NCBI RefSeq assembly: GCF_963675165.1
Contig: NC_087382.1
Coordinates: 7,364,315 to 7,428,314, forward strand
DNA length: 64,000 nucleotides
Direction: 5' to 3'
From: Halichondria panicea
Lineage: Eukaryota > Porifera > Demospongiae > Suberitida > Halichondriidae
Part shown: positions 1 to 64,000 of the stretch, piece by piece
Position numbering within the stretch: the first letter of the stretch is position 1
How the letters are laid out: each line of letters begins with the position of its first letter
Translations under genes and position numbers: made by a program
The notes under the pieces: generated by a model
What the model saw: the letters and a program-made list of their open reading frames with translations, nothing else
Database searches by the model: none
What the model was told of the DNA's origin: nothing

Positions 1-430
1 AATGTTGTGCTAGTGGTTTACACTGAGGAATAATAGGTTGTTGTTTTGAGATAATAGGCAGTGCATGCATGGCTTGTCAATGGGCATAATTTAGCTAACC
101 CCACCCCCCTACATTGGCACTTGCTAGTCTACTTCTTGCTCTCTCAACAGACATACCACACCCCCTCTTTTTAGCTGGATTAAACCACACCCACACTGTT
201 ATTATTGTAATCAACGCATGGCGGAATGAACAGGAATAGAGAATTGGAATTTGTTTGTTTTTCATCCACATAATAGGATTTTGAAAATCGTTTTCATTAT
301 TTAATTTTCATCCTCAAAATTAGATAATAATTATTGTGGCTTGTATAGATAGGGCCCGCATTTCTGTGCTGCATGTATATGTAACTAATAAACTAGAATG
401 TGCATGCAAAGTGAACAACTGAATTAAGGT

Positions 431-444
431 GGGGGGGGGGGGGG
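431..444. repeat. Poly-G tract
   Basis: Fourteen consecutive G on the plus strand lie inside the AT-rich flank. The exact length is uncertain because such runs are prone to sequencing slippage. Confidence 0.8.
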
Positions 445-770
445 CGACATAATTTGTTGGGTTTGCTTATTTGACACTTGCATGCCAGTCAGTATACTTA
501 TAGTCAGTAGCTATATAAGGTCAATGGCTTTTCTGTGCGCTTGCATGTTATTGACATGACTTAATTGTTTCAGCACTGCTATATATCGTAATTCGCTTGC
601 TCATATAATATACGGGAATTGACTAAAACAATGTTAATAAATGCAAATAAAACAAGTGACATTATTGCCAATTTTTGCAAAACTAAAGCATGTTCATGAC
701 TATACACGATAATGTGTTTCTAGGAGGAATACAACTAATTATTATGTTTCTCATGTTCAACTATTATACT

Positions 771-800
771 TCTACAAAATATATACCTCTACAAAATATA
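771..800. repeat. 13-bp direct repeat
   Basis: TCTACAAAATATA occurs at 771-783 and again at 788-800, just downstream of the stop of the giant frame. It looks like simple local duplication. Confidence 0.7.
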
Positions 801-841
801 ATGTTTTTTAAAGTTTCCAATGTCCATAAATCGTTTATTTG

Positions 842-3800
842 TTAGTTTCCAGTGAGGTTGTAAGCGGTGAACCCACTTGCTGTAGTGGCATTAGAGGCAT
901 TGCTGTTGTTGCTACTATCGTCGAGGATTACAGAAGTGGGACACGAATCTTGCAGTGTGAAAGTGGTTATATCGAGAGTAGTCGTATTGACTGTTTCGCT
1001 GAAACGGAAAGTAATCTCTCCTCTATTCAAATCCACTGAGAATGATACAAGTTCTGGTGGAGAGCTGTCTTCAGTGTAACTTGTGACTGGAAGTGCGTTG
1101 GTTCTTGGTATTTCAACAACATTATTGCCACTTGCATCTTTAATGGCCGCATCTGTGATGCTAATAAAAGTACTGGAGTTAGAGACAGCTAGTAAAGGAC
1201 GACTCTTGATCTCATTCAGGTCAGAGTTAGCAAGTCGAACGAGGATTTCGGTATTAGTAATGTAGGAGATATTATCACTTGATGTAAGAGAATATAGAAT
1301 GCTTGCATTCATTGGTGCAATGTTCCTGTACTGTAAAGTGATGGCTGATGGGTCTACTGAAGAGGCTAATACTGTCTCAGAGAATCTCAGTAACAGTGTA
1401 GAATTGTCAATATCCAAATCGAATCCAGTTAGCTGAGGCTGTATGGCGTCTGCAACAGGGACATCAGCAACTTTAATTGCCATATCTGAGAGGATTTCTT
1501 CAACTGGGTTTCCACTGGTATCGAGAACAGTGCTCTCTTCGAGTGTGATGTATGTGTTGTTTTCATTCATGGCAAGGTCTAGATTTGCTTTGATATTATC
1601 GAGATCAATCTTAACAATTTCAAACACAAGATAAGTTTGATTTACCAAAACAACCGAGCCATTGGTGAGAGAGTATGATTGACTGTAGTTGGCAGAGTTA
1701 TTGCTCAAAAAAGATATACCAGTAGGGTTAAAGGATGTTTCATTGACTGCTTCAGTGAATGTCAGTGTTACTAAACCAGAGTTGAGATCAAGGCGGAAAC
1801 CCAATAGATTTGGAGTCGTAATATCAGATGTGAATTGAGAGGCTTCCCGAGCAGAAGATCTTGGAGTCTCAAAGACAGAGTTACCATTAATGTCTGTTAC
1901 TGCAGTTGATCGAATAGAAATGAAGGTGTTTACAGAAGCATTGTTATTTCCAGATGCTAGTTCAGGTAGACGTTTAATTTCATTGAGATCAAACTGAGAT
2001 AAAGATATGAGAATAGTTGGGTCGTCCATGGAAATGATTTTTCCGCTAGTAATATTGTATTCTATTGTGCCATTAGCTTCACTAAACACCATATCACTCA
2101 GTAGCGAAATATCTGTTAGAATGACACTGTCCACAAGAACTGTCTCAGAGAATTTCAAAAGAATAATACCTTGATTGAGATCGAATTCAAAATCAAGTAA
2201 TTCTGGCCGCAGTGAATCTTCAATGACGTTCATGGCTGGTAGACTAGAGTTCATCAGTACTGCTTCTACAGGATTTCCAGCTCTGTCTGTACCTGAATCC
2301 TCAGTGAATGAAATGAATGTGTTGGATACAATTGTTCCAAGATAGACGTGTCTTTTGATTTCGTTCAAGTCCTCATCCCCAATATCGATTGTAATGATTG
2401 GAGAATGGACTGCACGAGCTGAGCTGACACCAGTTAGAGTGTAAAACGACATATTGTTCATGGGTTCACTTGATGTATTCTGGAGTGTGATGTAAGTAGT
2501 GTTCACAGAAAATGCATCTATTGTCTCATCGAATGTTAGCACAAGTGTTTCTGCAGTTAAGTTGAGAGTAAAGTTCAGCAGTCTTGGACTAGTAGTGTCA
2601 GAAATGTAGGTGTAGACGCTAGCCGCATTCATTCCAGATATCAAAGGAACATTATACTGTGGTGAAGTACTCATATCTTGTATGGTAGTATCCGATAGTG
2701 TGAGCCAAGTAGTCAAGTTGTTTCTAGCAATGTCGTTTGCCTTAATAACATTCAAATCATCGGTGTCAATGATGAGAGTGACAGAGATGTCATTGACTTG
2801 CGAGAAAAGTTTTCCTCCTGCAAGGTTGTGGGCTGTTTCGGAAGTTATTGAGTTAAACGATTGCTGAAGTGTGATTCCAGTGGGGTCCACACTAGAGGCA
2901 TTAACCGTTTCCGAGAATATTAGTGTCAAATGTCCAATGTTCATATCCAAGTGAAATTGAGCCAGCACAGGTTGAGTTGTGTCATTCAAGAAAGAAGATG
3001 CTTGAACTCCAGCTACAGGTGTCAAAGCATTCTGATTCATGTCAGCAATGAAGCTGGAAGATAGAGCCAGGTAAGCGTTAGCCATAGAGCTCAACAAGCT
3101 GGTGTTCTGTTTGATTTGATTGAGATCGTCCGTGATGATATACAGCTCAATGTGGGGTCCGTTGGTACTGTTGCTGAACACATTTGTGAGCATGAATACA
3201 ACAGAACCATTTGGCTTGTTCATGAAAGTCAAGCCCCCTATGTCTAAGCTTGATACATTTACTACTTCGTCAAAATACAGCCTAATCAAGCCAGTGTTCA
3301 GATCAAAAATGTAATTCTCCAATAATGGCTGAACGTTGTCTGGGTAGAAGTCTATTTCAATAAGTGTTTGCTCCATGTTAGGATTGAAAGCCATATCTCT
3401 CACAGCCGAAGGTAGAAGAACCAGTTGTGTACTGTCAGAACTTGTTGCAAGGTTGACGTCCAGCTTGAGGTTGTTTAAATCCATAGTGCTTAAGAAGATG
3501 GTAATGACTGTTGAGTCATTCTCAGACACTCCAGATGTTGCAGTAAGAGAAACAGAAGTTCCATTGTCTGAGGATTGAATCATGATCCTGCTAAGGACTA
3601 TATCTCGAGCAGATACAGTTTCAACGAACGTCAGGCCCAACTCTTCACTTGTGAGATTGAGGCTGAACGATTGGAGTATAGGACTGGTTGTGTCTTGTGT
3701 AAAGGCACCAGGTTGAAGACCAAGGGCATTATTGCGTGGTACTTCTATCAGAATGAGGTTTACCATGTCCGATATAACATTAGACGTGACTGAGATAAAA

Positions 3801-6800
3801 GTATTGTTGAATCTTGTCGTAAGATCTCGTATTTGCTTGATTGCATTCAAATCTTCAACTGTAAGGTTTATGCTAACCTCTGGCTGATTAAGTGTCGATC
3901 CACTTCCACCAGTTAGTTGGTAGTATGACGAAGTGTTGGTTAAGTCTGATTGCAGTGTTATATCAGTTACTTTAAGTGATGAAGCATTAACAGTTTCACT
4001 GAAAGTTAGAACAATAACTCCGGTGTCTACATTTAAGGAGAATGAGTCGAGTACAGGATTAGTTCTGTCGGGTATCACTAGGCTAGCCTGTACCGCCATT
4101 CCACCTTGCTCAGAGATATCATTTCCATACATGTCAGTAACAGATCCTGATTTCAGGAATATGAAGGTATCATTTTCATTGTTGGCAATGTCAGTGAATC
4201 GCTTTAGGAGATTAAAGTCATTTATACCGAGAGTGAGATTCAGCAGAAGTCCATTTGACTGAGTGTTGACAACAGTTGTTTCACTTAGACTCAACACTCG
4301 AGTGGATGTTGCATTGTTATCTGTGTTATGGAACTCAATGAGAGTTTTTTCTAGTGACTCAAGCAAGATGGGTTCAGAAAACACCAGTGAAACGAATGCT
4401 GAATCACCTTCTGCATTGAGTTGGAAGTAAGTCACAATTGGCTGTGTAGTATCTGGAATATATTCGGAAACATTGACAGCTTCTTGTGCCAGAATAGGAA
4501 TGAGAGAGTTTCCGGCTGTATCAGTGGGTAGCAATGAAGCAATTGAGTTTATAGAGAGGTATGCAGTAGAGTTGTCGACAAAGAGTTCGTTTGGATTGGC
4601 CAACAGTCTAAGACGATTAAGCTGCTCGAAATTCAGTGTGATGTTGATTATGTACCAATCGAAATTGCTTGCCATCAGATTTCCTGCATAAAGCAATGCA
4701 TTAGTTTGATCAGTAGTTCCAGCTACGATGGCATTAGTTCGAAGTTGTTGAAGTTGGATTTCGGTATTTGCCACACTCTCAAAGTCAATGGCCTCATCAA
4801 ATGTGAGTGCTAGTATACCAGCGTCCATATCAACTGAGAAAGTTGTAAGAGTTGGTGATGTGATATCCATATTGAATTGGTCTACTGGTTCACCAGTTAC
4901 ATTGACAGAAGGAATGAAATTCATATCCAAGACTGTTCTGGTCAGCAATGAGATGTATGTGGTGTCGGTACTCACAGCCAATTGCCTTCTGGACTGGATG
5001 TTGACAATGTCAATAAATTCAAGCTCGATAACCACTTCTAGACCATTGGGACTAGTAACAGTACCATTTGTGAGGGTGTAGTATTCACTGTCGTTGGCTA
5101 TTATGTTAGGTGTGGACTGCAGTGTAATTGCAGTGAAGTCAACACTCAGTGACCTGACAGGCTCTGAGAATACAAGAGTCAGAGTTGGTGGGTAGTTCAT
5201 GTTCAGATAATAATCACCCAATTCTGGTGGAGTCGTATCAGGAGTGAAATCTGTTACAACAACACCAACCGATTCATTAAGAGTCCTGAGTGGATTTCCA
5301 TTTTTGTCAAATGCTGTAGTGTTGACAAATCTGAGGTAGGTTGTATTGGTGTCTGTTGCCAGATCTTCCTGAAGCTTGATGTTGTTGAGATCTTCCAATG
5401 ATAGTTGTATGGTTACAACAGTGAGATTCCATATAGGTGCAAAACTAGGAGAAGTTAGCTGGTATTGAGTGGAAAAGTTACTGATGTCATTTTGCAGCCA
5501 CAACAAATTGACAGCAAATGTTGACTGCTCAATCGTCTCTGAAAAGCGGATTATTAGTAGCCCAGTGTCGAGATTGAGATCAAAACCAGTAAGTTCTGGT
5601 TGAATGGCATCTAGACTCACATTGTCAAACTGGAAGGCTGCCATGGATAGATAATTAGGTACTACATTGTTACCACTCATATCCTCAACTGTTGAATTGG
5701 AGTATGAAAGGAATGCCTCGTTCAAATTTGTGAAGAAGTTTGGTAGGCTCTTCAAAACATTGAGATCGTAATCAGTCAAGGTAAGTGTGACGATTGTGGA
5801 GTTAATTTGTGTTGATTCCCCACCACTGATTGCAAGAGAATATGGCAGCAAAGTGGACGGGTCGTTTTGGAGGATGATTTGTGTGGGATCAAAAGTACCA
5901 GCATTTACAGTCTCGGAGAATGTTACTGTAAGTAATCCTCCATTGAAATTGAATACAGCACCAATGACTTCTGGTTCGGTAGTGTCTGTGATGAATGCTT
6001 GGGCAATCATAGGTGAATTGATAGGCTCCACTCCGTTTCCAGCCATGTCGACAATGGTGCTTGTTTCAATTGCAAGGAAGGTATTGTCCTCACCAGTGGC
6101 TAGTTCAAAGTTTGCTTTTAGAGCATTTAGATCTTCATCTGATATTGTCAAATTGAATTGCTTGGAGTTCATCTCAGAAGTACCACTGGATGCGGATAAT
6201 CGATAGTAACTTGTGACATTCACAGTAAAGATTATGTCACTGTAAAAAACAAGGCCAGTTACATTGAGACTGAAAGTGTTTACTGCTTCAGTAAAGTTCA
6301 GAATAATAATGCCCATGTTTAGATCAAACACGAAATCGTACAACTCAGGTGGTGTTATGTCAGGGATATGTTCTCCAGAAAGTTGGACTTCCTCAATAGC
6401 AATACCATTCATGTCTCTCACAAAGCTAGTGTTGAGATTGAAGTATGTATTATTCTCATTTGTGGATAGCATTTCCTGTAGCTTGATAGAGTCTAAATCG
6501 ATCTGGTCCAAATAGATATCAATGACAGTGCTGTCTTGAGTCGAAAACGTGCTTGTCTTTAGAGTATGAGATTGTGTAGGTGATTGAATACTGCTCTGAA
6601 CAGTGAGATACTCCACAACTACTGATGATGAATTGACTGTCTCATCGAACACAATTGTCAATATCCCTTCATTAACATCCAATGTGAAGTTTGACACTAA
6701 TGGTGGTGTAGTGTCGGCAGTAAATAGTCTCACTCGAGTAGGGTTACTGATATTGACATCAATGATTGGGTTGTTAAAGGTATCTTTCACTAGTCCAATG

Positions 6801-9800
6801 CCAAAGATGAGGAATGTTGTTTCATTGGCTGTGGCAAGGTTACTGGTTCTCTTTATCTCATTCAAATCAGTCACTGTAAAGTTGAGATGGATGATAGTGT
6901 CGTCAATGGGTGAGATGCTACCAGATGTTAGTGAGAAAGAACTATAAAACAATGTGGAAGTGGTGTTATCACTTGATACCAAGGTAACTTCTGATGTATT
7001 GAAGCTTTCATAGTCAACAATTTCAGAAAATGTGAAGGTTAATACGCCACTGTTCAAGTCCGCATCGAAAGATACAAGACGTGGTTCAGTTGAATCCACA
7101 GTGAAGTTTGTGACTGCAAGAGATGAGTTGGGGAATATTTCAGATACTCTATTGCCAGCCATGTCAGAAATGGCATCTTGAGTGAGAGAGAGGTAGCTAT
7201 TTTGCAGGTTAGACGCCAGAGCTCTGAGCTGGTTGATGGCATTGATATCACTCACTGACAAGAAGATTGATACTTGAGTACTGTTCTCCATACTAGTATC
7301 AGACTGAGGTCCAAGAGTGTAATTCTCAGTTGACATTTGCATGTCATTGTGCAGGGTCAATGAAGTGACATCAATACTCTGAGCGTTGACTGTCTCGCTA
7401 AATGTTAAGTATACAATTCCGAGATTCATATTGATGTTGAATGATAAAAGTACAGGGCTGTTTTCATCAGGTACAAAGGCTTGTGGTTGAATTGCTGTTT
7501 CTTCAGAAATTCCTACTAGGTCATTTTCAGCTGAGTCTGCAACATTTCCATTTCTAATTGATAAGTAAGTGTTTTCAAATCCTGTTGTGAGGTTGGTATT
7601 TCGTTTGATTTCATTCAGATCGTTCGCCACAATGAAAACAGTTATTTCCAGGCCATCTATAGAGCGAGTTACCTCTCCTCCACTGAGTGTCAGAATGTTA
7701 ATGGATTCTTCAAAAGTAGCATTGCGGCTAGCTTGAAGAGTGACTCCAGCTGGATCGAATGTAGACTGATTAACAGTGTCAGAGAAGGTTAGTGTAACAG
7801 TACCAACATTGAGATCAAGAGTATAATTGAGTAGCATTGGTGGTACATTGTCAGGAATAAACTGCTCCACAATGATCGCCTTGCCATCAGTAATTGGAGC
7901 TACATCAATACCAGCTGTATCATCTATGAGGAAAGCTGCAACGGTGATGTACGTGTCATTGCTGTTTCTTGCTAAGCCAATATTAGACTTGAGTCTCAAG
8001 AGATCGAAGTTTGACAATTCCAGGACAATGACATAGCTGTTAGCGCTGTTGGTGATGCTGCTAGCAGATGGCGAAAATACTCTTCCATCCGAGCGATATT
8101 CATTGTGTTGTAGTGTGATAGCTGTTGCATCGAATGTAGAGGAGTCTACAACATCATCAAATGAGAGTGTGATGATTCCTACATTCTGGTCATATATGAA
8201 CGAGACCAATGAAGGCCTTGTCTGATCAGGGGTGAATTGACTGACAGGCTCACGGTTTACAGGGATAACAGAAGTGCCAGCTGTATCGAAGAATACTTGA
8301 CTATGGAACGAAAGGAATATGTTCTCTGGTGTTGTTGCAAATGTCTGGTCAACTTTGAGTGCTGTGATATCAGGCCGCACTAAGTTGAGGGGTATAATCT
8401 GCAACCCTGTGATGCCATCACTGTAAACAAGGTCACATCCAGTCAGAGATAGTTCAGAAAGTCCAACAGTAGTAGTTCTCATGTTGTACAGTGTGATTCC
8501 TCCACAGTCAATGCTGTCAGGATGGATAGGTTCATTGAAAGTTAAGGTTAGAAGATCTGCATCGAGGTCCAAGCTGTATTGTAACAATTTGGGTGAAGAA
8601 ATATCAGGAGTATAGCCATTAGATTGTACTGGCAGGGCCATTTCAGAGAGGATTGCTTCAACTCTGTTAGGACTGAAAGCATTGTCCGAAATAGAAAACT
8701 CGGTAATAGAGATGAAAGTGTCATTTACACCCTTTGCAAATACAGAGGCCTTGAGAGCATTGAGATCTTCAGTTGTTATGTTCATTACTATTACTATGCC
8801 ATCAGGACTCTCTGTACTTCCACCAGTTAGTGTGTATGATAGCACAGGATCTGTTGTGTTCAATTCACCCTGGATTGTAAATTCTGACGGTTGGAGAGAG
8901 GAAGCACCAACAGGCTCATTGAAAGATAGTGCTAGTAATCCTTTGTCCAAGTCAATGCTAAATTTAAGCAACTTCGGTCCAACTTCATCTCTACCATAGG
9001 ATCTGACTATATATCCAGGTGCATCATTTGCTACAGGAACAATCAGATTTCCAACCATATCTACAACAAAGTTGGAAGTGAAAGAAATGTAGCAGTTTCC
9101 ACGGTGTGTACAGAGCTGGTCATCTGACTGTATCTCATGAACATCTTCAGGCAATAGCATAAATGTGATCACATTATTATCTGTGTTATTTGTGATGCCA
9201 CCAGTTAGATTGAAAGTTGAAAATATGGGGTCAAACAGATCCATGAGAGTGATGGCAGAGAAGTCCAACGAGGTCGCATTTATTGTTTCAGTGAAAGATA
9301 TCGTGATGTAAGTTGTTGTATCAAAGTTTATAAGTGTGAACTCAGCAATCTTTGGATTAGTGGTATCAGCTATATAGGCATCCACTGGGTAGGCTTCACC
9401 ATTAGGTACTCCATCAATAGGAATGTCTACCATATCTCTCACTGAGTCATCTTCAAAGATGAGGTAGCAATTGTCCAGTGACTCACAGAATCTCTCACGC
9501 TTGATTTCGTTCAGATCATCTATACTGAGAGTGACTTGCACTGTTGCAGAGTTGTGTAACTGCACCATGCTTGTGAGTGTGTGGTTGGCACGGATTCTTG
9601 TGCTGTTGTCTTGCAGGGTAAATAGGTTGATCATCAGAGTGCCTACATTGACAGTTTCATTGAAGTGGAGTAACAAAATACCAGCATCCATGTCCAAATC
9701 AAAGGATCTTAGTTCAGGTCTCTCCATATCTGGTGTGAACAGTGTTACTTGAACAGCACTTGCAAGGGTGATTGTGAAGAATACATTTCCAGCATTATCC

Positions 9801-12800
9801 CTTAGAGTATCACTAGTAGCAGTGAAGTATGTCGTTGAGTTAGAAACGGCAAGTGTTTCTCTTGCCTTGATCTCATTCTTGTCTGTGACTGTTATGATGA
9901 TTATGATCACAGGTCCATCCATTGATACTACTTGCCCACCAGTGAGAGAATATGTTGTATTGCCATCCATGTTATTGACGAGAGTGATGCCAGTTGGATC
10001 AACTGATCTGGCATTGACAGTTTCAGTCAAGTAGAGAGTAAGCTCTCTTGTGCGCATGTTCAAATCAAAGGCATCAAGAACAGGTCTGGTTGTATCGGGA
10101 ATGTATTCACTTACTCGAGTTGTGATAGGTAGTGCATCATTTCCAGCTAAATCATTTACAACATTAGGCTGTAGAAAAATGTATGATGTTAATTGAGTTT
10201 GTGCTAGTGAGGTGAGTTGTTTCAGCTCGTTCAGTTCGTCCAAGGTTAAATTGAGTTGTATCTTGTTCCCACTCAGTTGGATAGCAGAGGTGTTTTGACC
10301 GAGAGTAAAATTCTCAGTGGGGTCAACGTCTGAGTTGAGGAGAGTTATTCTTGATATCACAAGTGAATCAAACGTGACATTTTCAGAGAACACCAACAAG
10401 ACTTGGCCGACATTAAGGTCAAGATTGAAGCTGTCCAGTGACGGTGGCACAATGTCAGCATCATTCATTCCAGTAAGTAGAGCAGGTGTAGAAATTTCCA
10501 CAACTGGAAGATTTGCCATATCCGCTACTGCAGAGGTTGTTATACTGAGATAAGTGGGAGCCACAAAGTGGCCAAGTGGTGGGAGCATCCTGATAGCCTC
10601 TAGGTCACTGCTATTGACCGTGATTGTGATATCTGTGGAATCAATAAGGCTCACACTTCCACCAGTGAGAGTATACTTCTCAGTTACATCAGTATCATTG
10701 GCAGTAGTCCTTAGAGTAAATTGCCTAGGATCAAGTGAAGAAGCCCTCACAGTCTCTGAAAACGTCAATATGAGTAGCAACGGTGGAAGGGTATTGCTCA
10801 TATCCAGTCTGAAAGAAACTAGCACAGGATTGGTGGAATCAATTGTGAATCTCTCAACAAGTAGGGGAATAAATTGACCACCGACAAGATTTCCTGTGGT
10901 ATCAGAAACGAGAGTTTCCGTGAATGTTAGGAAGGTGTTATTCTCATTTGTAGCAAGAGTAGTGATTTGCTTGATTCTGTTGAGATCTTCGTCAGACAGA
11001 GAAATAACTACAACTGGTCCATTGCTACTGACTGAAGCAGATTGATTAGTTAAGGCATGTTGAGGAACCAAAATATCATGCAGCATGACTTGAGTCACAT
11101 CTAATGATTCAACATCAACCGTTTCTGTGAAATAAAGAGTGAGTTCACCAGCATCGAGATCTAAATCGTACATCACCAGTTCAGGATTCACAGTGTCATT
11201 CACAAGCACTGTTGCTTGCAGTGCTGCATCCACTGAAATAGTTTGGATAGCATTAGCATTCATATCAAGTAGAGTTGAGTTGTCAAGAATGATGAAAGTG
11301 TTTAGAGCACTTGTTGCTAAGCTCGAAATATTTTTGATGAAATTGGCATCCTCAGTGCTAAGAATGAACGATACGATATGGCTGTCACCACTGGTTAGAG
11401 CACCTCCAATAAGTTGCCTCTGTGGAAAGAATCTTGAGGGTCCACCAATCAGTGTAATTCCTGTGAAGTTGAACTCAAGGACACTGACTGTCTCAGAGAA
11501 GTAGAGAAGGGTTGTATCATTACCCAGGTTTATGTCAAACCTCAGTAGTTTTGGTTGCGTTGTGTCCATCACGTAGCATGAACTATTGACATTGATAGCA
11601 TTTGAGCTCACTACTGCAGCTATAGGGTTTCTAGCATTGTTGTCATACACCATACCTTCTCTAAACAAAATGTACGTATTCAAGCCAGTTGTTGCAAGAT
11701 TTCTTTGACGCTTAATTTCATTGGAATCTACTGTTGTTATGTCAATCCTCACAATGATTTCATCAATTGAAGAAACATTCCCTCCAGTGAGTTCATATTC
11801 TGCAGCTAGTGAGTTACGTCCACTACGGAAGGCAATAAAGCTAGGATCAAGCGAAGAGACATTAACAGTTTCAGAGAAGGTAAGCTCAAGATACGGTGAA
11901 GTGTCTAGATCGAGGCAGTATTGAACGACTACAGGTGCTGTGAAATCACGATTGAAAGAGAACACAGGTTGAGCATCAAATGTCTCAATTGCATTGATAG
12001 GATTGTCACTCATGTCTCTTACAGTGTCAGCAGTCAGTTGTAGATAGGTATCGTTTAGTGATGTTCCAAGCATGATCATGGCCTTCAGTTCATCAAGGTC
12101 AGTTTTGGTGAGAGCAATGGTGATTACAACTCCGGTTATGTTGGGTGTTGGAGTTCCTCCAGTTAGTCTATATACTTCAGAAGCATTGGCAACATTAGGA
12201 GTGTTTTGAAGAACTATTTGAGTCAAGTCAAGGGATGTTACATTGACAGCCTCACTAAATATGAGCACAAGAACTTCAGAGGTGATATCAAGAGAGAACC
12301 TTGTTAGATTTGGATTTGTCACATCGTTTCTGAGCAGTGAGACTTGAAGTGCGTCGTCATCTAAGATGGGAGCAACAGCAGAACCTGCCACTTCATCAAT
12401 TGTTGCTGCTCGGAGTGACAAGAATGTATTGTTTCTCTCTGTAGCAAGTCCATCTCTCATTTTGATGTTATTCAGATCGTCGTCAGCTATGTTAATGGTG
12501 ATAGTGTATCGATTCATGCTGTTACTCGACCCACTCGTTAAGGTGTATGAATCAACTGGATCAAGCATAAACTGATCATTTTGAAGAGTAATGAATTCTG
12601 TATTGAGTGTGTCCACATCTACAACGTCGTTGAACGTGAGGATAAGTTCAGCTGTGTTCATGTCCAGCTCGAATGCTAGAACAACAGGGTTTGTGGTATC
12701 TGGTACAAAGCCTCCTGGTATTACGTTGATAGGTGGCTCTTCAGTCACTGGATTTCCGGGTGCATATGCATTGCCAGCCAAGTCAAAGATAAAGCCTCTC

Positions 12801-15800
12801 TGGAATGAAATGAAAGACGATGACTGATCAACTGCAAGATCTTGTCTAAGCTTTATCTCTCTCAAATCAGAATTGCTGAACGCAATTTCAATGACTTCCT
12901 CAGTTGCAGTGACGTAGGAAGCATTTCCTCCAGTGAGATTGAACACTCCGTCACCGAGAACATTCCTGTGCAAAGAAATCAGATCGAAGTAGACTAAAGA
13001 GATGTCGACAGGCTCAGAGAAAGCAAGATTGATGACACCTCGATTCATGTCCATCAGAGTGAAAGTAGTCAGCTGTGGTTCTATGGAGTCTCTAGTGAAG
13101 CTACTGACTTGCAGGCCATTATTCTCTGAAATGGCTGCAACTGGATTGCTGCTTGTGTCAGTGACAAGCATATTTGTTAAAGTTAAGTAAGTGTTGTCCA
13201 CAGATGTTGCAAGGTTTTCCAATGCTTTAATAGCGACAACATCAGAATCTCCAAAGTTAATAGAGTCAACAATTTCAAATCGGATAGATGGTAATCGTTC
13301 AGTGGTATGAACAAGATCATTCTGGAGTGTGAAACGCACGGTTGCATTTGATCCGTTGTTTTGCAGTGTGATATATCTTGACTCAAATACAGTGTACTCC
13401 ACTGTCTCGCTGAAGTAGAGAGTGATGATTTCTAAGGTGAGATCAATGTTCCACGATAGCAGTTCAGGAGAAGAAGTGTCTTCTGTAAATATAATTGGTG
13501 TTGGTGAGTCATCTAGGCTGCGAGTGTCATTCACTGCAGTAATTGAATTGCCAAAAGTGTCTCGAGCAAATGTAGAGTACAGACGCAAGTGACAGTTAGT
13601 AGAATCAGTACACAGTCTGGTATCGGCCTTGATTAAGTTCAGATCATCATTAGTCATTTGAATAACTACTAAATTGTCATTGGTGGAGTTGACTGTACCA
13701 TCACTTAGCATAACAGAGGAATCGGAAGCTAATAGGAAATTTTGCAGCCTCAGAGATGTAACATCAATAGTGGATGCATCGATAATTTCCTCAAAGAGTA
13801 TCATCAATATTCCAGAATCCAAGTCAAAGCGGACAAACTGGGTTACAAACGTAGGCGATTGATCCTGAGTGTAGATGAGTGGGGGGATTGCTTCACTGGA
13901 GGTAATTGGGATCACTGGATTGTCCATTGTGTCATTTACGAGGAGCTGTGTATGCGAGAGATAGCAATTGGAGCCATTAGTGCAAAGAGTAGCTATCTTT
14001 GTGATATTATCCCGATCAGACTTTGACAAATCAATAATGAGAATGTCACTGGACACCAGAGGATTCTCAAGTGTTCCGCCAGATAGACTGTATACAACAG
14101 TAGCCTCTGGTGTGCGCAGATCTGAGAATGAAATTTCAGTGACGTCAAAGGTGCTAATGTTCACCGTCTCAGTAAATGATAGTGTGAGTGTGGCCAGTGT
14201 GAAGTCAATCTGGAATGAGACAAGTTCTGGTCGTATCATGTCAAAGCCAAATCTGTTCACTTGCTGAGCATTGTGTGATGGGATAGATACAACGGCATTA
14301 CCACTTCTGTCTTGGGCAAGTTTTTGAGTGATAGAAATGAAGGTATCACCAGGATACGTAGCCAGGTCGTCATATCTCTTGAGAGCATTCAGGTCGGACA
14401 AATTCAGATACACCTCCACTACAGAAAACTCTGTTCTGCTGTAGTCACTTAGTGAAGTAATAATGAATGACCTCGTTGGAGTAGTCATGAAATTCTGTAG
14501 TGTAATCTCCGTAATGTTGATGAGAGGATTCACTGTCTCCGAGAAATATAATACTAGAGTGCTGTTTTCCAGGAACAAATCAAAGCTCACAAGTTCTGGA
14601 TTGGTCACATCTGGGAATACAAAGTCAGCTGGTATTGCTTCATCATCATTAACCATGTAAACATTTGTTCCAGCCATGTCCCTAATGAAGAGTCTTGAAA
14701 GGGAAAGATAGGCATTATTAGTACTGGTTGCAAGCTGCGTGAGATCTTTGAGCGCATCCAAATCATATCTACTGAGATTTAGAACCATCAGAATGCCATC
14801 AGGGTAGACAGCTTCACTCATGATAGTTGGTGAATAGAATTCAGTCTCTAGAGAAGAGTTGAAATGATTTTGCAGTCTCAACAGTGGCGGTTCGAGTGTG
14901 AGATGGTTAACTGCTTCAGAAAAGAGCATGTGTATGAGTCCATCATCAATTGAGATGTTCCATGATATGAATCGAGGCCTAGTTGAATCAACAATGTATT
15001 GGAAGACAGGACTAATGAGTTCTAGGTTGCCATTTCCAGCTGTGTCAAATACTACGTCATCTGCAAAGAATACAAAGGTGTCATTTTCACCTGTAGCCAA
15101 TCCTGTATCAACCTTGATTTCATTGAGGTCATCGTCCGTGATATTGAGATACAGTACCTGATCATTCTGCAAAATGACACTGCCACCTGTCAGATAGTAC
15201 TCAGTGTTTGGCATCATGACAAAGTCGACAAATCTGACTCCAGTAATGTTCAATGATGATGCTAGAACAACTTCACTGAACGTTAGACTCACGAAACCTC
15301 TGTCAGCATCAAAGAGGAATGCAACCAGTATAGGAGGCTCGGTATCAGCAGTAACATTGAGTGCTCTCAGTCCAGATCCATCAGGTACTGATCGGATTAT
15401 ATTGGCTGAATAATCTTGGGTTGTTGAGTTTGTGAGAATGACATGAGTATTGTTGATTTCAGTGGCCAGACCAACAATGCGCTTAATGTTATTGGCATCG
15501 GCAACACTCGGCAGTAAAGTGTAGATAGGATGATAGAGGCGATCGATGTCTGTTGGAGTGATTGTACCCATGTCTCTCATGGTGTAAAAGAGGTTTCCTC
15601 CAGTGGATGGGTCGCTAGAAATTGTGATCTGAGTGAAATTGAAAACCTCGAAATCAATCACTTCATCAAATGTAAAGTAGAACATTTCAGGTGTTCTATC
15701 GAATGTGAACTCCTTTAGCATTGGTCTTGTGATATCAGGAATGAGAGCACTTGTTTGCAATGCTTCACTGATGTCTATTTCTGTAACAGAGTTGTTTTTC

Positions 15801-18800
15801 AAGTCAGTTACGAGTGAAGATGTGATAGAAATGTAAGTGGATTGAGTATCGATTGCTAAAGTTCTACTGATCTTAATTGAGTTAAGATCGTCAGCTGAGA
15901 GCAGTATGGATACAACACTTGAGTCGTTTCCAACAGGAGTACTGGATCGCAGTGTGTAGTATTGTGTGAACTGATTCAATGACCTTCGATTTTGTATTGA
16001 GATCTGAGTGACATCAACAAAGCTGATTTTCACAGTTTCACTGAAGTTCAGATAGAGCCATCCGCTATCGATATCCAGAATGAATGATTCTAAGACAGGA
16101 GAGGTGCCATCTGCTGTGAAGTTAGTGACCCCAATTGCCATTCCTGAAGGTGTACCGTCAAAATTGATCTCAACAATGTCCTGAACCGATTCAAATGGTA
16201 TTTCAAGGTAGGTATTCGTTTCGGATGTGGCCAGATCTATGTTTGCCTTGATAAGATTCATATCTGACTCTGTAAACGTTATGGAGATGACTTTTCCATC
16301 ATCAGACTGTGCTATCTCTCCTCCAGTTAGAGTGAATAAGATAGCAGACGGATCACTTGTGTTTATAGAAGATGACAGGGTGAATTGAGTTATATCGATA
16401 GAACTTGCATTCACTGCTTCATTAAAGGTGAGTATAAGAACGGCAGCATTCATATCAAGGTCAAATCCATCAAATAATGGTGCATCAGTGTCTTCAGTGA
16501 ACTCATTCACCTGGAGAGCTTTTCCATTTGTGACTGCCAGAACGTCAACTCCGAATGGATCATCAACAGCAGAAGCAAGCATGCTGAGATATGTAGTGTT
16601 TCTACTGGAAGCTGTAACTCCAATACTCTTCAGTCTGAACAAATCAACTGGTCCGATAGTAACATTGATGAAATAGCCTGTGACTTCAGATGCTAAACTA
16701 GAGCTAGTGAGAGTATAGGAGACACTGGGGGTTGATAATTCGGCATGTTGGATAGTAACTGCCTCAACTCTGAATGTACTTGCATCTACTACATCGCTGA
16801 AGGTGAGCATTAGCTCACCAACATTCACATCAAGATTGTAAGACATCAGCATAGCTGGAACAGTGTCAGCTTCAAGCAACCCTGTGCCAATAATTACTTC
16901 TTCACTGAACAATACAAATCCTGTATCCATTGCTAAGCCAGGAGATGCACGAATATTGGTTGATCTTGCTGATTGACCAAAAACTGCATTCGTCTTGATA
17001 GCTACAATGTCTGGTTGTGTGAACTCAATCTGTATGATAACGGAGCCTTCACTAGAAGTAGCAGGGAATGGTGTTACTATGCCACCAGTGAGAGGAATGT
17101 ATGATTCAGCAATAGATTCATTACCAATAAGGGTAAGACTTGTTGCATCAATGGAGGAGATCAGTACAGACTCGGAGAATGTCAATGTCAGTATATCAGC
17201 GTCCAGACTCAGAGAGAACGAGGAAAGTGTTGGAGGGGAGTTGTCAACCAAGTATTCAGCAGCTTGTAAGGCATTATCAGATGGAATAGGAACAATGCTG
17301 TTGCGATCAAGAGACACATCCTGGAAAGCAAAACTGTCCACACTAATGAACGTGTTGGTCACATTCTTGGCGAAATCAAGTGCTTGGATGGAATTAAAGT
17401 CAGCACTGCTTAGTGAAAAGCTCACGATATGAGTGAAGGTATTTCCAGTGGATCCTCCTGTGAGTGTGTACAATGTTGTTGAGTTTACACTGCCTTGCAA
17501 GTGAATACCAGTTGGATTGATCTCATTCTCATCAACAGGTTCATCGAAAGTGAAGATTATAGTACCGTTATCAGCAACGAATGTAAAGTTCAAGAGAACA
17601 GGTGACAAGGTGTCTCTGATAAATTCCATGGCTATTAGTCCAGGTGCCTGACCCAACTCCTGAGGAATCACATTGTTAGGTGTACTTGCTTTATCAGTGA
17701 TTAAGTCAGTTGTGAAAGTAATGTAACACGATCCTTGTGTCGCACACAGATTCAACCGCTGTTGAATAGCAATAAGGTCTTCGGTAGTGAAAATTATCTG
17801 GATCTGTGTGCCATCCATACTCGGTGTGTAACCACCTGTTAGGGTAAAATTGGAGAGCGGATCTTCGTACAGAGAAACAAACGTAAGCTGAGTAGCATCG
17901 AAACTAGCTGCAACAACTGTCTCCGAAAAGGTAACATTTATGTAGCCTCTACTTAGATCAATGGCAGTAAACTCAACAATGGATGGTGGTGAAGAGTCTT
18001 GTATGGTTACACCAGGTAATTCTTGAGTTAATTCAATTGGAATACCAATGCTGGGATTCTGACTTGCATCAAGGACAGATGCATCATTAATTGTCAAATA
18101 ACATGCAGTTGGATTGCGACAGACTTCCAGCCTTGATATTTCATTGAAGTCAAAGTCTGACAGACTGATATCAACCACAGGTCCATGAGGTGTTATTGAG
18201 CTACTGGATGTGAGCGAATGTTGTAGTGCTGTGTTGTTGTTTGGTTCTGCATACAATGTCAGACCGTCAACCATTAGCGAGCTCACATTGACAGTTTCAG
18301 AGAAGTATAGGGTCAGAATTCTTGAATTCAAATCGAGTATAAACTGTACTAACTCAGGAGACCTGGTGTCATTGCCAAATGTAGATACTCTCAAAGCATC
18401 TGATGGTGGGACTGTAATAAGAGGAACACCATTAGTGTCAGCAATAGCATATGCTGCAATGGCTAGGTAACTGTCTTCCATAGTAGTGTACAAATCAGTG
18501 AATTGCTTCACTCTGTCCAAGTCTGCATTAGTGACTTCAATTTCAATTATGGTTCCAGGTGGAGACGTCGTACTACCAGCATTTAAGTTCACACTTGATG
18601 TTGGTTGGCGGTTTCTGTTCTGAAGAGTGATGCCAGTATAGTCTAGAGAAGCTGGATCAACTGATTCCGAGAAGTACAGAGTCAAAATTCTTGTTGTGAG
18701 CATGACATCAAATGATAGCAGTTCAGGCCTTGTTCGATCTTCCACATAGTTTGATACCCTACGAGCATTGGTGCCAGGAATTTCACCAGATGGATTGGAG

Positions 18801-21800
18801 GCAAAATCAAATACAGCACCGCTCTGTATTGAGAGGAAGGTGTCATTACTCGATGTTGCTAGGTTGAAGTCAGCCTTGATAATATCTTGATTGGATTGAG
18901 TGAGAAGAATATCAGTAACACTCTGATTCACACCGTACGATACACTGGCATTTCTCGATAGCATAATATAACTACTGCCAAGGATTGTGTCGTCTTGTAT
19001 AGTGATGTAGTTAACAATCAGTGTCTCAAGGAGGACATTTTCGGTCCAGGTAAGAGACAGAATTCCAGTGTTTAGATCAAAATATAGTTCACTAATCTGT
19101 GGAGCCGTGAGGTCTACATCATAGTTGCGGACAATGGTGCCATTTACAATGGAAATTTCAACTATGGGCTGTCCAAAGTTGTCAAACACAGCACCACTTG
19201 AGATCGATAAGAAAGTAGATTGCTGAGATCTTAGGAATCCATTCACATTGATGATTGCTTCAAAGTCATCATCAAGCACTGCTATTTGAATGGTGTCATC
19301 TGCAATCTTTGTGACATTGCCTCCCGTTAGAGTTCGAACTGCATCTGAGGAAGACGCATCACGGACACCTTGGAAAGTGATACCAGTTACATCCAAAGAG
19401 GAAATGTTGATGCTCTCTGTGAACTGGATCCTCAGTAGAAGTGGTCTGCGAACATCATTAGTTAATGCAAGATCAAATCCCATCAATTCCGGACTGGTAT
19501 CATCAGTTTCAAAGAAAGTTACTATCGTTGCGTTCTCAGGTGCAATTTCTTCCACTTCGTTGAGGTTGGTATCCATGATCAAGTCACTACTAAAGGAGAT
19601 GTATGTCATCTGTAAATCTACTGCCAAGTCTGTGATGAGATTAATGGCATTCAAGTCTGTTCGAGATATATCAATCACAACTACAGCGCCATCAGGGGAG
19701 TCAGACAGGCTTCCTTCAGTTAGAGTGTAACGACTTGTACCAGGCTGTCCATTGAGGAGGGTTATAGCAGACGTGTTCAGAGTAAAGAGCAATACAGATT
19801 CGGAGAAAGAGAGTGTGAGCTCTCCGGTATTAATGTCAAGATTGAAAGAATCTAGAGATGGAGCTTGAGTATCTTGAACAACTGGTCTAGCTTGTCTGGC
19901 AGCTATAGGAGGTAGTGCTAGCACAGGATTACCACTAGTGTCAACAATAGTAGACATATCTACAGTGATGAATGAGTTACGAGAGCGGGTAAAGATATTT
20001 GGAAGCACTTTCAATGTGTCAATATCCAGTCTTGCCATTAAGAAAGTAATTTCAGTTCCATCTTCAGAAAGAAGTGTTCCATTTGTCAAATTGTATATTG
20101 TGGTAAAGTTGATGGGATGGTCAAAAACTGAAATACCACTAACATCCAGTGAAGTAGCACTTACAGTCTCGGTGAATGTGAGAGTTATGAGAGCAGTGTT
20201 CAAGTCGACATTAAATCCAGTCAGAGCTGGTGGTGTTGTATCGTTGGTGAAACCAGAGGCTGGGAATGCATTTATCTGACTGATTGCTTGTATCTCATTT
20301 CTGCTAGAATCTGATACTGCTCCTTGTTCAAAGTAAAGCCAAGTGTTGGAGAGCTCGGTAGCAAGGCTAAGCCTAGCTTTGATAGCATTTTGATCAGCAT
20401 TGGTTAGCTGTAGTTTCACAACGACATCATGATCAGCAACTCCAATACTCTCTCCGAGTTCGGTGTCATTGATGGAAGCTGCTCCACCTGTGAGAGTGTA
20501 TTCTGAAAACTCAGGGAGAAATGGATTCGTGACTCCATTGACTAGCGTGAAGAGAGATGAATTGAGAGAAGTGACGTTCACAGACTCAGAGAAAGTGAGA
20601 ACGATCAGTCCTTCATTGAGATCAAAAGTGAAACTTCTCAATACGGGCTCAAGCATATCTTGTGGTCCCATTTGTACCATGAGTGGTGGACTTTGGAAGC
20701 AAGGGTTTCCTGCCATATCATCAATTGCACCTTCAGTGATTATGAGGAAGCTATCATTTAAATTCTTCAGTAGTTCAGTTCTCTCTTGGATGGAGCTGAA
20801 GTCTTCAAATGTGAGGAACAACTCAAAATTAACAGCTGTTATGTTGGGGAAGGTCTGACCTTCGCTCAGTGTGAACAACTGAGTTGCAGTAGTCAGACTA
20901 TTTGAATTGAGCACAGTGATTCCACTTGGAACTAGAGATGTAACATTGACTGCTTCAGAGAAAAGCAGAGAAATAGACCCAGTTTCAGCATCGTATGACC
21001 ATGCTACCAAGGTTGGCCTGGTTGTGTCTGGAGTATAATCGCAAGCTTGAATGAGTGAAAAAGTAGCAGGTAAGTTGCCAGTATCACGAATGACAAGGGC
21101 AGAGACACTGATATAGGTGTCAGAAAAGTTTGTAGCTAGCATATTCCTCATCTTTATTTCATTCAAATCGGATTCCACAATAGTGAAGTTGACATGGAAG
21201 CCATTACGACTTGGTGACATACTGCCATGAGTGAAGGTATACATATTCTCTGGCTGAGATGCAGCCAAGTCATCAGTTTCAAGTAGAGTTAGGGCATTAG
21301 ACATGAATGATGAAGGATCGATAACATCATTAAATGTTAGTCTAATAAATCCAAGATCCATATCCAAGGAGAAGCAAATCAGCGATGGCTGGATCACGTC
21401 CTCTTCGTATACACCTACTCGAATGGCAATTGGTGAGCCTGTGTCATTTGTGGTTCCGATAACAGGGTTTCCAGAAGTGTCGGTCACTGCACCGTCAGAT
21501 ATTTCCAGATATGATGTCAATATATCATCAGCAATACCGGGTGTTCTCTTGAGCTCAGTGAGATCAAATTCTGAGATGCGAACAATCAAGGTACTGCCAC
21601 TATCCACTGCAAGTGATTGGTTACCTCCAGTGAGAGTTGTATTGATACCATCGATAGACTGGGAGCGGATGATGAAGAGACTAGGAATATACGAGTTGAC
21701 AGAGATTGGCTCTGAGAATCTCACTGTGAAGGAGTTAGACTGCAATGAGAGAAGAGTGAATTCTGTAACTCTTGGTAGAATGTTATCAGCGACATAGCTG

Positions 21801-24800
21801 CTAGCCACTCTTGCATTCATGCTGTCTATAGCAGGAAAAATGGGATTGAAGTAAACATCGGTGATCAAATCAGATGTGAAGACAAGCCATGAAGTATTCT
21901 GGCTAGTTGCTACCTGGAGATTCTCTTGCAGTTGAACAATATCGCGAGTACTGATGTTGTAATCAATCTGGGTGGAAAGTGTTGTTGTGATGAGGGTTGC
22001 TGTTTGGCTGAAGTCGAAGTTGACGAAAGTGGTTCTGTTGAAAGCATCTTGCAATGTAATGGTGTTGGGATCAAACCTGTTCGGGTCAACCACTTCATCA
22101 AAGGTGAAGGAGATGATGGTGGAGTTCATATCGAGACTGAACGAGGACAAATTGGGTGGAGTTTCATCAACTATTCTTTGGTTCACAAATTCAGCTTCAC
22201 GGAATAAAGGAGAGTCGACGATCGGAATAACATCGTTTCCAAATATATCTTGAACAAACGACATATCAAATCTGATCCAGCAAGACTGATCCTGCTCACA
22301 GAGATTGTCCCTTTGTAGCTTGATGGCATTCAAATCATCAGTATCAATCTGGATTCTCACTGTTGGACCATCTATTGATAGCACAATAGCATTTGCATTG
22401 ATAGGAAGAGTGTAGTCTCTTCTGGAAGTCTCATACCAGTCGGTCAAATTGAGAGATGTTGTAGTGACTGAGCTAGCTCTAACGCTCTCAGAGAATAGTA
22501 TAGTGATTATTCCTTGGTTCAAGTCCATCTCTTCAAACTGCACCAATTCTGGTCGGACTTCATCAGGGGAGAAAACTGACACTTGTGCAGGTAGTGGAAT
22601 GGTTATATTTAACCTGTTTCCAACAGTATCAATTGCAAGCTGATCAGTGATATTTATATAACAGTCTGCACCCATTACATCACTGCAAATAGGTAACACA
22701 TTGAGGATGTTGACATCGGACTGTAACAGCTGAATTTCAACATTCTTGGTATTCGATAGTGGCTGCTCAACTGCATCTACACCAAATGTCACACTGGTAT
22801 TGTCTGTGTGCAGCAGTATAAATTCAGAAACATTGAAGGTTGATATCTCAATTGGCTCGTCGAAGTATAGCGTTAGAATGTTGGAGCTGAGGTTTAGATC
22901 AAACCTGAGGAACTCAACAGGTGTTGTATCGGGAGTGTAGACACACACAGGCAGATCATTTACTTCCACATTCATGTTTGGATTTGGTTGTGCTGCATCA
23001 GTGATAGTCTGTCCTGTAGCAGAAAGGAATGTGGTGACATTACTAATAGCAAGGTTCTGAAGTTCTTTGATTCTGTCTGAGTCCACTACAGAGAGGGTTA
23101 TCACCACTCTTGTGAAGCCTATTAGTTCTATAGCTCCAACGTTTGTCAATGTCACAGCAGTGCTATCATTGTTATGAACAGTTATCTGGGAGATATCCAA
23201 GGAGTCAAGATCGACAGTCTCACTAAAGGACAATACAAGAGTATTAGAGTCCATATCAAGATCGAAACAATAGAGAAGTGGTTGGTTGCGATCAGGACCT
23301 GGTGGGTGAGATATTAATCCACCCAGAGTTGGATTGTTGTATACATCAGCAAATGCTCCAAAAGGATAACTCAGCTCAGATTCATTGTTGGTGCCCAGGT
23401 ATGGATCAAATTTGATGGCATTGAGATCATCTGCTTGCAATGGGATCGCAAACATTGACTTAGATAGACCAATCGGGGATGTCGTTCTGCTTAGCTTGTG
23501 TACAGTTGGACTGAAAGGAAGGTTGTCCCTAGAAGAACTGATGTTCAGTGAGAGAATGTCAAATGTGGCAGGATTGACTGCTTCTGAGAAGAATAAGTCG
23601 AGTATTCCAGTGTTCAGATCCAGCAAGAAGTCAACAAGTAGAGGAGCAGTTGTGTCGGCAATGTACAAACCAGAAACAGCAGCAGGTGTATTTTCAATTT
23701 CATTTCCAACTATATCTCTTACTCCACCGTAAGTGATATTAATGTAGGTGTTGTTTATTGAGGTGGCAAGTTGGAAATCAACGTCAATTCTCTCCTTGTC
23801 TGCTTCACTCAGGTAGATAACCTGGATATGATTATTGTAGAATCCAGTTTCGCTGTTGTTAAGTGTTAGTGATGCAGAGACATCAACGTCGAGGGAAGAG
23901 TTTTGTATGCTAATTGAGGTGATCGATAGTGTTGCTACATCAACAACTTCGTTGAATGTGAGCTCCAGTATGTTAGCGTTCAGGTCTAGGAGGAAAGATC
24001 TAAGAATAGGACCTGTAGCATCTGCCATGAATGATCGCACTGGCAAGGCTGATGTGTTTGAAATTGCAGACATGGTATTACCTGCTGCATCTCTAAGGAA
24101 TTCAGGTGATGCAAAGAAGTATGTGTTTGCACTATTGGTTGCAAGGTTGGTGTTATTCTGGAGGGCAAAAAGATCCTCATCGGATAGTTGTACAGTCAAT
24201 ACATTCAGAGAACTAGAAAAATTTCCACCAGTAATTGTGACATACGATCCGCTGTCATCAGCCGTATTTCTGATCTGACCTTCACCACCAGTGAATGATA
24301 GATAATCAACATACTCTGTGAAATTGAAAGTGAGAATACCCATATTCATGTCAAGATCAAATCCAAGTAGGACGGGTTGGACTTCATCTTGTATGAATGG
24401 GAATACTGGACGAGCATTGAATGGAGATATTTGCATCGCTTCATTGCTAGCCATGTCATTGAATGACGAGGAATTGAGTGCAAGAAAAGTGTTTGCAGAC
24501 GCAGAGCCAAGATCTGTGTACGATTTCAGGCTGTCGAGGTCAAATGCTGAGAGAATAATGGAAAATTCAGGATTATTGATTCCAATTGGCATTCCACCAG
24601 TCAGAGTGAATGAAGCAGATGCAGTAGATATATTTCTGCTGTTCTGCAATGTGATGCCTTGTGCATTGTAGCTCGACAAGCGAATTGTTTCTGAGAATGA
24701 TAATGTGATTGTTCCTGTGTTCAGGTCAAGTCTAAAGCTTCTCAGTTCAGGCCCAGTGACATCGCGCAAGAAGTCTCGAGCCGGAAGAGCATTATTAACT

Positions 24801-27800
24801 GGAATTGGAGTTAATGAATTTGAAGCTGCATCTTCACCAAAAGCAGAGGTGGCTGAGAGATAAGTGGAAGATGGTAGAGTTGCAAGGCCTACGTCTCTCT
24901 TGATATTGTTCAAATCGTTTTCGCTGATCTCCAATATGAGGGTGCTAGTGTCTTGGGGTGATCTGGTTATTATCCCTCCCGTTAGAGTGTAGAAGCTAGA
25001 AGGATTGTTGATACTATTCTGGAGTGTAAGTCCGGACACATTTGTTGCATTAAGGTTTATCGAATCTGAGAAGACTAGCAAAAGCATGCCAGTGTTCATA
25101 TTCAGCTCAAATGCTGTGAGGCTTGGAAGTGTCACATCTTCAATCACCATAGTTGCCTGGATACCTTGTCCATCTGTGACAGCAGTAACATCTTCTCCAC
25201 GATAGTCATCAACTGCAAAGGCTGCTAATGTTATATATGTGTCATTGATATTTGTGCCTACACCAGACAGAGTCTTCAGATCGATCAGCTCAAGAGGGTT
25301 CATCACAATGACAATGGTGTATGAGTCGTATGTTTCAATGCTTACAGCACTGGATAACGTGTAGAAGATTGAGCCTAGAGCAGCATCTTGGAAGGTCACA
25401 GCTGTGATATCAAAGGTATTCACATTAACCACATCAGAGAAGGTAAGATTGAGTCCACCGTCGTTCAAGTCAATTGTAAAACCTAAGAATGTTATTGCAC
25501 TAGTATCGGCAATCACTTCTGTTAAAACAGCTGTGAAGTCTGTGCGGTTGAATTCTATTCCGGCAACATCTGACACAAAGAAAGGTGAAATAGTAACGAC
25601 GTTGTACGAGTTAATCTTCAGGATAGCAAGATCAGGCAGACTAAGGTTAAGTTGAACACAAACTGAGCATTCAGGATTCAACACTATGCCTCCAGTAAGT
25701 GTATGAGTCAATCCTGCGTTGGTACTGAATGTAAGCTGTGATACACTGACAGAGCGTTTGTCCACTGGCTCAGTAAAGCACACTGTAAAAACTCCAAGAT
25801 TTTGATCTAGTTGGGTGTTGACAACCTCAGGAGGTGTCATATCGAGGAATATCATAACTGGCTCAATGTTGAGAGTAGGAGTACTCAAGAGTCCACTGGA
25901 CCCAACGTGAGTTCCTGAAGCCAATGCTAGTGTAATGTTTGGTCCTAGGCATTTTAAGCAGTTGCATAGCTCTTGCGGCTCAGTTAGATCGTGGACAACA
26001 ATAGATAAATCTGTTATTCTCGATACTTCAGAAGAATCGACAGTGTAGTTGCAGTACTGACCACCTGATGAGAAGGAAATTGTTCTATCATTTACCACAG
26101 TAGAAATAGCGGTGTTGAACTGCAGACTAAGAAGCTTCGTGTCTAGATTAAGCGTGAAATTTTCTAGCTGAGGTGGCGAGCTTTCTTCAGTGAAATCATT
26201 GACCCTAAGACTGACTGGTACATCCAACTCATTACCGCTAACATCATCTATGAGCGATGGGAAGAACTGTGCATAGCAAAGCCTTCTTGCAGTACAAATG
26301 CCTTCAGAGAGCAAAGCAATGTAGTCAACAGTTGATATATTGAGCACTGCTATGTAAGCTTGCTCTCCTTGGAATGCTCGACCAGCAGTCAGTGTATATA
26401 TTTCTGAAGGAAGATCAATGTGGTTTCGTAGAGTAATAGCTTGTGGGTTGAGTGATGTAGCGTTGACAATGTCATCAAAAGTAAATGAGATTGTCCTGAG
26501 CTCTAGATTGATATCAAAGCTGATCAGACGAGGTCCGGTGAAATCATCCATGACTGGCAAGACTGGAAGTGCCATTGATACATTGATAGCAGCTGCATTC
26601 AAGCCTAAGATGTCGACAACAATTTCTTCCGTTGCTGTCAAGAAGCAGTCAGAGTTATTGATATTTGTGTTGACTGAACAAAAACCTGGTTGCTGTTTGA
26701 TGAAAGCGACATCATCACTGGATAGGATCACTGTAACAAAAGCAGTACTGCTATCCAATGCATAGCTGTTAGATGACAGAGTGTATGCAATAGATGTGTT
26801 GTCAGTACTGTTTTGCAGCACAATGGCAGTGGGGTCAAAAGTAGATGTGTTTACGGTTTCGCTAAATTCTAGAGTGAGTGTATTTGAGCTCAAATCTAAC
26901 TCTACATTCTGAATTACTGGTCTGTCAGCATCAACCTTGTACCCACAAGCTGGAAAGGCCATGAATGACCGTATTGGCTGTAGAGCATTACCACTAGTGT
27001 CTTCTATTAGTTGGGCTGTTGCAGAAAGATAGGTGTCGTTCACCGAAGTGAGCAAATCAGTTGTGCTTTTGATCACATTTAAGTCTGCAGTTGTAAGTCT
27101 CAGAATGATGGAATCTTCAAAAAGCTGAGTAGTTGAGCCTCCAGTTAGGGTGAAGAATTCTGTAGGTTCAACCTGCATATTCTGGAATGTAAGTTGACCA
27201 GGCTCAAATGTGGATTCCCTCACAGCTTCATTGAAAGTGAGTGTGAGTACTCCTGTACTCAAACACAGCGTGTAGCAGGAAAGTTCTGGCCTGGTAAAAT
27301 CGGGTGTGAACTGGTTGACTTGTCTTGCATTATTTGCAGGTACAATTGTCGATGGAGTACCAGTAGGACCTCTTATATAGCCACTCCGAGCAGAGATCCA
27401 AGTTGTATCCCTACTAATAGCTACTTCACTGTCAAACTTGACTTGGTTGAGGTCGAATTGACTGAGTTGCAGTTCCACAACATTATCTCCTTGATTGGGT
27501 CTACTTGTGGTGTTTCCTGATGTAAGTGTGACACCTGGGATACTACTATCTCCCAATCTCTGAATTGTGATTCGATCAAATACAACAGAGGAACTGTCAG
27601 CTTGCTGGTCAAAAGTTAGAATCAACGTTCCTACGTTCAAATCAAGGTCAAATCGAATGAGACTCGGAGACAACAAATTCAATATCAGAGGACCCTGAGC
27701 CATTAATGCATCAGAATCAGGAATACCAACTCCAACATTGCCTTCGATATCACTGAATGCTCCACCACCAATTGTCAAAAAAGTGGTATTTTCTGACTCA

Positions 27801-30800
27801 ATCAATGGCGGAAACAATCTTATACCTGAGAAGTCTTCATCAGTTGTATTGATGTACACAGTGGATGTGTTTTCAAGTAAAAAGCTTCCATTAGTGAGAG
27901 TGAATGTGAAAACACCAGGCCCATATACTTGTTCCGTCTGCAATGTGATGTTCAAAATATCAAGGGTGGCTATGTCTATACTTTCACTGAAGTGGAGCAC
28001 CACAATCAGAGGTAGTCGCCCATCAATCATCATCAACTCAAATGAGTCAATTTGTGGAGGTGTTACATCAGCGGAGTATTGGGAGACTGACAGAGTGATT
28101 CCTATCACTGGGTTTCCAGAAGTATCCCTAATAGCACCTGTATTGATAGAGAGTGTAGTTGTGTCAGGTGACCGGGCCAGGAGCAAGTTTTCCTTGATGG
28201 CATTCAGGTTTGTAGAGCTAACTACAATGTCAATGATAAGACCGGGGGTGCTGTTTGTTGTTGCTTCGGTTAGCTGTACAAAGTTGCTTGAACTATTTGA
28301 CTCAAGAATAGTGAAGTCTGTAATGTTCAGGGTGTCAGGATCCACAGGTTCTGAGAATGTGAGTGAAAGTGTGTCGGTGTTTAAGTTCAGACCAAACCTC
28401 TCTAGGATAGGCTGTGTAGCATCACTAGTGTATGATTCGACAGGTATGCATTCAGATTGGTTTCTCTCAACAACATTCAGCTGCACAGCATCAATAACGG
28501 TAAAGCTAGAAATTGAAACGCAGGTGGTGTTTGAATCAGATGCTAGCCCAGTGATTGATTTGATAGCATCACTGTCCACTTTGCTGAGATCAATGATTAT
28601 TTGAGGTCCATCGTTAGATATTGTGGTACTTGTCTGAAGAATGTATGCTACATCCTCAGTTTTGTTGGATCCAGTCACCAGAGTTATAGCTGTGACATTG
28701 AGTTGTGAGGACAAAACAGTCTCAGAAAAGACCAGAGTTATAGTATCATTGTTGAGATCGATACTTGCTGCAATGAGTTCAGGCTGAGTACTATCCATTG
28801 TGTAGTTTCCGATTCGAAGTGCATCACCATTCAGAATAGGTGACAACAAATTGCCATGCACATCTCTCACTCCTCCTTGCTGAGCCACTATGTAAGTATC
28901 TGTAGGTGCAGTTGCAAGGGCAAATCTGGTCTTAAGATTGTTAAGATCATTGGAACTTAGTTGAACATCAATGATGTGGTCTCCCTCCAAATCTGAAGTG
29001 GTAGTCATTACAAAGCCATCTGTCAGCTGGTAAAGTTGGTTGTTAAGGTCAGTAACAAACCTATTGCTTTGGAAACCAAAAGCAGTCACATCCAATGATG
29101 AGGAATTAACTGTCTCAGAGAAGTAGATGGTAAGCACACCAGTGTTCAGGTCTAGATCAAAAGAAGTAATAACAGGTGTAACCATATCACTGTTGAACAC
29201 TGATGTGTCAATGGCACTTGTTTCTGGAATTCCAAGGACTGGGTTACCATTGGTATCCTCAATGAAGCCGGAGGCAACAGAAAGGTAGGTATTGTTGCTT
29301 ATTAGTGAGGTGGCTAGGTCACCCAATCTGTTGATCTCATTAAGGTCTTCACCAGAAAGCAATATGACTAGAGTCACATCATCTACTAGTCTGGGTATTC
29401 CACTAGTGAGAGCAAAAACAGTTGCATTCGTGTTGTTTGTCGATGGTTCATTCTGTAGTGAAATCAGAGTCAGATTGAGACTATCCAATGACACAAATTC
29501 AGAGAAGATAATGATTAGCTCTCCAGCATTCAAGTCAATGCCAAATCTAACAACTTCTGGAGATGTTGTATCAGGAGGAACTTCTGCAGCTGATATTGCA
29601 TTTGTTCTTGTAACAGCATTTACTGTTGAGCTGAAGAGATCGCTGATAGCTTCAGGAGAAAGTAGGATGTATGTTGGTGTGCCATTCACAGCAAGGCTCT
29701 CTCTGGATTTGATGGCATTGAGGTCGATATCGGTAATATTAATAGTGATGACATAGTCACTTGGGCCAGAAGAAGAACCACCTGTGAGTGTGTAGGTAGT
29801 GTCTGGTGAAGTAGAACTGAGATTGCTAAGGAGAGTTATTCTTGATGGGTTGAGACTATTCACATCCACGACATCACTGAAGGTCAAAGTAAGTTCTCCT
29901 GTGTTAACGTCAAGAGTGAAATTCAGGAGTGACGGCCTCATTGTATCTTCCTGGATATTATTTAGTGGCAATGACATAGACTCAATTAGAGGCTCAGACA
30001 TCAATCCAGACAAGTCTAGGACTGCTCCAGGCAACACAGTGATAAAGGTATTAGCTGCTGTTGTGCCTGCATTTGTAGCAAGTTTAATATCCCTCACATC
30101 AGCTGTATCAAGATTGAATATTACTGCAGTGTGGTCATTGGGTGCATACATCGATGCTCCCTGCAGCAAAGTGAAGTTATTAGGACCGTAGTGTAGAGTG
30201 AAAGCACTGAGATTGGCAGGCAGCTGTACTGGCTCAGTGAACTTAACAGTGAGTGTACCAAGATTTAAATCCAGTTCAGTAAAGGTTTCTATCTCTGGTA
30301 GTGTGGAGTCTGGAGTGAATTCTCGAACTGGAATTGGTTCAACAACTGCTGCTGATGCAATACCATTGCTGCCTGTAGCTAAGCTTGCAGTAATCAGTAA
30401 GAACGTTGAGCTAGCATTGACTCCAATGCAAGTGTCATATTCAGTGGTGAAGTCAAGGCAAGTCTCTTGAATACGATTAATAGCGTTCCTAGGAATATTG
30501 ATAACCAAGAATTGCGATGAAGCAGTACTATTTACAGAGACATCATTTTCACCTCTTAATGTGTACGAGAAAGTGCTATTAAAATCTGAGGTGAAGGTAA
30601 GAGCAGCAGGCATAAATGAGACTGGATTCACAGGCTTAGAGAACTCAATTGTGACCTGGTTGTCATTGAAATTCACATCATAGGCTACAACAGTTGGAGG
30701 TGAATCATCTGGGATTACAACACCAGCATACTCTATAACAAAATCTAGATCATCAGGTGTGATTGGAACTATGGTATTTCCAGACGTATCTTCCACAAAC

Positions 30801-33800
30801 TGCTCAGTGAATGTGATCCAACAAGATCCTTGACTTGTACACAGAACAAGTGAAGACCTGATAGTATTAAGGTCTGATACAGTAAGTTGGAAGTCTACAG
30901 CAGTTCCTATAATGGCTGATATCATACCACCATTCAGAGTGAAAGTCTGCTGCACAAGCACTGGTGTTTGGGAGTTTTGAAGAGTGACCTGATCAAAATT
31001 TATCATCATTGGGTTGATCGATTCAGTGAAGTTCAATCGTAAAATACCATTGTCCAAGTCAAGGAACTCGAAACGGATTAGTTGTGGCCTAACACTGTCA
31101 CTAATGAAAGATTGTGTTGGTTGAACAATGCTATCATTGAATGTATTTCCAGCATTGTCACTAACTAGGCCAGGAGAGACACTTAGATAGCAGTCAGCAT
31201 TTCCTGTACACAAATCAACGAGTGAGTCAAGTGTAAGTTCATCAACTCGAGTTCTTTCAATTGTGATAGAGTCGGGGGAGTTTTGGATTAGACTACCTCC
31301 TGTCAGAGTATAGTTGGTAGTAAAATTAACTGGTGCATTGATCAGTGTGATTAACTGTGGATTTAATGATGCTCTGGCCACAGGTTCATTGAAGAAAACT
31401 GTGATCGAATTGTTCACCAGGTTGTACTCAAAGTCTACTACGGACGGTGCGCTCTGGTCTGGGGTTAATTCAGAGGCTCTTAGAGCAGATGTATCAAAAA
31501 CTGGGGTGGAGTTAAATCCACGCAGATCACGTACAGCACCAGCATCAATAGTAAGGAAGGTTGTATTTAGTGACGCTGCAAAGTTGGGATCTCTCTGCAG
31601 AATGAGTAAGTCCTCTGGAAGAAGGCCAAGCTCAAGCACTCGGACGTTCATTTGTTCGACTACGCCTCCAGAAAGTCTGAAAAACGTGGATGAATTTGAC
31701 AACTGAGTTTGCAGTGTGACAGCTGTTGCGTCAAATGTGGATATATCAATAGTCTCAGAGAATGTGAGCAAAAGCTGATTGCTGTTAAAATCGAGATCAA
31801 ACGCAGTGATAAATGGTCTTGAGAAATCTTCCAAGAGGGTGCTTGCCCTAAGCGACATCAAACCTGCTGGATTACTGTTTCCATACACGTCAGCAATAGC
31901 TCCAGCTAAAATAGAAACAAAGGTGTTATTCTCATCAGTTGCTAGCTGCATCATAATCTCAATTTCAGTTGCATCATTAGGGCCAAGTTGAATTACAAGT
32001 ACTGGACTTGGATCAGATATGGCTACTGAATCAAGGAAGTCGACCATTTGCTGACTACTTGTTCGATTGATGTTACTCAGCAGCGACAATTTCCTAGCAT
32101 CAAAGGTTGTTGGGTCAACTGTCTCTGAAAATGTGAGCAACAATTCACTTGAATTAAAGTTGAGAGAAAATGCTATAAGTTCAGGAGAGGTTGAGTCCTC
32201 CACAATGTTAGCAACCATGAGAATTTGAGAGGAAAGTGGATTGCCATACACATCATCAATTGCTCCATCTTGTACAAGCACATATGTGGAGTCATTCGTA
32301 CCAAAACCTGGCATTGCTTTGAGGATATTCAGTTCTTCAGTACTCACCGCAACTTGGAGTGTGTAGTCATCAATCACAGTAATATCACTATTGATCAATG
32401 GTAGCATGAAAGAAGCCATCGATGGGTTTCTACTGTCAATAATAGATATAAGACTGACGTTGGGAGATGCTGGATCAATTTTTTCATCAAACTCGATGGT
32501 GAATGTTTGATTCGATAGATCTAAGTTGAAATCGATAAGAACGGGACCTGCTACATCTTCTACAAAATCAGTGGAAGGCAAAGAGTTTTCAGGAGTTATT
32601 TCGATAATTGAGTTGTTGCTGTAATCTCGAATTAAGGAGGACTGAATGGAAATGAAGGTGGTAGATAGATTTAGAGCGAGTGCTCCAGAGGCTTTGATGA
32701 ATCGAGCATCCTCGAGAGAAAGTCGCAAATCAATAACCTGAGGAGAAATAAACACAGCTGTTCCACCTGTCAGTTGTCGAGAGATACCTCCTTCAGTAGC
32801 ATTTCTAATGCTGTGTACAGTTATTTGTGTAGGATCTAGAGTGTCAATGTTGACTGCTTCTGTAAAGGACAGAGTAATGGTATCTCGGTCCAGAGCAAAA
32901 ATGAAGTCACTGAGAGAGGGAGGTGTATTGTCTCCACTGACTATGTTTGCCTGCAGAGAGTCATCTGAGGGTATCAGTACGATCATGTTACCACTTGTGT
33001 CACTGAATGCTGATCTAGGCACAGAGAGGAAAGTGTTGTTTTGGAAAGTGCCCAAGTTGGCAATGCTTGTAATTTCCATGAAGTCTGAGTCCAGGATGCC
33101 AATTTCTATAACATCTGAGTTTGTTAGAGTTTGCAAGACTCCAGACATGAGTGTGACACTAGCAGTGGAATTGTCACTAGCGCTATTCTGAATGGTAACA
33201 CCTGAGACATCTACACTGGAGATATCAATGCTTTCACTGAAGAATAATGTGAGCCTTGCTTGGTTTAGATCAAAGTTGAAATCCAACAACATTGGTGGTA
33301 CATTGTCTGGAACTAGCTCAATAGCTGCCTGCGCAGAATCAGAAGGTATTGCTACGAGAGAATTTCCTGAACTATCAGTCAGTGCAACAGGTGATATGCT
33401 AAGGAAAGTGTCATTTACAGTAGAGCCGACACGAAGTAGGGACTTTGCTCCATTGATATCAGTTGGTGACAAAGTGACTAGAACAATTCTACCATTATCA
33501 ATTCGCTCAAAATTGCTGTCAACTAGTGTATACACATTATTGCTTTCACCTGATGTCAAATTCCTCAAATTTTGTAAGGAGATTCCAGTGACATTGAAAG
33601 ACTGTGGGTCAACGATATCAGAGAAAGTCAGCAGAAGAAGTCCAGAATTAACATCAAGAGTGTATTCATCAAGTTCAATTGGTGTTACATCAGGGTTCAC
33701 ACTTGAAGCAATTAGAGCTTTACCGTCAGTGATGGGAATATTGTCTTGTCCAAATGTATCGTCGACAGTATCGCCTTGGATGGTGATGAAAGTATTGTTG

Positions 33801-36800
33801 ATGGAGATACCAATACCTCCAACAGATTTGATTCCATTCAGGTCTACCTCAGTCAAATCGACTGAAATAAAGTAACCGTCCATAGTGGTAGTAAAGTAGC
33901 TTGCAGTTGTGAGGCGATAGAAAGTGTTACCAACACTACTGAAAGCTGATTGAAGGACAATTCCAGTTGGATTGAAGGTCATTACAGATACAACGTCGTT
34001 GAAGGTCAGGTCTAGGAATCCAGTCACCATATCTAGGGAGAACTCAACAAGACTTAGTTGAGAAACATCAGCTGAGAACGAAGCATCCTCTGTTTGCATT
34101 GGGGACACTGCATTGATAGCGACACCACCTACATCTGTAACTGCTCCGCTGGATATAACCACATAGGTATTGGACGAATCTGTAGCGATATTCGGGTTGG
34201 TTTTCAGAGCTATAATCTCATTTGATCCAAGAGCAATTGTAACCCTGTGTACTGTTGAGATGTCACTGCTAATCACTATTGATGTAGAGAGAGGCACAGC
34301 ACCAATTCCAGACATTGATCCAGCAATAGAAATTCCGGCAAGATTGATATTTTCAATGCCAATAGGCTCATCGAAGACAAGCGTTATTGTATCAGCATTT
34401 AAATCTACTTCGCTACCAATGAAAGTTGGTGGAATCTGGTCTGAAACGAAACCTCCATTCATTGCATCGATGGTCATCACTGGATTTGATTGGCGAGCCA
34501 GATCATTTATGGTATTCTCGGCAATTGATATGTAGGTATCAACAATAGAAGTTGCTAAGTTCAAGTTCTTAATGGCATTAGAATCAGTAGCTGATAGAGT
34601 CACAGAGACAATTCTTCCTGAACCACTTGTGGTAGTACTATCTGTGAGAGTGTATTGCTCAGTTCCATTGGGAGCATTTAACAAAGTTATTCCAGATGCT
34701 ACCAGGGTACTAGAATCAACTGCTTCTGAGAATGTTAGATCGAGAGTATTGCTATCGAGATTAAGAGCAAAATTTCGGAGTTCTGGATCTTGATTATCCA
34801 CAACAAAGTCACTTACAATTGTTTCGGGATCTTCGTTGGTTGCACTGTTTACATTACCAGAGGGATCTTCAACAGCACCAGGAGTGAGTGCCACATAACA
34901 GTTACCTCTCCAAGTACACAGATCTTGGTCAACTTGAAGGGCTGTTACGTCTCTCTCATTCAATTGAATACTGACAGAGTTTTCACTAACTGAGGCTTCC
35001 CCTCCTGTTAGAGTGTAGTTGCTGATTGCATCAGCCACAGAAAAGAGAGAGAGGAGCTGAATGTTTGTCGGATCAAATGTAGAGATGTTTAGAGGTTCAC
35101 TAAACAGAAGTTCAAGTACCCCAAGTTGAATATCAAATGATGTGAAACCAACTAACTGAGGAGCAACAGAGTCTTGCAGATACATTGTGACCTGTATTGA
35201 CTGATTGAGAGACCCAATATTAAAAACATCCCTGAATGCATCTGCACTATGGTAGAGAAAGCAGTCATCCACTGAATCACACACATTTTCTCTCTTGATA
35301 TTGTCAAGGTCAATTGGGTTCAGATTGAAGGACAAACTGTTTATTGTTCCATCAGGATCCACTACAGTGGCGACAAAGTTGTAGAAAGCTGTTGGCATGT
35401 CAGCTCTGTTCTGGATTTGGAATCTTAATAGGTCAAAGGAAGACGCCAAAATATTTGAGTCAAATGTAATACTCACAAACCCAGAATTGAGATCTAGTTC
35501 AAAAGCAGACAATGCTGGTGCATCCATGCCACTATTCACGGTAGTAGCTTGCAAAGCTGGAACTGCCACCAGTTGATTGTTATTTCTGTCCACTGCAGCT
35601 CCAGCACTCACTGCGAGATAGGTGTTGCTAGGACTTGTAGCAATATCCATATTCCTGACGATATTATCCCTAGCTGTTAGAGTTAGCTCAATGCTGATAA
35701 CTGCTGAGTTGTCAATTGCAGTGATAGGTGTTCTAACATCTGCCAAACCAAACGTTACCACAGGAGAAGGAGAGTCTTGAAGAATGAACTGATCAAGTTG
35801 TAGGCTACTAGCAACAATGGGCTCCGAGAATGTTAGAATGATTGCATTTACCCCAGACGAAAGGTCAACATTGTACCTGATCAGCTCAGGTGGCACATCT
35901 GTTTCAGGAGTGTACTCCGAGGCCTGAATAGCATTTGTAGTAGCAATAGCAAAGTTCACATGTCCGTCAGTATCTTTGATCAATCCTTCACTCGCTGACA
36001 AAAAAGTAGTAGATATGTTTCCAGCAAGGCCTACAACAGATCGAATTCCAAAGAGGTCTTCTTCGTTTGCTGGGACGTAAATTGTTGTAGGTGAGATTTG
36101 GATAGCGTCACCACCAACAAATGTATATGATGGAGTTCCAGAAAGAGCAATAGGTTGAGACTGTATTGTGAGGTGAGTAGCATCAAAGGTAGATGCAACA
36201 ATCTCTTCAGAAAAGTTAATAGTTATGTTTCCATTTCCCAAATTGAAGGTGAATAAGAGCAGTGTTGGGGGTTCAAGGTCCACTAATGGTGGTGATACTG
36301 GTAGTGCAAGAGTAGATGGAATTTCCTGTACCATTACTCCAGAAACATCGCCAATAGCATTGTTTTCCAGGCTTAGGAATGTCCTTGTTGTATCAACTCC
36401 TATCCCATCAATGGAAAGGATTCCAGCCAAGTCAGAGTTGCTTAGCTGGATGGAAAGTGTATCACTGAAGAGCGTAGGCACAGTACTGGACAATAAGTTG
36501 TAGCTTCCACTCATTGAAAGTGTATTATCGGAGATGTTTTGCAGCAAAAGTCTGTTCAGCATCAGAGATGATGGGTCAACAGGCTCAGAGAAGTAGAGGA
36601 CTACTGCAACAGGTGCTTGATCATCCATTGTATATGCAAATGCAAAAGTATTAAGAACTGGAGGAGTGTTGTCAGGAATTAGAGTCTGAACGTTCACAGG
36701 ATTTAATGCACCAATGAGGTTCCCACGAATATCTAATATGCTTCCACTATCAAGAATTAAAAATGTATCAGCACTGTTAATACCAATATTTCCAAATGCC

Positions 36801-39800
36801 TTTAGAGTGTTCAAATCATTCTCTGTTAGCTGTACTGAGAGGATGTTGTCCGAAACTGAAGTGTTAGCAAGTGTCGTGGACATAAAGATGTTGACTGGAG
36901 TGATTGCATCATCCTGCAGTGTGATACGACTTAAATTGGCAAGAATAGATTCAGAAAATGTGACTTCAATTAGGCCATTGTTTGTATCTAGAAGCCACTG
37001 AAGCAGAATTGGAGGTGACAAATCTTCGGTGATTTTCGGCTCAACAATAACTTCTGAGAATCGGTTGCCAAGAATATCTCTGATGAAACCTTGTCCTACA
37101 GAAATGGACACTCTGTCGAGTCCAGCTGAATTGATGGTGTCTATGTCAGATGAAGGAATCATTAGGCCAATCAATCTTCCATTTTGAGAGGTATTTGTTG
37201 TAGTTCTAGAGTCTAGCTCCAGTATTGTCTCTCCAGTGTCAGTTGCAATGATAGTTACAGCAGATGTATTGAGCGTATTGATCATAGCGACCTCGTCAAA
37301 CAGGATAGATAAGAAACCATTATTGAGATCCAAACTTGTATCAACAATTCTCGGGCCAGAAGTATCATTAACAAGATTATCAGCAATACGTGTTGTAACG
37401 TTGGCACCAACAGTTGAGCTAAGCAAGAAGCCAGAGTAGTCTGTAACACCAGTGATGTCAAGTGTTATATAAGAGGTGTCTGGTCCACCAATTGCAGGAT
37501 TTAATTTTAGTGTATTCAAGTCTTCGTCAGATAGGCGAATTTCAATGTTCGATGATCCTGGTGGAACACTCACAATTGGAGATGGATTGATGGGATTGGG
37601 TATCAGCACGGATGATGTCAGGTTGGTTATGGCATCATGAATTGTGAATCGACTCTGGAATCCAGTTGGATCAATGCTCTCAGAGAGTTCAATCACTAGA
37701 GTTCCTTCATCAAGATCAAGATTCACAGCCAGTAGCTCTGGAGGTGTAACATCAGGTGTTAGTTGAGAGACCATTAGAGCATCATTTGTTGAAATAGGAA
37801 TGACCGAGTTATTTCCAGTATCTCTTATAGCACCACGCAGCAAGGATATGAAAGTGTTGAGCTCACTGGTTCCGAGCAGAATCTGCATTTTTATACCATT
37901 GATGTCAGTTTCAGTGAGATTGATTCTGATGATTGTGAAAGGAGAAATTCTTGTAGCAGCTCCTCCTGTCAATTGATATGTGTTGATAACTGGATCGGAA
38001 TCATTTGAAACTGATTGCAGGATAACGTACTGTGGAGTGTAAGAATCTGGTTCCATTATTTCAGAGAAATATAAAGTAAGAGTGCTGCTCTCAATAGAAA
38101 GTGTGAAGTTGTTGAGTACTGGTGGTATCATGTCTCCAATAAATTGTGTTGCTTGTAGAGCAGGGATACCAATTGCAATGACACCCAAGTTGTTGAAATC
38201 TTCAGCAATAGTGTTGGTGATGGAGATGAACGTGTTGTCAACGGATGTGGCTACATCAGACTGAAGCTGCAATTGTACAACATCCCTTTGCAGTAGAGGC
38301 AGAGCCATTACAGACCCATCATTACTGGTAGTTGTACCCCCTGTCAGTGTGTAAGAATTTGTTCCAGATGAATCACCATGTAGAGTGATAGCAGTGGGGT
38401 CAAAAGTGGATGCAAATACCACATCATTGAATGTTAATGTGAGAACATTAGAGTTCATATCAAGACTGAAATCAGTGAGGAGAGCCGTAGACTGATCCAA
38501 TTGGAATGATCCAACTTGTTCAATAGCTGATGCTGTTAGGTTGTTACCGCTAAAGTCAGCTACTGCACCATCTGCAAATACAACATAACTACTTGCTTGA
38601 GAGTTGGCAATGTCTGAGCTGCTTTGAAGACTAACCACATCTTCATCGGCCAGTCTAATCCTTAGTGTTGTAAGCAAATCATCTTCTGAATTGAAGGATA
38701 CAGTACCACCAGTTAATGTGTATGAGGTACTTGCTATTGACGAAGAAGAGTAAACAGTGACTAAGTGAGGATTAAAGCTGAATGGATCAACAGGTTCACT
38801 GAATTTCACGTCAAGAGCTAGAATATTGAAGTCAAGCAGTGGTACGGCAGTCACTATCGGTGAGATTGTATCAATACCAACAAAGGTGGCTTGAAGTGGA
38901 TTGACTCCATTACGGCGGACTGGTGAAGGATTAGTTGGAAATACAAAGTCTAAAGCAGCTCCCAAAGAATGGACAAGATATGTGTTTTCTGTCGATTTAG
39001 CAAGGCCTCTGCTAGCCTGCAACATTCGAACATCAACTTCCTCGAGATTAACACTTACTACATCATTTGCAGTAAAAAGAGTCGGTGTTTGCAATTGATA
39101 AGACATTGTTGCATTGAATGAGTCTTGGATAGAGAAGCTGGGAATAGTCACAGAAGATACTGGCTCATCAAACATCAGAACCAGTTGTTCAGTATCCAAA
39201 AACAGGCTGAAGCTAATTAACATTGGTCCGGTTCGATCACTAACAAACCTAAATGGGAAAGCCAACGGGTCCTGTGCACTTATTACAAACTCCTGCACTG
39301 GATTACCAGCAAAGTCAGTTGCAAAGCTTGATGTAAACTGAGGCACACAGTTACCTCTGCCACTACACAACCCAGGATCTCGTTTGATGTTATTGAGATC
39401 AAACTGACTTAGTTGGATTTGCAGTGCTGGTGAAGAGCTACTCAATACAGTTCCATTGGTTAGGGATAAAAGGGGTACAGGATTCAGTGAAGAGTCTCCA
39501 TTGAAGAGGAATGACGTGAACCGGATCGATCCACGATATAAAGTCTCAGTAAATCTCAAGGTGAAAGTGCCAGCATCAAGGTCAAATTCTGTATATCCAA
39601 TCATCTGTGGAGCATTGAAGTCCATTCCAATTTCACTAGCTTGCAGAGAATTGAGATCATCTATTTGCTCAGAAAAGTTGTTGAGTTCATCGGCAATCAA
39701 ACCTGTTTCATAGGAGAGGTAGCAATCGATAGTAGTGTTACAAATCTCAGCACCCTTGATACCGTTGAGATCATCTTCAGACAGGAAAAATGCAAGTACT

Positions 39801-42800
39801 GTGCCATCACTAGATAGTATAGACGTACTAGTAGAGGTTAAAGAGTAGCTTTTGTCTGAATTGACATCACTAAGAGTCAGAAAAGTAGCGTTGAATGTTG
39901 TTGGCACTACTACTTCATCAAAATGTAGAGAGAAGTTACCGCTATTAATGTCTATGGTGAAAGCAACTACTACAGGTCCTCTTGTATCAGGTAGCACGGC
40001 AAAGGCACTGTGAAAAGCAGTTGTTGGGATTGCGACAACTCTGTTACCAGATGTATCATTGACTGTGCTCTCTGTAATGCTGATGTATGTGTTGGTGAAA
40101 TCGAAAGCAAATACACCTAGTTGGGATTGCTCCTTCAAGAAGATTATATCAGCTGCTACAGGAGTGAATTCAATCACAGCTGTATTTACAAGTGGGTATG
40201 ATCCATCACTTAGAGACAGGTATATGTCAGAGCCATTGAACAGTGTGATCTCAGTTGGGTCGAATGTGGTGATATTGATAGCTTCAGAAAATGTAAGGAA
40301 TATTACAGATTTGGATAAGTCTACTGCAAACTGTAAAAGTCTTGGTCTGCTGTTGTCAATTTCAACGGTGACAGCTCTGAAGGCATTCACAGGTTCCAAT
40401 GCTTGAACTGGATTATTACTGAAGTCGGTGGCGAATGAAGCATTTAGAGAGAGGTAAGTATTGTCAGAGATTGTACCTAGCATGTCATTGGCCTTTATTT
40501 GACTGGCATCCATTCCAATGAGATGTATATCAAGTATACGTCCTCTGGGAGTGAGTACAGTACTGGAATTGGTCAGTCTATAGCTAGAAGATGGATTAGC
40601 AGAAGCCATATTCTGTAGGGTGATGCCTGGTAGGTACACTGAAGTTGGGTCAAGGACCTCATCAAATGTAAGTGAGAGGATCTCTGTACTTAGGTCAATT
40701 GAGAAGCCGAGTAGCACTGGAAAGGTTTCGTCAGGTAGGACAATTCCCCTGGAAGCAAATATAGTTGTTTTGGTCACATTAAAACCATTCAGATCTGTAG
40801 CTGAGCCAGGTGATAGAGCCAGGAATGTTGTAGAGGGGCCAGTAGCAAGATTAGGCTGAGACTTGATTCCATCTTCATCTGAAGGTCCAAGTTGTACAGT
40901 AGCTATATTGTCAACAACAAGCATCACCAGCGTGCTATTGAAGAGTGTATGGTTAGCAGTTGGGTTGACTGGATCATTGATGAATATCAAGCCAGTTGGA
41001 TCAAAGGAGCCAACAAACTCATCGAAGGTTATTTGAAGTAATCCTGTGTTGAGGTCAAGACGGAATGAATCGATGCCAGGTGGTACTACATCAGGAGTAA
41101 ACGTTGAGACTTGCAGAGCATCAGCGATAGCGATTTCAACATTTGCTCGGCCTTCAACAGCATCTTCCACGACATTCATTCCCAAGCTTATGTAAGTATC
41201 ATCTGCGGAATTAACAATGGATTCGCTAAGTTTCAAGTCATTAGTTGTAGCAACGGCCAGATCAATGACAATCACAGCTCCATCAGGACTGTTTGTTGTG
41301 CTACCAGTAGTCAGCGATATTTGACCCATTGTGATACCCGGTCCACTCACGATGGAAATTTGAGCTAGGGCGAGAGGTGATGCCCTAACAGGCTTTGACC
41401 AGGTTAAACTGAGGGTAGATGCACCTACATCAAGGTCGAAGCTGGACAGTGATGGTGGATCGATGTCCAAGGACACAGAGCTAGCCATATAGGAATCTGT
41501 GGTACTTCTTTGCCTTACAGGGTTGTTATTGAGGTCATTTACAGCAAGAATACTGATGGAAACAAAAGTGTTGCCAGGATCACTGCCAAAGCTGCTAGAA
41601 AAAATTTGAAGCTGATCCACCTGAAGTCGAATTTCTAGCAGATCCGAAACGTCAGTACTAACAAGGGAGCTGTTAGCATAAAGAACCAGAAATTCTGTCT
41701 GACCATCATTCACATTATTGCGATTTTGTATGCGAACTTGAGTTGGATCAAAGCTAAGAGGATCAACAACTTCTGAGAATTGGAGAGAAGCTATTCCACT
41801 GTTTCTGTCAAGTATAAAGTCGTCGAGTGTAGGACGAGTTGTATCTGGTGTGAAAAATGTCGCACGAGTAGCATTTCCATTTACGATTGGTATTAGCTCA
41901 TTACCAGAAAAGTCAGATCCGGTTGTAGAAATAGCTGTGATGTACGTATTTCCCGATGATGTCCCAACATTTCTCAGTGATTTGATACCATTTAGATCTA
42001 GTGGTCCCAAGGATATCCTTACATCACTAGTTACACTTGAAATAGTGCTGTCAGTTGTAAGCTGGTAGGTAGAACCAGGTATTGCTAGTGGAGCACTTTG
42101 TAATGTGATACCAGTGATGTCAACAGTAGATGGATCAATAAGGTCTGTGAATGAGAGAATGAGTGTTGCCGCATTCAGATCGAGATTGAATCCAGTCAAC
42201 TCAGGGCCTTCCATATCGAAAACAACATTTGATGCCCTCAATGCCTTACCGTCAGTGATTGGAACATTGTCAACTCCATCAGGAGTATCAATGGTACTTG
42301 CAAGAAGAGTGAGATAGGTGTTATCGGTCCTCGTACCAAACTGGTTGTTTTCTCTGATGGCTTGGGCATCATTGTTGAGGTTTATGACCACTACAAATCC
42401 AGACGTGCTAGATGGTATCACATTACTCTCAGTTGTGAGTCGGAAGAATTGAGAGACAGTTCGAGTTCTATTTGCCTGAATCGTTATTCCAGTTGGATCG
42501 AATGTGTTTGGATCTACAATGTCATCAAAGGTCAAGAACAGCATATTAGTTCGAAGGTTCAGAACAAAGGATATGATTTGTGGTGGAGTAGTATCAACAG
42601 TCAGAGAAGATACAAGTAGAGATTCCATTAGTACCAGTGTGTTACTAGCAGTATCACTAATAGCTCCTGGGTTTACAATCAACACAGTGTTTTCTAGATC
42701 TGTGGCGAGCATTAGGTTTGATTTGATTGCTGTTATATCTTGAGGCAAAAGAAGGATGTCAATGGTTACATCAGAACCAACAGTTACAATAGTTCCATTG

Positions 42801-45800
42801 GCACCTGTCAAGCTGTAGGTTGGTGCTAGGGCAGCTGTAGTGAGAACAATTGATGAATAGTCGATATTATCAATATCAATTGGCTCATTCAATACCAGTC
42901 GCAAGATATCAGAATTTAGATCAAGGCTGAACGATTCAACACTGGGAGGTTGCGTATCTGGCATGAAGTTCAAAGCAGGTAGAGCATCTTCACTTGTAAT
43001 CGTATTCACTCTATTAGGCACATTAGCCAAATCGCGTGTTGCAGATGCATCAATAGTGATATAGGTGTCAGTAACAGAGCTGATGAAACCAGAAGATTTC
43101 AAGTTGTTAAGGTCAGCATCAGAGATGTCTATAACTATTTCATTACCATCTTGGCTACTTGTAGAGCTAGTCGTCAGTCTATATGACACTGATGAGTTTC
43201 TGCTGTCCTGTAGTGCTATACCTGATACCCTGAATGACTCGGCTGAAACAGGTTCTGAGAAAGTGAGTGCTAGTGTGCTTGTGTCGATATTTAGTGAGAA
43301 GTTAGTAAGAGATGGAGCAATTTCGTCAGAAATAAATTCATCCACTAGAATACCATTATTCTCGGAGTCCATGTTGTTACCAGCTATGTCCATAAATGCT
43401 ATAGAGGCCATTCTTACAAAGCAATTTCCTCTAGTACTACACAGCAAGGCATTGAGACGTATTGCAGCCATGTCGTTGACAGTAAGTTGCACAGATACTG
43501 TTAGTCCATTTACTGCAGTCGTAGTGTATCCTCCTGTTAGGGTGTATGTTGCATCAGCACCCAGATCAGTGTTCAGGGACTGCAGTGTTACTCCTGTTGG
43601 GGTGAAGGAATTCGTCAGAATAGTCTCAGAAAAGGAGAATGATGCTATTGCATTGCCTCTATCGAATGATAAGAACCTTCTCAGTACAGGACGTGAGTTG
43701 TCTCTAGTAAACTCAGAGGGTACCAGACCAACAGATATATTAATTGCCTGTTCCCCAAAGATATCTCTGACTACACCATCAGAATGAGTAAGGAAACATG
43801 ATGTCTCGGTAGTACATATATCTCGAGACTTGAGGGTATTCAAGTCATTGGTGATACTGATAACAGGTGAAGTGAAGTCATCAACTCTGATGACAATACT
43901 GGACAATAGTGTGAAGTTAGCTGTGGGGTTTGTGGCAGCATTCTGGAGAGTTATAGCTCCGACATTAACAGTATTTTCATCGATGGGTTCACTTGAAATT
44001 AGAATCAAGAAGCCAGCATTCATATCAATAGTAAACGATGAGATAGCCGGTGGTAGGATATCGGGAACTACATTTGTAGCTTGAATAGCATCATCAAATG
44101 GAATGGAGACTACACTAAAGCCATCAGAATCCATTGCAACTCCAGACTGCACTAAAATGTAAGTGTCTTCTTTGGTTGTAGCAATACCAGGCAACTGTTG
44201 CAGTCTTGCCTTGTCGGCCATTATAACTGTCAACTGGATTATACTACCACTGGTGATAGTAATGAGTGGAGTGTTTGAATCAAAGCTAAATCGTGTGGCA
44301 GTAGATGAGGCAGCACTTAGAAGGGTGACAAAATTGATATCGAAGGAGCCAATAAGAACAGTCTCAGAGAAGGTTAGAGTTAGAATGTCAGATCCATTGA
44401 GACTCAATTCGAATGCAAGTAGCGTAGGACTTCTACTGTCCACAGTAAAATTTACTGGTGGCATAGCTTCTGCTGGTACAATTGGTAGTACAGACAGCCC
44501 ATTCTCATCAGCTGCAAAACCCCTCTGTATTGTAAGGAAGGTGTCAGTAATGGAAGTTGCTAATCCAGGCTGAGCTTGTATCCTTTCAACGTCTTCATCA
44601 GTAAGCAACAACAGGTACCTAGTCTCATTTATGTGTAGAGCTGTTCCACCAGTGAGGCTGTAGCCAGCATTAGATCCTATTGAGCTAATCAGACTTAGTG
44701 TTGTGAAGTCAAATGAGTCCGTTAGTAACAAATCAGTAAATTCTGCAGTGATAGACCGGGTGTCCAAGTTGAGGCTAAAGTTCCTCAGTTCTGGTGGTTT
44801 AAGAACTCTGGTTTCTCCAGTAACTTGTGTGGCATTTTCACTTGAGATGGCAACTACTGGCAAGCCTTGAGCATCACTAGCAGCAGTACTGGGGAATGAT
44901 AAGTATGTTGTGTTGAGTATTCGATCATGTAATGTGGACCCAAGCAAGAAGAAGAGATCAGAATTTGGACCATCATCACTAAGGGGGATGGTAATCACTG
45001 TGCCGTGGATTTGAGGAACAGGGGATGAAGTAAGTTGATAGTCTTGAACAGTGGGTGATGTGAGAGAGCTTTCACTACTGATTGTGAATTGTGTTTCTTC
45101 GACTGTCCGTGCATCAATTGCTTCATTGAAGGTGAGTGAAAGTGAGACCCTGCCATTCAAAGGTCCAAATGAGAATGATACTAACTCAGGTCTAACAATA
45201 TCCGTTGTTAGAGACGTAACTTGTATTCCATTTCCATCAAGAGTTGGTTCAACAAGATTATTGAAAGGATCCATGATTACCACACTGGAAACGGTCATGT
45301 ATGTGTTTGACCTTGCTGTCCCTGTGTCTTGAGCTGCCTTGATACCATTTAAGTCATCAGTTGTAAGATTCACAAGCAAAGATCTGGATCCAGTCAACAA
45401 TGAAATAGAATATGGTGAGAGAGTGTAACTGTAAACAGCTGTTGGAGAATTCTGGATTGTGATACCTGCAGAATCGAATGATTCTTGAAGGATGGCTTCT
45501 GAGAACTCAAGAGAGATGGTCCCTGCATTCATGTCAAGATCATAAGCTACCAGTACAGGGCCAGTTCTATCAGGGATGAATACATCAGCTCTTGTTAATG
45601 CTTCTGCAATTCTGTTATTGAAGATGTCAGAAACTAAACCAGAATCGAAAGATACAAAGTCACACTGTCGTCCAAAGGCAAATTCCAAAAGGGATAATAG
45701 TTCATTAGCAAGCAATGATATTGTGATTGTGGTACTATTTATCTGAGACACACTGCCTTGAGTTACGTTGAAAACACGCTGGGAATTTTCAGAGCATCTG

Positions 45801-48800
45801 AGTTTTAAAGCAGTTGGGTCAGCACTTGATTCTAGCACAGGTTCGTCAAATATAAACACTAGCTCTCCAGTGTTAAAATCCAAAGAGAGTTGTTCCAACA
45901 ATGGAGAGGAAGAATCAGGGATAACACTGGCAGCAAGCGCATCAGTTGTTGAAATTCCAATCAGTGGAAGACCACTGCTATCAACTGTGATGTCAGAGTC
46001 AAGTACTACGAATGTTGATCCAACTTGACCAAATAATGGATGCAACTTGAGCTCAATAATGTCTATCTGAATCAAATCGAATGTGATGGTGCTGGAGAGA
46101 TTGTTCACCATGTTGAGTGAAGGAATCATACTTAGGCTAGTAAATGTGAATGCCTCACCAGAAGAGTCACCAGTTTGCAATGCAATGCTGCTGGGATCAA
46201 ACAAAACTGTATCTACAACTTCACTGAATGTTAAAACAATTCTTCCACTATTCAAGTCCAGTGTGAAAGCATTGACTGTTGGCCTTGTTAGATCACCACC
46301 GAAAGCAGTAGCATTGATTGCAGTCATGCCGGAGATGAGATTTACTCCATTGCTTCCAAAGTCTGCTAGTGCTATTGGAGTTACACTAAGGTACACATTT
46401 GTAATATCTGTAGCAAGGCCATTCATCTGCTTGAGCATGTCAGTATCTATACCTGAGAGTATGATGTTAAGCTCAAAAATGGAGGTGGTAGATTGAGAAG
46501 CTACACCACCACTAAGTGTGATACTCATGATTTCTAGGCCCGTGACATTTGGTGAATTCTGTAGTGTGATGCCTGAGGGGTTGTAAGATGATGGATCAAG
46601 TGGCTCATCAGCAAGTACAGTTAGAATATTGCTTGTCAAGTTCAGTGTGAAGGCGAGAATGTTGGGAGGTGTCTGATCTTGAATAAACGTGGTAGCTTGA
46701 ATAGCTGGGAATACAGTGGCAGACACTGATCCACCACTAGAGCGCATTGTGACTGTACCATCAGCAGCAATGAATGTGTCAGAAATTCCCGTAGCCAATC
46801 CTAGTCGATATTTCAGTTGTTCTAGGTCAGGTCTGACAATTGTTGCATTTATCACAAAGCCAAGTGAGTCAGTTGAGAGAAGAATGCCACCTGTCAGGGT
46901 GTAAGATTGACTTGGGAAAGTAGCTGTATTCTGTACGGTGATTCCCACTGGGTTGAATTCAGTTGGGATGATAATGTCATCATACGTTAACAGAAGGTTA
47001 CCAGTCTCCATGTTGATGACAAAGCCAGCTAGCCTTGGATCGTTTGTATCTGGAATGTAAGTACTGGGTCTGATAGGAGATTCACCACTAACAGCGTTGC
47101 CTGCAGCATCAAAGAATGCGTTTGCCTCAAAGGACAAGTAGGTTGTATCAAGGCTCACTGCTAGTGTGTCCATTTGCCTGAGGGTGAACTGATCACTAAA
47201 AGATAGAGAGATGGTCAAAAGCAATGGGTTGCTACTCAGCTGTGCACTTCCTTGTGAGAGCTGCAATACGGTACCTCCTGTCTCTTCGGATTGGAGGACA
47301 ATTCGTGAGTAGTTGACAGATGTTATATCAATGGGCTCGCTGAAACTGAGACTAATCTGCATCAACTCTTGGCTGAATATCTGGAATGAGCCGAATACAG
47401 GTACGGTAACATCTTCTGAAAGTTGTGAGACTCTCACTGCATTGACTCCATCCAATCTCTCAATAGCTGGATTTCCTCTGATATCGTCTGCAAGCTCTCC
47501 AGTATGAACAAGATAAATAATTGATGAAGCTAGTACAGGATTGCCTTTAATGCTAAGAATGTCAGCTGTGCCAAGTTGTAACAATATTCCAGTGTCATTC
47601 GAATTTATTACTTCACCTCCAGTGAGTGTGTATGCAGTTGATGCAACAGGTCCATCTTGTAGAGTTATAGCGGTGGGATCGAGGGACATTAGATTAAACT
47701 CTTCATTGAAAAGTAAGTCAAGTACACCAGACTCTAAATCTAGATTGAATGATAGCAGAATTGGCCCAGATACATCTCCAGTGTACATAAGAGGGTAGTG
47801 AGCGGAGTCAGGCATTATTGTATTGGCAACAGCAGGAAGAGAGTTTCCAAATGCATCTCTAGCAAAATCACTGGGGAATCGAACATAACAGTCTGTTCTT
47901 CTGGTACAGAGGACATCATCTCGTTTGATAGCATCAAGATCACCCTGGAAAAGTTGTATCTCTAGTTCACTGCTACTACCACTTAGTATCTTTCCACCAG
48001 AAAGTGTTAGCATGGAGAAATCAGCACCTCCACCAATAGAAGCACTCTGAAATCTTAGCAATGTCAAATCCACAGTGTTCTCATCGATTGTTTCAGAAAA
48101 TTCAAGCAACATGATTCCAGAATCAATGTCCATGAGTATAAACTGTTCAAATGTAGGAGGAAGAATATCAGACGTGAAGTTGGAAGCGACATGGGGTCCT
48201 GATTGGAATACCATATTTCCAGCAGCATCAGTGATGAAACCTGATTGTACACGGGCATAGCAGTTATCCATACGAGTGCATACATCCAGTGCATTGATTC
48301 TATCGACATCAAACTGAGTGAGCTGAATGATGATTAATCTTCCAATTGCTCTAGCAGAATCATGTCCGGTGAAAGTATACGAAATGTCAGCAGAAACTTC
48401 ACTATTCTGAACAGTAAGTTGTGTGAGATTCACAGAGGATGGACTCGGAACCTCATCAAACATGAATGAAACGGTATTGTCAGTGAGATCGATGAAGAAA
48501 GCAGTAGCATTTGGTCTGACTACATCTGGGATAAAGTTTGAAATTTGCTGGGAATTTTCCATTGAGATTTCCACTGCTGAATTATTCAAAACATCTTGCA
48601 CTGTGAGAGAGGTTAAGGCAATAAATGTATCCTCACGACCAATAGCGATTTCAGGGCGGAGATTCAATTCATCCACATCGCGTAATGTAAGAGTGATACG
48701 TACACTGGAAAGATCAAATCTCATGAATGTAGATGAAGTAATAGCTACGAAGCTCACAGCTTCTCTTTGAGCATTCTGCAGCATTATCTGCGACACATCG

Positions 48801-51800
48801 AAGCTGGATTCAACAATTGTCTCTGCAAAGTTCAAAACTAAAATTCCTTCATTCATGTCAAGCTCAAACGATTCTAGCATTGGTCCTCTGTTGTCGGTAA
48901 TTAAAACGTCAGGAGTGGTAGGTATTGGTTGACCAACTGCTACGTTGCCAGAGAAATCAAATGCTATGTTGTCAGCAACAGTAACAAACGTATTTGTATT
49001 ATCAGCGCCAAATGACATAGTCTCCCGTAGTGGATTGATGTCGCCATTGATGTCAATGACAACAGTGCTACCACTGGAACTAACTATCGTACTGGCCGAG
49101 GTGAGTTGAAAGGATGGGATAAGATTGGAAGTGTTGTAAAGAGACACACCACTAATATTGAAATTGTCGATGTTGATTGCTTCCGAATAATACAAAATGA
49201 CTTGACCAAAATTCATATTAACTTCAATGGATGTTAGAATAGGAGGCTCAGTGTCTGATATAACTAGTGTTGCCTGCAAAGCTGTAAGTATACCTGTGTT
49301 AGGATTTCCACTAACATCTGACACGGAATCGAAGGTGAGATTGATGAAAGAATTGCTCTCATTTGTTCCAAGATTAACGCGAGTTTGAATCTTGTCGAAG
49401 TCAGTGAGACTAAGCATCACAGTTACAATGTTGCTATTATCGGTACTTGTGGTGTTAGTAGTATCAAAGACAACAGACTGTGTGGCAGAGAAGGGTGCAT
49501 TCTGAAACACTACATTCTCAAAGTTAAAGCTGCTCACGTTCACAACTTCATTAAAAGTCAGCACGATTGACCCATTGGTGAGTGATAGTTCAAACGAAGT
49601 TAATAGTGGGCTTGTTCTGTCCGGTACTACAATGCTAGCTTGGAGAGCCATTGTAACTGGGATCAGAACTAGGAAGTTAGGGCTGGGAGAGGTATCCTGG
49701 ACAGCATTACTACCGACATATATGAATGTATTGTTCACATCTGTAGCTAGTTCGAGATTTTGTTGCAGGGCATAGAGATCACCAGAGAGAATGTCGATTA
49801 CAATTACATCAGAAACTGCACTAGATGCAACCACAGAAAATGAGAGAGTTCTCATAAACTCAGGCAATGAAGGATGGTTTCGAATAACGAATTCATTCAC
49901 AGTGAAAGGAGAAAACTCTACAACTTCACTGAAAGACAAAATCAAGGTGTTTGCGTCTAGATCAAGTGTGAAGGAATCAAGTGTGGGTGGAATACCATCT
50001 GCTGAAACTCTGCTAGCCATTCGTGATGTTATTGCGTCTGCGGGATTGCCAAATGCATCTGTTGCATACGGGCCGGTAGATGAGAGATAAGTATTTGCAG
50101 CCGAAAGAGCAAATCCATCGGTAGCTTTAAGTGCATTCAAATCATCGTTATTCAGCTGGAACAAAATGGTGTCATTATTTCCAGATACAACAGAACCACC
50201 AGTGAGAACTCTAGATTGAGATGTCATAACATCGGTATCACTGTGAAGAATCAGCGCTGATGACAAAACAGAGTTCTTCAATATCACCTCTGAGAATGAA
50301 AGCTGTAATTGACCAACATTCAAGTCGAGATCAAAGCTTGTGAGGGTCGGTGCTGTTACATCAGCAGTGAATTCCTGAGCTTGAACAGCTTCTGGTGTAG
50401 ATACGTTGCTACCAACATTGTCCACAAATCCACGAGGGGTAATAAAGATGTAAGTGGTTCGAAGAGATGTAGCTACTCCTACTTCTGAATTTATTTCGTT
50501 GATATCGTCCTGGCTTAGGGTGACTTGAACTTCCAGTCCACCTGCTGCTTGAGCAGTTGTTCCTCCAGTTAATGTAACAGCCACTGTCCCAGAAGCATCT
50601 TGTAGTCGAATAAGGTTAGCCATGTAAGATGTGTGATCAACAAATCCATTGAATCTCATATCAAGGACACCAGTGTTCATGTCAAGAGTGAATGATGAGA
50701 GTTGTGTGCCATTGCCACCGCCGATAAAGTTGGAGGCCATGAGAGGTGCACTTCGAGATATCTGCACAATTGGCTCACCATTAAAACTTTGAATTCCCTG
50801 GTTGGTCACAGAAAGGAATGTATTATCTCTTGTTGTTGCTATGGTTATTTCTGCTGTAAGTCCACGAAGGGTGGTCGATCCAAGATCTATAATAATTTCC
50901 ACCCCATTTGGACTAATCACTCTGCTACCCAAAATTGTACCACTGCCAGATCCGTCGGCTTGGCCATGGAATTGGAATGCATCCTCAGAGTAAGTACTGG
51001 CATTAGCAACATCGCTAAACGTGAGAGTGAGCAATCCATTGAAGATATCTAGAGTAAAGGCTTCAAGTTCTATGCCACTAGTCAGGTCAGGTGTAAACAG
51101 GTTGAAAGGGGGAAGTGCTTGTTGCTCAGAAATTGCTTGAAGAAATAGTCCGGAGTTGTCTGAGAATGTGTTTGAAGCAATTGATAGGAATGTATCAGTG
51201 ACTGAGTTGGCTACTGTCGTTCCATATTTTAGAGCAACGATGTCTGCAGAATTCAGTGCAATGCTCACAATTGTCTGTTGGTTACGTAGTTGAATGTTTC
51301 CTCCAGTAAGGAAGTATTGGTTACTACCAATGGTGTCTGAGGTAAACGAGATTTGAGTGAATTGGATATCATCTGCACGCATAGGCTCATCGAATGTCAG
51401 TTCAAGATTATTACTGTCTAGATCAAGATGGTAGCCAATTAACTGTGGTTGTACTGAATCACCGTCATAGCTAGAAACTTGCAGAGTGACCATCTGTGCT
51501 GGATTTTCATCTGGAGATAGGTCAGTGATAGTAGATTCCTCCACTGTCAGGTATGTATTTCCTCTGTCCTTAGCAAATGAAGAAGCCTTGATGCCGTTAA
51601 GATCGAATTCTGATAGCCGAATATTGACTGTATTACTGAACATAGGAGATAGGATTTCTCCACCAGAGAGTCGATATGAACTGGATGTGGCAGCTGGACC
51701 AGACTGGATGATCAAGCCACGGGGCTCAAAACTGCGTGCATCCATAATCTCGTTGAAGGTGAGATCGAGAGTTCCATTGTCAATACTCAAATCAAAAGAG

Positions 51801-54800
51801 GAGAGAAGTGGTTGTATATTATCTCCAAAATATTCTTCAACAAGCAAGGCTTCTCCATCAGCAATGGGTACAACTGCATTACCAGACATGTCTGCAATTG
51901 CAATGGAGCTTAGCATGATGTAACATGTGCCTTGTCTTCCACAAAGGAAGGGGTTGCGTTTCAGACCAATAGCATTCTCAATGGAGAGAGATACAGTTAT
52001 AGTGATATCATTTGAAGATACTGTTCCACTGGATAGCTGGAGTACGTCAGGAGGGTCAACATTAAATGACTGAATTGTGAGTCCAGAAAAGTCCAAGCTT
52101 GTTGTATTAACAACTTCTGAGAATTCTAGGGTGAACCGTGCAAGATTGAGGTCAAAAGATGCAAATCTGACAAGAGTTGGTGACATTGTATCAGGTATGT
52201 AGCCAGTCACAAGCAGGCCCATATTCACTATTCGAGGTAGCAATCGATTCCCAAATGTATCTGTTATTAACAGGTCAGAGTAGGAAATATAGCAAGAGGT
52301 GCTCTCCAAGCAGATTTCAGCTCTTCGGATATTATTGATGTCACTTTCTCCAATTTCGACGACTAGACTATTGGAGATACTGCTAATAACAAAGCTGTCA
52401 GTGGATATTTGCAAAGAGTCGGCACTAGACTGTCTATTTTGTAAAGTGAGCTCACTGGGTGTAAATGAGTCAGGAAGCACAACTTCATCAAAGCTTAAAG
52501 TCAGCTGTGTAGTATTCATGTTGATGTCAAACCCAACAAGGATAGGTTGTATGGTGTCATTTCCAACATTAGAAGCCTGTATTGCATTGTTTTGAGGTAT
52601 AGCTATTGCTGGGAAACCATAAAAACTGTTCAATAAGGCAGTGGAATGGGAGATGAAGGTGTTAGAAATCATTGTCCCTAGGTCAGTGAAAGTTTGGAGT
52701 ACATGATAGTCATCACTTGCGAGATTCACTCTAACGATAGAGGTATCCATCGTTAAGAAACTTCCACCACTGAGTTGTAAGAACTGAGTAGCATTTGCCA
52801 TCCTGTTCTGAAGAATTAGATCAGATATGTTGAGGCTCTGTATGTCAATGGTTTTGGAGAAGCTTAGTGTTAACATTTCAGAGTTCAAAGACAATTCAAA
52901 TGAAACAAGCGAAGGCCCAGAGCTGTCTGGGATGAACGTGTCTACTTGCAAAACAGGGATTGGTACTACAGGATTGTTAGATGTATCTTCAAACGCTGAT
53001 GCTGTCATGGACAAGAATGTAGTATTCCTATCGACAGCTAGGTCAAGATTGCGATTAATTTCATCCAAGTCATTCCGAGATAAAGTTATTACTACCACAT
53101 TCCCGAGTGTGGTTGCATCCCCACCACTTAGAGTATGTTGTACAGTCGAGCCGTTAGAAGCAAAGAGAGTCACTTGTGATGCATTGTACGTATCTGCTGG
53201 TACAATTTCTGAGAACGTAATGGACAGTGTTCCTTCATTCAGGTTAAAAATAAAGCTACTAGCTTCAGGAGACAAAAGATCAACAGTGTAGCTTGTAGCT
53301 TGTAGTGCATTCACAAATGAGATCTCATTCACTGGCAAGTTGACTAGATCTACAACAGTACCTTGAGCTACTGAAAGATATGTAGTGTTAATACTCGTTC
53401 CAATTGGTGGTGAAGCTAGGATCCTGTTATAATCGATGTCACTGATATTGATGGTTAGAATGGTGGTATCTCGTAAGTCAAATAAGCCTCCAGTAAGAGT
53501 AAGACTTGTAGCAGAGCCAAGCTGGTCAAGTAGAGTTATCAGAGATGTATTAAGACTTGAAGCGTCAATAACGTCAGAGAAAGTCAAACGCAAAACTACT
53601 CCAGCTCTGTCACCTGGGGCTTCATAGCTGAATGAAACTAAAACTGGTGCGGTTGTATCTTCAACAATGTTGTCAACAGTTGTTGGCATGTTCGGAGGAA
53701 TTCCTTCAAATAAGTTCCCAGTAGCATCAGTGAAAGCAAGGGGACTGGCTACAACAAAGGTGTCTGTGGCTGATGTAGCCAAAGAGGAGTTTCTCTTCAG
53801 GAACGACACATCCTCATCATTGAGTCTCACTACAATATTCAAGCCATCAATTTCCACATTACCTCCTGTGAGAGTGTATGAGACAATAGGTGCTGTACCA
53901 CTATCCACAATACTGATTTGGGTAGCATTGAAAGATGATGGTACTATTGGTTCAGTAACAGATAACTCCAGAGTGTTGGTATCCAAGTTAAGAACAATTG
54001 AGGAAAAGCGAGGTTGAGTGGTATCTGGTTTGTATTTAGCCACTTGTAGAGCATTTTTAGAACTTATCGCCACTACAGGATTCAAGAACACATCAGTAAC
54101 TGCCCCCACTTCCATGACGAGATAAGTAGTATTCTCAGATGTTGCCAAATCAAAGTTAGCTAAAATATTGTTCAGTGTCACAGAGTCGAATGGTATTGTC
54201 AACGTGCTATTGTCAGCTGTTGTAGACGGAGCTAGATTGTCCATGAACCTGTACGAGGAGACGGGAGTAGAACCGTTCTCACTCTGTAGAGTTAGGAGAG
54301 TGACATTCAAGGAAGATGGTGGAATGAGCTCATTGAAGTACAAGATTAGCACACCAGTATTCAGATCCAGATCAAAAGATGTTAGGATGGGCCTTGTTCC
54401 GTCCAAGAAGAACTCACCCACTGGAAGTGCATTGCTAGATGAAATAATCCCTGATGGGACAAAGTTGGTATCTTGGATAAGACCAGCAGCTAGACTGATA
54501 AATGTGTTCTGTGTATTTCTTGCGATGTTTGGATTGGTATTCAGAATGTTGTAATCATTTGGTGCTAGGATTACTTGCACAATAGATCCATGCATGCTTC
54601 CAGAAGCAAGAGTCCCGTTAGTCAGTACTAAACTGGTAGTAATTCCTACTGTAAGGACTTGGCTGCTCTGGATTGTGACCTTTGTCAGATCTATGGTGTC
54701 AACGAGAACCGTCTCATCAAATGTGAAAGTCAGTAGACCTGAGTTTAGATCGAGAGAGAAGTTAGTGAGTCGAGGTGCTGTAGCATCTTCAAGATGAATA

Positions 54801-57800
54801 CAAGCTATCAGTCCCTCCTCAAACGGAATCTCCACAAGGTTTAGTGCAGCCATATCGAGTACTGTATTATTGGTGGCAGAAAGGAACGTTGAATTCTCAT
54901 CTTGAGCTAGAGACATCATCAATTTCAGAGCATTCAAATCATCATAGTGAAGTCTATACTCTATTAGAGACGCAGAATTGGTAGATAAGGGGGTACCTCC
55001 CATTAGAGAAATAAATGATGAACTGGAGCCATTAGTTGCGTTTTGTATGACCAGCTGAGTAGGATCAAATGAAGTTATATTCACAACTTCCGAGAAAGAA
55101 AGAACCAATTTACCAGCATCAATGTCAAGAGTGTAACACTCAATATATGGTCGTGACTCATCAGGCGTAAATTTAGCAACTGAGAGAGCACCTGAAGATG
55201 GTATAGCAATAAGAGGGAAGTTATTTGTTGCTTGAGCCGCTATATTGATAATCGACAAGTATGTATCATTTTCTGAAGTGGCAATGTTGGGATTGGCCTG
55301 TAAGCTTTCAAGGTCTGTTAGGCTGAGTGTGAATTGAATGTCAAAGCCATCGTCCACTGTGGCTACCAAATGCATGCCAGTTGTCAAAGTGTATTGATTG
55401 AAAGTATCAGAGCCATCTGCATCAGTCTGCAATGTAATTCCACTTGGGTCGAATGCAGATACCCTCATTACATCATCAAATGTGAGATTGACCATTCCTG
55501 TGTCCATGTCCAGATTGAAAGAGGACAACCTTGGTTGAGTGGTGTCTGGAATCACAAGCTCGGCTTGGAGTCCCATGCTAGATGGTATAGCAACAACTCC
55601 GTTCCCAACAATATCCGTTAGAGCTGCTGAACCAATTGAGATAAATGTGTCGCTGTTGTCATTGGCGATATCTGCATTCCCTTTCAAATCAATTATGGTC
55701 TGAGGGCTGAGCTCGATAAGAATAGTAGTTCGGTCAGACGATATAAACGAAGCCACACCACCACCCAAAGGTACTAGTACTCCTGCATTCGACATGCTTT
55801 GGATTGTGAATTGGTCAAGTGCTATCTGAGATATGTCAACAGGCTCATCAAATTGCAGTTGAATTGTGCTGTCCGTGAGCGTCAATTGAATGAATCGTTG
55901 CAGTATAACTTCGGACATGTCAGCTGTATATCCTGCAGCTGGTTGTGCATTAACACCGTTAGTAACAGGTACTGCGTCAGCAACAAGCATTGAGGAATAG
56001 GTAATATAGGTATTTTCAAGACCCGTAGCCAACCCATCCAAAGCCTTGATATTGATCACGTCTTGCTCAGTTAGTTGGATTGTCACTTCACTGGCAAGGA
56101 ATCCTGTAGTTAAGAGTACTCCTCCGGTGAGATTATACTCAACTGTTGATAGAAAAGCGTTCTGTAAGGTGATAACTTCTGGGATAAAGGAGCTGAGGGT
56201 AACAGGATCGTCAAAACGGAGCGAGAGCTCTCCTGAGTTTAGATTGATACTGAATTCTATGAGACCCGGGCCAGTTGTGTCATCGATGAATCCTCTAGGA
56301 AGGACTCCTAAAATTGCTGCACTAACAGGGTTCTCAGCCATATCTAACAGAGAATTCTGGGGTAGACTCAAGAAGCAGTTTGTAAATGTAGTACAGAGTC
56401 TACTGTCAAGTTTGATATTAGTTAGATCATCAAAATTAAGCTGAACAACAATTGTAAGCCCATTTCCACTAGATGTTAGTCCACCAGTTAGGTTGAGAGT
56501 GGATTGAAGTGGTGGGCCTGAAAATGACTGCAGAACTGCTCCAGCAAAGTTGAGACTGCTGGCACGAATAGTTTCAGAAAAGCTGAGTGTCAAAGTACCA
56601 CTGTCAAGGTCAAACTCATTAAATTCCACTAAAGTTGGGATTATTGCATCAGGGCTGAGTGAACTGACTTGTACAGAGTCATTAGCTGGTCTTGCAACTA
56701 CAGAATTGTTAGCAAAGTCCATTCCAAAAACAGAAGTGACTGAAATAAAACAGTCACCACGGCTTGTGCACAGGTCTAGCCTATAGATCTCATTCAAGTC
56801 AGGTGTGGAAAGTGCAATAGCAATACCAGATGTAACTGTTGGATGAGTAGTAACGATTCCGCCTGTCAATGAGAAGCTAATAATTGGGTATACAGAGGAG
56901 TTTATTAGCATTAGCTGGTTGAGGTCAATTGTTGTGACTTCCAGTGCTTCGTCAAAGTACAACTCTATAGTACCATTAGAGAGATCAACAAAAGCTGAGA
57001 TAAGTTCAGGACGGGTGACGTCTTCACTGATATTGAATGGAGCCACTGCCTCAAAGAATATATTAAAATTTTCAGATGTATCGGCTACAGCTCCTTCTTC
57101 CAGCAACAAATAGATATTTCCTTGGGACAACGACTTCAGTCGATCAAGATCTTGAGGCATCAGTGTCACAGTGAGAATGTTCAGCATTGATAAGCCAGTG
57201 ATTTGCATCTGTAGGCTGATTGTTGTTGTTGCATTAGCTGGATTGGTTGAGTCTATGAATATCCATCGATTTCCTTGGATTGATGTTGCATTAATGGGCT
57301 CATCAAATGTAGTGACCAACTCTCCTTGGTTTAGATCTAAGGAAAATTCAAGAATGATTGGTCCTGAGGCATCTTCGATTATAAAGTCAACTGAAATGGC
57401 ATTATTCACTGTAATCTCCTCAATGGCGACTCTAGATGTATCCAATACAGTGCCATTAGCAACGGTGAGATATGTGTTGTTAGTAGTTGCACCTAATCCT
57501 GCAGTGCCCTTGATGAAAATCGAGTCCTCCATAACCAAACTAATGGTAATTATATCACTGAAGATATTTGCACTAATAGAGCCTCCAGTTAGTTTCAGAG
57601 TCATACTAGGATTTATAACGCCTGTGCCAGAAACAAGGGTGAGACCTGTCACATTAAAGGTAGTTACATCGATTGCCTCATTGAAAGTCAATGCTAATGT
57701 CGATATATTTAAGTCTAGAGAGAAGCCAACTATTACTGGAGCTGTTATGTCTGGTAGTATATAAGATGCAGGTATCGGGTCTGCTGGCGTAATCACAAGA

Positions 57801-60800
57801 TTTCCAGCAACATCAGCAAACGCTCCATCAAGAGTAAGCACAAACAATGTTCCTGATGCAGATGATGAAGTGGCTAGCTTGATTGCATTCAAATCTTGAG
57901 CACTCAGTTGAATTTCAGCCGAGTTGACAATGTTTAACGGCATTGTGGCAACAGTACTTGTTGTCAGAGAGAATTCGATCAATGGGGACTGAAGATTGTC
58001 TTGTATGACGATACGGCTTACATTCAGAGTTTCAATATCTATATTCTCAGAGAACACCAGAGATAGGATAGCTTGTCCAAGGTCTAAAGAAAAGTTGGTT
58101 ACTATCGGAGGATCTCTATCTGGAACAACAAAATCAGCTTGAATGCTGTCATCTGAAGGTACTGAAATAATTGGATTGCCAGCTATATCTACAACTGTGT
58201 CCTGGTTGAGGGAAAGGAATGTGGTCGACTCATTCCTTCCAAGAGATGAAGACCCCTTGATGAAGTTGAGATCGCCAGCAGGTAGGGGTATGAGGGATAC
58301 TACAGAGTTGTTTTGTGGAAGTGTAATACTTGATAACATCCGTCTCTCAATGGCTGTATTATTATCTCTAGCACTTTGTAGTGTTATCTGAGTTGTGTCT
58401 AAAGTAGAAGCTTGTACTACTTCAGAGAATGTCAGAGACAATACACCGATATCAAGGTCCAGTGTAAATCCTTGTAGAGTGGGATTAGTTTCATCTCTAA
58501 GCACGGAGCCAACCATAAAAGGAGCAGTTGGTAAGATTGGATTGAGAGTGTTTCCACTCAGATCTCTGACAGCAATTGCATCAAACGTGACATAGGTGTC
58601 ATTAGGAAAGTTTCCTAAATCATTGCGTGCCTTAATTGCATTCAAGTCTTCAGGGAGAAGCTGAATGGAGACTTCAAAGGTAGAGTTCGAGACTATCCCG
58701 TCTGTTAGTTGATAGCCAGAGGTTGATCCAGGCAAAGGTAGAATTGAAATGGCAGTAAAATCAAAAGTTGATGTATTCACAGTTTCTGAGAAAGTGATGT
58801 TGAGGAGTCCAGTATTTAAATCCAAATTTATTGAGAGGACACCTGGTTCACTGAAATCCTCAGTAACTTCCGAAACTGCCAATGATGTACTTCGTACTTC
58901 AGCTGTATTTCCGAAATAGTCTGAAATGAAGCCTGGCAGAGTAGATATAAAAGTATTGTCTGTATTGGTTCCAATATTTTCTGTTAGACGAATTAATTCT
59001 AGATCTGTATTGAGTAGATCAATTACAACAGTTCGGCCATCAGGAGAGGACAGAAGTGAGTCAGCATCAGATAGTTGAATAGACACTGTGGCTGCAGTGG
59101 CATTAACATCATTTGTAATGAAAATGCTGGTGAGTTGAAGTGAAGCACGATCGACCGCTTCATTAAAAGATAGATTGAGAGAGCCAGCATTCAAATCAAA
59201 GATGGCATCAAGCAGGACAGGTGATGAGGAGTCACCGAGGAAATCAGAAACAAGTTGAGCTTTACCATCTGTGATTGGTAGGATATCGTTACCACGGTAA
59301 TCATCGATATAGTCTGCTCTCAAGATCAAGTAGGTGGTAGTATTATCCACAGCAAGTCCGGCTATTGTGTTGATTGTAATCACATCTAAAGGTGACAAAG
59401 TAATATCGACAATGTGACCATCGGAACTAGATGATAGGCTTCCCGAGGATAGCTCAAACACCTGGTCTGCTCTGGATGTACGCTTGCTCTGAAGCCGCAA
59501 TGCTGGAGGATACTGTGTAGTGACATTAACAACATCACTGAAGGTCAAAAGCAAGTGACCAATGTTAAGATCGAGAGTGAATTTTTCGAGGATAGTGAAT
59601 GTTATCGCAGTCACGTCTTCAATAAGTGTTACTTGTCCATCAACAACTTCCAGACTTTCCACGAATGCTGTATCAGTAAATCCTCCTGATTCTATTGTTA
59701 GGTAAGTATTATTGACTGAGGTTCCAAAGTTGTCATTGAGTTTAACTGCACTGATGTCATTCCTTGAAATTGCCACAGTGATCACAGTGTCTGAATATTG
59801 AGTGTTAAGTACTACTCCATCTTCCAACCTCCTCACAATTCCAGCCTGTGATAAATCAGAGTGCAATAGAATGCTAGAAACGTTGAAGAGATGCACAATG
59901 ACTGGCTCATCAAATGTAAGAGATATTTCTTCTTCACGGAGGTTGATTGAAAATGAGGCTAGAGCAGGAGGCGTTTGATCACTAGTGTAATTAGCTACTG
60001 GTTGTCCATTCACTTCACTGGCACTCCTTTGGGTGTAAGATGTATCCAGGACATAGCCAGCAGGAGCGGAGATGAAAGTGGTAGTATTGCTGTTAGTACT
60101 GTTGCTCAATTTCAGTGCATTTACATCCCCATCGAGCAATTCAACCACAATATCTTCAATGTCATTACTCACAATGTTCCCTCCAGTGAGACTGTACATC
60201 ACGTCCGACTCAGAAATGTTATTGTCAGAGTGTAGTGTAAGAGAAGTCAATTGCAGGGTACTCACATCAACAGGCTCATTGAAGTGAAGAACTAGAAGGT
60301 TGGCATTAAAGTTGAAGTCAAATGCAAGCAACACTGGTCCATTTTCATCAGCAATCAGATCTCCAACGATAAATCCAGGGAATGCTTCGAGAACGGGATC
60401 AAATGAATTTCCACTTGTGTCCACAAGGAAATTACTCGATGCTACAAAATAGCAAGTTGATCTGATAGTGCAAAGTGTAGGTTCACGTTTCACAAAGTTG
60501 AGGTCTTGTGCATTCAACCTTATAGTAAGTGATGTACCGTCAGCACTAACCTGAGTGCTACCACCAGTTAGATTGTACGAGTGAAGGGGATCTTCAAACA
60601 AAGACTGAAGTCTTGCATTCTCTATGTTCACACTAGATACATTGACAGCCTCAGAGAAGCTGAGTGTAATCTCTCCAGTTTCCAAGTTGAGTGAATCAAC
60701 TGATAGAAGCATTGGTGATGTAACATCTGCAATGAACTTTGAAGCATTCAATTGTAAAGCATTTCCGTTGGTCCTTGGTGTAACTGGGAGCCCCACTGAA

Positions 60801-63800
60801 TCCTGAATAGTCTCATTGGTGTAGGTCAAGAAGCAGTTTGTAGCCGAAGTACACAATGGGAGAAGTTTAATGGAGTTTATATCATCTGGATGTAGATTGA
60901 TGGTCAGAACTCTCCCGTTGATGGATACACTGATGTAATTCACGAGGGAGTAGCTAATGGAAGAGAAGAAGCTTCCTTGAAATGATAACTCCTGTACAAC
61001 CAAGCTGGACAAATTAACAAACTCATCAAAGGACAGTATTAGCTGATCATTGTTCAAATCCAACGCAAATTCAATAATATTCGGATTTGTAATGTCTAAG
61101 TCGAAAGCTCCAGCCGGCAATACTGTGGGCACAATGGAATTTCCATTCGTATCTTCAATGGCATCAACGGTTATTCTCAAGAAGGTATTCTCTGCACTGG
61201 AAGCTAGGCCATCGATACTTCTCAGGTTGCTTACATCATCCTCACTGAGCTCAATCCTGACAATAGGTGAATTAGCTGTAGAAATTCCACCACCACCAAT
61301 GAGTGTATACCGAACAATAGTACTGGCGGCCATGTCTTGTATGGTCAGTGCTGTTGGTTGTAGAAGACTGGGATTAACTGTCTCTGAGAATGTCAGGGAA
61401 ATTTCAGCTGAGTTCAATGATAACGTGAAATTTAGAAGTTCAGGTGGGTCAGTATCAGGTATGTATGAAGAAGCTGAGAGAGCATTGGGGATAATTATGT
61501 CTGTAGCTCTATTCTCAGCAGGATCAATTACAATACCTTCAGACACACTGATATAAGTGGTGCTGATTGTAGAGCCAATTGCTGGAAGTGCTTTTATAGC
61601 ATTTTGTTCGTCTTCTGCTAACCTCAAGAGAATAACATCTGGAAATGGGTTGGAAACGTTAGCATTAAAAAGTGTGATAGCTGGTCCAGAGATTTCTTGG
61701 CTTCCAAGAAGAAGCAATGCAGATGTATTGTAACTAGAGAGTATAATTGGCTCAGAGAAAGTGAGGTAGATAAAACCTTTATTCAAGTCAAATGTGAATC
61801 TGTCTAAACTTGGTCGAGTAAAATCAGCGGTGAAATCGGATACATTCAGTACTAAACCACTTGTGTCGAACAGGTTACCCCTAACATCTTGAACAAGGTT
61901 CTGCTGTGCAATGAGGTAAGTGGAATTCTCGGTCTCCCCAAGAGGAGGTAGTAATCTGATATTGTTGATTACGTCAACGTTTATTCTCAAAGTTGGGGAT
62001 GGTACTGATGTGACAAGGCTGTTTCCAGTCAAGCCAATTGAGACGAGAGAATCCGTCGAACTCGCAGAAAGTGTGAGAAGTGATAGATTAAGTGTACTTG
62101 GTTCAACCACTTCATTAAAGTAGAGAACAACATAAAGTGGAAGCATTCGGTCATCCATCTTAAAATCAAAAGCAACCAGTTTAGGAGGGGAGATGTCAGA
62201 GACTGTATTGGAAGCTGGGAAGGGATCACTGATGGGAATCACTTCGCTCATAACTCCAGCCAAGTCAATGAAAGTACCTACTGAGAGTGCAATGTTAGTT
62301 GTAGAAGGCGCTCTGCCTAGAAGATCATTGATTTTAATCCTATCTAAATCAGCATCATTTAGAAGCACAGTAACTTCTCGGTTGCTAGTAGCAATTGCTT
62401 GGCCTCCGGATAGTTGCACTCTCTGAGGGTCATTTCGATTGGGCAGGAAGGTGATCCCAGTGAAATCAATTGCTGACACATTAATTGGCTCAGTGAATGA
62501 GAGGAAGAGCATTCCTTCATTGAGATTGAGATCAAAACTGAACAGCTCAGGTGGTGTTACATCGGGTTCGATATTTGTAGCAACAATAGCAGACGTGTTG
62601 CGAATACTAAGCACTGCATTTCCAGAAAGATCAGTTGCAAAAGTGGGCGGGAATGAAATATATGTCCTATCAGCAAACACTTCACTGGTTTTGATGGCAT
62701 CAAGGTCCGAACTGGAGAGAACTATTGTAAACACATTGTTGATTTCCTCACTAGCAATACTGTCAGTTAGTTGATAATTAGTTGAACCAGCTGCTTCGAC
62801 AGACACAGAGCTTTGGATTAGGATATCACTAACAGCAACTGAGGAAGTATTCAGTGCCTCATCAAAAGTAAGAGCGATTGTTCCTAAATTTAAGTCAACA
62901 TCGACATTCTGTAGACTTGGTCTAGCATTATCAGAAATTACACGAATAGCTTGTTCTGATGTTGTTGCTTCGATACGAATGTTATTTGCATCTATCACTG
63001 CTCCCATTTGAATGCTTAGGAATGGACTTTGCACAAGACTCTCACGACTCTTGATTTGATTTAGGTCATTATCAGTAAGCTCAATTCGGATGCTTGACGT
63101 CAAATTGAACGTTGCATTGACATTGGACTCAAGAATAGAGTTAGTTAGGCTATATGATTGTGTTGCAGTTGCCCCATCTTGAAGAGTAAAGCCGGAAATC
63201 ACCACCATGGTACTATCGATAACTTCATTGAACATAACTTCAAGAATTCCACTGTTGAGATCCAGGCTAAAGAAACTAATAAGGGGAGGTGTTGAATCAA
63301 TCACTGTCGCAGACGAATTAAGAGGTTGGTCTGCATCAATTGCAATGAGCCCATTGCCGAAGGAGTCTAAAACAGCACCGGAGGTAATAGACAAGAATGT
63401 TGTATCAACATCACCAAAAGAAGGATTTCTCTTGATAGCATCAGAGTCAGCTTGCAGTAGAGTTACGTAGACAATAGCGGAGGTAGTATTTGGTGTTATA
63501 ACACCACCAGCCAGGGTCAGGGAGACGGTTGATGCATTTGTTGTAGGACCATTCTGCAGTGTTACTTGTGTCACATCCAATGTTGATACGTTCACTGCCT
63601 CACTGAATTCGAGAACTATAGTATTTGTGCCAAGGTCTAAATTAAATGCGACTAACACTGGATTGCTGTCATCTCCAGTAAAGTTCATAACTTGGAGCGT
63701 AATACTGTTTACGTTGAGACGAGCGAGATCTTGAATTGCTGTTGATATTATTCTGAGGAAAGTGCTGTTTCTGTTCGTTGCGAGATCTGCTATTCCCCTA

Positions 63801-64000: not shown

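What the first reader, a model, noticed from the sequence alone, without database searches (positions are those of the whole stretch)
842..64000. A single exon of more than 63 kb encoding more than 21,000 residues
The frame is open for 21,052 codons and is not finished at the window edge. From memory, the largest well-known animal exons (titin ~17 kb, MUC16 ~22 kb) are far shorter. Only a few giant genes, such as the PKZILLA polyketide synthases and some giant bacterial genes, are in this range. Because every unit keeps the same motifs and no stop or frameshift has accumulated, this is a maintained protein and not a chance frame.
Basis: partly seen in the sequence, partly recalled or inferred. 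Interest (0 to 1): 0.9.

Follow-up and report, generated by a model that had tools for sequence, protein, structure and literature searches.

The report
Giant single-exon sponge repeat protein
The window holds half of a real, very large animal (almost certainly sponge) gene whose protein of about 41,600 amino acids is written almost entirely in one uninterrupted stretch of about 125,000 bases, and whose repeats have kept their order in related genomes.

Summary
Confirmed, and about twice as large as reported. The minus-strand frame is open from window 845 to 64000 (21,052 codons) and runs on outside to 41,557 codons without stop or N. It holds 335 divergent ~124-residue units covering 96%. It is not an assembly concatenation: units average 28% identity (maximum 51%), and 47 homologous fragments, each one collinear match, tile 99.998% of it. 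Named relatives are sponges. A head-to-head neighbour outside the window, gene B (16,087 codons), is a second array. A ends, and B begins, with complementary half units, conserved in the relatives seen. B's only odd-cysteine units are its first and last; its last cysteine is in 14 of 14 positional orthologs. Most likely: secreted acidic fibre proteins of the sponge surface or matrix. A single-exon sponge protein of 49,014 residues is already in print (PMC10282587, passages), so the size class is not new; I did not find the family, its frozen order or its paired ends in print (listings). RNA, structure and localisation are untested.

The parts
845..64000 (-). Gene A, C-terminal 21,052 codons of a 41,557-codon frame (the rest lies to the right of the window, to C6:7489829)
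842..844 (-). Stop codon TAA of gene A
   Evidence: same end in the near-identical copy P0001 and in P0002
834..839 (-). AATAAA, possible poly(A) signal just after the stop
   Evidence: read from sequence; function inferred
845..1069 (-). Terminal half unit (profile positions 2-60; a full unit is about 124), ends ...YNLTGN, one unpaired cysteine
845..63673 (-). Units 167-335 (169 units, the last one a half) of the 335-unit array; consensus D-TTPPeL-F-LDLn-g-LtLtFsEtVn...YtLTGg...DLNaIK...NTYlsi...D--GN
34532..34774 (-). Unit region that matches Pfam Big_5 (PF13205) in the one piece above the gathering score (30.8 bits, cut-off 23.6)
1..841 (.). 3' flank of gene A; no downstream exon with unit sequence found

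Best explanation
Shown: the window is the C-terminal half of a real open frame (gene A) in a genome whose named relatives at this gene are sponges; about 41,575 residues and 4.48 MDa, all but the first few residues in one frame of ~124.7 kb, made of 335 divergent units whose order is conserved in related sequences; beside it, head to head, lies gene B (16,085 residues from its ATG, 1.76 MDa) made of about 130 of the same units. Inferred: both are secreted, acidic, N-glycosylated, rod-like extracellular proteins built of Ig-like (Big_5-like) beta-sandwich units, working as very long matrix or cell-surface fibres, titin-like in architecture but outside the cell. Their ends are specialised: A ends with the first half of a unit, B starts with the second half, and B's two end units carry a cysteine without a partner in the unit, so the ends probably serve assembly (covalent and perhaps split-domain joining). 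The half ends arose most simply by fission of one ancestral array at an intron lying at the LTG|G point of a unit, where a third locus of this genome has an intron by sequence.
For: Open frame and length. Units, coverage and divergence. Fragments tile 99.998% of A and 99.97% of B; 80 of 155 homologs are positional orthologs (best score at least 1.3 times any other placement), each scored on one collinear match. Named sponge relatives: Geodia barretti, Ephydatia muelleri, Corticium candelabrum, Dysidea avara (positional), Oopsacas minuta and Amphimedon queenslandica (not positional). Secretion: B has a hydrophobic N-terminus, as do the 3 positional relatives that reach it; a phase-matched signal-like candidate exon lies upstream of A; sequons exceed all 30 composition shuffles (A 755, mean 635, max 697; B 382, mean 269, max 291) and pI is about 4.05. 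Cysteines sit mostly at profile columns 86 and 92, 70 each. Half units: joined they score 99.9 bits, 39th percentile of 459 units, and they are as conserved as full units. B terminal GCR cysteine in 14 of 14 positional orthologs reaching it. Intron at LTG|G in the third locus.
Against: Big_5 passes its cut-off in only 1 of 12 pieces, and no Pfam family matched more than 1 of 32 single units. No membrane anchor was seen by eye at A's end. The unpaired cysteine at A's end is missing in many orthologs, and B's first half has only two cysteines in P0023. The sequon excess of A is modest, and the shuffle ignores the unit motif. Many relatives are fragments whose ends may be contig ends, frameshifts or introns. 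No control was run for the joined half units beyond natural units.
Confidence: 0.6

Rival explanations
1. The locus makes many shorter products: internal promoters, alternative splicing or proteolytic cleavage cut the array, so no 4.5-MDa chain exists.
For: Some relatives seem split at shared places (P0128, P0133 and P0145 start at A 14682-14696, the first two ending at 21327-21328; P0137, P0140, P0141 and P0143 start at A 22541-22598 and end at 28921); the third locus of this genome is split by an intron.
Against: In this genome the frame has no interruption and no stop, and all of it is covered by positional orthologs. The shared ends may come from several assemblies of one species.
Confidence: 0.2
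2. The half units at the end of A and the start of B are only relics of gene fission and have no joint function.
For: The split point equals an intron position in the unit, so fission explains it without function. The joined score is close to the sum of the two halves (56.8 and 41.6 bits), as complementarity alone would give.
Against: The halves are conserved as well as whole units (A 0.568 against 0.463-0.593 in eight neighbours, 13 relatives; B 0.489 against 0.364-0.623 in nine neighbours, 3 relatives).
Confidence: 0.5
3. The array is an assembly artefact made by concatenating repeats.
For: Only that repeats are involved.
Against: Best pairwise unit identity 51% over 430 units and no excess similarity at lags 1-8 in A; the tandem repeat finder sees no array in the window; positional orthologs keep the order; a near-identical copy P0001 matches the last 708 residues at 99.6%.
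Confidence: 0.02
4. It is an intracellular titin-like scaffold rather than an extracellular fibre.
For: Architecture of hundreds of small units in a row.
Against: Signal-like starts, sequon excess, cysteines at two fixed columns; no I-set, fn3 or kinase domain in 12 window pieces scanned.
Confidence: 0.08

Closest known systems
Aphrocallistes vastus Avas.s016.g412.i1 (PMC10282587; passages seen)
   Same: Sponge; one giant protein (49,014 residues, 5.34 MDa) encoded by a single 147-kb exon.
   Different: The passages give no domain content, so common descent with gene A was not tested; A is somewhat shorter and comes from another genome.
Uncharacterised sponge proteins: Geodia GBAR_LOCUS9167/9168, Ephydatia EMCRGX_G018692/G018702, Corticium LOC134193700/LOC134194325, two of Dysidea avara, Oopsacas LOD99_2129, Amphimedon A0A1X7T080
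   Same: Same unit; those of Geodia, Ephydatia (these two), Corticium and Dysidea are positional orthologs of parts of A or B.
   Different: Listed as proteins of 0.7 to 7.6 thousand residues without a function; Oopsacas and Amphimedon are not positional by the 1.3 rule, nor are Ephydatia G017629 and G017625.
Big_5 bacterial Ig-like domain (PF13205); CopC domain (PF04234)
   Same: Big_5 passes its cut-off in 1 of 12 pieces and is just below in 2; CopC passes in 2 of 12 and is below in 1. Homologs carry the Big_5 label in 6 of 96, 1 of 60 and 15 of 83 rows.
   Different: Nine of 12 pieces show neither at the thresholds used; the conserved DLN-IK stretch is, from recall, not a Big_5 feature.
Titin (recalled)
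   Same: Hundreds of small domains in one chain of megadalton size.
   Different: Hundreds of exons, intracellular, I-set and fn3 domains, kinase; none of these domains in the 12 pieces scanned here.
PKZILLA synthases (size recalled; mentioned in passages of PMC12300183)
   Same: Comparable size.
   Different: Enzymes with polyketide synthase modules; no such domain in the 12 pieces scanned.
Giant bacterial adhesins of repeated Ig-like domains (recalled)
   Same: Would work alike: a long extracellular rod of Ig-like repeats.
   Different: Bacterial export signals and calcium-dependent linkers were not sought; no relative in the one genome-contig scan, which rests on six short peptide patterns.

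Membership tests
Sponge giant-array family (orthologs of A and B) | Collinear match at least 1.3 times better than any other placement | tested here: met
   80 of 155 homologs: 47 on A, 33 on B; the other 75 fall below the ratio
Big_5 (PF13205) | Score above Pfam gathering cut-off | tested here: inconclusive
   1 of 12 pieces of about 1000 aa above cut-off, 2 more just below; 1 of 32 single units at E 0.044
CopC (PF04234) | Score above Pfam gathering cut-off | tested here: inconclusive
   2 of 12 pieces just above cut-off (24.9 and 23.7 against 23.3), 1 below; no single unit of 32
Big_5 / Ig-like fold | Beta-sandwich fold of the unit | not testable with these tools
   Structure prediction switched off; PDB sequence searches give one chain, 8gsy_A, at E 0.39 and 0.28
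Titin / connectin | I-set or fn3 domains and kinase | tested here: not met
   No such Pfam match in 12 pieces of window sequence, about 12,000 of 41,557 residues; the rest was not scanned
PKZILLA-type synthase | Polyketide synthase domains | tested here: not met
   No such Pfam match in the same 12 pieces
A. vastus single-exon giant | One exon over 100 kb | tested here: met
   Open frame of 41,557 codons, DNA level only
A. vastus single-exon giant | Sequence relationship to Avas.s016.g412 | not testable with these tools
   No sequence or domain content in the passages seen; no A. vastus protein was named
Secreted protein | N-terminal signal peptide | tested here: inconclusive
   Hydrophobic start in B and in 3 of 3 positional relatives reaching it; candidate exon for A; no signal-peptide predictor was run

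The most novel reading that the evidence does not exclude
A and B are obligate partners: the first half of a unit at the end of A and the second half at the start of B fold together as one split Ig-like domain, so that two giant proteins made from divergent genes join head to tail into a fibre of about 465 units, with B's invariant terminal cysteine linking fibres. This two-gene fibre would have kept its order and its split joint since before demosponges and homoscleromorphs parted (the A side of the joint is seen in Corticium, the B side in Dysidea).
Probability: 0.2. Interest if true: 0.88.

Novelty: new member of a known kind. Interest (0 to 1): 0.63.

Why it matters
It puts a second sponge gene, and a family, beside what was one sentence about one glass sponge: very long single-exon genes may be an old, conserved feature of sponges. 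Each of hundreds of paralogous units has stayed in its place, which poses plain questions about how a frame of 125 kb avoids recombination between units, is transcribed, translated and secreted. The paired half units and end cysteines give a concrete, testable idea of how such fibres join. Public gene models hold the family as fragments without a function, so it has been easy to miss.

Tried and rejected
Chance frame: rejected, since the other five frames carry 522 to 2,203 stops. Tandem-duplication or assembly artefact: rejected. Further exon downstream of A completing the last unit: a profile search of six-frame segments over about 298 kb gave only two chance-level matches (E 0.44 and 0.78), both on the strand opposite to gene B, and relatives stop at the same place: of 18 proteins whose best match passes A 41450, one is the near-identical copy P0001, one (P0148) is neither positional nor ends there, one (P0028) ends before the point, and the other 15 end 3 to 13 residues after the YTL-like strand. 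Of these 15, P0019 is not positional by the 1.3 rule (ratio 1.03), some look like copies from close or same species (P0007, P0009, P0010), and some ends could be contig ends. Fusion of the neighbouring kinase to B: rejected by eye, it has its own start and a short intron of its own (kinase domain). Exon boundaries of relatives clustering at LTG: looked at; ends scatter, with several near columns 53-61, but match ends are biased to loops, so nothing is claimed. Prokaryotic origin by close relatives: the one genome-contig scan with the 999-residue query found none, which does not exclude distant ones. NCBIfam: one weak match below its cut-off (YPDG repeat, 17.6 against 40 bits) in 6 pieces. Single-unit Pfam scan: 20 families, each in 1 of 32 units, best E 0.0025, taken as chance. 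Transcript evidence: P0109 (source eukprot, name in the style of a transcriptome ORF) is a homolog of 7,574 residues but not positional (score ratio about 1.1); its species is not given. Naming the species of the window: not possible with the collections at hand.

Full report
THE OBSERVATION. The other five frames hold 522 to 2,203 stops each. Adjoining stretches show that the frame continues to C6:7489829, a total of 41,557 codons stop to stop, with no N in the 214 kb examined; a separate search of the genome reports the same open frame without stops. At 124.7 kb it is nearly twice what the window shows.

WHAT THE FRAME CONTAINS. A profile made from the units finds 335 of them in gene A, covering 96.4% of the frame, spaced 124 residues at the median with a range of 112 to 138; the largest gap between units is 46 residues. 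The consensus begins D-TTPPeL-sF-lDln-g-LtLtFsEtVn, runs through YtLTGg and DLNaIK, and ends NTYlsi-----D--GN. Over 430 full-length units of A and B, units of A are 28% identical on average and the best pair of all is 51%, with no excess between neighbours of A at lags 1 to 8; the tandem repeat finder sees no array in the window. The array is therefore old and each unit is unique, which also makes an assembly concatenation very unlikely.

THE 5' END AND THE NEIGHBOUR. The first codons of the frame carry no methionine. Upstream, an ATG at C6:7491933 opens a hydrophobic peptide of signal type whose donor site has the phase required by a TTAG|GT acceptor at the start of the frame; it was picked by eye from 17 hydrophobic segments listed and is a candidate, not shown. 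Downstream, AATAAA follows the stop closely and no unit sequence was found. Head to head with A, about 5.5 kb from it, lies gene B at C6:7495370-7543630 on the plus strand: 16,087 codons, an ATG at codon 3, a hydrophobic start, and about 130 units of the same kind (134, 131 or 130 by profile and cut-off). The gene after B is a protein-kinase gene with, by eye, its own start and a short intron. A third locus of the family lies about 5 Mb away on the same contig, with frames of 10,065 and 6,172 codons; the capped list of 100 matches shows no fourth locus. Between these two frames lies an intron of about 340 bases by sequence, with a GTGAGT donor and a CTACAG acceptor, that cuts a unit at LTG|G in phase 1.

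RELATIVES AND ORDER. Searches of the large protein collection with the last 999 residues, with 5,000 residues further in, and with a piece from the far end of the window gave 96, 60 and 83 proteins, partly the same ones; each search scored only its best candidates by shared words. P0001 matches the last 708 residues at 99.6% and ends at the same stop; it is probably another assembly of the same or a very close species. Of the other 155 proteins from the first two searches, 80 have one placement on A or B that beats every other placement at least 1.3-fold. Together they cover all but residue 1 of A and all but residues 1-5 of B, each scored on one collinear match. Examples on A are P0108 (2-7576, 66.7%), P0104 (8239-15624, 52%), P0112 (15289-22272, 42%), P0113 (19552-27167, 48%), P0126 (23721-30656, 51%), P0118 (26397-33514, 41%) and P0098 (33526-41510, 44%), against about 30% for second placements. 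These seven are unnamed; named sponges cover parts: Geodia A 39022-41526, Ephydatia A 20125-21726, Corticium A 35194-41529 (37%, ratio 1.38) and B 10146-16083, Dysidea B 19-6383 and 8411-16085. Since Corticium is a homoscleromorph and the others demosponges (recalled), the order of at least these units was set before those lineages parted. Fragments of A and of B lie on contigs of the same length in Ephydatia (gene numbers 18692 and 18702) and in Corticium, which suggests that A and B are old neighbours.

THE ENDS. The last unit of A stops at its middle (profile 2-60), right after YNLTGN; of 18 proteins reaching this place 15 stop 3 to 13 residues after the same strand, and the other three are accounted for in Tried and rejected. 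B begins, after its hydrophobic start, with the other half of a unit (profile 60-124), as do P0031, P0023 and Dysidea P0117, the three positional relatives that reach it. Joined in a script, the two halves score 99.9 bits (56.8 and 41.6 alone), at the 39th percentile of 459 natural units scoring above 40: together they cover one complete, ordinary unit. No other control was run. The halves are conserved like whole units: for A, over the first 42 residues of each unit, 0.568 against 0.463-0.593 in eight neighbours, in 13 relatives (12 positional, and P0019 at ratio 1.03); for B 0.489 against 0.364-0.623 in nine neighbours, in 3. Cysteines are rare and sit mostly at profile columns 86 and 92 (70 each). 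Only 6 of 335 units of A and 2 of 130 units of B have an odd number; the two in B are its first and its last, and A's last is among the six. Of 17 proteins whose best match reaches B's end, 15 have the closing GCR cysteine: the 14 positional ones (ratio 1.5 or more) and P0053 at 1.29; the two without it are not positional (ratios 1.07 and 1.01). Some of the 15 look like close or same species. Against a general rule, A's terminal cysteine is absent in many orthologs and B's first half has only two cysteines in P0023.

HOW IT PROBABLY WORKS. Inferred: signal-like starts, an excess of N-glycosylation sequons over all 30 composition shuffles (A 755 against a mean of 635, B 382 against 269), cysteines at two fixed columns, and a pI near 4.05 point to a secreted protein. 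The unit resembles the bacterial Ig-like domain Big_5, which passes its cut-off in 1 of 12 pieces scanned and falls just below it in two; CopC passes in 2 of 12. Homologs carry the Big_5 label in 6 of 96, 1 of 60 and 15 of 83 rows. At about 4 nm per Ig-like domain (recalled) 335 units would span roughly 1.3 micrometres. I take A and B for fibre proteins of the sponge matrix or cell surface. The half units arose most simply by fission of one array at an intron at LTG|G, the point where the third locus has an intron. That they are still conserved suggests use, perhaps as a split-domain joint between A and B; this is the boldest reading and is not shown.

WHAT IS KNOWN. The glass-sponge genome paper PMC10282587 states that the largest protein of Aphrocallistes vastus has 49,014 residues and 5.34 MDa and is encoded by a single 147-kb exon (passages); a second look for that gene in its main text found this one place only. 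So a giant single-exon sponge gene is not new. The listings show no other paper that describes this family, its conserved order or its paired half ends; only listings were seen, and the library lacks most subscription papers. Titin, PKZILLA sizes and bacterial giants are comparisons from recall.

LIMITS. Pfam was run on about 12,000 of the 41,557 residues.

Noticed in passing
C6:7495370-7543630 (outside the window, loci L008-L013): Gene B: head-to-head open frame of 16,087 codons of the same unit, with a signal-like start; central to the account.
   Followed up: yes
C6:2384237-2430840 (L026 covers 2411900-2414700): Third locus of the family, two giant frames (10,065 and 6,172 codons) separated by a short phase-1 intron at LTG|G of a unit.
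   Followed up: partly
C6:7550145-7553201 and C6:7563141-7565882 (L017, L018): Two long simple-repeat blocks open in several frames on both strands (VTTVTTVT / HCNNCNTC patterns).
   Followed up: no
L017:5368-9813 and L020:2184-7172, minus strand: Two single-frame ORFs of 1,482 and 1,663 codons with Chlamydia-PMP-type repeats in Pfam, near the contig end.
   Followed up: no
L014:2536-3483 and C6:7361236-7362081, minus strand: Two similar neighbouring frames; the first matches the glutamine synthetase catalytic domain, the second shares its sequence in part but was not scanned.
   Followed up: no
window 431-444 and 765-800: A run of G and a 17-base tandem duplication in the 3' flank of gene A.
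   Followed up: no
proteins P0139, P0144, P0146-P0153, P0154: Other proteins with the same units carry the labels PF01833 (TIG, recalled), in P0139 also PF03160 (Calx-beta, recalled), and in P0154 PF00020 with a cysteine-rich end, so the unit also occurs in other architectures.
   Followed up: no
Geodia barretti GBAR_LOCUS9167/9168 (P0034, P0003): A public annotation holds an ortholog of gene A as two short neighbouring models (A 39022-40100 and 40158-41526), so the family is hidden in databases.
   Followed up: partly

Follow-up and report, generated by a model that had tools for sequence, protein, structure and literature searches.

A 23-domain super-repeat in a giant, probably secreted protein of the sponge Halichondria panicea

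A gene of the sponge Halichondria panicea, here called gene A, probably encodes a secreted, acidic protein of ~41,600 residues (4.5 MDa) built from 335 Ig-like domains of the SbsC-like beta-sandwich type, and this tandem array carries a higher-order period of 23 domains. The 23-unit block was amplified long ago and its copies have been diverging since, to ~30% identity, with the register kept. The block is best written as a five-unit cassette, seven linkers, a second five-unit cassette and six linkers; the cassette looks like a conserved module that is older than three related genes, which differ in its spacing. We give a probability of roughly one half to the reading that the product is a giant secreted filament with regularly spaced interaction nodes, acting as an extracellular spacer or ruler. 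The super-repeat is invisible to a DNA repeat finder, yet it can be read from the protein.

The frame of gene A

The window, that is, the whole stretch of 64,000 nucleotides analysed (contig NC_087382.1, 7364315-7428314, in a genome of 131 Mb), holds the 3' half of gene A, and for the upstream extent of the gene 100 kb beyond the window was added to the analysis. In window coordinates, used here unless stated otherwise, gene A is a minus-strand open frame from 845 to 125515 (41,557 codons, zero stops), of which 845..64000 (-) lies inside the window as an uninterrupted frame. Its coding length is 124.7 kb (~125 kb) in one unbroken stretch, and it alone is open, the five alternative frames of this DNA holding 1037 to 4225 stops. 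The product is predicted to weigh 4.48 MDa and to contain 4943 acidic and 1546 basic residues. The frame begins right after a splice-acceptor-like TTAG, and a candidate signal-peptide-like exon, MSSTSHLQLVIFTLLALATMS, with its ATG at 127619 and with matching donor and acceptor phases, was read by eye; the coding part of gene A is probably one 124.7-kb exon plus a short signal-peptide exon. At the other end the stop codon truncates the last unit (335) mid-domain, so the C-terminus may not be fully understood.

The products of gene A and of its two sister genes, B and C, look secreted because of their signal-peptide-like starts, judged by eye and not with a predictor, and because of an excess of glycosylation sequons in A (746 versus 597 in shuffles) and B (377 versus 255).

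Units and their predicted fold

A unit profile, seeded with window units and refined on genes A and B, divides gene A into 335 units of ~124 residues (mean period 124.2), the largest gap between unit matches being at most 45 residues. The part of the frame inside the window holds 170 units, as a preliminary description of this DNA had counted; its unit numbers become the whole-gene numbers used here by adding 165. That description let the array end at 4070, which proved too short, as the array reaches 845 and, upstream, 125503.

AlphaFold2 predicts a single unit to be a beta-sandwich whose second half includes a helix (pLDDT 92.6). A five-unit cassette model (units 312-316) reached a pLDDT of 89.5 and a pTM of 0.64, a value that leaves the shape of the chain and its pitch in nanometres not established. 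Structurally, the unit aligns best with SbsC, an S-layer protein (Z 9.5 to 9.7, rmsd 2.5, 101 aligned residues, 11% identity), followed by the next unrelated chains at Z 8.2, and on this comparison the modelled unit shares the SbsC-like Ig fold. One titin Ig chain is found among the lower matches (4uow, Z 5.1). Foldseek with the unit model gave no match at E 0.001 or better; its top chain was TssM (E 0.0056), and SbsC scored E 0.0096.

By sequence, the most frequent weak match of single units is the Pfam family Big_5 (PF13205), found in five of 58 window units with an E-value of at most 0.1 (best 0.008). The Big_5 cut-off was not reached by either of two longer stretches, one of 2000 residues scoring 23.3 bits against 23.6 and another 17.5, and with matches this weak the unit is not filed in Big_5. 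For CopC (PF04234) the first stretch, scored in full, exceeds the family cut-off (29.5 versus 23.3), but no single stretch passes. No Ig or Fn3 family was matched by hmmscan in stretches of 2000, 3333 and 2000 of the 41,557 residues or in the 58 window units. Likewise, NCBIfam gave no match for two stretches, PHROGs matched one of the 58 units at E up to 0.01, and the unit profile found nothing below E 0.2 among the sequences of solved structures.

The 23-unit period

Units of gene A that stand 23 places apart share a mean identity of 0.302, versus 0.267 when the order is shuffled (z 17.8). Peaks stand at lag 23 and at the eight multiples tested (0.289 to 0.294 at lags 46, 69, 92, 115 and 138), with lags 22 and 24 at background, and the highest z over lags 2 to 166 was 18.1, versus 4.4 in 300 shuffles; identities from fewer than 60 shared columns were left out. 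Removal of the cysteine region leaves lag 23 at z 15.7, and removal of the cysteine-doublet units as well leaves it at 11.8. Lags 11 and 12 start from z 5.0 and 4.7 and fall to 3.7 and 3.2, and then to 2.5 and 2.4, under the same two removals.

The same grouping is seen in a tree of 459 of the 462 units of genes A and B. The nearest A relative belongs to the same class modulo 23 for 100 of 333 A units (14.5 expected) and lies within two places for seven; the class labels change 311 times on the tree, whereas 200 shuffles need 395 changes on average and never fewer than 380. The preliminary description had predicted both the lag and the tree result, and had named clustering with neighbours as the outcome that would speak against it; units cluster by class and not with their neighbours.

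The most visible mark of the period is a doublet of units with paired cysteines, six columns apart in one loop. There are 27 complete doublets, starting at units 13, 24, 36, 47 and so on to 312, and always spaced by 11 and 12. All 13 doublets already reported for the window are present (starts 174, 185, 197, 208, 220, 231, 243, 254, 266, 277, 289, 300 and 312), and their spacings of 11, 12, 11, 12 hold without exception. Classes 1, 2, 13 and 14 modulo 23, which comprise 59 of the 335 units, contain 55 of the 56 units with both loop cysteines (hypergeometric p 5e-57). The phase of these classes was picked after inspection of the data; the lag and tree tests are phase-free and are therefore unaffected by that choice. 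The one such unit out of class is 147, and the aligned pair is missing in class from units 1, 323, 324 and the partial unit 335. The first doublet (units 1-2) is partial and the doublet due at 323-324 is absent.

The preliminary description also stated that independent marks recur every 23 units, and three marks besides the doublets do so. First, the autocorrelation of unit length is highest at lag 23 (r 0.33), followed by 46 (0.23) and 69 (0.20). Second, the pattern [IV][TS][DN][GT][KQNR][AG], composed around ITDGKA after class 17 had been inspected, occurs in 13 of the 14 units of class 17, unit 201 being the exception, and in only one other of the 335 units, unit 5, which holds the equivalent cassette place. 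Third, excess identity at multiples of 23 is present in 114 of 123 columns. Conservation is uneven among classes: classes 2, 5, 14, 15 and 17 are the most alike within themselves (0.314 to 0.367, versus a between-class mean of 0.266), class 1 (0.252) falls below that mean, class 4 (0.269) exceeds it only just, and linker class 6 (0.305) equals some cassette classes.

Amplification of the block was also correctly proposed, with a count of about seven; the window holds ~7.4 copies' worth, and gene A as a whole 14.6. In order along the minus strand, the window contains copy 8 (units 162-184, 57023..64000, extending outside the window to 65497), copy 9 (units 185-207, 48527..57022), copy 10 (units 208-230, 39989..48526), copy 11 (units 231-253, 31460..39988), copy 12 (units 254-276, 22931..31459), copy 13 (units 277-299, 14243..22930), copy 14 (units 300-322, 5612..14242) and the partial copy 15 (units 323-335, 845..5611), whose last unit is the one shortened by the stop codon.

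A full block holds two cassettes, also on the minus strand. Those inside the window span units 174-178 (59234..61096, with the cysteine loop in the first two units), 185-189 (55163..57022), 197-201 (50708..52558, the DGK motif missing in the fifth unit), 208-212 (46679..48526), 220-224 (42218..44062), 231-235 (38135..39988), 243-247 (33692..35521), 254-258 (29573..31459), 266-270 (25139..26932), 277-281 (21029..22930), 289-293 (16493..18370), 300-304 (12326..14242) and 312-316 (7853..9730, the cassette modelled with AlphaFold2). A further cassette would be expected at units 323-327 (3695..5611), where units 323-324 carry no cysteine pairs; the 32 top-ranked cassette starts listed by profile do not include unit 323.

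History of the array

At the DNA level, base identity is 0.431 at lag 23, versus 0.407 to 0.412 at lags 1, 5, 22, 24, 30 and 40, and Tandem Repeats Finder reported nothing within the array, its only row lying at 765-800. Copy-to-copy protein identity ranges from 0.255 to 0.335 with little trend past the nearest neighbour, and no sign of homogenisation between copies was seen.

It might be argued that no 23-mer was ever amplified, and that similar residues were instead selected at regular places in an older array; the lag-23 identity is only 3.5 points above background, and the ten strongest columns hold 34% of the excess. Codon usage argues against this. Serine codon families (TCN or AGY) agree within classes above shuffles (z 4.3, 0 of 300), which shared ancestry accounts for but convergence cannot. 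Saturation is close or complete at four-fold sites (z 1.9, 13 of 300) and in leucine codon families (z 0.9, 53 of 300). Unit lengths, too, correlate at lags 23, 46 and 69, and the lag-23 signal outlives removal of the doublet units and the cysteine region. Serine codons and unit lengths together support shared descent of the classes rather than pure convergence, and selection alone, already disfavoured by the codon-family result, is very improbable.

The preliminary description further proposed that a block of 11 or 12 units had duplicated, with a change of one unit, to give the 23-mer. The cassettes do correspond: units 1-5 match units 13-17 with a mean z of 3.35, cysteine columns included, and at offset 12 the class pairs 1-13, 2-14, 4-16 and 5-17 reach z 3.0 to 4.8, with 3-15 at only 0.6. 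The linkers do not: classes 6-12 and 18-23 give mean z values of 0.19 and 0.17 at offsets 11 and 12, versus 0.01 and 0.31 at the control offsets 10 and 13. The proposed duplication is thus supported for the cassette only; for a whole half-block it was rejected, the linkers showing no relation at either offset. Either the five-unit cassette was copied or kept, or a half-block duplication is too old to show beyond the cassette.

Retention of the register would need no selection by itself, since unequal exchange is unlikely to occur between units that have diverged so far.

Sister genes and the recurrence of the cassette

Gene B is a divergent frame at 131056-179316, 5.5 kb upstream of gene A, that encodes 16,087 residues with a signal-peptide-like start and 127 units. 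Its period is 18, with z 5.6 at lag 18 and 7.4 at lag 36; the signal then fades (z 2.2 at lag 54, reached in 10 of 1000 shuffles; 2.9 at lag 72, in 1 of 1000; and 1.0 at lag 90), and the first windows of gene B give no period signal. The nearest B tip on the tree is of the same class modulo 18 for 31 of 126 units (7.0 expected), and the unit lengths of gene B show no peak at lag 18, their top lags being 40, 63 and 23. In both A and B, then, units cluster by their position in the block, as in a higher-order repeat.

Gene C lies on the same contig (contig positions 2382770-2431617), in two frames of 6172 and 10,065 residues with a short intron between them. It has a signal-peptide-like start and ~120 units, followed by three TIG domains and one Calx-beta domain. 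The frames were joined across the intron by script, and 123 profile matches were merged to 120 units, 16 of them of odd length. Gene C has no detectable period among its units, the highest z being 3.5 at lag 2, below the shuffle maximum of 3.8.

These two genes also bear on whether the periods might be an artefact of segmentation or assembly, for which no supporting point was found. A single pipeline gives lags 18 and 36 in gene B and no lag above the shuffle maximum in gene C; moreover, the fetched DNA of the loci contains no N, the frame of gene A stays open over 124.7 kb, and the units would be too different from one another for an assembler to collapse or expand them. An artefact can be set aside as practically negligible.

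Cassette profiles were learned from gene A alone, with the cysteine columns excluded, and then ranked in B and C. The top cassette starts in gene B are units 25, 97, 1, 61, 79 and 43 (z 4.3 to 2.6; next 1.2), and in gene C units 1, 54, 84, 17 and 11 (z 3.8 to 2.7; next 1.8). A cysteine-loop unit lies within the first two places of all six starts in B and of four of the five in C (all except 17). Cysteine-loop units outside cassettes are unit 147 of A, units 11 and 127 of B, and units 81 and 114 of C. In addition, the five cassette places of A correspond to classes 7 to 11 of B (z 2.0 to 8.9), and the tree unites classes A2, A14 and B8 (support 0.91), A4, A16 and B10 (0.88), and A17, A5 and B11 (0.85). 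An earlier alignment of 43 five-unit rows (A1), whose rows overlapped the query and were out of phase, was rejected and replaced by one of 14 non-overlapping cassettes (A3).

All three arrays open with a cassette, which recurs every 11 or 12 units in A, mainly every 18 in B (the first interval being 24) and irregularly in C. Its recurrence in B and C suggests that the module predates the three genes. The suggested order of events is that the cassette came before the split of the genes and that separate blocks were then amplified in A and B. The B 18-mer could also be written as the A 23-mer minus one cassette, and the numbers fit neatly (7 + 6 = 13 linkers); the linker order gives p 0.022 and 0.40 for two arrangements, and a cyclic control outscores both.

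The family has at least three genes, the whole-genome searches scoring only the best candidates. No further unit stands out in the flanking DNA that was scanned, which comprises 10 kb downstream of A, the interval between A and B, and 1.7 kb after B. Sponge aggregation factors combine Calx-beta domains with a C-terminal domain of their own family. The Calx-beta and three TIG matches were seen only at the end of the frame of gene C, and no relatives of this tail were present in the scanned flanks of A and B. Separately, the genome gave matches to Wnt (10), a mark of animals, and to cadherins, both of which indicate an animal; those of the 14 control genomes that carry a name are prokaryotes. 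A search aimed at silicatein gave 77 matches to cysteine peptidases, and all three loci read, out of eight retrieved, keep the active-site cysteine. In silicatein this cysteine is replaced.

A proposed spaced extracellular filament

The reading that we give about an even chance can be laid out in steps. A domain of ~124 residues was multiplied in tandem. A five-domain cassette, consisting of two cysteine-loop domains, two less marked domains and one with the ITDGKA motif in its strongest form, would have come to stand twice in each 23-block, with seven and six linkers between. This block was amplified long ago to 14.6 copies. The resulting chain may serve as an extracellular spacer or ruler, in which the cassettes would be nodes, every 11 or 12 domains, for partner binding or for cross-linking of chains, and the linkers would set the pitch. 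In the sister genes this node would recur at a different pitch, mainly of 18 domains in B, and irregularly in C. At 4 nm per domain, a figure borrowed from titin, for which PMC7427331 argues a ruler role with domains spaced 4 nm apart, the gene A product would measure ~1.3 micrometres and carry one cassette per 44 to 48 nm (~46), and that of gene B would measure ~0.5 micrometre, with one per 72 nm. Several observations speak against this reading: the uneven conservation of the classes, the weak match at the third cassette place, the marks missing from units 201 and 323-324, cysteine-loop units outside cassettes and a cassette-like start in C without one, unit lengths in B that do not follow 18, and the absence of a period in C.

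A plausible alternative, to which we lean less, is that the period only records an old amplification of blocks: many domains would be needed, at no particular spacing, and the register would persist because diverged units stop recombining. In its favour, position-specific similarity extends to many linker classes, nearly all columns contribute to the excess, copies are about equidistant at any lag between 23 and 207 (0.289 to 0.302), and gene C does without a period. A relic explains less readily why cassettes but not linkers recur between half-blocks and among three genes, or why the class-17 motif is kept in all copies except one though four-fold sites are near saturation.

Instead of binding a partner as nodes, the cassettes might mark points of processing or assembly, for example cleavage, cross-linking by disulfides or folding that depends on calcium. 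Their paired cysteines stand in a loop that elsewhere often carries a glycosylation sequon (column 89, in 119 of the 462 A and B units), and class 17 has extra acidic residues (D25, D101, D107 and D113); set against this, two cysteines six columns apart in one loop would, on the predicted secondary structure, suit an intradomain bond. We consider this role improbable.

Comparison with known systems

In alpha satellite DNA, higher-order repeats are non-coding and their copies nearly identical. Gene A resembles it in having a unit, a multi-unit block and an amplified block, but is coding, its DNA being ~43% identical at lag 23. The comparison with satellites made in the preliminary description finds no support in other respects either, as neither the high copy identity and homogenisation of a satellite-type repeat nor any tandem-repeat call inside the array was found. 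Its view that such nesting is unusual in a coding exon needs qualifying, since super-repeats in titin (PMC10665226, in the text available) and 3-mer higher-order repeats in NBPF are already known. The human NBPF (Olduvai) genes are described, in the accessible part of the source, as having 3-mer repeats with units of ~1.6 kb and a recent increase in the human lineage; they share with gene A a higher-order repeat in protein-coding genes, but that of gene A is old, of 23 units and strongly diverged.

For the unit itself, bacterial Ig-like domains of the SbsC and Big_5 type come closest, as the best structural alignment and the most frequent weak Pfam match; they differ in being bacterial, in sharing 11% identity and in matching below the curated Pfam cut-off. 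For size, the available account of the glass sponge Aphrocallistes vastus reports Avas.s016.g412.i1, with 49,014 residues in a single 147-kb exon (PMC10282587). Like it, gene A would be a giant animal protein from one exon, its frame running from 845 to 125515 without a stop between putative exon borders. Neither the size of gene A nor its single exon is therefore unique, and it is not the longest.

Coding super-repeats are best known from muscle proteins, in which the period is thought to mirror the partner filament; titin is encoded by many exons. In the open-access literature searched, there was no print record of the super-repeat of gene A, and none of a long super-repeat in a non-muscle secreted giant or of paralogues with different periods on one cassette. 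Another case, unrelated to these and in a giant that is apparently secreted, would help to ask whether history or partner geometry sets the period, and sister genes with other spacings, one of them without a period, would make that question approachable. A bolder and doubtful proposal is that an early-branching animal evolved an extracellular ruler of its own, independently of titin in muscle, with one five-domain node used in three giant genes on one contig at three pitches (11/12, 18 and irregular), its spacing tunable through the number of domains.

Among known systems, the titin A-band is the nearest in principle. In titin super-repeats, according to the available text of PMC10665226, equivalent positions resemble each other more than they do other positions of the repeat, and surface conservation is found at two positions. 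Like the A-band (C-zone, 11 domains), as far as that text goes, gene A is a long tandem of predicted beta-sandwiches with positional similarity, strongest at certain positions. The two differ in domain type by sequence, the Ig I-set and Fn3 domains of the titin family being absent from the stretches and units tested, in period (11 versus 23 in A and 18 in B), in exon number (many versus one) and in that gene A is apparently secreted.

Antisense frame and family members

Within the repeat array of gene A, the giant minus-strand open frame, an antisense open frame of 301 aa is present on the plus strand (window 27699-28601). Stop codons are generally scarce in one antisense frame of gene A, numbering 1037 vs 2286 and 4225, and the 301-aa frame may therefore be a by-product of codon use.

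Gene B, the divergent sister of gene A, is a plus-strand open frame of 16,087 aa (window coordinates 131056-179316; L008-L013), with a signal-peptide-like start and a period of 18 units. The first unit of gene B consists of the second half only, and the last unit of gene A of the first half only. Gene C, the third member of the family, lies on the minus strand (C6:2382770-2431617; L018-L023), and has an intron that follows the LTG of one of its units. This is also the within-unit position of the gene A stop, where the gene A DNA reads GAAACTAAC vs the donor GTGAGTTAA in gene C.

Neighboring sequences and long exons

Downstream (3') of gene A are two minus-strand frames, L005:2536-3483, which matches glutamine synthetase, and L005:6922-7767; their ends are near-identical in appearance, and the pair is probably a recent tandem duplication. 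Four minisatellite-like, low-complexity arrays (window coordinates 185831-187414, 187574-188887, 198827-200084, and 200078-201568) translate as VTTVTT or CHHCN, in opposite orientations. Adjoining them are two related-looking frames (189368-193813, with a Pfam match to Chlamydia-PMP repeats, and 216184-221172), and this ensemble is perhaps a rearranged segmental duplication.

Very long exons are no rarity in this genome, as illustrated by open frames with cadherin repeats on contigs C16, C3, C7, and others, with lengths of up to 7948, 6172, and 6027 aa.
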